Shown: positions 1 to 41,138 of the stretch, one piece after another
Layout of the letters: each line of letters opens with the position of its first letter
Position numbering within the stretch: the first letter of the stretch is position 1
Assembly (NCBI RefSeq): GCF_003856835.1
Contig: NZ_CP034146.1
Coordinates: 1-41,138, forward strand
DNA: 41,138 nucleotides
Direction: 5' to 3'
Origin: Haloplanus aerogenes
Lineage (GTDB): Archaea; Halobacteriota; Halobacteria; Halobacteriales; Haloferacaceae
Notes under the pieces: generated by a model
Seen by the model: only the letters and a program-made list of their open reading frames with translations
What the model was told of the DNA's origin: nothing
Databases searched by the model: none
Position numbers and translations under genes: made by a program

Positions 1-225
1 ATGAGCAGTGACCGACAGTCTGTTCCGGTCTCCCTCCCGCCGGAACTCGTTGACCGTCTCGACAGGCTCGTCGAGGACGGCGTCTTCGGGTCACGGTCGG
101 AAGCGCTCCGATACGGCGCTCGGCTCGTCGTTCGCGAAGAGTACCTCGAGCGCCTCCACGAACAAGCGGACACCAAAGCGCGGAAAGACGTCGAAGAGCG
201 GCTGGATCGAAAGCGTGTATCTTGA
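1..225 (+). CDS. Ribbon-helix-helix antitoxin (VapB/CopG-like)
   Basis: A 74-residue protein with an N-terminal ribbon-helix-helix DNA-binding fold: a short strand (SVPVSLPPELV) followed by two helices ending in a GSRSEALRYGAR segment typical of CopG-type repressors. The C-terminal half is a charged helix, as in antitoxins that wrap around a toxin. It precedes and overlaps an out-of-frame PIN-domain gene by 11 bases, the usual antitoxin-toxin order. By family knowledge it should bind its own promoter and neutralise the toxin. The start codon is the first base of the window, so upstream control sequences, or a longer N-terminus, cannot be judged. Confidence 0.85.
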   Translation: MSSDRQSVPVSLPPELVDRLDRLVEDGVFGSRSEALRYGARLVVREEYLERLHEQADTKARKDVEERLDRKRVS

Positions 226-601
226 CCTCGACGTCATTCTCGCGGAGCTGAAGGCCGATGACTGGCTGGCGAGTGACGTCGATATCGACTCGATCGAGGA
301 ACCGAAGACGTCGGTCGCGACGGGCATCGAACTCCAGTACGTGATGGAAGGCGAGTGGGAGCGTGACCGCGTCGTCCGAGCACACCAAGAGATCGCTAGT
401 CAAAATATCGAGCTGGTTCCGCTGACGAGTGACGCCCTGGACGCCGCTGCCGACCTCCGAGCCCAGTACGACGCACTGAACGTCTTCGATGGAGTGCATC
501 TTGGCAGTGCGGCTACCCTCGACGAGCCAATCGTCTCGACGGATACGCTGTTCCCCGAGATCCCAGAAATCGAGCATATCGACCCGCGCGATCTCGAATA
601 A
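215..601 (+). CDS. PIN-domain toxin (VapC-like ribonuclease)
   Basis: A 128-residue PIN-domain protein. The acidic residues expected for the metal-dependent nuclease are visible: an N-terminal LDLDVILAEL segment, a central Glu in GIELQYV, an Asp in NVFDGVHLGSA and a C-terminal Asp in VSTDTLF. VapC toxins cleave RNA, often tRNA. The frame is open from base 8, but that upstream part is only the antitoxin gene read in another frame. The GTG at 215 gives the expected N-terminus and overlaps the antitoxin stop, which suggests translational coupling. The RNA target cannot be deduced. Confidence 0.85.
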   Translation: MYLDLDVILAELKADDWLASDVDIDSIEEPKTSVATGIELQYVMEGEWERDRVVRAHQEIASQNIELVPLTSDALDAAADLRAQYDALNVFDGVHLGSAATLDEPIVSTDTLFPEIPEIEHIDPRDLE

Positions 602-681
602 GGGACTAGACCGGGACGAAACCAGTCTCACTCGTAGCCAGCGCGAAATGTGCGAACGGTAGTTTGTGGTGTTATAATCTC

Positions 682-699
682 CTATAGGAATTGCTATAG
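682..699. repeat. CTATAG pair, 12-bp period
   Basis: Two exact CTATAG hexamers (682-687 and 694-699) lie 12 bp start to start, in the promoter region of the DUF2971 gene. This is the unit seen in arrays around the par operon at 39.5-41.0 kb. It could be a site for the plasmid partition or RHH protein, or an operator. Confidence 0.6.
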
Positions 700-760
700 C
701 CGGTCAGAGAAACGAGATAGTCGCAGACGAGATTCGGAGCCCAGTTATTTTGTGCCGGTC

Positions 761-766
761 AGGAGG
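761..766 (+). promoter_or_regulatory. Shine-Dalgarno sequence deciding the DUF2971 start
   Basis: AGGAGG lies nine bases before the ATG at 776. It supports that start over the in-frame codons from 650 onward, which would run through promoter-like DNA carrying a CTATAG pair. Confidence 0.7.
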
Positions 767-775
767 ATTGGGGAT

Positions 776-1837
776 ATGGATTACCTCGATGCAGTCGTTG
801 AAGCGACAGGTGAACACGATAGTGCACTACGGGAGATTCTCCAAGAGGACCACGATGAAGAGGAAGTTCGAGAATTCCTCTCTGATGCGATCCGTTCGAA
901 AATCCGTCGCGATTTCGTCGCCTCCCGACTCAAGCAAACCATAGAGAACACAGCGACAGTCCCGGATTTAGACGATCCGCCGGAGCTACCCGAGAGATCC
1001 GATGAGGAGCCTATTCTGGTTCGTAAATACCTCGATCTCTCGAAGTTCGTTTCGTTGCTACAGGACGGGATTTGGTTCAGCCGACTCGACAATTTCGACG
1101 ATGACTACGAAGGACGAGTCTCCGATAAAACGGTCCGACAGCGGTTTGATCAGTGGGAATACTCAAAATTCGAAGGCGAGTCACCTCCATATGATTCACG
1201 GCAGATGTACGCGGCAGAAGACGAAATCCTCCGAAAGCAATCCTTCGTGTCCTGTTGGCGGTACGGTGGGGAGGAATCAGCCGTCTTCTGGGATGCCTAC
1301 ATCGACGATGGAAATGGAGTCGCCGTCGAGACAACCCTGGATACGCTTTCCTCAGCAATGGAACGGGCCCATCGTAAGGTCCTGATCGGGAAAGTCAACT
1401 ACAGAGAATACAAGGGGAGTGACGAGCGGTTCGCAGCAAATGGCGTCGACCGAGTATTCCACAAGCGTATCGCCTTCGGGGATGAGAAAGAGTTGCGCCT
1501 CTTAGCGAGACAGGAGCTCAACGATCTGGATCTGGAGGTGAGTGAAACCGGGGATATCGATATGGAACTCGAGGCGGATCCGGGTTTCAATCTAAAAGTC
1601 GATCCAGAAGACCTGATCGAACGCATTATCCTCCCGCCCGATATCAACGATCGTCAGCTGACGCAGGTCGTCCAACTGATGGAGTATCACGACATCACGG
1701 CAGAGATCTGGCGGTCGATGTTAGATGTGAGCCCCGGTACGACGGCTCCAATACAGGTGACGGGCGATGATGCTGGCGAGATTGCTCGGGACGATATGAA
1801 ACGCGCCAGGCTTGTTGACAAATCCAAGTACAGGTAG
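776..1837 (+). CDS. DUF2971 family protein
   Basis: A 353-residue protein. Residues about 80-230 match DUF2971: a YLDLSKFVSLLQDGIWFSRLDNF block, where the family usually has a phrase ending in N-D-P-E, then FVSCWRYGGEESAVFWDAY, then a GVAVETTLDTL strand. The first 80 residues are charged and helical and look like an extension of this branch. DUF2971 proteins have no settled biochemical role and are often found in accessory and defence regions. A strong AGGAGG supports the ATG at 776. The gene stands alone, followed by a CTATAG-like site and a convergent regulator gene. Confidence 0.75.
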   Translation: MDYLDAVVEATGEHDSALREILQEDHDEEEVREFLSDAIRSKIRRDFVASRLKQTIENTATVPDLDDPPELPERSDEEPILVRKYLDLSKFVSLLQDGIWFSRLDNFDDDYEGRVSDKTVRQRFDQWEYSKFEGESPPYDSRQMYAAEDEILRKQSFVSCWRYGGEESAVFWDAYIDDGNGVAVETTLDTLSSAMERAHRKVLIGKVNYREYKGSDERFAANGVDRVFHKRIAFGDEKELRLLARQELNDLDLEVSETGDIDMELEADPGFNLKVDPEDLIERIILPPDINDRQLTQVVQLMEYHDITAEIWRSMLDVSPGTTAPIQVTGDDAGEIARDDMKRARLVDKSKYR

Positions 1838-1911
1838 ATAGGAGAAGAACAAATAGCTATCTTGGAAGAACAGGCCCTGTTGACGTGGTTGGAACTTCGG
1901 TGAGAGACTGA

Positions 1912-1929
1912 CTATAGGATATCATATAG
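1912..1929. repeat. CTATAG / ATATAG pair, 12-bp period
   Basis: CTATAG at 1912-1917 and ATATAG at 1924-1929 repeat the 12-bp spacing of the par-region arrays with one mismatch. The pair lies in the gap between two convergent genes, so a promoter operator is unlikely here. That fits better with a dispersed partition or DNA-organising site. Confidence 0.5.
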
Positions 1930-1950
1930 TAGGAAGAAAGTGGCTATACT

Positions 1951-3054
1951 TCACGAACTCAGGCCTTCTTCTGCAAGAGACATCGCAAACTCGGAGAGCC
2001 GATAACGGTAGGGAGTATGACGGAAGATAACCCGACCGTAGTCATCACCTTTGTCCACTTCGCTCTCCTCAATCGCGTCAACCGCCCTGTTCAGTTTCGA
2101 CAGCTGGTTCCCCTCGCGAAGATAGGATTCAACCTTGTCTGGCCGGATATCGAACTCTTCTGCAAGAATGAATCGAAGAGTCCGACGACCACCATCTGCA
2201 CGGATTACAGTATCACCAGCATACTCCCCGTCACCAGGTCGCATCGGGCTATCAAGCCGATCCACCATATCATCAATGAGACGTTCGATCTCCTCTTGAA
2301 CCGTCTCCTCTACTTCCCCACTGATGATCTGATCTCGCCGTTCACTAATCGCGTACGTCGATGGACCCGGAGGCTGGAACTCCTCAAGGACACCCAGATC
2401 AACAAGATGGTTGATGGCGGTACTAAAGGAGTGCTCGAATGTTAGCCGTTCCGCGATCTCGTTTCGAGTCAAGCCCTCTGACTCCGGTCCGATTTCCTCT
2501 TCGTACAAAGCAGTCACAATAGAGATCTGATCATCAACGCTGGGGAGATCTCCCTTCTGGTCCCGGATGTAGGCAGCAAGCGCATTGCTGCCGGTCAGTT
2601 CCTCGTCCTCACTCTCATCCCCTGGGCGTGGAGCCTGCGCGTATTTGTCGATTTCATCCGTCGTTTCCAGCCTCTCGTACATATCCTGCAACGTGCCCTC
2701 AGCCCCAAGCAGCCCCATCTCCTCCAATAGGTCGCGACCGACATCAGTGAGGCCGTAGAAGCGCCAGGGCAGATCGCGCTTGCGCTGATCCTTCGGAAGC
2801 GTTCGCTCCGCCACGATCCCGTGCTCGATCAGCACCTCGAGATGTTCGCGGATGGTACTCTTGCTCTTGCTCGGGTTCACGTAGTCGAGCTCTTTGAGCG
2901 TGGGGAGCTGCTGCGGATGAGAGAGAATATTCTGAATCAGGACAAACCGCGTCTCTTGCGTAACGACGTTCAGGCGCTGTCGCTGGTTCTCAACCGTACT
3001 GTCGCTTGCATCGGTCGTGTCGGGCTGATCCCGATGCGTCGTGTTGTGGGCCAT
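1951..3054 (-). CDS. Two-part winged-helix transcriptional regulator
   Basis: A 367-residue protein. Residues about 30-130 form an ArsR/MarR-like winged helix (LNVVTQETRFVLIQNILSHP, then PSKSKSTIREHLEVLIEHGIV, then a wing with WRFYGLTDVGRDLLEEMG). Residues about 165-360 form a second region that begins with PSVDDQISIVTALYEE and ends with YGRVIFRHTPYRYRLSEFAMSL. That second region also occurs alone in the genes at 35068-35712 and 37662-38264. It includes another helix-turn-helix segment (GLTRNEIAERL...AINHLVDLGVL). It is probably a DNA-binding repressor, with unknown targets. It diverges from the gene at 3312, so the 250-base gap may be shared control DNA. Confidence 0.75.
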   Translation of the reverse strand: MAHNTTHRDQPDTTDASDSTVENQRQRLNVVTQETRFVLIQNILSHPQQLPTLKELDYVNPSKSKSTIREHLEVLIEHGIVAERTLPKDQRKRDLPWRFYGLTDVGRDLLEEMGLLGAEGTLQDMYERLETTDEIDKYAQAPRPGDESEDEELTGSNALAAYIRDQKGDLPSVDDQISIVTALYEEEIGPESEGLTRNEIAERLTFEHSFSTAINHLVDLGVLEEFQPPGPSTYAISERRDQIISGEVEETVQEEIERLIDDMVDRLDSPMRPGDGEYAGDTVIRADGGRRTLRFILAEEFDIRPDKVESYLREGNQLSKLNRAVDAIEESEVDKGDDYGRVIFRHTPYRYRLSEFAMSLAEEGLSS

Positions 3055-3253
3055 AGTTTTGGGGACAGCTACAGTCGATTGGGCACCTGCTGTAGCTATC
3101 GCTGTGAGGTCGTACTCCCCTCCCTGACAGAGGATGGGAGCAACGAAATACCGGTCTGGGGCAGGGTAGCCGACCGGTATCGATCGGTGCTGGTTGTGTT
3201 GCTTGTGTTCACGCTAGCGTATAGTCGCCGGCGCTATAAATGCTTCGGCGATA

Positions 3254-3279
3254 ACCACATTGGTCTAAACCGTTGTGGT
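3254..3279. promoter_or_regulatory. Imperfect palindrome upstream of the 3312 gene
   Basis: ACCACATTGGT (3254-3264) and ACCGTTGTGGT (3269-3279) are inverted copies with two mismatches, separated by CTAA. The site lies just upstream of a TTTTAA TATA-like element (about 3288-3293) whose expected transcription start is close to the ATG at 3312. This places it where a regulator would compete with TFB. The divergent winged-helix regulator is the obvious candidate binder. Confidence 0.5.
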
Positions 3280-3311
3280 CGAAAGGGTTTTAATTCGGGC
3301 GCGCGAACCAG

Positions 3312-3896
3312 ATGGTAATGCCGGACGGCTCCTCAGAGAGCGACCTCGAGGCCCGAGCTCAACGGCATCACTACCGGTCGTTGACGCCGGAGGAGTACGA
3401 GGGCCTCAATCACTTCCGAGCCGACTGGGCGGATCTCGCTGCAGAGGCCGATAACCGATTTTTCATTTTGGGGAGCTTCTCCGAGGACGACGTTGACCGC
3501 GTGAACCAGCTCAAGGATCACATCAACCGAGATACGGGCGACGACGCCGTCGCCTACCGAATGGACGAGTTCCTCCCCGATACTGATCTCGTTCTCCACC
3601 CGATTCTCAAATTCAAGCTCATCGCCGACGATTCACACCACATCCTCGGCGTCTGTGAACACGACCAAGGCGGCGCGCTCATCGAACACGGACTCCTGAT
3701 CGAATCGCGGTCGTATATCGACAAAACACATATCCTGAAGCGAACTTACCCACCCGAGCGCGAGAAAGAGCAGTACAGCTGGATGCAGACCTTCGGCGTC
3801 TTCGAGATCTTCGAGTACTACGACCAGCTCTACGAGTGGGAAACAGTGCCAGAATACGAACAGCAGATCGAGGACCTCGTCGAGGACCTTCTGTGA
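3312..3896 (+). CDS. Conserved hypothetical protein, possible nucleoside-deoxyribosyltransferase/TIR-like fold
   Basis: A 194-residue soluble acidic protein that I do not firmly recognise. The middle shows an alternating strand-helix pattern: FFILGSF, a helix VDRVNQLKDHI, AYRMDEF, then LHPILKFKLIADDSHHILGVCEHDQGGALIEHGLLIE. A small-residue turn followed by Glu-x-Gly (GGALIEHGLL) recalls the base-exchange Glu of nucleoside 2-deoxyribosyltransferases and related TIR/SLOG-like nucleotide enzymes. This is a fold guess from the pattern, not an assignment. The C-terminus is acidic and helical. Expression is probably leaderless, from a TATA element about 24 bases upstream next to a palindrome. Confidence 0.55.
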   Translation: MVMPDGSSESDLEARAQRHHYRSLTPEEYEGLNHFRADWADLAAEADNRFFILGSFSEDDVDRVNQLKDHINRDTGDDAVAYRMDEFLPDTDLVLHPILKFKLIADDSHHILGVCEHDQGGALIEHGLLIESRSYIDKTHILKRTYPPEREKEQYSWMQTFGVFEIFEYYDQLYEWETVPEYEQQIEDLVEDLL

Positions 3897-3914
3897 GAAA
3901 GTCTCGCGGTGTAG

Positions 3915-4253
3915 CTACTCAGAGACCGGCCCTTTGTACTCCCAGTCGAGACTGTCTCCCTGTCGACGGACGATGTACTTGTAGGGGCCATGCAGTGCCC
4001 CGGATTGGCATTTGCAGTTGTCCTTGCCACAGCTGACCTTCTTGATCACCACGGTCCCCCCGCTCGATTCCTCGACGGCTTCGATTGACTCACCCTCGCC
4101 GGCGTCGATATCTTCGACAGCGACGTCCTGGCGGTATTCGAGGAGTTCGTCGATCCAGTCCTGGAGGGCGCGTAAGTCTGCGTCGTCTTGCTTCGGGACG
4201 CCCTCGGCGAGATACTGAGGGAGCGAATCGGGAGCCGGCGGTCGAGGGGCCAT
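3915..4253 (-). CDS. DUF6788 family small cysteine-motif protein
   Basis: A 112-residue protein ending in the DUF6788 signature: SCGKDNCKCQSG followed by LHGPYKYIVRR. The Cys-rich loop could hold a metal. The N-terminal part is proline-rich and then helical and acidic. The family is common on haloarchaeal plasmids and has no known activity. An in-frame ATG at 4268 exists, but it would place codons inside a conserved inverted repeat, so the ATG at 4253 is preferred. That start lies three bases from the repeat, which flanks a TATA-like CTATTAG. The gene is therefore likely leaderless and under direct control of the CTTACCAAACA-binding factor. Confidence 0.7.
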   Translation of the reverse strand: MAPRPPAPDSLPQYLAEGVPKQDDADLRALQDWIDELLEYRQDVAVEDIDAGEGESIEAVEESSGGTVVIKKVSCGKDNCKCQSGALHGPYKYIVRRQGDSLDWEYKGPVSE

Positions 4254-4256
4254 TGT

Positions 4257-4300
4257 CTTACCAAACAATACGGGCTAATAGAGAATAAATGTTTGGTAAG
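4257..4300. promoter_or_regulatory. CTTACCAAACA inverted pair, copy A
   Basis: CTTACCAAACA (4257-4267) and TGTTTGGTAAG (4290-4300) are perfect 11-bp inverted arms with a 22-nt spacer. The spacer contains the likely TATA box of the DUF6788 gene on the minus strand, and the proximal arm covers the expected transcription start. This arrangement suits a repressor. Four further copies lie at 6323, 8980, 15271 and 24546. Confidence 0.75.
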
Positions 4301-4619
4301 ATTTGAGATTTGCCCTTCAGCATTTCCGGAGTAATCATCAACGAGAGGCGGTGTATCGGTTATTGTCGAACATTCAGTAGCTCTGGAACGCTCGACATCC
4401 AATCTTCCACCGTTTCCGAACCTATTAGTCGAGATAGTGATGCGTTCCAGTAATTCCAGAGCTCTACGCTCCCAGGGAACAGAGAGTATCAGAGAAAATT
4501 GCTGAAACGGTGGTGTGTGACCGATCGAACCTAACCACGATGAGCGGAGGAGGATCTCAGAACGGAGAAACCGGACGAGGTACGATTGAGCCATCAGAAG
4601 ATATGGGAGAAGGACAGAG

Positions 4620-4641
4620 ACACACCACTCTTGCAAGTGAA
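4620..4641 (-). other. Origin recognition box (ORB)
   Basis: On the minus strand this reads as an ORB-like element, TTCACTTGCAAGAGTGGTGT plus two more bases. The same 22 bases recur exactly at 6138-6159 on the other side of cdc6. It points towards the initiator gene's outer flank, opposite to the boxes at 4822 and 4854. Confidence 0.7.
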
Positions 4642-4821
4642 GCCAAAAACTTGGGGGAGAGGGAAGGAGCAGAGAGAAGCAGTCGAAATAGATTCAGACG
4701 CCGATACCAACACGAAGAGGATCTCTAGGACGATAACTCAGATAACATCAACCAACGGATGTGTCAACGCTTTAGTTGAAGTCGTGGACTGTTGCTCTAG
4801 TCACTACTACTAGTCTAGTCT

Positions 4822-4843
4822 TTCACTTGTAACAGTGGTGTGT
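4822..4843 (+). other. Origin recognition box (ORB)
   Basis: TTCACTTGTAACAGTGGTGT plus two bases matches 6245-6266 downstream of cdc6. It is in the opposite orientation to the box at 4620, giving the inverted arrangement typical of haloarchaeal origins. Confidence 0.75.
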
Positions 4844-4853
4844 GTCTGTGGTC

Positions 4854-4880
4854 TTCACTTGAAACAGATGTAGGGGTGGT
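4854..4880 (+). other. Degenerate origin recognition box
   Basis: TTCACTTGAAACAG followed after a short interruption by GGGGTGGT resembles the intact boxes but is stretched and imperfect. It sits directly before the cdc6 TATA element, so initiator binding here could repress its own promoter. Confidence 0.5.
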
Positions 4881-4893
4881 TTTATATGGAGGA
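4881..4893 (+). promoter_or_regulatory. TATA box and GGAGGA upstream of cdc6
   Basis: TTTATAT at 4881-4887 lies about 24-30 bases before the ATG at 4911, as expected for a leaderless haloarchaeal transcript. GGAGGA follows directly. Confidence 0.6.
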
Positions 4894-4910
4894 CGTGAGA
4901 AAGCGGTCAT

Positions 4911-6137
4911 ATGCGTCGATTCGAGCGGAAGCAGAATATCTTCCGCAACAAAGACGCTCTTGGAGAATCCTACCAACCCGACCAAATCGAGGAGCGGGAT
5001 GAGGAGATCGAGGAGTACATGGACGCTCTCCAGCCCGTTGTTGACGGGTGGGAACCGAACAACATCTTCCTCTACGGGAATACCGGTGTCGGGAAAACCG
5101 CTGTTACCGACTACCTTCTCGACAGACTCCAGGATGATGTCGCTGACTATGACGACGTCAACCTATCAGTCATCTCGTTGAATTGCAAGACGCTGAACTC
5201 CTCCTATCAAGTCGCCGTCGAACTCGTGAACAAGCTTCGTCCTGCTGGCGGTGAAATCAGTTCAACTGGCTATCCCCAGCAGACTGTTTTCAAGAAACTG
5301 TACGAGGAACTTGAGGCGATCGGCGGGACGATTCTGATCGTCCTGGACGAGGTCGACTCGATTGGTGACCGAGACGAATTATTGTACGAACTTCCGCGAG
5401 CTCGGGCGAACAACAACCTCGACTCGGCCAAGGTTGGTGTCATCGGGATCAGCAACGATTTCAAATTTCGCGAACAACTGGACCCTCGCGTCCAAGACAC
5501 GCTCTGTGAACGAGAACTCCAGTTTCCGCCGTATGATGCACCTGAGCTGGAGAATATTCTGGAATCCCGCGCTGAAATCGCGATCGCAGAGGATGCCGTC
5601 GAGCAGGGTGTGTTGAACTTCTGCGCGGCTCTTGCTGCTCGCGATAGTGGCAGTGCCCGTCAGGCGCTCGACCTCCTTCGATTGGCCGGTGAGATCGCGG
5701 AAAACCGTGAAGCAGACCTCATCGAGCGTGACCACGTCGAGGCAGCACGATCCCGTCTTGAACAGGAACGTGTCGAAGAAGGAATGCGTGAGCTGACGAC
5801 GCACGGCCGTCTCGCACTATTAGCCGTCATCTCGAAAGCCGCTAAAGAGGAGACTCCGTGTCGAACGCGGGAGATTTACGAGGAATACATCACCCTGTGC
5901 GATTCCTCCGGAACTGACTCACTCGCTCAGCGATCCGTCCATAATCATCTGTCGGATCTTCGGATGCTCGGGATTCTGTCGGCCTACGAGAATCGGAGCG
6001 GGTCTCGAGGAAATTACTACAGCTACGAACTGGACGTCCCGTTCACGAGTGCGATCGAGGCGATGTCTGATGTTCTGCGGTTAGACAGCGAGATCGAGAC
6101 GATTCGAGAAATTGCATCGATGAACAACGTCGCCTAG
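4911..6137 (+). CDS. cdc6: Orc1/Cdc6 replication initiator
   Basis: A 408-residue AAA+ ATPase that binds origin boxes and is expected to load the MCM helicase. Walker A is GNTGVGKT at residues 56-63, Walker B is the LIVLDEVDS block near residue 145, and the ISNDFKFREQLDPRVQ stretch near residue 190 corresponds to sensor 1 and its flank. The C-terminal third (from about residue 290) is the winged-helix DNA-binding domain. Length is normal for haloarchaeal Orc1/Cdc6. Boxes lie on both sides: three upstream and four downstream, the first downstream box beginning at the base after the stop codon. This marks the gene and its flanks as a working origin of the replicon, and as the plasmid's cognate initiator. 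Confidence 0.95.
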   Translation: MRRFERKQNIFRNKDALGESYQPDQIEERDEEIEEYMDALQPVVDGWEPNNIFLYGNTGVGKTAVTDYLLDRLQDDVADYDDVNLSVISLNCKTLNSSYQVAVELVNKLRPAGGEISSTGYPQQTVFKKLYEELEAIGGTILIVLDEVDSIGDRDELLYELPRARANNNLDSAKVGVIGISNDFKFREQLDPRVQDTLCERELQFPPYDAPELENILESRAEIAIAEDAVEQGVLNFCAALAARDSGSARQALDLLRLAGEIAENREADLIERDHVEAARSRLEQERVEEGMRELTTHGRLALLAVISKAAKEETPCRTREIYEEYITLCDSSGTDSLAQRSVHNHLSDLRMLGILSAYENRSGSRGNYYSYELDVPFTSAIEAMSDVLRLDSEIETIREIASMNNVA

Positions 6138-6159
6138 ACACACCACTCTTGCAAGTGAA
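6138..6159 (-). other. Origin recognition box (ORB), identical to 4620-4641
   Basis: It starts immediately after the cdc6 stop codon and is base-for-base identical to the minus-strand box at 4620-4641. Confidence 0.7.
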
Positions 6160-6186
6160 GTCGCCGATGTGTGTCGATTATTCGTG

Positions 6187-6266
6187 TTCACTTGTAACAA
6201 TGGTGTGGTCGGTTTGACCCTGTTCACTCGCAACTGTGGTGTGGTTCACTTGTAACAGTGGTGTGT
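6187..6266 (+). other. Cluster of three origin recognition boxes
   Basis: Three same-direction boxes lie at 6187-6208 (TTCACTTGTAACAATGGTGT core), 6223-6244 (TTCACTCGCAACTGTGGTGT core) and 6245-6266 (TTCACTTGTAACAGTGGTGT core). The last two abut exactly. With the box at 6138 they form the downstream half of the origin. Confidence 0.75.
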
Positions 6267-6322
6267 CTGAGGCGGGACTAGGTAATAGTGCCATCCCCAT
6301 CGAGAAATGGGCTGATTGGATT

Positions 6323-6365
6323 CTTACCTAACATTAGGAGGAAGTTCACTATGTTGTTTGGTAAG
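6323..6365. promoter_or_regulatory. CTTACCAAACA inverted pair, copy B
   Basis: CTTACCTAACA (6323-6333) and TGTTTGGTAAG (6355-6365) are separated by 21 nt. One arm carries a single A-to-T change, the same change seen in one arm of copy D. The pair lies between the origin boxes and a small gene with no start codon close by, so its target is unclear. Confidence 0.65.
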
Positions 6366-6525
6366 GCCAGATCAACCGCATTCCCACCGAGTTTTTCGAG
6401 AGAGCAACGACCTCGTGTCAGGGATGTCTGGCCCCTCCATAGCAGTTGATGCGTTCTACGAAAATTCTCGCTTTCGCTGATCCGGAGTCGTACTCTACTC
6501 CTCACCTAGTGCTGTAGCCAGCGGC

Positions 6526-6843
6526 TTACGCGGAATTCAGGTACTGATTGGCCGGGTACTCGGCTTGTGTCACTTTCGTTCGGGCGGTGCGCCGAACTTT
6601 TCGATTTGGCGGCCGCTCTTCATACTCGTCGATATATTCCTTGATGTAGGTGGCCACTTCGTCGACGACGTCGGCGTCAGCACACTCGGCGACGTTCATA
6701 AGCGTCGTCTGATACCCCATTTTCGCCATGGGTAATCCCTGTTGTCCCCCGATCACCTCGTCGTTGATCTCTTGAATCTCGTAGAGGTGTCCCTTAATTC
6801 GCAACTCCATGTCTCGGTCCGTGATTTCGGGTCGCATGGGCAT
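6526..6843 (-). CDS. Small conserved hypothetical protein
   Basis: A 105-residue protein (103 if the second ATG at 6837 is used). It is hydrophilic with an alternating helical pattern: MELRIKGHLYEIQEINDEV, then MGYQTTLMNVAECADADVVDEVATYIKEYIDEYEERPP, then a basic segment NRKVRRTARTKV. I do not recognise the family. The basic tail could bind nucleic acid or be a linker. Its upstream region on the minus strand contains overlapping hairpins at 6872-6957. Similar small orphan proteins near haloarchaeal plasmid origins are common, which is the only contextual hint. Confidence 0.5.
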   Translation of the reverse strand: MPMRPEITDRDMELRIKGHLYEIQEINDEVIGGQQGLPMAKMGYQTTLMNVAECADADVVDEVATYIKEYIDEYEERPPNRKVRRTARTKVTQAEYPANQYLNSA

Positions 6844-6871
6844 ATGTTGGTAGCCTCGTGTTCACCACGAT

Positions 6872-6957
6872 ATCCTGGACCGGTGGTCGCCAGGATTTCG
6901 CGGCTTGCCTATGTTGGCAATCCCCGGATTGCTAGCATAAGCTATGCCGGGATTCGC
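6872..6957 (-). promoter_or_regulatory. Leader region with overlapping inverted repeats
   Basis: The arms are ATCCTGG/CCAGGAT (6872-6878, 6890-6896), TTGCC/GGCAA (6905-6909, 6916-6920) and GCAATCC/GGATTGC (6917-6923, 6926-6932). A wider AATCCCCGG/CCGGGATT pair overlaps the third. The second and third share bases 6917-6920, so they cannot form together. This is an arrangement typical of switching leaders, or of a protein-binding palindrome cluster. It precedes the gene starting at 6843. Confidence 0.4.
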
Positions 6958-7048
6958 AGGTAAAGGCTTATCGGCGTTCGCTTGTTAAGGAAGAATGAGG
7001 ACGCGGACCAGGCCCGCTGGGTTGAACCCTCGGGACTGATCCGGTTAG

Positions 7049-7073
7049 GGACGTGGGGTAGTGGCCCACGTCC
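7049..7073 (-). terminator. Hairpin downstream of the RNase-H-like gene
   Basis: GGACGTGGG (7049-7057) and CCCACGTCC (7065-7073) form a perfect 9-bp stem with a 7-nt loop, 16 bases beyond the stop of the gene ending at 7089. No strong U-run follows. The position suggests 3'-end formation or transcript stabilisation. Confidence 0.45.
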
Positions 7074-7088
7074 TGATGACGTCCGATC

Positions 7089-7958
7089 CTACGGCGCAAT
7101 CGTCTCCAAGAGATACCTCTGCAGCTGTTGTGACTCGAGCATCTGTACTGTATTCTCCCACTGAGAGCTCACGTCAAACCCGTCATTATCCGGATGTCGC
7201 CCTTTGATCCATGCTGCGACGCGAGTCCGTTCAAGTGCCCCGTAGTCACCCCCGACGCCGCGGATTCGATAGAATGGGACGGGAGACACCGATGGCTCAC
7301 GCCAGTTTGTATCGAATCGAACAACCTCCTCAGGCAGCGTATGAACCTGCTCAGTCCCTTCGTCGATCACGTTTCGGACGTAGCCGGCGATATAATCAGC
7401 CGCTGTGACCTCAGGATACGTGAGATCGGCTTTCGGAAGCCCAGTCACGTATACGCCACCAAACGTCGATTGAAACGATCCGTCGAAGATCTGTGATGCT
7501 TGCGTTCGGAGATGAGCCTGACTATCGCCATACATACTCGGTGCGCCATCCGGGATAAGAATTGAATCACCGCTGAATTCGTCCACGGATGTGATCGTCT
7601 TTTTTGCGAGAACACAGACTGCCGCTGCCTTATGATGGATCGACTCTTGTGACCGCCCAACAGCGACGCTCCACGGAATCGATTCCTCGATCAGCGACTC
7701 GATTAAGCCTTGCACTCGCTGATTTCGTTCAGCCGGTGTCGCATTTTCAACAAGTGTCTGGGATTTCGCTTGCCACGGAGCCAGATTATGCTGTAGAAGC
7801 AGCTCCGCGAGTCGTTCACTATTCTCACGAGGACACCGAACTACAGCAAGGGCAAATGGTTCTGGTCCAACTACTCGACCGGACTCATCTATCCCAATAA
7901 CGTGCTCAGCCCGTGTTGTATTCCCCGAGGACTGATCGATTACCTGAACTGATCGCAC
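7089..7958 (-). CDS. RNase-H-fold protein (RNase HII / DUF3800-like)
   Basis: A 289-residue protein. The N-terminus has HVIGIDESGRVVGPEPFALAVV, close to the GIDEAGRGPVxGPxV block of RNase HII and the DESG start of DUF3800. A later Asp (SILIPDGAPS) and an ADYIAGYVRNVID segment match the remaining acidic positions of the fold; the last is more like DUF3800 (ADyia) than RNase HII. It is therefore probably a metal-dependent nuclease or an integrase-like core, but the substrate is unknown. It is longer than a typical RNase HII. The neighbours on the same strand are a possible nuclease (8123) and an MBL-fold protein (9067), so it belongs to an accessory or defence-like block. Confidence 0.55.
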   Translation of the reverse strand: MRSVQVIDQSSGNTTRAEHVIGIDESGRVVGPEPFALAVVRCPRENSERLAELLLQHNLAPWQAKSQTLVENATPAERNQRVQGLIESLIEESIPWSVAVGRSQESIHHKAAAVCVLAKKTITSVDEFSGDSILIPDGAPSMYGDSQAHLRTQASQIFDGSFQSTFGGVYVTGLPKADLTYPEVTAADYIAGYVRNVIDEGTEQVHTLPEEVVRFDTNWREPSVSPVPFYRIRGVGGDYGALERTRVAAWIKGRHPDNDGFDVSSQWENTVQMLESQQLQRYLLETIAP

Positions 7959-8122
7959 TCTTCCATCACACTCGACATTATCTCGTTATTGCCAACCGTA
8001 GACAGTCACCGTGCTTGAAACCACCGTAACCGTGTCGGAGTCCCCTAATTTAGCCACGCTACTCTCACGACTATCGGCTTATTACTGCCTCTTGATTTTC
8101 TCTCCGAGGTGTTGGTATCAGC

Positions 8123-8923
8123 TCATTCTGGCCGTTCAAGCATTGTGTGTCGTGAACGGCCGATTCCGTGCGTCGACAGGTCAGTCCCCTCTTCGTCGAG
8201 CCTGTAGAGATAACTATTGAGCGACTGCTGATCGATATCGGGTTGCTCGGTAGGAATTCGCACCTCGCCAGTGTGTTGTCGCTCAACGACGGATGTAACC
8301 CGATCCGACAGCCACTCTATATCCCCGTTTACGAGCCGGTTCACTCGTCGCTTGAACGTGCTGTACGCGTCCGTGTGCTCCCCTTGCGATGTGAAGCGCA
8401 GCCCATACTCACAGGCGTTGACCGATTCTTTGAGCGTCTCCCAGTCATACACCAGCGCATCCGGGACACTGTACCGCCCACCGTTGTTGATCTTAGCTCT
8501 GATACCGGTTGGCCGTCCTGCAGTACACGCATTCTCCGGGACGTACACCAGTGATGTGTTTCTCCGAAGCCCGAACATGTCGATGAAGACCGACCGGGAA
8601 AGCGTATGCTCCAAGTTCGTCGCGTCGACGACTTCAGGCAACACAAAGAAGGCTTGGTTGTACTCGTACAGAGAGGTCAGTGTCCGCCACTGATCACGGT
8701 TTACAGAAAACCGGCGGTCTGAATCCGAATCGACGGTGTACGGCCGTTTGTATTGAAAAACGACGGATTTGAGCAACGGCAGATTCGTGTCGTACCCCAA
8801 GATGTTCTCCATCTCTCGGGTTGGTGAGAAGGCTGCGGGCCCGGTGAACTCTTCTTCGAGATCCCCGAGCATATGGTGGGTGGCGTTGACAGTGAGAGTG
8901 TTTTCTGTCGGTGTATCTGTCAT
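8123..8923 (-). CDS. Hypothetical protein with FQYKRP motif, possible nuclease
   Basis: A 266-residue protein I cannot assign. Near residue 55 it has LLKSVVFQYKRPYTV followed by FSVNRDQWRTLTSLYEYNQAFFVLPEV. A strand ending in Lys-Arg-Pro followed by a Q-x-x-x-L helix and an aromatic AFFVLP strand resembles the core of some restriction-endonuclease-like proteins. The catalytic acids are not obvious, so this is a weak inference. The last codons coincide with a 9-bp inverted repeat. A CTTACCAAACA pair (copy C) lies 57 bases upstream of the start. Confidence 0.5.
   Translation of the reverse strand: MTDTPTENTLTVNATHHMLGDLEEEFTGPAAFSPTREMENILGYDTNLPLLKSVVFQYKRPYTVDSDSDRRFSVNRDQWRTLTSLYEYNQAFFVLPEVVDATNLEHTLSRSVFIDMFGLRRNTSLVYVPENACTAGRPTGIRAKINNGGRYSVPDALVYDWETLKESVNACEYGLRFTSQGEHTDAYSTFKRRVNRLVNGDIEWLSDRVTSVVERQHTGEVRIPTEQPDIDQQSLNSYLYRLDEEGTDLSTHGIGRSRHTMLERPE
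8130..8161. terminator. Inverted repeat at the 3' end of the 8123 gene
   Basis: GGCCGTTCA (8130-8138) and TGAACGGCC (8153-8161) form a perfect 9-bp stem around 14 nt. The stem lies within the last dozen codons of the minus-strand gene. It may be a 3'-end hairpin or a protein site. Confidence 0.35.
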
Positions 8924-8979
8924 ATTCTATCGAATCTGTCTGTAGCTGAAAGTACTTCTGGAGGATACGATTTGATTGT

Positions 8980-9022
8980 CTTACCAAACGAGTTCCGATA
9001 CACCTCTTGAATGTTTGGTAAG
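8980..9022. promoter_or_regulatory. CTTACCAAACA inverted pair, copy C
   Basis: CTTACCAAACG (8980-8990) and TGTTTGGTAAG (9012-9022) are separated by 21 nt, with only the innermost base of one arm differing. The pair lies upstream of the gene starting at 8923 (minus) and just beyond the stop of the MBL-fold gene ending at 9067. Confidence 0.7.
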
Positions 9023-9066
9023 AAAGATAGTTCAAGTCGTGTTTTCTGAAGTTTGCTGGACTACGT

Positions 9067-10128
9067 TCAATCGTCGGGGAGATCGAAAATCCCGTCCGGT
9101 TCTGCCTTGTCGACGATAATCGAGTTTGGACGGGTACAAATCGCCTTGATGCGACCGTATTGGCGGGTCGACAGAATCTCTGTCTCCTCACTACATGCGG
9201 AGCGGTAGTTGTCGTAGGCGTCTTGATCGTCTTTCTTCCCGACACTCACGATCACGTACGCAGGATCCATTACCTCTACTGCCTCTCTGTGAAAGCCATC
9301 CTTGCGACCGTGATGAGCGGCTTTCAGCACATGGACGTCTTCGAGAACTTCAGGCCCCCACTCCGCTAAGATTTCGTCCCATACGTCCTCTTCAGCGTCT
9401 CCCGGGAGCAGGATTGAGCGTGTCCCATGCTGGATTTTGAGGACGTAGCTGTAGTCGTTATATTCCGGATCTTCTAGCTCAGCATTCTGCTCATTAAGTT
9501 CCTGAACGAACTCCGGGGACGGATGGAGGATCTCTATATTGTCGTGCTTCCAGTATTTCTTTTGTTGCCCTTGAGTCGGCTGGATATTGTCGTGGTTCGT
9601 GTCTCCCTCTCGAATGTCCTCGTAAAGTTCCCAATCTGCCCACTCGTAGACTTCGTACCAGTCATCTCCATCACGCTCGCGATTGTGATCGGTGTCCCAA
9701 AACACGCTAAATCCGATTTCTTCATCGAGTCGGTTCAACCCCGATAGGTGATCCATATCTGGATGAGTCGCGATGAAGCGCCAGATCTTGTGTGTCACCT
9801 CGTCAAAATTCTCGTTATAGTACTCGATTGGATCATTGAGGTACTCTTGAGCGTACTCTTCAGGGCTGATCTGACTTTTTTGCCGAATCCCAGATAAGCG
9901 GCTTTGCTGGTCGTCTTTCACCGGAAATTGACGATAGTACTCCAGACTGCTGATGTCGTCTTCCTCGACGTGTTCCTTCTGCTCCGGCCAATCGTTGATA
10001 TCGATAACCGATATTCGCCCCTCGTCCCGATGTTGATCACCAGGGTGCCGAACGATGGTGCAATCACCATGGTCAACGTTCAAAAAATGAACCTGGAGGT
10101 GATTATAGAGCACTAGATGTGAACACAC
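9067..10128 (-). CDS. Metallo-beta-lactamase-fold hydrolase, ComEC-type
   Basis: A 353-residue MBL-fold protein. The first strand is LQVHFLNVDHGDCTIVRHPGD, the metal motif is THPDMDHLSG at residues 121-130, LLPGDAEEDVWDEIL gives the bridging Asp, and LKAAHHGRKDGFH is the following His motif. Together with VIVSVGKKDDQDAY these resemble the soluble domain of ComEC/Rec2. Such stand-alone proteins are probably nucleic-acid or phosphodiester hydrolases. It is divergent from a second MBL protein (10215) with an 87-base gap, so they may be co-regulated. The exact start is uncertain, since GTG codons shortly inside would also keep the first strand. Confidence 0.8.
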   Translation of the reverse strand: MCSHLVLYNHLQVHFLNVDHGDCTIVRHPGDQHRDEGRISVIDINDWPEQKEHVEEDDISSLEYYRQFPVKDDQQSRLSGIRQKSQISPEEYAQEYLNDPIEYYNENFDEVTHKIWRFIATHPDMDHLSGLNRLDEEIGFSVFWDTDHNRERDGDDWYEVYEWADWELYEDIREGDTNHDNIQPTQGQQKKYWKHDNIEILHPSPEFVQELNEQNAELEDPEYNDYSYVLKIQHGTRSILLPGDAEEDVWDEILAEWGPEVLEDVHVLKAAHHGRKDGFHREAVEVMDPAYVIVSVGKKDDQDAYDNYRSACSEETEILSTRQYGRIKAICTRPNSIIVDKAEPDGIFDLPDD

Positions 10129-10214
10129 ACCAGCCCCGTATGTTTCTTTCGTGGTGGCAGTTCCTCTTCAGTTCTGCCCGAACTTCCTAAACGGGCGGCT
10201 AATCTAATACCAGT

Positions 10215-11096
10215 ATGGCTGCTGTCGAGATCTACATTTGGGATGTCGAGCGGGGGGATGCGATTTTCGTTAAGGGGCCAGAACGGAACGCAGTCATTGA
10301 TCTGGGCCAGCACGCGAACGGCTTTTCGCCCAGTCGCCACATCCATACACAGCACGGAATCGACTCGGTTGATTATCTAGTGCTCACGCATCCAGATGAA
10401 GATCACATCGAAGATCTCCCCGAGTTTTCATCATATTTCTCACCTGAAGTGATTGCCCGTCGTGACGAAGCAGACGAGTATATCAGACGGCGGAAAAACG
10501 ATCTCTACCCCGACCGCTCACACTACCAGTCAGTGACAGAAGCTTATCTAACACTCACTGATACGTACGATCGACGAGCAACCTTCTCCCCGAGTGACCC
10601 CTCCTGGAATGGAGGTCTGACATTCACCCACCACATTCTTTCGTTAGCAGAGGCCGGAACGACACCTATCGACGATTTAAGCAGAGGAGAGACGGTGAAC
10701 CTGAACAATCTCAGCATCTTGACGGTGCTTGAATATGGATCGTTCAAGTTCGTCACTGCGGGCGATCTCGAACAGGAGGCGCTTGAAACCCTTCTGGAGC
10801 AGTCCTCCGTCTGTGATGACCTTCGCAATACGAATGTCCTCGTCGCCCCTCACCACGGCCGTGAAAGCAGTTATACACCGAAATTATTCCAGCATATGAC
10901 GCCGGAGTTAGTCGCGATATCGGATGCGAAAGCCGGGTCGACGAATGCAAGCCAGAAATACAGTGCGCAAGCGACTGGCGCGACCGTCTCCCGACGATCA
11001 GGAACGAAAACAAATCGGAATGTTGTTACGACGCGGCAGGATGGCGTTATCTATCTCGGAATCGACGACGAAGAGTACCGTGTACGAATCGATTGA
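10215..11096 (+). CDS. Second metallo-beta-lactamase-fold hydrolase
   Basis: A 293-residue MBL-fold protein, divergent from the one at 9067-10128. It starts with VEIYIWDVERGDAIFVKGP and has the metal motif THPDEDHIED (His59, Asp61, Asp63, His64), KFVTAGDLEQEALETLL and LVAPHHGRESSY. It lacks the 80-residue insertion seen between the first strands and the HPDMDH motif of its neighbour, so the two are distant relatives rather than a recent duplication. The likely reaction is phosphodiester hydrolysis. Three genes follow on the same strand, all with membrane segments, suggesting that a soluble hydrolase works with membrane partners. Confidence 0.8.
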   Translation: MAAVEIYIWDVERGDAIFVKGPERNAVIDLGQHANGFSPSRHIHTQHGIDSVDYLVLTHPDEDHIEDLPEFSSYFSPEVIARRDEADEYIRRRKNDLYPDRSHYQSVTEAYLTLTDTYDRRATFSPSDPSWNGGLTFTHHILSLAEAGTTPIDDLSRGETVNLNNLSILTVLEYGSFKFVTAGDLEQEALETLLEQSSVCDDLRNTNVLVAPHHGRESSYTPKLFQHMTPELVAISDAKAGSTNASQKYSAQATGATVSRRSGTKTNRNVVTTRQDGVIYLGIDDEEYRVRID

Positions 11097-11160
11097 CCGA
11101 CTTCGATACTCGTGAATCTCGGCCAAGTGTTTATAATGCGTTAGCCGCAAATGTCAGCTA

Positions 11161-11451
11161 ATGGTATCCACCTTCGACCCCGCCCAGAATGGTGGGATCG
11201 GCGACGGCCCCGAGTTACGGACTACTGTCCCCACCACGAGGACGACCTCGAATGGATTATTCGACGATATTCAGGACTCCACAGCGACAACGTCGGAGCA
11301 GCAGTCTCAGCAACCCTCGTTGGGAGAGGCTATTGGGAGCGCGCTCGTCCTCGTCGGCGCAGCGTGGCTCGCTGGTGAGATCCTGGGAGAGATCTTTGGA
11401 TCCGGGGCAGATCTGACTGCTGTCGAACAACAGATTCTCGCGTCGGCATAG
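11161..11451 (+). CDS. Small protein with one C-terminal membrane segment
   Basis: A 96-residue protein. The first 60 residues are polar and rich in Thr, Ser and Gln, probably disordered. The rest holds one hydrophobic helix (IGSALVLVGAAWLAGEILGEIFG) and a short helical tail. It has no recognised family. A TATA-like TTTATAAT about 30 bases before the ATG suggests its own leaderless transcript. It sits between the MBL gene and the larger membrane protein and may be a membrane tether or small effector of the cassette. Confidence 0.5.
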   Translation: MVSTFDPAQNGGIGDGPELRTTVPTTRTTSNGLFDDIQDSTATTSEQQSQQPSLGEAIGSALVLVGAAWLAGEILGEIFGSGADLTAVEQQILASA

Positions 11452-11546
11452 CTGGATTTTCGGTCGGGTGGATCTCTCAACAATACTCCTTCAGTGGTGC
11501 ATATGAGATGATATATGGGCTATCGGGTTGTCCGTAGTAACAGGCT

Positions 11547-12239
11547 ATGGCTCTTGCGCGAAGCTTCCGAGCGCTGGGATTCTATGATGTCATCACGAAT
11601 CTCGTTCCTGGCGCGCTCTGGATTGGCGCTCTCATTCTTTTACTCCCGGTTGACGAGCTGATACAGGGCCTTCCCAGTGGGGTAGTTGTCGGGGGATTTC
11701 TCACGCTCGCATACGTGACCGGCCATCTGCTTCAGGCGCTGGGTAGCTGGGCTGATTCACCCACGACCTTCGGTGATACACTTACCGCAATTCAAAATGA
11801 GACACCAGCGACGGCGCCGATCACAGTCACATACGTTGAAGAATCGTTTTTGACGCTGTGTGAACAGCAGTTTACACTTCCATCGGATTTCGAACATTAC
11901 GGGAAGCTCCTGAAGATGGTACTGAGTTATCTTGAGACAACACCCTATACGCGTGCTCTCCGGTTTCAGTCAGTCTATTCGTTCCATCGGAGTATGTGGG
12001 CCGCGTCCTGGTCTCTGCTCGTAGTGCTCGCTGTTTTAGGTGGTCTTAGCGCTCTGGGACACTCACTTCTCCCCTCAATTACCGTAACTGGTGGAGTTAC
12101 TATCGCTGCACTTGTCGGCGTTGCTGTCTTTTGGAACCGCAAAAATAAGTTCGACAAGACCTTCGTAAAATACCTGTTCGTCGATTTTTATAATGCTCAG
12201 CAATCGACTGTATCCGGAAATTCTGGCCCCGGGAGCTGA
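11547..12239 (+). CDS. Membrane protein with NLVPG signature
   Basis: A 230-residue protein with four or five predicted membrane segments: two near the N-terminus (VPGALWIGALILLLP and VVVGGFLTLAYVTGHLLQALG) and two near residues 150-200 (WAASWSLLVVLAVLGGLSAL and ITVTGGVTIAALVGVAVFW). A soluble helical domain lies between them. The N-terminal FYDVITNLVPG phrase resembles the YD-x-x-x-x-PG start of bacterial membrane proteins often found in accessory and defence loci; this is recognition of a pattern, not a family match. The TATA-like GATATATG is about 35 bases upstream. It is a plausible membrane effector or anchor with the MBL hydrolases. Confidence 0.55.
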   Translation: MALARSFRALGFYDVITNLVPGALWIGALILLLPVDELIQGLPSGVVVGGFLTLAYVTGHLLQALGSWADSPTTFGDTLTAIQNETPATAPITVTYVEESFLTLCEQQFTLPSDFEHYGKLLKMVLSYLETTPYTRALRFQSVYSFHRSMWAASWSLLVVLAVLGGLSALGHSLLPSITVTGGVTIAALVGVAVFWNRKNKFDKTFVKYLFVDFYNAQQSTVSGNSGPGS

Positions 12240-12295
12240 TGCTTGATCTCTGACTAGACGGCACTTTCACGTCTCCGGAGCCGGATATCGATGAT

Positions 12296-12625
12296 ATGAA
12301 CGTAGAGGAAGCTATTGAAACCGGGGGCTTGGCAGCATTCTTTCTGTTTACTGCCCTGTTTCTCTCTACGATTAATTTCTCACTCGGTGGGTCGCCGAAT
12401 ACTGTAGAGACTGCCAACAAACTCTCACGTTTCCTCTATGCCGGCGTGATGACCGTTGCTCCGACATCTCAGCTGGCGATAGCTATTGACTTAGTTGCTG
12501 CTCTGATCGCTTCTGTGGGGCTACTACAGGGTGTCAAAGAGTCCATCAAGGGCGGGGCCATCGGTGCTGCGTTTCTCTACTTTTTCATCGGATTCTTGGT
12601 GAATTATGCGACTGCTCCGGTGTGA
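12296..12625 (+). CDS. Small three-segment membrane protein
   Basis: A 109-residue protein with three hydrophobic helices at about residues 10-28, 50-78 and 85-106. The loops are short and contain few charges. No family was recognised. It follows the NLVPG membrane protein by 57 bases on the same strand and is likely part of the same cassette. After its stop a convergent small membrane gene begins. Confidence 0.5.
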   Translation: MNVEEAIETGGLAAFFLFTALFLSTINFSLGGSPNTVETANKLSRFLYAGVMTVAPTSQLAIAIDLVAALIASVGLLQGVKESIKGGAIGAAFLYFFIGFLVNYATAPV

Positions 12626-12698
12626 ACGACCAAAAAATTGGAAAAGTAGTTTGCGTACGATACCTCAGCCCTTCCTAGGGCACTACGTTGGGTTTTGT

Positions 12699-12902
12699 TT
12701 AGTCGTCAGTCTCGGTTTTCCACCCCGCGAGCATCCAACTCATTGTGCTCAGGAAGCTGAACACGATCATCAGCAGGCTGTTCCAAATTAACATTCCTTG
12801 CGTTGCGCTCGGATGTAATCTGGAGACCAGCGCTGCGATCGCGAACAGCTTCGCGAACACCAAGTTGAACATGGCTAGCGGACGATACAGTTGTTCGTGC
12901 AA
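12699..12902 (-). CDS. Small two-segment membrane protein
   Basis: A 67-residue protein with two hydrophobic helices (MFNLVFAKLFAIAALV and MLIWNSLLMIVFSFLSTMSWMLAGW) and an acidic tail. The amino-acid pattern is more membrane-like than expected of a chance frame, but a short gene cannot be proved by reading alone. A later Met near residue 11 is an alternative start. The palindrome at 12955-12993 lies about 55 bases upstream and might control it as well as the RNA on the plus strand. Confidence 0.45.
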   Translation of the reverse strand: MHEQLYRPLAMFNLVFAKLFAIAALVSRLHPSATQGMLIWNSLLMIVFSFLSTMSWMLAGWKTETDD

Positions 12903-12954
12903 GTTCGTGTTCTATCCTATTTGGTGTGCTTGAGCCTGGTGCAGGGCCGGCAGA

Positions 12955-12993
12955 AGGTATATACTGTATGAGTATGTACAGTATGTCACCTTC
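12955..12993. promoter_or_regulatory. Nested palindromic operator over a TATA box
   Basis: An inner perfect 8-bp repeat ATACTGTA / TACAGTAT (12962-12969, 12978-12985) sits inside an outer AAGGT / ACCTT pair (12955-12959, 12989-12993). The sequence GTATATAC at 12958-12965 is a good TATA box for rightward transcription, with an expected start near 12988-12992. That is exactly where the first RNA hairpin begins. A repressor bound here would block TBP. Confidence 0.6.
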
Positions 12994-13210
12994 CGCACGG
13001 TTAGTGTGGAAGCGCTGCACTACACGGAACGATAGGGCGTTCCGAGCAGGACACGACCCAAGGACCGGTCATCCTCGCTGACAACCCTCATTGCCAGCGA
13101 GGCACGATACTTGGTGCGCCGGCGGTCCCTATGCCGCCGGGAAGCGGATCTGACCATCCTGTTCCCCTGGTACTGGGGGACTTCCTTCCGTGGTGGATCA
13201 CCTCTTTCGT
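12990..13210 (+). ncRNA. Candidate structured non-coding RNA
   Basis: No gene was found in this 220-base stretch, but consecutive stems are visible. They are CTTCCGCAC/GTGTGGAAG (12991-13013, one G-U pair), CGGAACG/CGTTCCG (13025-13044), CCTCGCTG/CAGCGAGG (13073-13102), CCGGCGG/CCGCCGG (13119-13140) and GTTCCCC/GGGGGAC (13161-13181, one G-U pair). The strand is inferred from the promoter at 12958. The segment ends with TGGATCACCTC (13194-13204), the sequence of the 16S rRNA 3' end including the anti-Shine-Dalgarno core. No known RNA family was recognised. Confidence 0.5.
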
Positions 13211-13247
13211 GTTAGCACATGGCACGGCCAGGGTAATAAAGATTGCG

Positions 13248-13259
13248 ACTAAATTTAGT
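13248..13259. promoter_or_regulatory. 12-bp perfect palindrome ACTAAATTTAGT
   Basis: A self-complementary AT-rich dodecamer in the gap between the candidate RNA and the 3' end of the gene at 13275. It may be a protein site or an end-of-transcript feature. Confidence 0.3.
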
Positions 13260-13274
13260 TTATAGCGTATTATC

Positions 13275-13949
13275 TTAGGGAAAGAACTCGCTCGGGCTAG
13301 GTTCTGCTATGGACGTAGAATCAGCATCCGATTTCATATGAGCTATGGCTCTCTGCTTCCATACCTCAATATCTCCGGATGGGGCTACTGGACCGGCGTA
13401 CACTGCCAATTTCAGCACACTCAATAATTCATCAGCTGCCTTCCCCGTCTCCCGTTCGTACCTATGGATACGCTCACGCGCGTCATCATCAATCATTGGT
13501 GCGAGAGCCCGTTCACCCACAACACTATCTGCGATCTGCCGTATGGCCTGATTTTTAGTACAAATTTGTGTCCTTGAATCTGAAAGTTCGTTTTTTCGCT
13601 CGTGGAAGAACGTATGAAGACGTTCTCTCCAGGACTCCTCGAAAGTCTGTGGATTAGCGTCTGGTCCTCCGAAGCCCCCACTTTTGTCGATTACGTCACT
13701 TCTGTAACTGAGATCCACGACTTTCCACCCTTCGAGTGAGACGGGTGGACGATACTCTTCGAGAACAACATCGAGGTAATCCACCACGATGATTAGCCTT
13801 TTTGTCTCCGTGACGTCCTCCGGATTAGTGTCCTGATATTCGAATGCATCAGCGATGAATCGGAGGAGGAATACGTTGTCGAAGGCACTCCCTGGGTTCT
13901 CACCACCCAGTTCACGGATTGCTTGATTGAGTGGGGGTTGGTCGTGCAT
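13275..13949 (-). CDS. Hypothetical protein divergent from an RHH gene
   Basis: A 224-residue protein with no recognised family. The frame is open further upstream to 14198, but that part overlaps the divergent gene and reads as non-protein, so the ATG at 13949 (MHDQPPLNQAIREL) is chosen. The body alternates strands and helices: KRLIIVVDYLDVVLEEYRPP, then a WKVVDLSYRSDVID strand, then long charged helices (ESWRERLHTFFHERKNEL). The strand with VVDYLDVV followed by GWKVVDLSY could be a nucleotide-binding or nuclease core, but no catalytic set is clear. It shares a 120-base intergenic region with the RHH gene and may be its operon-like partner in control. Confidence 0.5.
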   Translation of the reverse strand: MHDQPPLNQAIRELGGENPGSAFDNVFLLRFIADAFEYQDTNPEDVTETKRLIIVVDYLDVVLEEYRPPVSLEGWKVVDLSYRSDVIDKSGGFGGPDANPQTFEESWRERLHTFFHERKNELSDSRTQICTKNQAIRQIADSVVGERALAPMIDDDARERIHRYERETGKAADELLSVLKLAVYAGPVAPSGDIEVWKQRAIAHMKSDADSTSIAEPSPSEFFP

Positions 13950-14071
13950 CACTATACTCGTGAGACACGTTAGCACGCCAGTTGTAAAAGTATGTCGGAA
14001 GTTTAGATTAGGGGTGGCTAAAACTAATACTATGGCCACTTTTTTGTAGTTGTGGGTTGTTGGCCCCCCTA

Positions 14072-14614
14072 ATGGGAGAAAGCACGAAGCAGATCGGCGT
14101 CCAGGTTGATGAGGATCTGAAGGAGGATTTCCGGAATGTTGTAAAACACCGCCACGATGGAATTCGCGGTCCTTTGGGTGATGCCTATGAGACTGCAATG
14201 AAGCTGTACATTGCCACGTACCTCCTTACAGAACCCTCTGAATATACCACGCTCGTCGATTCAACTGATGTGGATACAGAAGCATTCGAGCAACGGCTCT
14301 CAGAGTACGTTGATTCTGTTGGAGAGCAGCTCATTGAACTACATCGATTAATCCAACAGCACGAACAAGCTCCACTCCTGTCGCCACCCTCTGCAAGAGG
14401 ACAACTTCAACGCATACAGGGCGATTCTCCTTCCGACGCGTGGAGCCGTCTCAGAACACAGTTACCATTGGAACCCCCGAAAGATGAAGCGACGTATAAT
14501 CCGGAGGCATCGGATCAGGGCGCCGATGAAATGACCCAAAAAATACGAGAGGAGATTAAGAAAATGGCTGAAGAAGGGGAAATCGATCTCGACGCAACTA
14601 ACGATAATAAATAG
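14072..14614 (+). CDS. Plasmid-type ribbon-helix-helix protein
   Basis: A 180-residue protein. Residues 5-55 (KQIGVQVDEDLKEDFRNVV...GPLGDAYETAMKLYIATYL) form a ribbon-helix-helix unit. It is followed by a helical linker, a polar middle and an acidic helical tail (TQKIREEIKKMAEEGEIDLD). Haloarchaeal plasmids often encode RHH proteins of this size that act in copy control or partition. Whether this one binds the CTATAG arrays is an open possibility. The ATG at 14072 fits the start of the ribbon; an ATG at 14057 is also in frame. The upstream GTGGC/GCCAC repeat near 14020 could be its operator. Confidence 0.6.
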   Translation: MGESTKQIGVQVDEDLKEDFRNVVKHRHDGIRGPLGDAYETAMKLYIATYLLTEPSEYTTLVDSTDVDTEAFEQRLSEYVDSVGEQLIELHRLIQQHEQAPLLSPPSARGQLQRIQGDSPSDAWSRLRTQLPLEPPKDEATYNPEASDQGADEMTQKIREEIKKMAEEGEIDLDATNDNK

Positions 14615-14675
14615 GAATCTCTGCTTCGGCCGATACCAGTCGGACTTTTGCCCTGGTACTGTCTACGACGAGGTA

Positions 14676-15224
14676 GTGACGGAGCTCGAGGTCGCCAACG
14701 TCGTCGGGATGATCACCTATCAGCAGGAACTCGACCTCGCGGCGCTTGCTAAGACGTTCGAAGAGCGAGACGAAATCACGGATGTCACCTACGAACCGGC
14801 CGACAACCACTGGTTACAGACGCGCTTTGCCCCCGACGACACGTACGTCGCCTTCTATCGGACGGGACGTTGTTCGATTGCTGGCTGTCGGTCCATCGAA
14901 CACTTCGAAACGATGGTCGACCGTGTGAATGCGGTCATGCGTGAGCTGCTGGACTTCGAGTACGAGCCGGCGGCTGAAATCAGTAATATCGTGGCGACGA
15001 GCGATCTCGGCTCGCCGATTCCGTTGGAACTGCTTACCCTCGAGCTGGGGATGGATGCCGTCGAGTACGAGCCGGAGCAGTTCCCAGCGCTGATGTATCG
15101 TGGAGCGGACCACGTGATCCTCGTCTTCGCGAGCGGAAAGTTGCTTTGTACTGGACTTACCGATCTGGAGGCCGTCTCCGAAGCGGTCGACGATCTCCGA
15201 GGGCGGATTCAAGCCGTCGTCTGA
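14676..15224 (+). CDS. Divergent TATA-binding protein, paralogue 1
   Basis: A 182-residue TBP, near the normal length for archaeal TBP. It has two repeats. The second (from about residue 95) is canonical: a strand ending in SNIVATSDLGSPIPLELL, then EYEPEQFPALMYR and VILVFASGKLLCTG. The first begins well (LEVANVVGMITYQQELDL) but has lost the FPG-x-x-YR segment, which now reads YEPADNHWLQTRF, and its SGK turn reads YRTGR. Because paired phenylalanines in both repeats kink the TATA box, one half of the DNA contact should be altered. The GTG start at 14676 lies 62 bases after the RHH gene. It is probably an alternative promoter-recognition factor. Confidence 0.85.
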   Translation: MTELEVANVVGMITYQQELDLAALAKTFEERDEITDVTYEPADNHWLQTRFAPDDTYVAFYRTGRCSIAGCRSIEHFETMVDRVNAVMRELLDFEYEPAAEISNIVATSDLGSPIPLELLTLELGMDAVEYEPEQFPALMYRGADHVILVFASGKLLCTGLTDLEAVSEAVDDLRGRIQAVV

Positions 15225-15270
15225 ATGGCCCCTCTCGAAATGCGATGTGGATCGGCTCTTCACTGACTGT

Positions 15271-15315
15271 CTTACCAAACAGTTGTATCCAAGACAGCGA
15301 CTAATGTTAGGTAAG
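15271..15315. promoter_or_regulatory. CTTACCAAACA inverted pair, copy D
   Basis: CTTACCAAACA (15271-15281) and TGTTAGGTAAG (15305-15315) are separated by 23 nt, with one mismatch in the second arm. The pair lies between the two TBP genes, about 100 bases upstream of the second. Confidence 0.7.
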
Positions 15316-15412
15316 AAAGAGTCACGGCTGCGCCGTTTCTGTCCTCAGGGGCTACCTCGTGATTCAACAATACATAAGCAGTCGGTAGGAGAAGTAGGTG
15401 ACAACCTGACTG

Positions 15413-15946
15413 ATGGAGATAGTTAGTACGATGGGATCGGGCTCGCTCGGTCGCGAGCTGGATCTCGATGTGTTCGTCGACGCTCTACAGGAGGCAGTTG
15501 AGTACGATGTAAACCCGAGCTACAGCGACTCCGGAATGATCACGGTTCGCTTAGAGCCGGAGGGTGTTGCCTATCTGTTCTACCGCAGTGGAAGCTTCCA
15601 GATTCGCGGTGCCGAGAATCAAGCGGCTCTGGAGAAAGCGGAGGCCCGACTTCAGGAGGTGTTTGCTGAGATCGGCCTAGAGGTTCCCGAGTACTCGTTC
15701 GAACAACGAACGGCCGTCTTCATGGAGAATCTGGACCGGTCTATTGATTTGGAACGGCTAATGATCGAACTCGGGCTCGAACACACCGAATACGAACCGG
15801 AACAGTTCCCGGCACTCATCTACAAACCTCCAGCCTTCGAGGTGACGCTTCTCATTTTCTCCAGCGGGAAGATCATCATCGGCGGAACGATGAGTAAGCG
15901 TACCGCTCAGGAGGCCATTGACCATCTGACTAAATCCCCCGGCTAG
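15413..15946 (+). CDS. Divergent TATA-binding protein, paralogue 2
   Basis: A 177-residue TBP paralogue. Like its neighbour it keeps a normal second repeat (LERLMIELGLEHTEYEPEQFPALIYK, then LLIFSSGKIIIGG). The first repeat has lost the FPG block (YDVNPSYSDSGMITVRL), although it keeps LGRELDL and YRSGS. The shared pattern suggests both descend from a TBP already altered in repeat one. The N-terminus MEIVSTMGSGSLGRELDL aligns to the usual TBP start, so the ATG at 15413 is right. It overlaps the convergent metallopeptidase gene by four bases and has an inverted-pair regulatory site (copy D) upstream. Confidence 0.85.
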   Translation: MEIVSTMGSGSLGRELDLDVFVDALQEAVEYDVNPSYSDSGMITVRLEPEGVAYLFYRSGSFQIRGAENQAALEKAEARLQEVFAEIGLEVPEYSFEQRTAVFMENLDRSIDLERLMIELGLEHTEYEPEQFPALIYKPPAFEVTLLIFSSGKIIIGGTMSKRTAQEAIDHLTKSPG

Positions 15947-16650
15947 AGGTCCTCTTCGGTGAAAATCAGCCGAACACTGTTCTCTTTGAGCCACTCGACG
16001 TGTTGCTCGTAGTCCGGGTCGTACTGTCGAACCAGCTGCCAGAAGCGACGGGTATGGTTCCGCTCGCGAAGATGAGCAAGTTCGTGAATGACGACGTAGT
16101 CGATCACGTCGGGTGGAGCCATCACTAAGCGCCAATTGAAACTCAGTGTGCGCTGGACAGAACAGCTAGCCCACCGCGTTCGCTGATTTCGGAGTTCAAG
16201 ACGTCCGGGGTCGACATCCATCTCGGCGGCGTAGTGGTCGATACGAGCTTGGAAGTACTCCCGTGCCTCGCGCCGATACAGCTCCTCGAGAACGTCTTTG
16301 ATGCCTCGTTCGTCGACCGCTGTCGCCGGGAGCACAAAGGTCGTTGGCGTTATTCGAGCTCGATCAGCTGTCTCAATCGAGAGCCGGCGCTCGTCACCGA
16401 GATACGGGAATGCCTCACCCTCTTCGAACGACCGCGCTGGGGCGCGCTGTCGATGGGTCTCGTATTCACGCCACTTGTCCAAGATCCACTGAGCATTCTC
16501 GTCGGCGACGGTCTCGGCTTCGATCTCCGATCCTGCAGGAAGAATGATCCGCACGCCGTGGATGTCGACGTCGATCCGCGGCTCTGTGGCGTCGTCGCTC
16601 TCGATGACGTCGTACTGAATGGTTTCGTCGAAGACGTGGATAGCAGGCAT
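15943..16650 (-). CDS. YgjP-like zinc metallopeptidase of the type I RM operon
   Basis: A 235-residue protein of the YgjP/DUF45 family (SprT-like zincin). The zinc motif is HELAHLRERNHTRRFW: the Glu is catalytic, two His come from HELAH and the third from NHTRRF. Upstream is RTRWASCSVQRTLSFNWRL, the second family hallmark. The first 80 residues form the usual beta-rich part. It is the last gene of the operon, starting two bases beyond the hsdR stop. YgjP-like genes often follow hsdR in archaea and bacteria, but the role of this protease in restriction is not settled. Confidence 0.85.
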   Translation of the reverse strand: MPAIHVFDETIQYDVIESDDATEPRIDVDIHGVRIILPAGSEIEAETVADENAQWILDKWREYETHRQRAPARSFEEGEAFPYLGDERRLSIETADRARITPTTFVLPATAVDERGIKDVLEELYRREAREYFQARIDHYAAEMDVDPGRLELRNQRTRWASCSVQRTLSFNWRLVMAPPDVIDYVVIHELAHLRERNHTRRFWQLVRQYDPDYEQHVEWLKENSVRLIFTEEDL

Positions 16651-16652
16651 CG

Positions 16653-19600
16653 TTACTCCGCATTCTCGATGAGATATCCGATCGTCTCCTCAAGGAACTC
16701 GTCGTCCTTCGCGAGGGAACTGAGCCCGTGCTTCTTGATCAACCGCTGAATGATCATCTTCCGAATGGCCTTCCGGGTGCTGTCGCGCGTTTCCCAGCCC
16801 TCGAAGTCGGTCTGTATCTCCTCTTCGAAGCCTTCCCAGAGGTCCTGTGCGACGTCTTTGGCCGTTTCTTCGTCGGCGATGACGTCGCCGTACTCTTCGT
16901 CCAGCGTCAGGTAGATGGCATAGCTGGCATCGCTGAGCCCCTGCTCGGACAGCTCTTCTTCGAACTCGAGGATCTCGTTGCTCACTTCGGTGAGTCGTTC
17001 GACTGCCTCGGGATCCGTGATCGACCCGTTCTGTCGCTGGGTGATGATCCGCTCGACCCGCTTTCCGAACTCCTCGTACTGCGGATTGCTGTCGACACGC
17101 GGCTGGAGATGCGCCTGGGTCGCGTGCTCGATTGCGTTGGCTTTTGCCCCCATCGAGGGGAGGTCAAGCATCGCTTCGAGGTCCTCGCCGTTGAGCTCGT
17201 AGATCGGGAACTCGCGTTTGATGTCGGTGACGTCGACGTTCTCCTGGAGGATCTTCTGGGTCTGGGCACGGAATTCGTCCTCCGGCGACTCGTCCCGGTT
17301 GTTGTTCCGGCGGAAGGCGATGTAGATCGTCAGGAGCCACCGGTAGTCGTCGCGGATCCCCTTCTTTTCGAGGTCGGGGTCGGGTTCGAGCGTTTCGTAG
17401 AGATCACGCACCTCACGGAACCCCTGCTTGAAATCCCGTTTCTCGGGATGGGAGCTGACGCGAGAGAGACACTCCAGCAGGGTTTCCTGGCTGTCGTCGC
17501 GCTCGATCCCCTCGAACAGACCGAGCAGGTCGTCGATCTTCCGCTCGAGTTTCTCGAAGAGTTCGTCGCGCGGCTGCGCGGCCATCTCCTTGACTTCCTC
17601 GTCGTCGTACTCGAAGGCCTCGTCTAGGTTCCGGAAGACGCCCTGATAGTCCACGATGAGGCCGTTGTTCTTCTGCTCGGCCGGCCGGTTCGTCCGGGCG
17701 ATGGCCTGGAGCAGCTTGTGATTTTTCAGGTTCCGATCGAGGTACATAGCCTTCACAGCCGGCGCATCGAACCCCGTCAGCAGCATATCACAGACCACGA
17801 CGAGTTTCGGGTTCTCGTCGGGGTCTTTGAACCGACGAATGATGTCGCTCCGTTCCTCGGGGGTGGTGTGGAACTGGCTGATGAGCTTCTTGTCACCGGG
17901 GCCGGACTCGTCGCCGGCGCCGGGATCGTTCGACGTGTAGAGAACCTCGACCTCCTCCGGATCCCGGTACTTCAGCAGTTCCTCGCCGTACAGCGCTGCT
18001 GCTTTCCGGCTCGGCGTCACCACCATCCCCTTCCAGCCGTTCTCCTCCACGCCGCGGTAGTGCTCGTCGATGGAGCGGGTGACGGCCGACACCCGCGACC
18101 GGAGTTCAGCGATTTCGGTCTGGGTGACGTACTCCTGGATGAGTTCGCGTTTCTCGTCGAGGTCCAGATGGTCGAACTCGGCGTCGAACGCCTGGTTGAG
18201 GGCTGCCCTGTCGATATCCCACTCGATCTCGTGGATGTCGAAGTGGACGGGAAGGATCAGCCCGTCGTCGATCCCGTCCTTGATCGAGTAGCGGTGGAGG
18301 TAGGGGTCCTCGCTGTCGGGAATCTCGTAGTTGCGGAAGGTATCGCGGTCGCCTTCACGGACCGGCGTGCCGGTGAAGCCGAAGTGATACGCGTTCGGAA
18401 GGGCGGCGTTGAGCTTCGTCCCGAGGTCCTTCTCCATGTAGCGGTGGGCCTCGTCGGACATGATGACTGTCTCGTCGTTGCCCTGGACGTCGCTGTCGAC
18501 GTTCCCGAACTTCTGGATCGTCGTCAGCACCAGCGTACTCCGGCCCTCCTCGAGGAGGCGCTGGAGGTGCGCACCCGACCGGGCGACGTCGAACCGGTCA
18601 AAATTCAGCGCGTTCAGTTGGTTTTCCATCTGGGACTCGAGGTCGTCCGTGTCGACGACGACGAGAACCTGCGGGTTGTCGAGGACCGGGGCACGATCGC
18701 CGAGCGTCGCCCCTTGGATCAGGTTCCGGGCGGCAAACAGCATCGTGAACGACTTGCCGCTCCCCTGCGTGTGCCAGATCAGTCCTCGCTTGTGGTCCGT
18801 CGTCCGGATGAGATCGAAGATCTCCTCGACGGCGTAGTACTGCATGTACCGGGGGATGATCCGGGCGTCGCCACCGGGCTGGCGCTCGTGGAAGACGTAG
18901 TTTTTCAGCAGGTTGAGCAACGTCTCGCGGTTGCACATCGCCCGGATGGCCTGCTTCGGTTCGTTGTCCTCGACGGCGTACTGCTCGGGGGCGTTCCGCC
19001 AGGGCATATAGAGCCGCTGCGGCGCGCCGACGGCGGCGTAGCGATACTCGCCTTGGTCGGCGGCGACGTTGAACAGACCGGGGACGAACAGCCGCGACCG
19101 CTTCTCCTCGTAGTTCCGCAGGTCCCGGATCGCGTCGTAGAAGTCGTTGTCCTCCGCGATGGATTTCAGCTCCATCGTCACGAGGGGGATGCCGTTCACG
19201 AACAGATTCACGTCGGGACGGATCCGCCCGTTCGGCCCGTCGACCTGGAACTCGTCGGCCGCGACGAACCGATTGTTCTCCAGGTTCTCGAAGTCGATGA
19301 GGTCGACGTAGATGACGTCGACGTCGCCGTCCTCGTCGCGGTCGGTGACGAACCCCTCGGCGCGGAGCGTGAACTTCTTGCCCGTCGTGAGCACTTCGTG
19401 GAAGTCTCGGTTCCCGGTGACGAGCGTGTCATGGTTGAGATCCCGCTGGAGAGAGTTCAGCACTTCGTCGACGTTGTCTTCGGTGATCTCGGGGTTGATC
19501 TCACTCTCGACGAGCCACTCGCTCAGGAGGTCCCAGTAGATGACTTCCCGCTTGTCAGTACGGTTGTACTCGCGATCCAAGCGAGAGCCCCCGTACTCAC

Positions 19601-19688
19601 CGTCGAGACCATAAACTTCCCAACCGAGTTCCTCGAGCCACCCGAGGACATCGTGTTGGTAGCCAGCCTCGCTCGGTAACTTAGACAT
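16653..19688 (-). CDS. hsdR: Type I restriction endonuclease subunit R
   Basis: A 1011-residue HsdR, the motor and nuclease subunit. The N-terminal nuclease core has RPDVNLFVNGIPLVTMELKS (near residue 170), with the D...ExK catalytic set. The helicase Walker A is THTQ-like, with HTQGSGKSFTML near residue 310, followed by a MSDEAHR box and a GFTGTPV motif. The second RecA domain has LLTGFDAP and an arginine-finger stretch AIARTNRP. A helical region that docks on the methylase follows. An ATG at 19703 also exists, but MSKLPSEAGYQHDV at 19688 overlaps the hsdS stop by eight bases, matching the coupling seen at the other hsd junctions. Confidence 0.95.
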   Translation of the reverse strand: MSKLPSEAGYQHDVLGWLEELGWEVYGLDGEYGGSRLDREYNRTDKREVIYWDLLSEWLVESEINPEITEDNVDEVLNSLQRDLNHDTLVTGNRDFHEVLTTGKKFTLRAEGFVTDRDEDGDVDVIYVDLIDFENLENNRFVAADEFQVDGPNGRIRPDVNLFVNGIPLVTMELKSIAEDNDFYDAIRDLRNYEEKRSRLFVPGLFNVAADQGEYRYAAVGAPQRLYMPWRNAPEQYAVEDNEPKQAIRAMCNRETLLNLLKNYVFHERQPGGDARIIPRYMQYYAVEEIFDLIRTTDHKRGLIWHTQGSGKSFTMLFAARNLIQGATLGDRAPVLDNPQVLVVVDTDDLESQMENQLNALNFDRFDVARSGAHLQRLLEEGRSTLVLTTIQKFGNVDSDVQGNDETVIMSDEAHRYMEKDLGTKLNAALPNAYHFGFTGTPVREGDRDTFRNYEIPDSEDPYLHRYSIKDGIDDGLILPVHFDIHEIEWDIDRAALNQAFDAEFDHLDLDEKRELIQEYVTQTEIAELRSRVSAVTRSIDEHYRGVEENGWKGMVVTPSRKAAALYGEELLKYRDPEEVEVLYTSNDPGAGDESGPGDKKLISQFHTTPEERSDIIRRFKDPDENPKLVVVCDMLLTGFDAPAVKAMYLDRNLKNHKLLQAIARTNRPAEQKNNGLIVDYQGVFRNLDEAFEYDDEEVKEMAAQPRDELFEKLERKIDDLLGLFEGIERDDSQETLLECLSRVSSHPEKRDFKQGFREVRDLYETLEPDPDLEKKGIRDDYRWLLTIYIAFRRNNNRDESPEDEFRAQTQKILQENVDVTDIKREFPIYELNGEDLEAMLDLPSMGAKANAIEHATQAHLQPRVDSNPQYEEFGKRVERIITQRQNGSITDPEAVERLTEVSNEILEFEEELSEQGLSDASYAIYLTLDEEYGDVIADEETAKDVAQDLWEGFEEEIQTDFEGWETRDSTRKAIRKMIIQRLIKKHGLSSLAKDDEFLEETIGYLIENAE

Positions 19689-20496
19689 CGACACGCACCT
19701 CATCAGGGATGTCTACTTCGCTATGTATCCGAACGTCTCCTGAGACCAAGCGCCGTGAAATGCCTTCTTTCAGGTTCGAAATCCGATTTTTATATTCACG
19801 GGTACTCTCTTGATTTTCATCGAGAGTTTCCACTATCTCGACGATCTCGCGTTGCTCTTCTAAAGGTGGTAGTGGAATCTCTATTTTTTCAATACCCCCG
19901 ATACTCAGGTTGTAGTTGCCTGCAGAGGTTCGAATCCACCCATTCATTTCTACACGGCCTAAGCTAGAGTTGAGAAACTCTCGGACATATTTGGGATGGA
20001 CACGGTCCTCATCGAACCGGAGACGAATCAGGTACGATGCGAACACGTACGTCTCGTCTCGTTCCTCAAATACGGCACAGCGCCCTGCGTAGTCGGGGTT
20101 ACCGTTGGTACGCACGATGAGGAGATCACCTTCTTGAAGCGCTAATTTCTCAACAGCAGAGTCGCTCAACTCTGTATATTTTATATCGTCTTCTGTAATC
20201 CGACGTTGAACGACGTTGGGGATCCTCAAAGTGGGATATCCCTCACCGTCGCTGTGGGACTTTTCATCAGTTCCATACCTTGAGTCCGTTAGAACCTCTC
20301 CTAACCGAACAACCGGCCAATCAGAGGGGATAGATCCAAACTGCTTTTCGGTGAAGTCTTGGTGTTCACGGGTTCCTTCGGTCAGGACTTCGCGAACGAC
20401 CCCTTTCCGGATGACTTCTTGCTCATCGAGCATGCTCTGTGTGTTGAAAATACCTTGATCTGTGTCGTAGAGGATCCCTGAAGTCTTGGTGTTCAC
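19681..20496 (-). CDS. hsdS: hsdS C-terminal half (second target-recognition domain)
   Basis: This 271-residue frame, from a GTG at 20496, carries the central conserved helices (ILYDTDQGIFNTQSMLDEQEV), the second target-recognition domain beginning at FGSIPSDWPVVRLGEV, and the distal conserved helices (PLPPLEEQREIVEIVETLDENQES). In an intact HsdS both recognition domains sit in one chain and define the two halves of the DNA site. Here the frame is one base out of register with the first half because of a 127-bp tandem duplication. It could be made as a separate half-subunit, which can dimerise in other type I systems. The domain is less GC-rich than the rest of the operon, suggesting domain exchange. 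Confidence 0.85.
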   Translation of the reverse strand: MNTKTSGILYDTDQGIFNTQSMLDEQEVIRKGVVREVLTEGTREHQDFTEKQFGSIPSDWPVVRLGEVLTDSRYGTDEKSHSDGEGYPTLRIPNVVQRRITEDDIKYTELSDSAVEKLALQEGDLLIVRTNGNPDYAGRCAVFEERDETYVFASYLIRLRFDEDRVHPKYVREFLNSSLGRVEMNGWIRTSAGNYNLSIGGIEKIEIPLPPLEEQREIVEIVETLDENQESTREYKNRISNLKEGISRRLVSGDVRIHSEVDIPDEVRVDV

Positions 20497-20605
20497 GGGT
20501 TCCTTCGGTCAGGACTTCGCGAACGACCCCTTTCCGGATGACTTCTTGCTCATCGAGCATGCTCTGTGTGTTGAAAATACCTTGATCTGTGTCGTAGAGG
20601 ATCCC
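20352..20605. repeat. Perfect 127-bp tandem duplication inside hsdS
   Basis: Bases 20352-20478 are repeated exactly as 20479-20605. The unit is 127 bp, which is 42 codons plus one base, so the second copy throws the reading frame. Removing one copy joins the two halves into a 464-codon HsdS (465 with the stop), the normal length. The unit encodes the conserved central spacer helices between the two recognition domains. Confidence 0.95.
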
Positions 20606-21202
20606 CGCAATCCGCAGCTGCTCCTCCATCGGCGGCACGGGAATCTGCACACGCTGGACTTCCCGCTTGCTGATCTCTGAGAAGGTGCTCCCCGCCCCAA
20701 GACTCTCCAGGTACGGGGCCATCTCGGTGATGACGTAGTAGAGGTACCAGGTGTTCACCTCTTCCCCGGGGATGAGACTCTGGAAGCCCTGATTCGTCGC
20801 CATCGGGACGGTGTTGACCGCACACTTCCCGATTGACGCACGCGACGTCAGGAGGACCGAGTACGGCGGCAGCACGTGCGTCGACGTGGATTCGAGCCCG
20901 GCCTCCGTGATCTTGTCCTCGGTGTCACTGATGGTGTTGCCCTGCAGCTCCGTCAGATCCGTCGGCGTCGCCCACGGGATGTCGCCGCCCCAGTACTCGT
21001 CTTTGTCCGTCGATGGAGTACTCCCACCCTGCACCGTCGCGACCTCGTCGAGACGCTTGATCTCCCAGTCGGTCGGGAGCGAGGGGAAGCGAGCGGTCCC
21101 GTGGTCCTCCGGGCTGGATTCCGTTGGTTCCTCCTCCTCGGAGCGGCGCTCGTCGCCGCTGTCGGCGCTCGCGAACTGCTCGAGGTCGTACTGATCACTC
21201 AT
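20423..21202 (-). CDS. hsdS: hsdS N-terminal half (first target-recognition domain)
   Basis: A 259-residue product that begins at ATG 21202 (MSDQYDLEQF), overlapping the hsdM stop by eight bases. It has an acidic linker, the first recognition domain (from FPSLPTDWEIKRLDEVATVQGG) and the first conserved helix block (PVPPMEEQLRIAGILYDTDQ). After GTREHQDF it runs into the second duplicate in the wrong frame, adds about 18 unrelated residues and stops. As read it is a half-HsdS. Whether it works depends on partnering with the second half, or on loss of one duplicate. Confidence 0.85.
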   Translation of the reverse strand: MSDQYDLEQFASADSGDERRSEEEEPTESSPEDHGTARFPSLPTDWEIKRLDEVATVQGGSTPSTDKDEYWGGDIPWATPTDLTELQGNTISDTEDKITEAGLESTSTHVLPPYSVLLTSRASIGKCAVNTVPMATNQGFQSLIPGEEVNTWYLYYVITEMAPYLESLGAGSTFSEISKREVQRVQIPVPPMEEQLRIAGILYDTDQGIFNTQSMLDEQEVIRKGVVREVLTEGTREHQDFRDPLRHRSRYFQHTEHAR

Positions 21203-22742
21203 AGCCGAGCACCTCCATGTGCTGGTCCATCCGCGCCTCGAGGTCGTCACGCTCCGCTCTGAGGTCGTGAAGCGCCGCCAACTCCTCGGCGACGTCGATC
21301 TCCTCCCGTGGCTCGGTCGTGTCGACGTAGAGCGCGATGTTGAGGTTGTAGTCGTTGGCAGCGATCTCCTCGACGTCGACGACGCGGCTCACCCGCTCCT
21401 CGGTGTCCCAGGATCGGAAGTTCTCGACGATGTGATCGAGTCCCTGCTCGGTGAGCTCGCTCTGGTTGCTGAGCTCCCGGTAGAACTGCTCGACGTAGTT
21501 GTCGCCGGCGTGGAGGAACAGCACCTGTCCCTGCCGCTCGACGGGCTTGTCCTTGTTCAACACGAGGATGGCCGACGGGATGGAGTTGTTCTGGAAGAGA
21601 TTCGACGGGAGCCCGATGACGGCCTCAACGATCTCGTGATCGACGCCGGGAATCCCGTCCCCGTCGGGCGAGAGCATCGGCTTGCGGAATTTCGACTCGT
21701 GTCGACGGAACAGCACGCCGTGGGGGATGACGATGGCGGCACGTCCGGTTTCGTCGAGCTGGGCGATCATGTGCATGATGAACGCGTAGTCACCACGGTC
21801 GGCTCGCGGGAGCTTGCCGTCCTCAGCCCAGCTGAAGCGACCGTACTTGTCGTCTCGGAGGCCGTCCTTGTCCCAGTCTGCCGAGAACGGGAAGTTCGCA
21901 AGGACGTAGTCGAACGTCTCCAGCCGGCCGTCCTCGGTGAACTGCGGACTGCTGAGGGAGTCCTCACGTCGGATTTCGCCGTCTTCGCTGAACCCGTTGA
22001 TGAACAGGTTCATCCGAGCGATGGCGGCGATGTCGGGGTTCACCTCCTGCCCCGTCAGTCGGAACCCGTCGGGGTCGCCGCTGTCGGGATCCTCGGCGGC
22101 GTAGCGGGCCGCACGGACGAGCATCCCGCCCGAGCCGGCCGTGGGGTCGTGGATCTCGGCGCCGTCCGTGTACGGCCCGAGCAGCCGCACCATCAGGTCG
22201 GTAATGTGTGGCGGCGTGAAGAACTCCCCACCGTCGCGACCTTCTTCGTCGGCGAAGTGCCGAACGAGGTCCATGTACGCCTCCCCGAGCAGGTCCGGCG
22301 GGACGCGGTGGGTACTGAGGTTGTAGGTGCTCAGGTGCTCGACGAGGTTCGCGAGCTTGGTGTCAGTGAGCGCGTCTGCGCGACGGAAGTCCGCACGGAA
22401 GACGCCGTCGAGGGTCGGTTCGTTTTCGCGCTCGAGCGCGCTGAACGCGTCGTTGATGAACTCGTCGACGCGCTCGTTCTGCTTGCGCAGTTCCTCCCAG
22501 CGGTACTCCTCGGGGACGACGAAGTCGTGGAACGCCTCGTCACTCGCGATCTCGGGGTCGTCGTACTCCTCGAGGAGCTCCTCGTAGTTGTCCTGGTAGG
22601 TGTCACTGATGGTCTTGTAGAAGACCAACGGCAGGATGTAATCCTTGTAGTCGGTCTTGTCGACCGTGTTGCGGATGATGTCGGCGCACTTGAACAGGTA
22701 GCGATCCAGATCGTCGAGGGTCGGGGTGGTGTCGGAACTCAT
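21195..22742 (-). CDS. hsdM: Type I methyltransferase subunit M
   Basis: A 515-residue N6-adenine methylase. The N-terminal helical domain (DLDRYLFKCADIIRNTVDKTDYKDYILPLVFYK) is typical of HsdM. The GEFFTPPHITDLMVRLL segment precedes the SAM motif IHDPTAGSGGML. The catalytic motif IV reads ANFPFS instead of the common NPPF/Y; HsdM subunits with NFPF do occur, so activity is likely. The C-terminal helices contact HsdS. The start overlaps the upstream regulator by four bases (ATGA), showing one operon. Confidence 0.93.
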   Translation of the reverse strand: MSSDTTPTLDDLDRYLFKCADIIRNTVDKTDYKDYILPLVFYKTISDTYQDNYEELLEEYDDPEIASDEAFHDFVVPEEYRWEELRKQNERVDEFINDAFSALERENEPTLDGVFRADFRRADALTDTKLANLVEHLSTYNLSTHRVPPDLLGEAYMDLVRHFADEEGRDGGEFFTPPHITDLMVRLLGPYTDGAEIHDPTAGSGGMLVRAARYAAEDPDSGDPDGFRLTGQEVNPDIAAIARMNLFINGFSEDGEIRREDSLSSPQFTEDGRLETFDYVLANFPFSADWDKDGLRDDKYGRFSWAEDGKLPRADRGDYAFIMHMIAQLDETGRAAIVIPHGVLFRRHESKFRKPMLSPDGDGIPGVDHEIVEAVIGLPSNLFQNNSIPSAILVLNKDKPVERQGQVLFLHAGDNYVEQFYRELSNQSELTEQGLDHIVENFRSWDTEERVSRVVDVEEIAANDYNLNIALYVDTTEPREEIDVAEELAALHDLRAERDDLEARMDQHMEVLGYE

Positions 22743-23431
22743 TGTGTGGAATCTTCGTTGAGGGCGGTTAGCATGATCTGTGCGGGCGGGTTGCCTGGCA
22801 TGTACTCCGCGAGGACATCCTCGCGGGCAGCCAGCCGAGCAAGCCCGTTGCGGGTCCGATCGAGGACGACGGCGAGCCGGAGGAGTGTCCGGACGTCAGC
22901 GTTGTGAATGGCATCCTCGCTGAACGTCTCGCTCGTCACGATGCGGGCGGCCGCGTGTTGGACGAGTTCATCGGCATGATGGCACACGTCGGGGACCGTC
23001 CGGAGGTGGCTAGCTCCCGTCGAGTCGATGAACGCCGTGGCGAGCACCGAAACCAGCAGCTCGTTCTCCGCGAAGAGATCGGGGAGCTGTCGCTTGGTTT
23101 CGGTGCGCTGGTCGTTGACCGCGTCGAGTTCGTCGTCGAACGGCCCGTCTGCGCGCTCGCGGGCAAGGTACATATCGACGTGCTCGCGGTACAGGTCCAG
23201 CAGTGCGACCTCGTCGATGCGGTAGCGGTGGTCCTCTTGTACGACGAGACCGGTATCGGCGAGTTTCCCGACGTTGTTCGATACGGCACCCTTGCTGTGC
23301 GGGAGTCGGTCCACCAGTTCCCGCTGGCGGAGCTGCTCCCCCTCGTCGAATTGCGCACGGGCTAACTCGCCGAGGATGTCGGTTTGGGTTCGTCCCTCAC
23401 GTGGTGTGAGGAGTGTGGCCGGTGATGGCAT
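22739..23431 (-). CDS. Winged-helix regulator heading the RM operon
   Basis: A 230-residue protein. Residues 15-80 form a MarR/TrmB-like winged helix (QTDILGELARAQF, then LVDRLPHSKGAVSNNVGKLADTGLVVQEDHRYRI). The rest is helical, with a long C-terminal domain containing DRTRNGLARLAAREDVLAEYMPGNPP. It overlaps hsdM by four bases, so it is co-transcribed with the modification gene. Controlling methylase against endonuclease expression is a reasonable inference. Alternatively the helical part could be a structural RM subunit. Confidence 0.75.
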   Translation of the reverse strand: MPSPATLLTPREGRTQTDILGELARAQFDEGEQLRQRELVDRLPHSKGAVSNNVGKLADTGLVVQEDHRYRIDEVALLDLYREHVDMYLARERADGPFDDELDAVNDQRTETKRQLPDLFAENELLVSVLATAFIDSTGASHLRTVPDVCHHADELVQHAAARIVTSETFSEDAIHNADVRTLLRLAVVLDRTRNGLARLAAREDVLAEYMPGNPPAQIMLTALNEDSTQ

Positions 23432-23499
23432 AGATGGTTGGTGTGGTCGTAGGTCAGCCAGCGGCTACGGCGGCACGTGCCGGCTGTTGAGCGGCCCAG

Positions 23500-24087
23500 T
23501 TACCCCTCGAGGCGGACGGCCTGGGCGTGGTTCTCGCCGACGTCGGAGATGCGAATCTCGACCTCGTCGCCCTCGCTTAGGTCCTTCTCGGGCGCGGGCA
23601 CGAATGTCACGAGCCCTTCGATATGGGCGACCGCCTTCGGGTCGCGCGGGTCGTCGTAGTCGGTGTCGTCGACGACGACCGTCCGGGTGTCACCGACGTT
23701 GACGATGTCGGTGGCGTCCCGTTTCTGGGCGTTGACGTGCGCGTCCTCCTTGTCGAGAACACGGTCCGAATACAGACCTCGGAGAGCGTCGAGGTCGTCG
23801 CGAAGGCCGTCGACCTCCTCTCGGAGTGCTTTGACCTCTGCCTGCTGCTCGTCGAGTTCCGCCTCTGCCTCCTGGAGGTTCGCGAGGAGCGACTCGTACG
23901 CACGCTCGAGGCCCTCGACCGTTTCGAGGCCTTCCTCGATCCGTTCGTCGAGTCCCTCGATGCGCGCGTTTTGGTCTTCGAGAGCCTCGGGAACCGCCAC
24001 CAGGAAGGTGAAGAGGTCCTCGAGACCGTCGAGGTTCGATCGGATGTGGTGCGTGTGCGTGCCGCCGTTAGATGCGCTGGATGACAT
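23500..24087 (-). CDS. Coiled-coil protein with C-terminal TRAM domain
   Basis: A 195-residue protein. From about residue 15 to 110 it is an uninterrupted coiled coil (heptad-like LDERIEEGLETVEGLERAYESLLANLQ). The final 50 residues (HIEGLVTFVPAPEKDLSEGDEVEIRISDVG...AQAVRL) match a TRAM/OB-like RNA- or DNA-binding fold. The pairing suggests an oligomeric nucleic-acid-binding factor. The ATG at 24087 is preferred to one at 24102, since the first five residues add nothing conserved. It lies 69 bases upstream of the RM regulator and may share its transcript. Confidence 0.6.
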   Translation of the reverse strand: MSSSASNGGTHTHHIRSNLDGLEDLFTFLVAVPEALEDQNARIEGLDERIEEGLETVEGLERAYESLLANLQEAEAELDEQQAEVKALREEVDGLRDDLDALRGLYSDRVLDKEDAHVNAQKRDATDIVNVGDTRTVVVDDTDYDDPRDPKAVAHIEGLVTFVPAPEKDLSEGDEVEIRISDVGENHAQAVRLEG

Positions 24088-24277
24088 TGTATCTGTACAC
24101 ATTGAATGGCAACGCTATAAAAATTACTCTTGTAGTGGGTTCGTAGAGAGTTGTTTACCATATGTGACTTGATATATTTGCATCAATCGGTCATCGCTAG
24201 TGTCGACGTCGAGGAGACGGTAGCAGAAAATCCACATCTCTATCTGACTGCTCACCAGAGAATAGATACCAAAGCGG

Positions 24278-24502
24278 ATGACTCGACGATTCGAGATTGG
24301 TGATGCCGTTCGTATTGATATCCCTGACGAGACGGATCCAGACCATGACCGGCTTCACGGCTGTCGGGGCGAGATCACTGCGATCCTGGAAGACGACGCC
24401 GGCGAGGTCACGGGCGACGTTCGAGATACGATGCTGTACCGCGTCCAGCTGGAGGATAACACGGAAGTTGATGTCCGATGGCGCGATCTTCGCCCGCCGT
24501 AA
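24278..24502 (+). CDS. Small SH3/KOW-like protein
   Basis: A 74-residue beta-rich protein: FEIGDAVRIDIPDETDPDHDRLHGCRGEI, then LYRVQLEDNTEVDVRWRDLRPP. The G-D-x-V-R start, a central G-x-x-G-x-I turn and a strand-rich end are typical of SH3-like barrels found in KOW and related domains. Similar small proteins are widespread in haloarchaea without assigned function. It is followed by inverted pair copy E. Confidence 0.6.
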   Translation: MTRRFEIGDAVRIDIPDETDPDHDRLHGCRGEITAILEDDAGEVTGDVRDTMLYRVQLEDNTEVDVRWRDLRPP

Positions 24503-24545
24503 ACGACCGTCTTCACGAGGATAGCCATTCGAACTTTCGAGAAAC

Positions 24546-24590
24546 CTTACCAAACACCACCGCGCAGTATCCCCTCTGATGTTTGGTAAG
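24546..24590. promoter_or_regulatory. CTTACCAAACA inverted pair, copy E
   Basis: CTTACCAAACA (24546-24556) and TGTTTGGTAAG (24580-24590) form a perfect 11-bp pair with a 23-nt spacer. The pair lies between the SH3-like gene and the DUF1931 gene, about 70 bases upstream of the latter's TATA element. Confidence 0.75.
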
Positions 24591-24694
24591 ATACGGGCCG
24601 TATTCAGCCTCTTGTTCTTCGTAATCCCCGAAGAGCGACGACAATCCGAGGGAGAATATCTACGTTTATGTGAGCGATGGCTGAACTGGGGTGT

Positions 24695-24862
24695 ATGGCA
24701 GACCTGATTGTCAAATCGGCCGTGAAGGACGCACTCGACGACAACAACGTCTCCGCAGACTTCTACGAGGCGCTGGACGACGAAGTCGCCGAACTGCTCG
24801 ACGACGCCGCACGACGAGCTGAGGCGAACGACCGGAAGACGGTCCAGCCGCGCGATCTGTAA
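24695..24862 (+). CDS. DUF1931 histone-fold protein
   Basis: A 55-residue protein matching DUF1931: LIVKSAVKDALDDNNVSADFYEALDDEVAELLDDAARRAEANDRKTVQPRDL. The helix-loop-helix layout and the final R-K-T-V-x-P-x-D-L segment are those of a histone fold (compare T-V-x-x-x-D-V in archaeal histones). The surface is acidic, so non-specific DNA wrapping is doubtful and a protein-interaction role is equally possible. The ATG at 24677 is in frame but adds a poor start. A TATA-like GTTTATG about 30 bases before 24695 supports leaderless use of the later ATG. Confidence 0.75.
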   Translation: MADLIVKSAVKDALDDNNVSADFYEALDDEVAELLDDAARRAEANDRKTVQPRDL

Positions 24863-24876
24863 CCGACGCGTTGCGA

Positions 24877-25500
24877 TCAGTCCTTTCTGAGCGGCGTGGG
24901 AATCCCGCCTGCAGTAAAGCGAGCGACCGCTCCGCAGCTGGGACACTCATCGACGAACGCACAGACTCGGAGCGAGGTTTCTAACTCACGAACGTTCCGA
25001 CACACGGAACACTCGTACGCGGTATGATACCGAACTGACGGACGGTGCTGTTGCCGTCGTATCCGGGAGTTCGCTGCCGGTGTCGTCTTGCCGTGAGGCG
25101 TTGCTGTCGGCGGTTGCTCCCGGTTCGTCGTGGACTGCTCGTGATTGAGCTGCCCGGCCGAATCGGGAAGCGTGTCGTAGATGTGATCTGACTTGCTGAT
25201 ACCCATATCGAGAGCAGCAGACTCGGCTGGCTCGCGTGCGTCATCTGATCGGGGCTCCTCGACTGAGCTCCCGTCGACGTGTGATGTGTCTCGGTGCCCC
25301 AGAGGATCCGTCTGTGCCCACGCACCGAGTTCGACGGCTTCTGCCTGCTCGTAGAGCACGCCGTCGATGGCGGCCGCCAGTTCGGCGAGTGGCTCGGAGA
25401 TCTCGGACTCGCCGTGTTTCTCGACGGCTTTCTCGAACAACCATTCTCGGAGGGTCGCTGCGGTCTCTCTATCGACCGTGTACGATGGAACAGAGTTCAT
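24877..25500 (-). CDS. Hypothetical protein with C-terminal zinc ribbon
   Basis: A 207-residue protein. The N-terminal 60 residues form a helical region (DRETAATLREWLFEKAVEKH...PLAELAAAIDGVL). The middle is long and disordered (rich in Ser, Thr, Pro, Gln). The end is a zinc ribbon with CSVCRN and CPSCGA spaced by about 20 residues. Disorder plus a zinc ribbon is common among haloarchaeal plasmid proteins of unknown role. The ATG at 25500 is preferred over one 13 codons earlier. It is convergent with the DUF1931 gene. Confidence 0.6.
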   Translation of the reverse strand: MNSVPSYTVDRETAATLREWLFEKAVEKHGESEISEPLAELAAAIDGVLYEQAEAVELGAWAQTDPLGHRDTSHVDGSSVEEPRSDDAREPAESAALDMGISKSDHIYDTLPDSAGQLNHEQSTTNREQPPTATPHGKTTPAANSRIRRQQHRPSVRYHTAYECSVCRNVRELETSLRVCAFVDECPSCGAVARFTAGGIPTPLRKD

Positions 25501-25694
25501 TCGTCTCTCACTCCGGCCCTCTTGGACGCGACAAACCACACACCGTCTCCACCGACGTGAACGAGACTACATTCTGGTGTTAGTGAGGTTGTGGCTGCGC
25601 GCGCAGCGACCGGAGGGAGCGAGCACGGAGCGGTGGGTGGGGTGGAGGGGCGTCCACGGGCGGAGGTCGCCAATAAAACGGGGGAGTGTCCCGC

Positions 25695-26774
25695 TCAGCG
25701 CAGGGTGTCCCGTTCCGCCTCGAGGCCGACACCCGGGTCGTCGGTGCCGTGTTTGGCTTCGTAGGCGTCGACGAGCTCCCGACTGTACCGCGCGATCCGA
25801 TTTCGGGACGTCGGCACGATCGTGCTCGCCGCCGCGGCGACCTGCTCTTGGGTGAGGTGCTTGCGCGAGAGCAGCCGATCCGCCGCGTACAGCGCGGACG
25901 CCGCGACGGTGCACCGTGGCGTCCCCGGCCCGACCGGCACCTGATCGCCGAGTTTCATCAGGTGTTGGGCCAGCCGCCACGTCCGCACGGCTCGCGCCCC
26001 AGGGATGGCGTCGTCATCAAGCGCGTCGACGACCGCCATCACGGCGTTGGGCCTGATGAGTGGCGCCTCGAACCCACATTCGCACCGTATCTTCCGCGCC
26101 GCAGCGCACACCCGCTCGTGGGGCGCCTTGGTGTGTGTCGCGACCGCGACATCGATCTCGTCCCGGTCGACCGATGAGGCTCGCGCAGCCAGGAGGACGG
26201 CGCCGCCGGCGAGTGCCTCCCAGGCCATCCGCCCGCCCGGCAGCCGCGCTTCTGAGGCGCTCCGGAGGAACTGTGCCGCCATCTTGACGACGTGGTCCGG
26301 CAAGCTCAGGTTGCCGCCGATCATCTCGACGTCCCGCAGCCCCTCGTTGAGCCGCTTCGTCCGCTTGCGCTTCTCGCCGAACTGCATCCGCTTGTGCCAC
26401 TTCCGGAGGCGCTGGATCTTCTCCCACTGCTCGTTGCTCAGGGGATTACCCCGACCGTCGGTGTTCCTCCCGATCTTCGTGTGCAGGCCCTTGTCCGTCC
26501 GCAGCGGGTCCACCGTCTCGATGCTCTGGTCAGCGTCTCCGACCAGGCCCAAGTCGTTCAGCGTCGGGCTCAGGTCGACCCACTCGTCGGCGACGATCAG
26601 CCCGCAATCCGTGCAGAACGACTGCTCGTCTTCGGTGATCACCTGGCCCTCACACTCCGGACAGGTTGATCGCCCCGACGGCTCGTGTTCGACCGTCAGC
26701 TCGTGACCGCGTTCTTCGGTGGTCGTACTCTGTCCGTCCGAAACCGTCTTTTCGCTCGCGTTGTTACTCAACAT
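25695..26774 (-). CDS. tfb: Transcription factor B paralogue
   Basis: A 359-residue TFB. The zinc ribbon uses Cys38, Cys41, Cys54 and Cys57 (CPEC...CTDC). The B-reader/linker block follows (KIGRNTDGRGNPLSNEQWEKIQRLRKWHKRM), then two cyclin-like repeats. The first contains MAWEALAGGAVLLAARASS and the second RCTVAASALYAADRLLSRK with TSRNRIARYSREL. TFB binds the BRE next to TATA and recruits RNA polymerase. The cyclin repeats are divergent, in line with a specialised factor. The two divergent TBPs 10 kb away on the same replicon are likely candidates for its partners. Confidence 0.92.
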   Translation of the reverse strand: MLSNNASEKTVSDGQSTTTEERGHELTVEHEPSGRSTCPECEGQVITEDEQSFCTDCGLIVADEWVDLSPTLNDLGLVGDADQSIETVDPLRTDKGLHTKIGRNTDGRGNPLSNEQWEKIQRLRKWHKRMQFGEKRKRTKRLNEGLRDVEMIGGNLSLPDHVVKMAAQFLRSASEARLPGGRMAWEALAGGAVLLAARASSVDRDEIDVAVATHTKAPHERVCAAARKIRCECGFEAPLIRPNAVMAVVDALDDDAIPGARAVRTWRLAQHLMKLGDQVPVGPGTPRCTVAASALYAADRLLSRKHLTQEQVAAAASTIVPTSRNRIARYSRELVDAYEAKHGTDDPGVGLEAERDTLR

Positions 26775-26869
26775 TGGTCTTAGTCAGACCTGAAGGCGCT
26801 CACCACAGCGCCCGACTCCCCGTGTTCCAGCACGGGGTTTCCTCGACGTCACGACCGACAGAGCCGTCT

Positions 26870-26925
26870 GCGCGCTCTCGCTCGCGCCTTCGCGAGCGCC
26901 CTCCTGGGCGCGAGCGAGAGCGCGC
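26870..26925. repeat. 19-bp perfect inverted repeat, 18-nt spacer
   Basis: The left arm 26870-26888 begins GCGCGCTCTCGC and the right arm 26907-26925 is its exact reverse complement. The 18-nt spacer is the same length as in the repeat at 26987-27034. Confidence 0.85.
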
Positions 26926-26986
26926 CCGCACGGAGGGACTCAACCAGCGCCGCGCGCCGACCCGCCCGGAGCGAGCGACCAGCGGA

Positions 26987-27034
26987 GAAAGCGCGGGGGG
27001 TGAGCAGCCACGCCGCGCAACCCCCCGCGCTTTC
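26987..27034. repeat. 15-bp perfect inverted repeat, 18-nt spacer
   Basis: GAAAGCGCGGGGGGT (26987-27001) and ACCCCCCGCGCTTTC (27020-27034). Beyond a one-base bulge the pairing continues for seven more bases (CCAGCGG with CCGCTGG). Confidence 0.85.
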
Positions 27035-27367
27035 CCGCTGGCGTCGAGGGCACATTCACTTTAGCCCGGAACGGGCGCGGGCGGTGCGGAGAGCGCCCGC
27101 ATGCCCGGAATGGTCGGTCGCGAGCGACGCGGAGGGCGGCAGCGGCGCGCGGCGCGAGCCGTTCGAGACACACCGGACAGCCGATGTCGTCGATGAGGAA
27201 GCAGGCCGCTACCTGGCGGACTCAGAAAGGGCGCGGCCGCCTCGGTCGTCCCCCGACCCCGCAAGCACCGCAGGGACGAGGCGCGCAGGGGCGGTCGCGG
27301 GACGTCGAGCGGCCGAGGGCTTTCGACGATGATGCTTTACAATTGCGGGCTGGCTATCGGCACCCGA

Positions 27368-27889
27368 ATGTCTGACCTGTATGATGCGATTATGTCGTGG
27401 GCTGCGGACAGTGAGTACATCGACCCCGAACACGTCTGGCCGCTCGGGATTGGCTCCATCGTCGTCCTCGTTGCGCTCGTCGATGTTCGGGCCCTGGACC
27501 AACTTCTGGCGTCGCTTGACGGATTTACGCAGCTACGACAGTTGCTGGTGATGGCACTGAAGGGGGTTGCCGCCGGGATGATTACGCACTTCGCCTACAG
27601 TACGAGCGACATCTCGTTTCGAAGCCGGCAGACACTCCAGAGCAAGGAACGGGCGCTCCTGATTATTCTCGGCGTCGGTGTCGGCGCTGGCCTCCTAATT
27701 GACGTCGTCATCCCCCAGCTGGTCGAGCCTTTTCCGTTCGTCGTCGTCCAGACGACCGGCCTCCTGCTCGTGGTCGGTATGTGGTACCTGCATCTGCTGA
27801 TCGAGAATTGGAAGCTGTCGAACGAGTGGCCCCACGTTCTGAGTGGACTGCTCATCGCCTTCGGGCCCTATGCCCCATACCTGTTGTAG
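27368..27889 (+). CDS. Membrane protein of unknown family
   Basis: A 173-residue protein with about five hydrophobic segments: VWPLGIGSIVVLVALVDV, a segment near residues 60-75, RALLIILGVGVGAGLLIDVVIP, VVVQTTGLLLVVGMWYLHLL and HVLSGLLIAFGPYAPYLL. An ATG at 27329 would add 13 unconvincing residues in the GC-rich block, so 27368 is used. There is no recognised family and no motif for transport. It is followed by a CTATAG pair. Confidence 0.6.
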   Translation: MSDLYDAIMSWAADSEYIDPEHVWPLGIGSIVVLVALVDVRALDQLLASLDGFTQLRQLLVMALKGVAAGMITHFAYSTSDISFRSRQTLQSKERALLIILGVGVGAGLLIDVVIPQLVEPFPFVVVQTTGLLLVVGMWYLHLLIENWKLSNEWPHVLSGLLIAFGPYAPYLL

Positions 27890-27931
27890 GACGAAGACAG
27901 GGGATATCGCGGTAGATGGCCATATTCGTTG

Positions 27932-27949
27932 CTATAGGAATCACTATAG
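27932..27949. repeat. CTATAG pair, 12-bp period
   Basis: Two exact CTATAG hexamers (27932-27937 and 27944-27949). The first is followed by GAATCA, close to the GAATTG of the copy at 682. The pair lies in a convergent gap, not a promoter. Confidence 0.6.
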
Positions 27950-28021
27950 GATTAGCTAACAACCAACGCTACCGTCGGCACTGTCAGAAGCATCCCCCGG
28001 ACGCTGCGGCAGGACTCAATC

Positions 28022-28354
28022 TCAATCGTCCTGTCGCGCGTTCAGCTCTGCAAGGAATTGGCCGGCCGCCGTCCCGATTCGGACGCCGTCGACGTTGTCG
28101 ACGTCGAGGTCCGCCGTAGCAGTTCGAAACGGATACTCCTCAACGAGAATCCGATGGATAACGGTCCGAATAGTCTCCGAGCCATATCTGTCGACGACAG
28201 TCGCCATCGCTTCGTCCAGGTGGGCGTCTTGGTGGTCCACCCGTGGGTTCTCTGATCGCTCGAGAACAAGGTCGACGACGTCAGCAACCGATGGATGCTC
28301 GGGGTTCCCGGTGCGCTCACGAACGTCATAGAGGGGCTCAGCGTCGGTCATCAT
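28022..28354 (-). CDS. Small hypothetical protein
   Basis: A 110-residue acidic protein. It is mainly helical: PSVADVVDLVLERSENPRVD, then LDEAMATVVDRYGSETIRTVIHRIL, ending in IGTAAGQFLAELN. No family was recognised. The start is ATG 28354 (or 28351). The stop of the preceding zinc-ribbon gene, once its frame is restored, overlaps this start region, so the two are likely translationally coupled. Confidence 0.5.
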   Translation of the reverse strand: MMTDAEPLYDVRERTGNPEHPSVADVVDLVLERSENPRVDHQDAHLDEAMATVVDRYGSETIRTVIHRILVEEYPFRTATADLDVDNVDGVRIGTAAGQFLAELNARQDD

Positions 28355-28356
28355 AC

Positions 28357-28739
28357 TCACTCCGTCGCGTTCTCGTTCGTGTCTTCCGCCGCTGGCTCCA
28401 GCCGTCGCTGTCGACGAACCTCCGCGAGCGTGTCCTCCAGCGTTCCGAGCGCCTCGATGGCTGCGAGTTCATCGGTAATCTCTTTTAGAAGGGGGGGGGT
28501 CGCTCGATCGCGTCAGCATCGCCGGCGGTCGTCTCGATTGCCTCCACGCGGAGCCGGCGCTCCTCCTGCCACCCACAGTCCCAGCACGTCCGGACGACGT
28601 CGAGCCGCTCGTCTTCAGCAGCATCGAGCACTGCGTCGGACAGTGACGTCGACGGCGGTCGGTCCGGCCCGACCTCGTGCGAGACCGGGCCACCGCACGC
28701 AGGACAGTCCATATCCCACGGGATGCGCGCCGCCGTCAT
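28357..28739 (-). pseudogene. Zinc-ribbon protein frameshifted at a G9 tract
   Basis: The N-terminal part reads MDCPACGGPVSHE...VVRTCWDCGWQEERRLRVE, a zinc ribbon with CPAC and CWDC. As written the frame stops shortly after ERPPPF at the run of nine G (28491-28499; C on the coding strand). Adding one base, or removing two, lets it continue as LLKEITDELAAIEALGTLEDTLAEVRRQRR and stop at 28357, overlapping the start of the next gene as operon genes do. This is a sequencing error, a natural pseudogene or a phase-variable tract. The start is uncertain between 28739 and 28712. Confidence 0.65.
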
Positions 28740-28769
28740 CAACATCGGGGCCCCACGAGACGAACTCAC

Positions 28770-29565
28770 AGACAGCGCTGTCGAGGACCCGATCCCGATA
28801 CCCCGAGCAGGTCGTTAGGACGACAATTACCTCGGTGACTCAGTACACGAGACTGTTCTCTCAAACTGATACATCTTGGAAGTCAGGACTCCACAGATGG
28901 CCCCTCGGCCGGAGAGAGCCGGCGGCCTTCGCACATTGCATATCGCCCCTTTCTTTGGACGAAACCCGCGATTTGCAAGGCGGAATAACGCACTCAAATC
29001 GCAGAAGAATCCCGTCGGGCCGATTTGAGTCGATAGAAAATACCTCGACGAGCTGCCGCCTCACCACTATTTCGCTAAAATTGCTCGACCACGGGGTAAA
29101 CAGAGCAAATTCGGGGAGTACCGATGAGAGCCACGAACGACTCTGTGTCAAGAATGCCTCGCTGGATGGCCGCGCTCTCCCGGACCACATCGAAAGAAAC
29201 CCCCGATTCCCGCGAATTCGGGACGTTGAGCCCACTCAAAATTGCCCGACGGGGTTTCAGTACAAGAGAGACAGTACTACACGCAATCCTCTCGATATCC
29301 TGAAAGAAAACTCCTTCACAGTCCGAACTCGGTAGTAGACACGCACAGGGGTTAACCAACAATCTGAATCGAAAGCAGAGCCTGTTGGTTAATGATCTAC
29401 CCCCCTCCACTGTTTCCGAAGCTTTGTCGCCGGCGATCCATCTGAGAGGCGGAACCAGCGAAGACTCGATGTCAGTCACGACCGGTGTACAGGCCTGGCT
29501 CGCCTCACGAGTAGGACGGAATTTGAAGACCACAGCACTCGAAAGATTAGGAGAGGCGATGGTCG
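28770..29565. other. 0.8-kb region without a convincing gene
   Basis: Long frames exist on both strands but none has a recognisable domain or normal amino-acid balance. The minus-strand frames at 28861-29235 and 29075-29725 are Ser/Arg/Leu-rich and could be a decayed element. It contains a 10-bp inverted repeat ACTCAAATCG/CGATTTGAGT (28992-29001, 29021-29030) and the variant inverted pair at 29352. Confidence 0.45.
29352..29392. promoter_or_regulatory. TTAACCAACA inverted pair (variant of the CTTACCAAACA sites)
   Basis: TTAACCAACA (29352-29361) and TGTTGGTTAA (29383-29392) are perfect 10-bp arms with a 21-nt spacer. The half-site matches TTACCAAACA at 8 of 10 positions and both arms carry the same two changes. 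The pair lies about 175 bases upstream of the gene at 29566. Confidence 0.6.
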
Positions 29566-30534
29566 ATGGTTCACGCACCGCCAGAAGCTCGAACGCGAGC
29601 TGACGACATCCTCGAGGACTGGTCCCCGCCGTCGCTCGATATTCTCTGGGCGATCGCGCAGTGGTACAACGGCACCGTGCTGGAGCGAGACAACCAGCGC
29701 TATCACATCGGGTGGCACCGTCCACCGGACCTCCAGACGCTCGTCGGCTGTTCCGACGCGGAGTGGGAGCAACGATACGAAGCTGCGTTCACCGACCTGC
29801 AAGCCCCCGCGACGTCGCCGACGCTCGTCGACGACCGACGCCACGGCCAGAGCGAGGAGTCACAGCCGTGGCTCACGGAGCAGTACATCCTCCGGCGTAA
29901 GGTTCGGTGGACACCGACCCGGAGCGCGCGAACCGCGATGGACACGCTCTTCGCCGGCCTGTTTGATGACGACGAGCTCCCACAGCACCAGCTCGAGCCC
30001 GACACCGGCCTCGTCGGCGACTGGGACGAGTCACTCCTCCACCGTACCGGCGTGGCCGTCGTCTCCGCAGTCTGGCGCCAGCAGGGACGCTCCGTCAAGC
30101 AATATCCCGGCGAACAGGGGCAGGCCCAGCCGGATGTTCGGAGTACAGCACTCGACGGTACCACCTGGGAAGCCGAAGTGCTGACTGACCACCATGACCG
30201 GGCGATGCCCCGTTCAAAGTTCGCGACCTTCGCCGAACAACCGGAGCGACAGCATCTCTGGATCTTCGAGAATCGAGAAACTGCTTTCGAGACGCTGAAC
30301 CGCCTCCACGAGGCCGGAGACGTCGACTGCAAGATCGCGAACGCGCCGTTCGACACGCCGGAGAACTACAGCCTCCAAGTCGGCAACCGCTACCTCGACC
30401 AGAGCCACACCGACGCCGACTACCACTGTCCCGGCATCGACCGGATCGACACGATCACCGGCTGGTACGGCCGCCACTACGACGACGCCGCTCGCGCCCA
30501 CCTCACGACATCGACATCCACCACCCACTCCTGA
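29566..30534 (+). CDS. Hypothetical protein, possible PD-(D/E)xK-type nuclease
   Basis: A 322-residue acidic protein. Near residue 190 it has QAQPDVRSTALDGTTWEAEVLTDHHDRAMPRSKFATFAE followed by LWIFENRETA. A Pro-Asp, then a strand with Glu-Ala-Glu, then a Lys in the next helix and a hydrophobic strand, is the order of a restriction-endonuclease-like core. This is a pattern inference with low certainty. The N-terminal part (SLDILWAIAQWYNGTVLERDNQRYHIGWHRPPDLQ) is a helical unit that could bind DNA. The gene is isolated. Confidence 0.55.
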   Translation: MVHAPPEARTRADDILEDWSPPSLDILWAIAQWYNGTVLERDNQRYHIGWHRPPDLQTLVGCSDAEWEQRYEAAFTDLQAPATSPTLVDDRRHGQSEESQPWLTEQYILRRKVRWTPTRSARTAMDTLFAGLFDDDELPQHQLEPDTGLVGDWDESLLHRTGVAVVSAVWRQQGRSVKQYPGEQGQAQPDVRSTALDGTTWEAEVLTDHHDRAMPRSKFATFAEQPERQHLWIFENRETAFETLNRLHEAGDVDCKIANAPFDTPENYSLQVGNRYLDQSHTDADYHCPGIDRIDTITGWYGRHYDDAARAHLTTSTSTTHS

Positions 30535-30830
30535 GATCTCTCACCAATCAGACATACCTCACCTAGACACCTCTCTCACAGTGTAACCTACCCTCACTCC
30601 CCATGATAATCGCGGAGATTTACGGAGGTGAGAGCCATCGAATCAAAGGTAGCTCGATACGCTGAACCTATAGAATCAACCTGAAATACCTGCGTAACCG
30701 CTCAGCCTGAGAAGAAGAGAAATTTACAGAGGTTACTTGCGAGTTCTGTCTGGTTCTATATAATTTCTCTCCGAGCCACTTCGCCGATATGAGCGTCTGG
30801 CCACCAGCGAAACAGAGGAAGTGAACCGAC
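30535..30830. other. Intergenic region with a short degenerate direct repeat
   Basis: No gene was seen. GAGATTTACGGAGGT (30615-30629) is repeated with two changes at 30719-30733, and a lone CTATAG is at 30668-30673. Nothing else was found. Confidence 0.4.
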
Positions 30831-32570
30831 TTATCCTGAATCTTCGTCCTCGGCTGTATCCTGCTCAGCTGATTCGACTTCCTCCTGGATCATCTCCGCG
30901 AACTCGGATTGACCGACAAATCCACCTCCAATACCGGCTGCTAAGACGTCCTGCCGATGACTAAGCCAGTCCTCGAATGACTCATCTGTATCGATGTCAA
31001 ATGCGTATCGATACCCTGTCTGGGGCATCTCAACCGGGTCAACCGTCTGTCTGAAATTCAGCCACTGAGTCGGGTCAATCTCCTCTGCTAAGAGTTGTTC
31101 AATAACGGCGATGATCTCGTCGTCCGAGACCTCACGACGCAACATCGGATTAAACTCCTCCATAACGCCATCTGGCGTTTCGTTCGACAAGTACTCGAGA
31201 TAGAGTGTCGTACCAATCCACAGCTGTTTGAATGAGTCCAACTCACTATCAGAAAGCTCCGAGACGGCCTTCACCCAGCCGTAACCGACATGCCCCCAGT
31301 CGGGGAAATTCACACCTGTCTTCAATTCATAGCGGAGAAATGCACCCGTGAGCTCGGCAACCGAAATATAGACCGCTTGGAGAGCTCGAGCTTCCGAATA
31401 CGAATCGTGGGCAAGTCCTGGATAGGGAGAACTCCAGTTTGTAGTGTCGTCATCAATCGCATCGGCTGTCGAGTCCACGAGTTCCCGCAAAATCCCGGGG
31501 AAGTAGTTGATGATCGCGCTTGTGTACCTTCGATCGTAGTTTTGATTCTCGTCTCGGACGTGAACCGAGTTCGCCAGCTGCCAGCCCAAGTAGCGCGTCG
31601 CCTTACCCGTTCCCTTCCACAGACCAGCCTCAGCAGCGTTTTGTAACACATCCTTCGACGATTCGATCGCCTCTCCCCGCACTCGTTCATCGATACCGTC
31701 GTAATCCAAATCGAGGACGAGATCCGAGAGTCCTTGCACAGGGAGGAGAACAGGTCGATCCAGCGATTCGTCAACGCCAGCCTGCCCGATTGTCTCCAAG
31801 GTACTCACTACCTCGGTCGCACCCTCCTCTAATTCCGTCGCAACAGCAGTCTCACCAGTGCTGGTGAGTCGATTCGTACAGAGGTCTTCCAGTGAGTCAC
31901 CGACAGGTGTGTCCTCTTCAAGCATCTCTACAGAACACTCTGCTAAGAGTTCGGTCACCCGTCGGCTGATGATATCTAACCCCAGATAGACGGCGGCAGC
32001 ATCTCGTTCGTTGATCTGTGAATTAATGACGGACAATACGACAAGGAACGGGTCCGGTTCACGATGATCATCACTCGACGCCTCTGCCTGGTCGATAATT
32101 TGAGAAGCAGTCAGATCGTCCTCCAGTCGATCTAGAATTCCCTCAGGAGTACTCTGTTCTAGAGTACGGTCGACGAAGTCGAAGAGCGAAACAAACGCGA
32201 CAATCGCCAGAAGTCCAGAAAAATACATCCACAGCTCTATCCAGAAGCCGTCTACATACCCGTACGCGAACAATCCTAAGAGGCTGATGCCGATCGAGAC
32301 AGCAAATACCCCGACTGTTCGTAGATAAATCGTGTCCGAACGGAAGAGGTCGGGAAGACGGGGAGAATACTGTGAGGTAGACAGCTGAACGCCTAAGATC
32401 ACCACCGAAAAGACGATCGCGAAAATCGAAGCCTGAATTCCTGCCAAGGTGGAGAAGATGGACGTCCCGACGGCTGAGAGATCCATATTCAAACAGTACG
32501 CAGAGACAGGCAGGATCAGTAGCGCCAAAACGAGGGGATAGCGGAATTTATAGAACGTCTCGTTACGCAT
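30831..32570 (-). CDS. DUF2254-like membrane protein
   Basis: A 579-residue protein. The first 150 residues have four membrane segments (YPLVLALLILPVSAYCL, IQASIFAIVFSVVILGVQL, VGVFAVSIGISLLGLFAYG and MYFSGLLAIVAFVSLFDFV). The IQASIFAIVFSVVILGVQLSTSQYSPRLPDLFRSD stretch matches DUF2254 (predicted membrane protein of unknown function). The remaining 420 residues are a soluble, helical, acidic domain with no catalytic pattern. The family may form channels or sensors but has no tested role. The gene is monocistronic. Confidence 0.75.
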   Translation of the reverse strand: MRNETFYKFRYPLVLALLILPVSAYCLNMDLSAVGTSIFSTLAGIQASIFAIVFSVVILGVQLSTSQYSPRLPDLFRSDTIYLRTVGVFAVSIGISLLGLFAYGYVDGFWIELWMYFSGLLAIVAFVSLFDFVDRTLEQSTPEGILDRLEDDLTASQIIDQAEASSDDHREPDPFLVVLSVINSQINERDAAAVYLGLDIISRRVTELLAECSVEMLEEDTPVGDSLEDLCTNRLTSTGETAVATELEEGATEVVSTLETIGQAGVDESLDRPVLLPVQGLSDLVLDLDYDGIDERVRGEAIESSKDVLQNAAEAGLWKGTGKATRYLGWQLANSVHVRDENQNYDRRYTSAIINYFPGILRELVDSTADAIDDDTTNWSSPYPGLAHDSYSEARALQAVYISVAELTGAFLRYELKTGVNFPDWGHVGYGWVKAVSELSDSELDSFKQLWIGTTLYLEYLSNETPDGVMEEFNPMLRREVSDDEIIAVIEQLLAEEIDPTQWLNFRQTVDPVEMPQTGYRYAFDIDTDESFEDWLSHRQDVLAAGIGGGFVGQSEFAEMIQEEVESAEQDTAEDEDSG

Positions 32571-32622
32571 TCAGTTCAATTGCGAGTTGGCTGGTACAAG
32601 ACGTTACTGGAGTCCGAGGCTG

Positions 32623-33570
32623 TCAATTCGCGGCTCTGGGGTCGTAGTAATCGTCGATCAACTCAAGTGCCTGTTCGATAGTTCGCTCGTCATACAGCAC
32701 ATCCTCCGAAACAAGACGCACCCACCTGGACCGATATCGATCCGATTGTCGAACCAGCCGTTCTATTTGCTCGCCATCGCCACCGGTCCAATACGCGAGT
32801 TGGCTACAGAACGCGACGTCAGCCTCTGTTTGACTCGCATACCCTGCACTACTGCCGCTCCACAGGCGCCGGAAGACGTCACTAGCGGGCCCGTACTGTG
32901 CCCGTTCGATGACGGTGGTATCACTCAAATCAACGTCGACACCGGGCTCTGATGGCAACCCACCGAATTCCTGAACATCGACGGCAGACAACGTGGCCGC
33001 AGTCTCGGCTGGATCAGTAGCTCCTTTCCACGCCTTGTAGACGGCCCGGAGTGCCGCCGTCCGCTCGGTAATCGTCGCCGCTGTCGACGACAACTGCTCG
33101 CCTGTGATTGGGATATGGAACTCCGCATCACAGATTTTGATCGGCCCGGAGGTCCAACTCGGGGGCTGCCCCGCAACGATAATCCGAATGCTTTGGCCGC
33201 CAGATACAACTTCGGTGTAGGAATCAAGCGTCTCAATCACCGTCTGGGCCCAGTCATCGAGATCGCCCGTCTTTGGGTCGCGACAGCTGCCGAGTACGAC
33301 GCCAGTGAATGGGTCCTCACGAGTCGGGTAGAAAGCGAGTCCGTTGACATCCATCTCGGAAGCCGTTGCCGCGGTGTATGCATCCTCAAAACTGCCCCAG
33401 GTCATTTCATCATCAAAGGTTGCGCGCTCGCCAGTGGCCGGATCGATTGGTGTGAGGAAAACCCCCTCCGATGAGTCATCAGCGTCATCTGCCCGCCAGC
33501 AGACCCACTGCTCGCGTTCGCGAAGCGCCTCAGGAACGGTCTCCCAACCGGGAATGTGGTCACTGAGCAT
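32623..33570 (-). CDS. Primase-polymerase-like protein with degenerate active site
   Basis: A 315-residue protein. The N-terminal part follows the archaeo-eukaryotic primase-polymerase pattern of viral and plasmid replication proteins: WETVPEALREREQWVCWR, PIDPATGERATF, TWGSFEDAYTAAT, then DPFTGVVLGSCRDPKTGDLDDWAQTVIETLDSYTEV. The C-terminal part (DVFRRLWSGSSAGYASQTEADVAFCSQLAYWTGGD, then SDRYRSRWVR) matches the helix-bundle domain beside NrS-1-type polymerases. The catalytic DLD expected after TGV reads VLG, the S-P-S-G-T-G loop reads VSGGQS, and no helicase domain follows. It is probably a non-catalytic relative or fragment. The start is uncertain; an ATG at 33624 is also in frame. Confidence 0.7.
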   Translation of the reverse strand: MLSDHIPGWETVPEALREREQWVCWRADDADDSSEGVFLTPIDPATGERATFDDEMTWGSFEDAYTAATASEMDVNGLAFYPTREDPFTGVVLGSCRDPKTGDLDDWAQTVIETLDSYTEVVSGGQSIRIIVAGQPPSWTSGPIKICDAEFHIPITGEQLSSTAATITERTAALRAVYKAWKGATDPAETAATLSAVDVQEFGGLPSEPGVDVDLSDTTVIERAQYGPASDVFRRLWSGSSAGYASQTEADVAFCSQLAYWTGGDGEQIERLVRQSDRYRSRWVRLVSEDVLYDERTIEQALELIDDYYDPRAAN

Positions 33571-33824
33571 CGGTACGACCTCCCTCTGGATCGCCAAGAT
33601 GTCTCGTCTTGTCCGAACGGTCACACAGTTCTGTAGAGCGTCGATACTTGGGGGGCGACATTAGTGAGTGACAGGACCGCATAGAACTTGTACTCTCTGG
33701 GGGCGGAGAAGTCTCACACTCGATCATAATCGGAACTGCCCCCATTACTAGCGGAGAGAATTCCGAGTATGAAATCGGGTATTGGAAACACATACCCGCA
33801 AAATCGCCAAAATAGGGAGTATAT

Positions 33825-34715
33825 TCAACCTAGGAATTTTTTGAGAGCACCTCTGATATACTCGCTCCAGGGTCGAGGATCGTCGACGGAGGAATATCTG
33901 AGACCCAGAATCCCAGTGAGTGTATAAAAGAGCCCAAATCCAAAAAACAGCAGACCGATTAAGAATAAAATGGCACCGACGATTTGAGATTCAATAACCA
34001 CTGTTGGCAGCGAGACACCAGCGACGCTCGGGAAATTGTAAGGGCCGAGCTGGAAAGCGGTGAGGAGCATAATGAACCCAAAAACAGTTGACCCGCCTGC
34101 AATCGCCAACAGATGGATTCCGAGCCGATAAGAGTCGGCCCAGAAAGATTGTATGTATCCAAAGCGTTCGCGGGCTATCTCCTCTGCAGTTTCGTCGGGG
34201 AAATCTTCGGCATCTATCTCAGCGGATTCGATGATTTGTGTTACTTTATTTTCCGAGATGGTTTGTGGATCTGCTGATTCAAGGATTTCCTCAATCTTCT
34301 CATCCGACAGTAAGCCTGGATCAGCTGCCTCAACGATTTCCGTCTTCTTTTCATCAGAGAAATCGGACACTGGTAATGCTTCAGCGACCCATCGTGCTTG
34401 CTCTGTCGGAACATCATCTAACTCAGCCGACTGCAGTACTCCGGAAATTTGATTGGTAAGATCCGCATCCGCATCGAGTTCTTCAGGAGCGAGATCCCAG
34501 ACATAGCCTGGACCGGACTCCCGTTTTGTGACCTCCCCCTGGTCTCGTAATTCTTTGAGACGTTTGCGGACCGTCGTGGGGGTCGTATCCTTGTCTAGAG
34601 CCTCAGTGATTTCACGGGGGGTGGCTGGGAGTTCATTCGCGTCTTGGAGTCCGCGCATCGCTCCACGGACCTGGGCAAGTGTAACAGATCGTGATGGGCC
34701 CCGTGAGCTGGACAT
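33825..34715 (-). CDS. Winged-helix protein with C-terminal membrane anchor
   Basis: A 296-residue protein in three parts. Residues 8-75 form a winged helix (VTLAQVRGAMRGLQD, TPREITEALDKDTTPTTVRKRLKELRDQGEV, then a GYVWDL wing). Residues about 110-170 hold short acidic repeats of the form S-D-E-K-x-x-E-I-x-E-S/A-A-D-P (for example LLSDEKIEEILESADP). Residues 200-275 form two membrane helices (LLAIAGGSTVFGFIMLLTAF and IVGAILFLIGLLFFGFGLFYTL). A DNA-binding domain tied to the membrane suggests a membrane-bound transcription factor, or a plasmid tether. It has no known partner. Confidence 0.7.
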   Translation of the reverse strand: MSSSRGPSRSVTLAQVRGAMRGLQDANELPATPREITEALDKDTTPTTVRKRLKELRDQGEVTKRESGPGYVWDLAPEELDADADLTNQISGVLQSAELDDVPTEQARWVAEALPVSDFSDEKKTEIVEAADPGLLSDEKIEEILESADPQTISENKVTQIIESAEIDAEDFPDETAEEIARERFGYIQSFWADSYRLGIHLLAIAGGSTVFGFIMLLTAFQLGPYNFPSVAGVSLPTVVIESQIVGAILFLIGLLFFGFGLFYTLTGILGLRYSSVDDPRPWSEYIRGALKKFLG

Positions 34716-35067
34716 AACGTACGCGATTCCCTTCCGTATTCAGAATAGTTCTCATATCACCGCAAAAGGCTTTTGGGAAACTCGGCCCCATATGGCAGTA
34801 AGATGCTCTGAACAACGCTACGCGCGTGGCTCGTCCCAGCTACGCATTCAGAAAGGCCAGCTCCCCCAGCTGAGGATTCCCCCAACCGAGGCAGCCGACC
34901 AAGCAGACTCGGTTGAGTGGAACCGGATACCAGCCAGGGGACGACCAAATGGGCTGGTTAGTAGTGCCCAGACCAAGGTCAGGGGCCGGTCTATGTATCA
35001 CTTATGGTGGTAGATGGACGCCTGGGTTTGGGTGCTACTGAGCCCAACCACCAGAACACCCGACCAT
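34716..35067. other. Non-coding leader with consecutive hairpins
   Basis: No gene was seen. Stems include CAGCT/AGCTG (34858-34872), AACCGAG/CTCGGTT (34884-34914), ACCAGCC/GGCTGGT (34929-34958) and GGTTTGGG/CCCAACC with one bulge (35025-35049). They lie upstream of the gene at 35068, so they may be a leader RNA or an independent transcript. Confidence 0.4.
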
Positions 35068-35712
35068 ATGATAATCCCAGACCTCGCGGAGGAAATCCGT
35101 GATGGCACGCCAAATGCGGACAGTACGGAGGACGTGATCAAGCTCAGCCGCTGTATGTATCGGGATGGCTTAGTGCCGGACACCGACGCATCGAGGACCC
35201 GCTCAGCGCTCGAAGATCTCTTCGACGGGTATCTAGACCACAACGTGAGTACGTGTCTTCGCCACCTACACGACCTCGACCTAGTCAATCGGTGGGTTGA
35301 GGGACCGGAGACACTCATCATTCACGACCGTCGCGATGAAATCGTCAACGGCGAAGACCTGGAGAGACTCGTCGTCGAGGAGATCGAACGTGTGATTGCG
35401 GATATGCAGGCAGACGATCCATCCGACGATAGCGACGATACAGCAGCCGTAGCAGATGGTGGAAGACCGGACGACACTCGAGTTCTCCGAGACACATTAG
35501 CGGACGCCTTTGAGGTCGATCCCGAGGACGTCGAGGACGAACTCCGGTCTGGAGACGTCTTGGACCGAATCGACAAACTCGGAACAGCGGTGACCGCCAT
35601 CGACTTCGATTCGGCCGTCGAGAAGGATCGAGAGTACGACGACATCCGGTTCATCCGGAACCCCTACCAGTACGAACTGTCTGAACGGGCGATGAACCTC
35701 ATCAACGCATAA
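35068..35712 (+). CDS. Winged-helix family protein (paralogue of 1951 and 37662)
   Basis: A 214-residue protein sharing the C-terminal architecture of the regulator at 1951-3054. It has an N-terminal helix-turn-helix region (EDVIKLSRCMYRDGLV...LFDGYLDHNVSTCLRHLHDLDLV), then IIHDRRDEIVNGEDLERLVVEEIERVIADM, an acidic linker, a VADGGRPDDTRVLRDTLADAFEVDPEDVEDELRSGD block, and a YDDIRFIRNPYQYELSERAMNLI end. It probably binds DNA. The frame is open to 35014, but an ATG at 35068 begins the conserved part. It is followed closely by a small membrane gene. Confidence 0.7.
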   Translation: MIIPDLAEEIRDGTPNADSTEDVIKLSRCMYRDGLVPDTDASRTRSALEDLFDGYLDHNVSTCLRHLHDLDLVNRWVEGPETLIIHDRRDEIVNGEDLERLVVEEIERVIADMQADDPSDDSDDTAAVADGGRPDDTRVLRDTLADAFEVDPEDVEDELRSGDVLDRIDKLGTAVTAIDFDSAVEKDREYDDIRFIRNPYQYELSERAMNLINA

Positions 35713-35723
35713 AGGTGTAAACA

Positions 35724-35915
35724 ATGGGAGATGAACTCGGATACGAGATCTTCGCGTCGATCGTCATCATCGCTGTTTTCGGAGCGGTGATTCTAGCACT
35801 GCTTGGCATCGATCCAAGCGGTTACATCAACCTGCTTCCGGTCATCGTGGTCGGCGCCTTCATCATCGGGTTAGTCGTGACGATTGGAAAGACAGCGTCC
35901 AGTCTTCTGGGGTAG
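35724..35915 (+). CDS. Small two-segment membrane protein
   Basis: A 63-residue protein with two hydrophobic helices (IFASIVIIAVFGAVILALLG and LLPVIVVGAFIIGLVVTIG) separated by DPSGYIN. It starts 11 bases after the winged-helix gene, so the two form an operon. The HipA-like operon also ends in a small membrane protein after a paralogous winged-helix gene. Confidence 0.6.
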   Translation: MGDELGYEIFASIVIIAVFGAVILALLGIDPSGYINLLPVIVVGAFIIGLVVTIGKTASSLLG

Positions 35916-36062
35916 CTGTGTCAAATCCCCTGCTGCGCCGTACTTTTCCTGGTAGATTGAGACGAAGATTGAGCGATAGCTAATCAGTTTCCGACTTTGT
36001 TAATGGAGTCGGAAACTCAAAGTGGCTGGCACAGGTTCTCGAGGGTAACTGTATATAAACCG

Positions 36063-36725
36063 ATGTCCACCGAGACGAATTCGGAAACTCAGTCGAACGA
36101 ACAGGCCGATGTCTGGCTCACGCCCGACCAGGTCGACGCGATGCGCGATGTGGCGATCGACACCGGGGCCAAGTACCTCCGACAGCGGAACGAGGCCATC
36201 ATCACGTTGCTCGCAGATACCGGGCTCCGCAACGAGGAGCTCACGCAGCTGACGGTCGAGATGTACCTGCGTGACCAGGGGGAACTCTATCTCCCGAAAG
36301 AGATCCAGAAATCGAGTCACAACGGCCGCTCTGATTGGCCACGATCCCACCATCTCGAGCTCGACGTCGACGGGACGTTAGGTACACAGCGCTCCCTGAA
36401 CAGTTACCTCGACAATCGATGGAAGGAGAGTCCCTATCTATTCCCGAGTCGCCAGAAAGAGCAGATCACGACCCGGTCAGTCCGGAATCTCGTTAAACGC
36501 GCTGCGGTCGAAGCTGATGTGCGTCCCTACAAATACGAGAATGGGGACTTCGGACGCGGTGACCCTCAGGACGTCCATCCTCATGTCCTCCGCCACAGTC
36601 TCGCCTACCGGCTCCTGCACGAGCGCGACGACGATAAGTTCGATATCTACTTTGTCCGGAATCGGCTGCGGCATGCCTCCCTCCAGACGACGCTCCGAGA
36701 GTACGATCACTTCCGAACGATATGA
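36063..36725 (+). CDS. Tyrosine recombinase/integrase
   Basis: A 220-residue tyrosine recombinase catalytic domain. The active-site Arg is in DTGLRNEELTQL, His-x-x-Arg is HPHVLRHSLAYRLL, the next His is LRHASLQTT and the nucleophile is the Tyr of LREYDHF. It lacks a full N-terminal SAM-like core-binding domain: only about 50 residues precede the first Arg, so it is shorter than typical XerC/D-type enzymes (about 300). An in-frame ATG at 35997 would not supply one. It may resolve plasmid dimers or be a truncated integrase; no attachment site was found. Confidence 0.85.
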   Translation: MSTETNSETQSNEQADVWLTPDQVDAMRDVAIDTGAKYLRQRNEAIITLLADTGLRNEELTQLTVEMYLRDQGELYLPKEIQKSSHNGRSDWPRSHHLELDVDGTLGTQRSLNSYLDNRWKESPYLFPSRQKEQITTRSVRNLVKRAAVEADVRPYKYENGDFGRGDPQDVHPHVLRHSLAYRLLHERDDDKFDIYFVRNRLRHASLQTTLREYDHFRTI

Positions 36726-36914
36726 CTGTCTGTAAGGTCGGAAGAATATGAACTAGAGAAAGGCGATACAGTCTGGATCAAGATCGTTGACATTGGTCAC
36801 TTCCAAGCTTGAGTCCTCGTGCTGTCACGGGCATCGTAGTCTTCTCTGCTCGTGATACCGCAATCAGCCTGAAAAGGAGCCGGAGTTCAACCCGGCTTGG
36901 ACGATACTGTCCCG

Positions 36915-37262
36915 TTACCGTTCCAACTCGAGAAGTCTCTCGAACGCCAATTCCTCGACCTTACTAATGTGGTCGACGATTTCGTTATCGGTGTTGATCT
37001 GGTACATTTGACTACCGCCCCTCTCTCTAGTCTTGACGACGAGACCCATCTCCTGTAGCTCCCCAATGTTCTCGTAGACCGTACTCCGGGCCACTCCACT
37101 GATCTTGTGGATGTCGCTGATAGTTAAATCATGATCGCGCTCGCTCAATAGCGCCGAGAGGATCTTCACCTTGCCTGACTCACCGAACACGTGGGTGAGA
37201 GGGGCGTCATCGGAGTATGCGTCGTCGTTTTCTGGCCCATCTCGTTTGATCTCCGTAGGCAT
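36915..37262 (-). CDS. Winged-helix repressor
   Basis: A 115-residue protein with a central winged helix: FGESGKVKILSALLSERDHDLTISDIHKISGVARSTVYENIGELQEMGLVVKT, a wing (GGSQMYQIN) and a C-terminal helix likely for dimerisation. It is expressed divergently from the HipA-like operon, with its own TATA (TATATGC on the minus strand, about 37280-37287). It is the prime candidate to bind the TGTTGGA/TCCAACA palindrome between the two promoters and to repress both. An earlier start at 37337 would overlap that operator and is rejected. Confidence 0.75.
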   Translation of the reverse strand: MPTEIKRDGPENDDAYSDDAPLTHVFGESGKVKILSALLSERDHDLTISDIHKISGVARSTVYENIGELQEMGLVVKTRERGGSQMYQINTDNEIVDHISKVEELAFERLLELER

Positions 37263-37317
37263 CACAACCCAACCTTGTATTCCGATAGCATATATCCGTT
37301 TGGGCGGAGGACATCGT

Positions 37318-37334
37318 TGTTGGATTGTCCAACA
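37318..37334. promoter_or_regulatory. 17-bp operator palindrome
   Basis: TGTTGGA / TCCAACA with a TTG centre, perfect over 7 + 7 bp. It sits between the TATA of the left gene and the TATATA (37340-37345) of the right operon. Confidence 0.6.
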
Positions 37335-37339
37335 CACTT

Positions 37340-37345
37340 ATATAC
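37340..37345 (+). promoter_or_regulatory. TATA box of the HipA-like operon
   Basis: TATATA lies 27 bases before the GTG at 37367, as expected for a leaderless transcript, and directly downstream of the operator palindrome. Confidence 0.6.
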
Positions 37346-37366
37346 TCGTGTGCTGTATGGTCTCGT

Positions 37367-37678
37367 GTGACCGTCCGGCAGAAACATACCAAGGTCATCC
37401 ACAAACTCCTCTACCGACGCTGCTTCGCGGGCGATCCCGTCTCACCCGAAACAGTCGCTGACTGGTTTCCAGTTGGCGAGGCTGAGCAGGTCAAGCGAGA
37501 AATCGAACGGATGGCCTCCGATCCAGGCGCACCGGTTCGTGTAGTAGACGAGGGCCCAGACGTCTGCTTATCCAGCGTCGAGGAGGCTTTGATTTACCTC
37601 GACAAACACGATAGCTACGTCCCTTCCGGGCTCGAGGCATTCCTTCAGACCACTCCTGTGAATGAGTCACGACTTTAG
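37367..37678 (+). CDS. Small winged-helix-like protein, first gene of the HipA-like operon
   Basis: A 103-residue protein with a helix-turn-helix pattern: VIHKLLYRRCFAGDPVSPETVADWFPVGEAEQVKREIERMASDPGAPVRVVDEGPDVCLSS, followed by a helical end. The GTG start is supported by the TATA box and by the absence of a better ATG. The stop overlaps the next gene by 17 bases. In the first residues it is distantly reminiscent of the N-terminal winged helix of the 1951 regulator, so this pair may be a split form of that fusion; that is an inference. Confidence 0.6.
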   Translation: MTVRQKHTKVIHKLLYRRCFAGDPVSPETVADWFPVGEAEQVKREIERMASDPGAPVRVVDEGPDVCLSSVEEALIYLDKHDSYVPSGLEAFLQTTPVNESRL

Positions 37679-38264
37679 CATCATCCGCGAGGAGAACGGC
37701 GATCAGCCCAGCGTCGACGACCAAATGACCGTCGCGCGAACTCTCTACGAGGAGGGTATCACTACCGAGGAAACAGCGCTGAAAGAGGACGAGATCGCGG
37801 AACTTCTCGAGGAACGCGACGTTCATCTGGAGTACAAACTCCGGACGTGCCTCGACAACCTCCGTGACATCCCGGTGATCGTGGGGCACTTCCCACCCGG
37901 CTCGAAATACGTCCCGATCAGCGAGCGGCGCGACGAGATCATCTTCGACGAGGTCGAGGAGACGGTACGCGTCGACCGTGAGTCCCTCATCGAACACATT
38001 CACGATGACGACCCAGACGACGAGGACGAACTGCCGCTGACCGCCGACGGTCGCGGGGCTACAGTACGAGAGGTAGTCGCTGACGACGCCGACATCGATC
38101 CCGAGGACGTCGAGCACTACCTCCGTAGCGGCAACCGCGACACCCAGCGCGAGCGGCTCAACGACGCCATCGACGCGATCGTCGGTTCCGATGAGGTGAC
38201 GAAACGCGACGATTACGGCAAGGTCGTGTTCCGCCACAAAGCCTACCGCTACCACCTGATCTGA
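37662..38264 (+). CDS. Winged-helix family protein (paralogue of 1951 and 35068)
   Basis: A 200-residue protein aligning end to end with the C-terminal part of the 1951 regulator: PSVDDQMTVARTLYEEG, an alpha-helical DNA-binding segment (LKEDEIAELLEERDVHLEYKLRTCLDNLRDI), YVPISERRDEIIFDEVEETV, then an acidic linker, DPEDVEHYLRSGN and KRDDYGKVVFRHKAYRYHLI. Its start is inside the preceding gene, and the HipA-like gene follows 13 bases after its stop, so translation is coupled. It is probably the DNA-binding antitoxin-like partner of the kinase. Confidence 0.75.
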   Translation: MSHDFSIIREENGDQPSVDDQMTVARTLYEEGITTEETALKEDEIAELLEERDVHLEYKLRTCLDNLRDIPVIVGHFPPGSKYVPISERRDEIIFDEVEETVRVDRESLIEHIHDDDPDDEDELPLTADGRGATVREVVADDADIDPEDVEHYLRSGNRDTQRERLNDAIDAIVGSDEVTKRDDYGKVVFRHKAYRYHLI

Positions 38265-38277
38265 CGGAGAACTCTCT

Positions 38278-39150
38278 ATGTCCCAAACGACTGATACCCC
38301 CAGTTGGAGCGCCCCGAAAACCGAGTTCGAGGAACTGCTCGACTCGAGTTTTGTTCGTGACACCACGACTCCCGACAGCGTCAGCCACTCCAAGGCCGAC
38401 CGGATGCTACGGCTGACCACGACGGATCTCTTCTTCAAGGGGATTCGCCCCGACTTCGACAAGCGCGACCTCGACTTTCTCTGCGACCTCGTCTGTGCGA
38501 ATCTCGGTCGACATCTCGACTTGCCTGTCCTCCCGCAGTATCCCGTCGAGCATCCCGAGTACGGCCTTGGCCTGGTGAGTCCGCACCTCGAGGGGGAAAC
38601 CGGGATCGCCGTCGACGACCACAGCCAGCTCGCGAACGGCGACAAAGTTCCACAGCTCTGTGTGTTCGAAGAGTGGGTAATGAACACCGACGACAAGGCG
38701 GAACATTTCCGGACAGTCGACCATGAAGGGGAAAAGCGGGTCTATGCGTTCGACCACGGACACACGCTCCACCAGGCGAACAGCTTCGACGGGCAGGTTG
38801 AAACCAACGACCGCATTCGGCAAAGCGTCGGTCAGAACCCTTACAACTACGGATCGCCGTCGGAGGTCACGTCCGGAGTCGAGTTGATCCAGGGAACCAC
38901 CGACGAAGAGACCCGTCGTGTCGTAAGAAAGTCGCTCGATCAAATTCGAAGAGCTTCGCCGGACGATCCAGATATCGAGTCGCTCGTCGAGGATGCCGAT
39001 ACTCACACGACGACCGTGGTCAACACCTCCGAGAACGCCGGCGCAATATCGACCAGATCATCAAATCAAAATTTCAGTAGAACAAGTAGAAGATGGTATC
39101 CAGCCCCAAAACCGACGGGCGATCAGTTGAAATCGAGTGACTGTACGTGA
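38278..39150 (+). CDS. HipA-like kinase
   Basis: A 290-residue protein resembling the HipA-like kinase domain (HipA_2 type). The LFFKGIRPDFDKRDLDFLCDLVCANLGRHLDLPVLPQYPVE segment gives the P-loop-side Lys and the L-x-L-P pattern. FEEWVMNTDDKAEHF is the catalytic loop (normally N-x-D-R-x-x-x-N), and YAFDHGHTLHQ the D-x-G motif. The catalytic loop deviates, so activity should not be assumed. The last 40 residues are Ser/Arg-rich and poorly conserved. HipA kinases are toxins that phosphorylate translation factors. The two small winged-helix genes before it would be the cognate regulators or antitoxins. Confidence 0.7.
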   Translation: MSQTTDTPSWSAPKTEFEELLDSSFVRDTTTPDSVSHSKADRMLRLTTTDLFFKGIRPDFDKRDLDFLCDLVCANLGRHLDLPVLPQYPVEHPEYGLGLVSPHLEGETGIAVDDHSQLANGDKVPQLCVFEEWVMNTDDKAEHFRTVDHEGEKRVYAFDHGHTLHQANSFDGQVETNDRIRQSVGQNPYNYGSPSEVTSGVELIQGTTDEETRRVVRKSLDQIRRASPDDPDIESLVEDADTHTTTVVNTSENAGAISTRSSNQNFSRTSRRWYPAPKPTGDQLKSSDCT

Positions 39151-39494
39151 GGCTCCTGAGTCTATTCCGGAAGGCTGTCGGCGATTTTCGTTATAACAAA
39201 GCCGCTGCTTTTGTCCATGGAACGCGAGTGCTGACGATGGCCATCGGCGGAGCCGTCGCTGGGCTCAGCATTCTCGCCTACTTCGATATCATTCGGCCTG
39301 TCCAAGTGCTCCAGGCAGCTGGATACGCAGCCCTCCTATTCGTGATGGACTACGCGTTCCTCAGAGACCTCGCCTTCGGACTCCGGTTCATCGCGCCCGA
39401 TCTTTTTGGCTTTCTCAGCCTCTCAACCATCGTATCCGGAGTAACGGCAGTCGGGGCACTGTCCATCGCCTGGCGCTGGCATCGATCTCAATGA
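39147..39494 (+). CDS. Membrane protein ending the HipA-like operon
   Basis: A 115-residue protein with about three hydrophobic segments (LTMAIGGAVAGLSILAYFDII, VLQAAGYAALLFVMDYAFL and LFGFLSLSTIVSGVTAVGALSIAW). It starts at a GTG that overlaps the kinase stop by four bases, so it is translated from the same message. Its small size and position recall immunity or anchor proteins, but it has no family signature. Confidence 0.6.
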   Translation: MRLLSLFRKAVGDFRYNKAAAFVHGTRVLTMAIGGAVAGLSILAYFDIIRPVQVLQAAGYAALLFVMDYAFLRDLAFGLRFIAPDLFGFLSLSTIVSGVTAVGALSIAWRWHRSQ

Positions 39495-39542
39495 TAGGCA
39501 TTCGATACTCCACGTGAGGGGAGCAGTTGGGACGGACAGCAG

Positions 39543-39584
39543 CTATACTAATTCCTATAGGAATTATATTAGAGATAGCTATAG
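39543..39584. repeat. CTATAG array downstream of the par operon
   Basis: CTATAC (39543), CTATAG (39555), a weak TATTAG (39567) and CTATAG (39579) are spaced exactly 12 bp apart. This is a four-unit array, about 100 bases from the next one at 39662-39691. Confidence 0.65.
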
Positions 39585-39661
39585 GTCTACGCCAAACCGC
39601 TCACGGTGATTACAATCGACCCAATATATCATATGTCGCTATACGGAATAGCGAGGGGATG

Positions 39662-39691
39662 CTACAGGTTTCTCTATAGGGAAAGCTATAG
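39662..39691. repeat. Second CTATAG array downstream of the par operon
   Basis: CTACAG (39662), CTATAG (39674) and CTATAG (39686), each 12 bp apart. It abuts the stop of the ParB-like gene at 39693. Confidence 0.65.
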
Positions 39692-39692
39692 C

Positions 39693-40091
39693 TTAGAGGC
39701 CCTTGGTCGCCTGTTCGCGGGCCGCCTCCCGAACTGCCTCGAATTCTTTGGGAGCTGCCTCCTGGAACCCGAGACGGAGTGCAAGGCGAAGGATCTCACT
39801 CCGGTCGACATCGCCCTCCTCGATATCTAGCTGGCGCTGAAGCGCGTGGCCGACCTCCTCCAAGCGATCAGGATTCTCCTCAAGTGCACGAATGAACGCC
39901 GCGAGATGTCCATCCCACACGCTGATGGTCTTCTGTTTGTCGCCGGCGTCGATAGCCTCCAACTCATCGAGGATGTTCTCGACGAGATCGCGCCTCGCGT
40001 CTTCGGCAGCCGCTTCTTCGATCCGGTCACCGTGGGACGTCTGTTCGCGAAGCGCCGCAAGGTCGTCGTCATCTTCAGCCACCGTGATCAC
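39693..40091 (-). CDS. ParA partner protein
   Basis: A 132-residue acidic protein that starts at a GTG overlapping the parA stop (GTG at 40082 is an alternative). It has a helical N-terminal half (EDDDDLAALREQTSHGDRIEEAAAEDARRDLVENILDELEA), a central KTISVWDGHLAAFIRALEENPDRLEEVG segment and a C-terminal EGDVDRSEILRLALRLGFQ stretch with the S-E-I-L-R-x-A-L look of a ribbon-helix-helix protein. It takes the place of ParB and is the natural candidate to bind the CTATAG arrays on both sides of the operon. Confidence 0.7.
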   Translation of the reverse strand: MITVAEDDDDLAALREQTSHGDRIEEAAAEDARRDLVENILDELEAIDAGDKQKTISVWDGHLAAFIRALEENPDRLEEVGHALQRQLDIEEGDVDRSEILRLALRLGFQEAAPKEFEAVREAAREQATKGL

Positions 40092-40941
40092 CTCCAAGAC
40101 GGGAAACAAGCGTTTCAGCAGCGTCGAGATACGCCTCCCGAGCCCGGCGAGCCGTCGTCGACGGCTCCTGGAGCGCAAACGCAGTCTGGCCGTGTTCCGC
40201 AGCGTTCCGGATGTCCTGTGAATACGGGACGTAGTCGGGCGCGATGGCGTCCGGATACTCCGACTCGAACGCGTCCAGGTACTCCTCGGCGAGATTCGTT
40301 CGGGTATCGACCTTGTTCGGGAGCACGAGCGTGAGCTCGATGTCGACCGCGAAATTGTCGGCAATCTTCCCGAGGTCGCGACGGAGGGCATCAGCCTGCT
40401 CGGCCTCGAACGGTCCCATCTCGACGGGCGTGATGACGTGACGGGCGGCCCACAGTCCGTTGTAGGCGACGTTATTCGTCATTCCCGGGAGGTCGACCAA
40501 GACGACGTCATAGCCGAGCGGGTCGACGTACTCGTCGAGGAACTGTTCGAGACGACTGTAGCGCTCGCGGGCATCGTCGATATTCCCGAGTTCGGCGTCG
40601 AGGGTGTCGAGGCCGGGATGGGCCGGGATAAGGTCCGGTCCCTCAGCAGTCGGAACAACGAGATCAGCAAGAGTGTCATCGCCCAGCTTCTCGGCGATCG
40701 TGCCCCAGGCGTCGTCGAAGACAGTGCTGATATTCGGCCATGCCTCGTCGGCCTCGATCCGCGCCTGGTAGTCCCCCCAGACGCCGAAGTGCTTCGCGAG
40801 ATCGCCCTGCTTCCCGGCGAGATCTACGAGCAGGACCTCGTGGCCCAGCTCCTCGAGGGCGACGCCGAGGTGGGCGACGGTCGTCGTCTTCCCGGTGCCG
40901 CCTTTGTCGAGGAACGCGGCGGCGCGCAGTGTATCGCTCAT
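40075..40941 (-). CDS. parA: ParA partition ATPase
   Basis: A 288-residue ParA/Soj-type ATPase. The deviant Walker A is KGGTGKTT at residues 13-20, switch/Walker B include VLLVDLAGKQGDL and VVLVDLPGMTNN, and the signature-like IAPDYVPYSQDIRNAAEHG follows. ParA drives plasmid segregation by binding DNA non-specifically while the partner holds the centromere. It is the first gene of a two-gene operon with CTATAG repeats in its promoter (40952-41034), so it is probably autoregulated. Confidence 0.92.
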   Translation of the reverse strand: MSDTLRAAAFLDKGGTGKTTTVAHLGVALEELGHEVLLVDLAGKQGDLAKHFGVWGDYQARIEADEAWPNISTVFDDAWGTIAEKLGDDTLADLVVPTAEGPDLIPAHPGLDTLDAELGNIDDARERYSRLEQFLDEYVDPLGYDVVLVDLPGMTNNVAYNGLWAARHVITPVEMGPFEAEQADALRRDLGKIADNFAVDIELTLVLPNKVDTRTNLAEEYLDAFESEYPDAIAPDYVPYSQDIRNAAEHGQTAFALQEPSTTARRAREAYLDAAETLVSRLGGDHGG

Positions 40942-40951
40942 CGTGGTTTCC

Positions 40952-40981
40952 CTATAGTATCTCCTATAGTGAAGCCTGTAG
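40952..40981. repeat. CTATAG array in the parA promoter
   Basis: CTATAG (40952), CTATAG (40964) and CTGTAG (40976) at 12-bp spacing. The array begins 10 bases upstream of the parA ATG and overlaps the expected start of transcription. Confidence 0.7.
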
Positions 40982-40991
40982 GCTTAAAACT
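40982..40991 (-). promoter_or_regulatory. TATA-like element of parA
   Basis: On the minus strand GTTTTAAGCC lies about 40-50 bases before the ATG at 40941, giving a transcription start inside the CTATAG array. Confidence 0.45.
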
Positions 40992-41009
40992 ACGTCAGAC
41001 ACTGGTGCT

Positions 41010-41034
41010 CTATAGACTATAGCTAATCCTATAG
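41010..41034. repeat. CTATAG array upstream of the parA promoter
   Basis: CTATAG at 41010, 41017 and 41029. The last two keep the 12-bp period; the first is 7 bp from the second. With the array at 40952 they bracket the parA TATA element. Confidence 0.65.
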
Positions 41035-41138
41035 AATATTGGAGTCCTCCTTTTAGCACCGTTCAAGACGTGAGAGTGGGAGCAGGACGTTTCGATTGCC
41101 GAGAAAAATTTATACAATCGTATAGACTACGTGGAGGT

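Follow-up and report, generated by a model that had tools for sequence, protein, structure and literature searches.

Dispersed inverted pairs on a Haloplanus plasmid, predicted to be bound by its own DUF6788 protein

What reads five short inverted sequence pairs scattered over a haloarchaeal plasmid, and what does reading them achieve? The window, the whole 41,138-bp stretch of DNA analysed here, is a complete plasmid-sized contig of Haloplanus aerogenes, and all five pairs (copies A–E) that a sequence-only reading had reported were found where it placed them. Copy A (TCTTACCAAACA-22-TGTTTGGTAAGA, 4256–4301, minus strand) lies 2 nt upstream of the start codon of a DUF6788 gene, copy B (6322–6366) in a convergent gap downstream of cdc6, copy C (8979–9023) 55 nt upstream of the gene at 8123–8923, copy D (15270–15316) between two TBP genes, 96 nt upstream of a gene start, and copy E (24545–24591) 103 nt upstream of a DUF1931-like gene. 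The locations of copies D and E are conserved, the former on other replicons and the latter in genome G014. Arm starts are 33, 32, 32, 34 and 34 bp apart, matching the reported 32–34 bp, and the base change said to recur in one arm of copies B and D is present as one T-arm CTTACCTAACA in each. One arm of copy C has G at its 11th base, and the outermost T of the half-site, TCTTACCWAAC, is absent from one arm each in copies B and E. A small ORF of 32 codons, noted by eye at copy B, was set aside.

These pairs are real, and shuffling rules out a chance origin. With at most one mismatch in 22 half-site bases the window holds 5 pairs, against 0 in 300 Markov shuffles, and its 18 single half-sites with at most two mismatches (6.4 expected) were reached in 0 of 100 shuffles. 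Across the whole genome (3.5 Mb, two contigs) a loose pair pattern matched five times, always on the plasmid contig, and a reversed control pattern matched 0 times; the frequency is not that of chance. The plasmid also carries a single copy of a pair of another class, TTAACCAACA-21-TGTTGGTTAA (29352–29392). This class is found at Cys-less DUF6788-like genes in relatives; no such gene was seen on this plasmid.

Pairs of the same kind are also present among other Halobacteriales and in Archaeoglobaceae. Their half-site is near-invariant in 124 half-sites from 62 haloarchaeal pairs, a constancy favoured by the mismatch-limited search that found them. When gaps of 0–60 nt were scanned in 41 sequences (744,533 bp in the window and 40 loci, with duplicates counted separately), 68 of 72 pairs had a gap of 23–26 nt; because the gap varies by 3–4 bp, phasing on one face of the helix is loose. 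The spacer columns of the haloarchaeal pairs carry little information, and spacers in the window and among non-orthologous sites appear unrelated by eye. The claim that the spacers have no common sequence holds inside the window; orthologous sites at the copy D position of other replicons do have spacer sequence in common. Unrelated interiors and nearly information-free spacer columns rule out transposon or MITE copies, and with them the mobile element with conserved spacers raised by the sequence-only reading.

That reading had proposed searching haloarchaea for a gene that co-occurs with the pairs, and the recurrent partner proved to be DUF6788 (PF20586), encoded in the window at 3918–4253 on the minus strand (112 aa); the winged-helix and RHH proteins it had put forward as readers were not recurrent site-flanking partners. 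Among gene starts facing sites in 24 haloarchaeal segments and 11 Archaeoglobaceae loci, DUF6788 ranks first with 22 flank counts, followed by the cdc6 start with 13; the DUF6788 cluster comprises 22 genes, including two Cys-less relatives, on 19 contigs. Typically the DUF6788 gene begins 0–3 nt from a pair whose arms enclose the core promoter, as had been suspected for copy A, where a TATA-like TTTATT/TATTA at 4276–4289 falls inside the arms. In three Archaeoglobaceae loci the site lies 2–26 nt before the DUF6788 start or over it. In many DUF6788 relatives that lack TCTTACCWAAC, an inverted pair of another sequence but comparable geometry stands at the gene start, and further half-sites were found at additional loci. 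With these non-class-1 half-sites included, 36 of 52 non-redundant DUF6788 genes have an inverted pair at the start versus 3 of 161 controls, the regions searched being up to 420 nt for DUF6788 and a fixed 130 nt for controls; the fixed region, with up to six in-frame starts tried, gave 38 of 52. Half-site class changes only 7 times on a tree of 64 proteins, selected for having a matching pair, against a minimum of 22 and a mean of 26.6 in 200 shuffles, an agreement to which shared ancestry of the gene together with its promoter could contribute.

Genome-wide co-occurrence points the same way. PF20586 is present in 19 of 39 class-1 site-positive genomes versus 39 of 353 site-negative ones (p 8e-8), and for class-2/3 sites in 18 of 23 versus 11 of 172 (p 7e-14). 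Profile A1 at E<1e-26 finds 32 of 51 site-positive genomes and 0 of 26 hand-picked site-negative ones, a partly circular comparison in that the profile was built from site-bearing loci. The 19 of 51 site-positive genomes without a class-1-type gene at that threshold include two with truncated DUF6788 genes (G156 and G288); among the other 17 are G005, G014, G185, G252, G257 and G310, as well as four of six Archaeoglobaceae MAGs. Sites therefore also occur as orphans. One genome scored positive (G192) has a DUF6788 gene (L376) with a different half-site. No pair was found in the AQELL-type DUF6788 clade (13 loci, some chromosomal), at the DUF6788 genes of loci L325, L327–L330, L343 and L344, or at those of Thermus and Tunicatimonas.

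The haloviruses phiH1 and PhiCh1 each carry a DUF6788 gene together with four pairs of another class, CTTRTCAAAC. In PhiCh1 one pair abuts the DUF6788 start, and in phiH1 the T8 start (annotated at 31672) falls inside the proximal arm of the pair at 31632–31677. The start-pair enrichment, the agreement of class with tree and these halovirus pairs together make it very probable that DUF6788 recognizes the pairs and controls its own gene, and the proposal that a single factor is at work is borne out to the same degree.

The window's DUF6788 protein scores 34.8 bits against PF20586, above the curated cut-off of 27.2, and matches phrog_22659 (4.9e-24); both families are annotated as function unknown. 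Besides N-terminal helices it has a C-terminal beta domain that contains conserved Cys/His and an HGPYxY hairpin. A name search of the literature found no mention of DUF6788, a literature search found no description of a cognate DNA site for DUF6788 or phrog_22659, and the matches listed for the half-site strings had titles on subjects other than archaeal plasmids. Searches of NCBIfam and PADLOC were uninformative for DUF6788.

Taking geometry, co-occurrence, gene-start position, covariation and context together, we infer DNA binding, zinc, a dimer, repression and bridging by DUF6788. Each subunit would read one 11-bp half-site through its C-terminal beta-hairpin domain, probably stabilized by zinc, and two subunits joined by their N-terminal helices would clamp two half-sites separated by about 35 bp (3.3 turns), an arrangement that would fix the arms and leave the spacer free. 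Because the arms flank the TATA box and start site of DUF6788, binding to copy A should shut the protein's own promoter, a case of negative autoregulation. The remaining copies may be anchor points rather than operators, through which DUF6788 would organize or bridge its own replicon for control of replication or maintenance. We consider it likely that the DUF6788 encoded on the plasmid binds the pairs and that this serves self-repression and, via the other copies, organization of the replicon.

The positions of the sites bear on this second role. With genes called by a simple caller, 0 of 68 class-1 and 1 of 44 class-2/3 haloarchaeal sites reach more than about 3 nt into a gene, at coding fractions of 0.75 and 0.64; in Archaeoglobaceae 3 of 18 sites overlap called genes (L123 twice, L175). 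Only DUF6788 has a site at a fixed promoter position; the other sites are distributed like intergenic DNA. The orc1/cdc6 replication gene (4911–6137, plus strand) is bracketed by copies A and B, which enclose the cdc6/origin module. With 17 stop and 13 start flank counts, cdc6 exceeds DUF6788 if stops are included. Sites flank both sides of 11 of the 15 cdc6 genes near a DUF6788 cluster-0 gene; of the remaining four, two are neighbours of Cys-less relatives and lack a site, and two have a one-sided site.

The sequence-only reading had favoured a replicon-specific regulon, in which the factor controls the genes at copies C, D and E (the 8123 gene, TBP and the DUF1931-like gene) as well as itself. 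A site set tied to the replicon holds, with 5 of 5 on this contig, and the upstream positions of copies C, D and E, the conservation of the latter two, and the plausibility of TBP and a histone-like gene as targets speak for such control. The regulon part is not supported, as the sites apart from the one at the DUF6788 promoter show no promoter preference: convergent gaps are not depleted (16/67 class-1 sites against a 24% share of intergenic length; 11/43 class-2/3 against 22.5%), and copy B, like the phiH1/PhiCh1 pair behind repH, sits between two gene ends. We regard a true regulon as rather unlikely; judged from context, a replicon-specific architectural role fits better. The pairs might instead be centromere-like partition sites at which DUF6788 works with ParA, given that a ParA/MinD-like cluster occurs on 13 compared contigs, including the window (40075–40941), and that both haloviruses have a ParA/MinD-like gene with one pair just upstream of parA. 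That function seems unlikely: no site in the compared contigs is flanked by the ParA/MinD-like cluster, ParA in the window and in phiH1 is followed by a small overlapping gene of its own, and DUF6788 matched no ParB model in Pfam. A reader other than DUF6788, such as Cdc6, with DUF6788 as just one of its targets, is also quite unlikely. The orphan sites in genomes without class-1 DUF6788 and the 13 contigs in which cdc6 adjoins sites would suit such a reader, but half-site class tracks the DUF6788 lineage, the halovirus DUF6788 genes have pairs with repH as the nearby replication gene, and the Archaeoglobaceae loci L123, L142 and L181 have pairs at DUF6788 genes and no cdc6-cluster gene in our clustering.

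Two further explanations concern the DNA or RNA itself. Recombination sites or module boundaries, used by an Int2-type tyrosine recombinase in the manner of attC, are very unlikely. Taking the attC consensus as RYYYAAC/GTTRRRY, the T-arm variants resemble it and the A-arms break it; the long, unconserved spacers have no common crossover core; attC or dif sites were rejected; half-site class tracks DUF6788; and the window's integrase cluster (cluster 15) occurs in only 4 compared contigs. Speaking for such sites, the parA–DUF6788 block of PhiCh1 is enclosed by two pairs, and the segment given as inverted between phiH1 and PhiCh1 in the published comparison (31,932–34,126; PMC6210493) ends 2 nt past a phiH1 pair at one side, but 255 nt from the nearest pair at the other. 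An RNA or cruciform hairpin, acting as terminator or small RNA, is highly improbable. The 11-bp arms are palindromic and several copies lie 18–54 nt behind stop codons, but the W base differs between arms uncompensated in 24 of 62 haloarchaeal pairs, the loops exceed 20 nt and some pairs occupy core promoters. On the uncompensated differences we reject the hairpin, in line with the preference for protein over RNA readout already drawn from copies B and D.

As a predicted DNA-bound architectural protein, DUF6788 invites comparison with UBP, the ucm-binding nucleoid-associated protein of Sulfolobus (PDB 9EFD, 9EFE, 9EFF; PMC12141716). UBP, at 111 aa a small archaeal protein like DUF6788, is described there as binding an 11-bp site at origins and at 329 ChIP peaks enriched between genes, with peak level uncorrelated with adjacent transcription; the haloarchaeal sites likewise are almost all intergenic and lack promoter correlation. 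It reads the major groove by a beta-hairpin, the DNA-contacting 'stirrup' with K63, K67 and K69 (PMC12141716), whose sequence, YWYKLEKIGGKLKWIYLGK, resembles the DUF6788 hairpin at 57% identity over 21 residues (1.2 Å with the Archaeoglobaceae DUF6788 model, E 0.79), a likeness that is not statistically significant. Profile comparison (E 0.54–0.97) also falls below significance. Fold searches with the window and Archaeoglobaceae models gave no significant match: prefoldins rank first and 9EFE fifth for the latter, 9EFE ranks 21 (E 3.5) for the former, and UBP is not among the VIA matches listed for the window model. A tblastn search of plasmids with a UBP fragment found no match. According to the same source, UBP binds one ucm as a monomer, is encoded by an essential chromosomal gene and alters many genes when overexpressed (PMC12141716), whereas the plasmid half-sites form inverted pairs with a 23–26-nt gap and the DUF6788 gene is mostly borne by plasmids and viruses. 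Its Discussion asks whether other archaeal lineages have analogous origin proteins (PMC12141716), and DUF6788 is a possible euryarchaeal counterpart.

DUF6788, with its dispersed sites and predicted autoregulation, also resembles KorB/KorA-type regulators and ParB/parS, which are plasmid-encoded and autoregulated with several dispersed operators on the replicon. It differs in belonging, as far as tested, to another protein family, in its wide split palindrome and in sites without promoter bias beyond its own gene. Gal4-type split palindromes pair conserved half-sites with an unconserved spacer of fixed length, the dimer linker setting the spacing; the DUF6788 spacer is about 23–26 rather than 11, and the fold differs as far as known.

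The proposed reading assigns a molecular function that can be tested to a functionally uncharacterized family carried by many archaeal plasmids and by the model haloviruses phiH1 and PhiCh1, with several natural half-site classes available for specificity swaps, and makes DUF6788 a candidate for how archaeal plasmids organize or time their own replication. Half-site usage differs between DUF6788 lineages, so elements resident in one cell could be read independently of one another. More speculatively, DUF6788 may give archaeal plasmids and viruses a replicon-identity system. It would then be an architectural protein that regulates itself and shares its DNA-reading hairpin with UBP, and its lineage-specific half-site code would mark and physically gather its own replicon from sites bracketing the replication module, so that elements coexist without cross-talk.

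Wider scans gave further matches. Those on genome contigs included bacterial ones, from Parabacteroides, Omnitrophota and other groups, and some of these had pairs in tandem. On viral contigs 73 stretches matched, nearly all with a single pair and many of them probably by chance; one contig (3300019926_000104) carries two pairs (L061) together with a DUF6788 gene (L346).

The five split inverted pairs described in the sequence-only reading (copies A to E) were confirmed at every position, with arm starts 32–34 bp apart as it had reported, and they exceed chance frequency: the window holds five, against none in 300 Markov shuffles. Within its genome the window makes up all of contig C2, plasmid-sized at 41,138 bp, and the loose pair pattern occurs five times genome-wide, every copy on this contig. 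We consider it likely that the pairs are binding sites of the plasmid's DUF6788 protein (PF20586; gene at 3918–4253, minus strand), a family with no function so far assigned, which would gain a strong candidate function.

Across 62 haloarchaeal pairs, the half-site consensus TCTTACCWAAC (class 1) is near-invariant, and the spacer between arms has little information content. Spacing is tightly constrained: of the 72 pairs having two mismatches or fewer, the gap is 23 nt in 8, 24 nt in 36, 25 nt in 21 and 26 nt in 3, the other four having gaps of 8 and 16. The database search proposed earlier found the loose pattern in 16 of 170 genomes of the family and 39 of 392 of the order, with no reversed-control pattern among the matches listed. 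A scan of named genomes added Archaeoglobaceae metagenome-assembled genomes as carriers. Eight sites, together with two DUF6788 genes resembling those of Archaeoglobaceae, lie on JALSOD010000190 (loci L123 and L181), a 35-kb contig labelled WOR-3, probably through a binning error. Bacterial contigs (L118, L136, L158 and L166) also showed pairs of this pattern, arranged in tandem or overlapping.

Gene calling and protein clustering covered 24 haloarchaeal segments together with 11 Archaeoglobaceae loci. The start of DUF6788 most often faces the sites (22 flank counts); its cluster is present in 19 contigs, in 18 of which a site adjoins. The site lies 2 nt from the DUF6788 start in the window and in compared genomes G018, G085, G039, G070, G194, G068, G071, G401, G116 and G058_C40, 0 nt from it in G058_C36, G377 and G177, and 33 nt in G173. 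Archaeoglobaceae DUF6788 genes show these same half-sites close to or at their starts despite only 29–30% protein identity to the window protein. Second is cdc6, with 13 start and 17 stop flank counts; sites lie on both sides of 11 of the 15 cdc6 genes located near a DUF6788 cluster gene. In the window, TTCACTTGNAACA repeats at 4822, 4854, 6187 and 6245, with inverted relatives at 4631 and 6149, lie on both sides of cdc6 and are probable origin iterons; those from 4822 and from 6187 are enclosed between copies A and B.

The strongest evidence comes from DUF6788 genes that lack the class-1 motif: most near relatives show a different inverted pair of similar build directly 5′ of the start, with half-sites including CCTTATGTAACA, CCTTGTGCAACA, CCTTGTGTAACA, ACCTTATCAATAC, TTAACCAACAAA, ATCTTAACCAAGG and TTTCCTACGCAAC, plus others. 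A scripted count (inverted repeat score ≥9, end −3 to +40 nt from a start) found such a repeat at 36 of 52 DUF6788 genes, non-redundant at 80% and including class 1, versus 3 of 161 control genes of the same loci, the regions being unequal (up to 420 nt for DUF6788, a fixed 130 nt for controls). When the fixed region was used for DUF6788 as well and up to six starts were allowed, 38 of the 52 genes scored. Several misses (L270, L289, L181, L315 and L011) do have a pair, which failed the start or score rule; other misses have no pair. On a tree limited to 64 proteins selected because their genes have a matching pair, half-site class changes 7 times versus at least 22 in 200 shuffles. This shows joint inheritance of gene and half-site, and not by itself binding, because common descent of the gene with its promoter contributes.

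Pairs of classes 2 and 3 are dispersed too, in 23 of 195 genomes with up to 45 copies per genome, and their reversed control gave 0. PF20586 is present in 18 of these 23 genomes versus 11 of the 172 without such pairs; Pfam-based counts are free of the partial circularity of the A1-profile count (32 of 51 site-positive genomes), A1 having been built from site-bearing loci. TTAACCNAC pairs, of the Cys-less relative class, number 7 to 14 in four of six genomes searched, and G192 has none. The genome to which the window belongs has a single one, the TTAACCAACA pair at 29352–29392, whose class is that of the Cys-less DUF6788-like genes and whose spacer resembles that of G071:C3:166275-166315.

The pair at DUF6788's own gene brackets the core promoter; judged directly from this position, occupancy should repress that promoter. 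The sequence-only reading took the pairs for a regulon read by one factor, an interpretation supported in part. The regulon itself is not supported: away from the DUF6788 promoter, convergent gaps are not avoided (16 of 67 class-1 and 11 of 43 class-2/3 haloarchaeal sites). Because operators should shun promoter-less gaps, and because sites flank cdc6, we favour an architectural or replication/maintenance role for the dispersed sites, which is the weakest step of the proposal. Haloarchaeal sites inside called genes number 0 of 68 (class 1) and 1 of 44 (class 2/3); for Archaeoglobaceae sites the number with such an overlap is 3 of 18. These Archaeoglobaceae overlaps, the cdc6 counts and the A1 circularity slightly lower our confidence in the main explanation. 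Also against DUF6788 as the reader are orphan sites in genomes without a class-1 gene and the absence of a pair in some DUF6788 clades; the AQELL-type clade (L377–L388, L392), for example, has no inverted pair at the start, including L381 (G000:C1:2219740-2220066), a chromosomal gene of the window's own genome.

In the AlphaFold2 model of the window DUF6788 protein (mean pLDDT 87.8), N-terminal helices are combined with a four-strand beta part; the model of an Archaeoglobaceae protein is helix-beta-helix with long helices (pLDDT 78.7). Fold searches with these models gave no significant match for either. The best lead among known proteins is UBP, the ucm-binding Sulfolobus origin/nucleoid protein: its structure 9EFE ranked fifth behind prefoldins with the Archaeoglobaceae model (21 residues, 1.2 Å, 57% identity, E 0.79), 9EFF was also listed, and a sequence profile picked out the same UBP hairpin (E 0.5–1). 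This hairpin, to which that of DUF6788 is likened, is the loop carrying K63, K67 and K69; DNA binding is lost when all three are mutated together, and K63 contacts bases. UBP recognises a motif of 11 bp, and its 329 ChIP peaks are enriched between genes (PMC12141716). The parallel is suggestive but unproven.

Haloviruses phiH1 (PhiH1_250) and PhiCh1 (PhiCh1_230) encode DUF6788 near the repressor gene repR, and each has four CTTRTCAAAC-type pairs, which go unmentioned in the portions consulted of the papers on the phiH1 and ChaoS9 genomes. In PhiCh1 a pair directly adjoins the DUF6788 start codon. In phiH1, DUF6788 is the second gene downstream of pair 31632–31677, whose proximal arm contains the annotated start of transcript T8 (31672), so that a TATA box would be expected to fall within the spacer. 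Other pairs lie upstream of parA, between the convergent repH and imm ends, and 18–20 nt past a stop codon. The parA–DUF6788 segment has opposite orientations in the two viruses (L400, L401); in PhiCh1 it is flanked by two of the pairs, with the recombinase gene int2 nearby.

Within a type I restriction specificity-like region of the window, 127 nt are duplicated exactly and in tandem (20352–20605). The window also carries genes for two TBPs and a TFB-like protein (14676–15224, 15413–15946 and 25695–26774) and, beside copy C, two metallo-beta-lactamase-like genes (9067–10113 and 10215–11096) matching PADLOC candidate-defence models (PDC-M48B).

Follow-up and report, generated by a model that had tools for sequence, protein, structure and literature searches.

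The window, by which is meant the whole stretch of DNA analysed here, is a complete contig of 41,138 bases belonging to a haloarchaeal genome of two contigs and 3.5 Mb. Because it encodes Orc1/Cdc6 (cdc6, 4911-6137), ParA (40075-40941), a type I restriction-modification system, two TBP genes and a TFB-like gene, the contig is regarded as a plasmid or secondary replicon. Its adjacent pair of TBP genes, with the TFB-like gene (14676-15946 and 25695-26774), makes up a plasmid-borne set of basal transcription factors, and the TBP block shares 96% identity with a plasmid of Halobaculum magnesiiphilum. At 9067-12239, two genes of the metallo-beta-lactamase fold, one of which matches the PADLOC candidate PDC-M48B (E 1e-48), stand beside a protein with a weak match to Csx27 and possibly form a defence cassette with it. 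A copy of positions 10153-12270 is found at 82% identity in another genome, and a plasmid of Halobacterium sp. DL1 matches here as well; in that plasmid the adjoining place of the RNA module described below is taken by an ISH3 transposase gene. This module lies within 12289-14637, flanked by blocks that match other plasmids and that end at about 12289 and begin at about 14637, and the segment looks as if it had been exchanged as one unit.

The module contains a gene for a 67-amino-acid small membrane protein (SMP; 12699-12902, minus strand, start codon TTG), whose two hydrophobic segments were identified by hydropathy, a hairpin immediately before this gene (12950-12996) and a folded RNA domain (12985-13216), homologous and covarying at three loci. 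Wobble-pair and energy tests assign the domain putatively to the minus strand, where the initial annotation had given the plus strand. The palindrome, TATA-like box and stems listed in that annotation are all present in the sequence, and its statement that the region holds no protein-like reading frame agrees with the comparison of homologues, in which no frame is conserved across the RNA region.

The whole RNA measures about 230-320 bases. Its first stem, CTTCCGCAC/GTGTGGAAG in plus-strand letters, occupies 12990-13012 and is followed by four hairpins, all placed tentatively on the minus strand. These are hairpin B' (GGAACG/CGTTCC, 13026-13043); hairpin C (CCTCGCTG/CAGCGAGG, 13073-13102), the best supported stem, with 5 of its 11 pairs changed on both sides; hairpin D (CCGGCGG/CCGCCGG, 13119-13140), which carries the invariant loop CCCTA (plus letters), shows changes in both partners at 3 of 7 pairs and is paired in 100% of cells of the three-row alignment; and hairpin E (GTTCCCC/GGGGGAC, 13161-13181), with four core pairs kept where aligned. 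A stem GGTG/CACC (plus letters) is located at 13192-13202. On the plus strand the window RNA folds at -96.2 kcal/mol, compared with -81.3 +/- 5 for dinucleotide shuffles (z -2.98), a value that is notable but by itself short of proof. In the window the loops AUAGGG of hairpin B' and CCCUAU of hairpin D can pair at every position; in both homologues the match is nearly complete, with one compensatory change. A kissing contact between them is only suggestive, since the p of about 0.01 applies to a loop pair that was chosen after inspection.

A blastn search over 170 genomes of the family gave matches to the SMP gene only, in contig C10 of genome G115 and contig C68 of genome G236 (Halorubrum distributum JCM 10118, NZ_AOJN01000068.1), plus one short match of 30 bases. 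A separate 25-bp blastn match was rejected because it lies within a protein-coding gene, presumably one for a phosphoglucosamine mutase-like protein. In both G115 and G236, an unannotated segment that can be aligned with the window RNA adjoins the SMP gene in the same geometry. Both homologues lie on plasmid-type contigs, in two further genera, and fold better than their shuffles, with z-scores of -3.1 and -3.9. In a three-row alignment with 31 core pairs assigned by hand, 91% of the cells in these pairs are standard pairs and 9 of the 31 pairs show changes in both partners, where shuffles give 4.1 +/- 1.4 and none of 500 did as well. Control versions in which the pairs were slid along the alignment show 0-2 pairs changed on both sides, and the longer leader alignment of the same three loci shows 24 of 79. 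The initial annotation had named homologues lacking compensatory changes in the stems as evidence against a structured RNA; such changes are present in both homologues. A covariance model built solely from G115 and G236, in plus orientation and with the window left aside, recovers the window at 13021-13193 (strand unset) with 79.5 bits and an E of 3.4e-18, the runner-up reaching 9 bits. On the sequence evidence of these three copies, the structured RNA is real and under selection for pairing. Matched mutations keep the folds and the SMP gene always adjoins, and for these reasons the RNA is accepted as a new family, established from three copies.

The family is rare. A second covariance model, built from all three copies and applied to overlapping sets of 170, 392, 146, 125, 18 and 126 genomes, found just the three known copies, one in each carrier genome, and all other matches scored 26 bits or less. 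Those between 20 and 26 bits were rejected, the best of them being partial or poorly paired; the one match that was read through completely, in genome G199, lies inside open reading frames, with just one hairpin matching. Phage, plasmid and viral collections yielded no copy of the RNA at the sensitivity used, and it is from these searches together with the covariance search that rarity is concluded. Comparison of the window with Rfam 15 on both strands, at gathering and permissive thresholds, gave no match, the best sub-threshold score being 14.9 bits for RAGATH-25 against a cut-off of 49; neither homologue had a match at E <= 1. The opinion that this is a structured RNA outside known families is upheld by the Rfam result, the covariation and the blind recovery of the window. 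Haloarchaeal intergenic sRNAs such as sRNA132 and s479 of Haloferax volcanii share the intergenic position and the type of host, whereas the window RNA, by description, belongs to a rare family that is tied to plasmids, has a strong, conserved structure and always lies beside a membrane protein gene. Judged from its sequences, the family is previously undescribed and is carried on haloarchaeal plasmid-type replicons.

The SMP gene adjoins the RNA at all three loci, so that the link between the RNA and the small membrane protein at 12699, already proposed in the initial annotation, holds beyond the window. SMP is 67-70 amino acids long across the loci, with two hydrophobic segments and invariant stretches including KLFA, HP, WN and SWMLAG. 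Its dN/dS values of 0.20-0.44 indicate that the protein evolves under purifying selection. It belongs to no Pfam or NCBIfam family above cut-off, and no relative of SMP was found in plasmid and phage collections at the sensitivity used. Scans of viral contigs found no relative of the RNA, of SMP or of the protein DP considered below. Weak SMP-like matches in family f4 were rejected; those inspected have no such RNA adjacent and are located either within a larger gene or on contigs as large as chromosomes. An AUAGG element stands 10-18 nt before the SMP start codon at all three loci (12903-12925 in the window, minus strand). It could be a ribosome site, though a weak one, or else a site for pairing. 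DP, a protein family of unknown function with 174-184 amino acids, is encoded beside the RNA in G115 and G236 (11105-11626 of locus L009 and 2533-3087 of locus L010, both minus strand). It was rejected as the RNA partner, being absent from the window and present without nearby RNA in the six plasmid homologues examined. Relatives of DP (under 60% identity) occur on 17 haloarchaeal plasmids, several of them between amidohydrolase and BCCT transporter genes.

The plasmid location and the stem-loops with complementary loops would suit a plasmid copy-number or incompatibility RNA, a role that the initial annotation had offered as antisense copy control. This role is highly improbable: antisense matches on the plasmid are never longer than 12 nt and do not exceed chance, no replication gene is adjacent (cdc6 lies at 4911-6137), and replication and partition genes differ between the three contigs, that of the window having Orc1/Cdc6 and ParA, that of G115 a primase-like protein and a ParE-type toxin, and that of G236 ParA with restriction genes and a resolvase. 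Nearly as improbable is a DNA element, such as a transfer origin or recombination site, with hairpins that do their work in the DNA itself. Single-stranded DNA would likewise preserve covarying hairpins, and the region belongs to a variable part of the plasmid. However, the strand bias of the wobble pairs, set out below, fits RNA, SMP constantly adjoins the region, and no relaxase or recombinase gene is adjacent at all three loci.

Transcription had been placed on the plus strand, starting with the first stem, because a TATA box precedes that stem. The strand statistics make this doubtful. The consensus fold of the core reaches -70.4 kcal/mol on the minus strand against -57.0 kcal/mol on the plus strand, and the fold extended up to the SMP start reaches -87.2 against -73.1 kcal/mol. 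Relative to column-shuffled alignments, the leader has z-scores of -11.95 (minus) and -8.48 (plus), and the strand difference has a z of -2.72, with none of 150 controls as extreme; for the core alone the z-scores of the two strands differ little (-7.65 and -7.40). The better fold of the minus strand comes from conserved A.C mismatches of the plus strand, which turn into G.U pairs. In hairpin C, for example, an invariant plus-strand A.C mismatch becomes a G.U pair on the minus strand at all three loci, and the interior cells of helices defined without wobble pairs hold 10 G.U on the minus strand against 5 on the plus strand. The first stem of the window goes the other way, with G.U on plus and A.C on minus. 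Taken together, wobble pairs and energies indicate that the RNA is probably read from the minus strand, which would place it upstream of SMP on the same strand, an order that would then hold at all three loci. A candidate TATA box for such a transcript, TTTATT at 13235-13240 (minus strand), predicts a start near 13214; both the window and G115 have a TTTAWK box that precedes one shared alignment column by about 26 nt, and in G236 the putative box is less clear and at a different distance.

A plus-strand RNA divergent from SMP would start from the TATA box at 12958 and act in trans, on SMP in the manner of an antitoxin or elsewhere. It is considered possible because none of the three loci has lost the TATA-like stretch, which lies at the right distance from a conserved CACCUUCC start. 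The first stem of the window, with its G.U on the plus strand, the small hydrophobic neighbour and the plasmid setting point the same way. The last two features recall the trans-encoded type I systems tisB/istR-1 and dinQ/agrB, in which a small hydrophobic protein stands beside an RNA gene. These systems, however, have extended complementarity to the mRNA, which is absent here: the longest exact complementarity between the RNA and the SMP mRNA is 8 nt and hybrid energies fall within those of shuffles, so that a classic RNA antitoxin, as had been suggested, is doubtful. Support for antisense control of SMP is limited to a UAGG/CCUA match of 4-5 nt. Typical type I toxins are under 60 amino acids (PMC8309996), and against the usual description of such a toxin, under about 60 amino acids with a transmembrane helix, SMP has 67-70 amino acids and two hydrophobic segments. 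Type I systems have also been reported only from bacteria (PMC12390103). With the strand statistics opposed to it as well, a divergent plus-strand RNA appears rather unlikely.

The palindrome before SMP had been taken for an operator covering the TATA box. Its outer arms are GCAGAAGGT (12950-12958) and ACCTTCCGC (12988-12996), and its inner arms ATACTGTA (12961-12968) and TACAGTAT (12977-12984). In the window, 10 of 500 shuffles contain a nested palindrome as good; in G115 (77/500) and G236 (202/500), shuffles equal the inner dyad by itself too often for it to count as rare. What stands out is solely that the dyad pairs from locus to locus although its sequence has changed. Read on the minus strand, the three loci have as inner arms AUACUGUA/UACAGUAU, GUCCGG/CCGGAC and GUCUGGG/CCCGGAC, enclosed by invariant GAAGGU/ACCUUC. 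The arms of the dyad change and yet stay complementary, as those of an RNA hairpin do, and for this reason the operator is doubtful; the palindrome is more likely an RNA hairpin belonging to the same transcript. The TATATA within it (12958-12963, strand unset), AT-rich in all three loci, may serve either SMP or a plus-strand RNA as promoter, or may be just an unpaired part of the hairpin.

The minus-strand order of the module suggests that the RNA may be a cis-regulatory 5' leader of SMP. Of the roles considered this is the likeliest, with the divergent plus-strand RNA and a separate RNA that binds SMP as its chief competitors, and we hold it tentatively, at a little under even confidence. Transcription would begin from a promoter near 13240, cross first the folded domain and then the covarying hairpin (12950-12996), and run into SMP, and the putative minus transcript would thus have a 5' leader of about 310 nt controlling SMP. 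The folded domain and the hairpin would compete for the same short segments: GGAAGGU has as possible partners both ACCUUC, immediately ahead of SMP, and upstream segments of the CCUUCC type, and ACCUUC could alternatively pair with GGGAGAAG near the 5' end of the RNA. A signal stabilising one fold would then cause SMP to be made or stopped, as in a riboswitch or another cis-acting leader. These competing helices were picked out by inspection; in the computed leader fold ACCUUC is engaged in long-range pairs, and such a competition near SMP is what a regulatory leader would be expected to use. The likeness to riboswitches and other cis-acting leaders thus lies in competing pairings near the start and in the position, directly ahead of a single small membrane protein gene, of an RNA that is structured and covaries. 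Unlike them, the RNA matches no Rfam riboswitch, and neither a terminator nor sequestration of a ribosome site is evident in the leader sequence. Further points count against a leader: the sequences number only three, protein-coding transcripts of Haloferax volcanii are mostly leaderless (72%; PMC4983044), and the AT-rich, TATA-like stretch inside the hairpin at all three loci could be a true promoter, either of SMP or of a plus-strand RNA. If SMP had its own promoter at this stretch, the RNA would be separate from the SMP transcript.

Such a promoter would accord with a further arrangement, in which a separate minus-strand noncoding RNA upstream of SMP forms a membrane-bound complex with the SMP protein, by analogy with OLE RNA and OapA. 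Read on the minus strand, the module has the order and strand of ole-oapA, in which the gene found most often directly downstream of ole is the one for the membrane protein (PMC12265935). The RNA and SMP co-occur at all three loci, and in both systems a noncoding structured RNA has a constant membrane protein gene as neighbour. There are also differences, and this arrangement is judged unlikely. OLE has no Rfam match in the window; it is bacterial and about 600 nt long, whereas the window RNA is haloarchaeal and, with about 230-320 nt, half that size. SMP has two hydrophobic segments, compared with four predicted helices in OapA.

Structured regulatory RNAs of archaeal plasmids are, to our knowledge, little known. 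The functions of archaeal noncoding RNAs in general are still poorly understood (PMC5867862). For the family described here, function is a reasoned guess: it could represent a new class of haloarchaeal plasmid RNA that responds to a signal and so controls SMP, as a new riboswitch class, or takes part in a membrane RNA-protein particle, an archaeal counterpart of OLE-OapA, although we consider this possible rather than likely. The analysis illustrates that three diverged copies are enough to establish a rare RNA family and that wobble pairs can overturn the strand assumed from promoter-like sequence. The RNA together with SMP forms a compact, testable module, which may turn out to work as a leader switch in archaea or as a complex of RNA and membrane protein.
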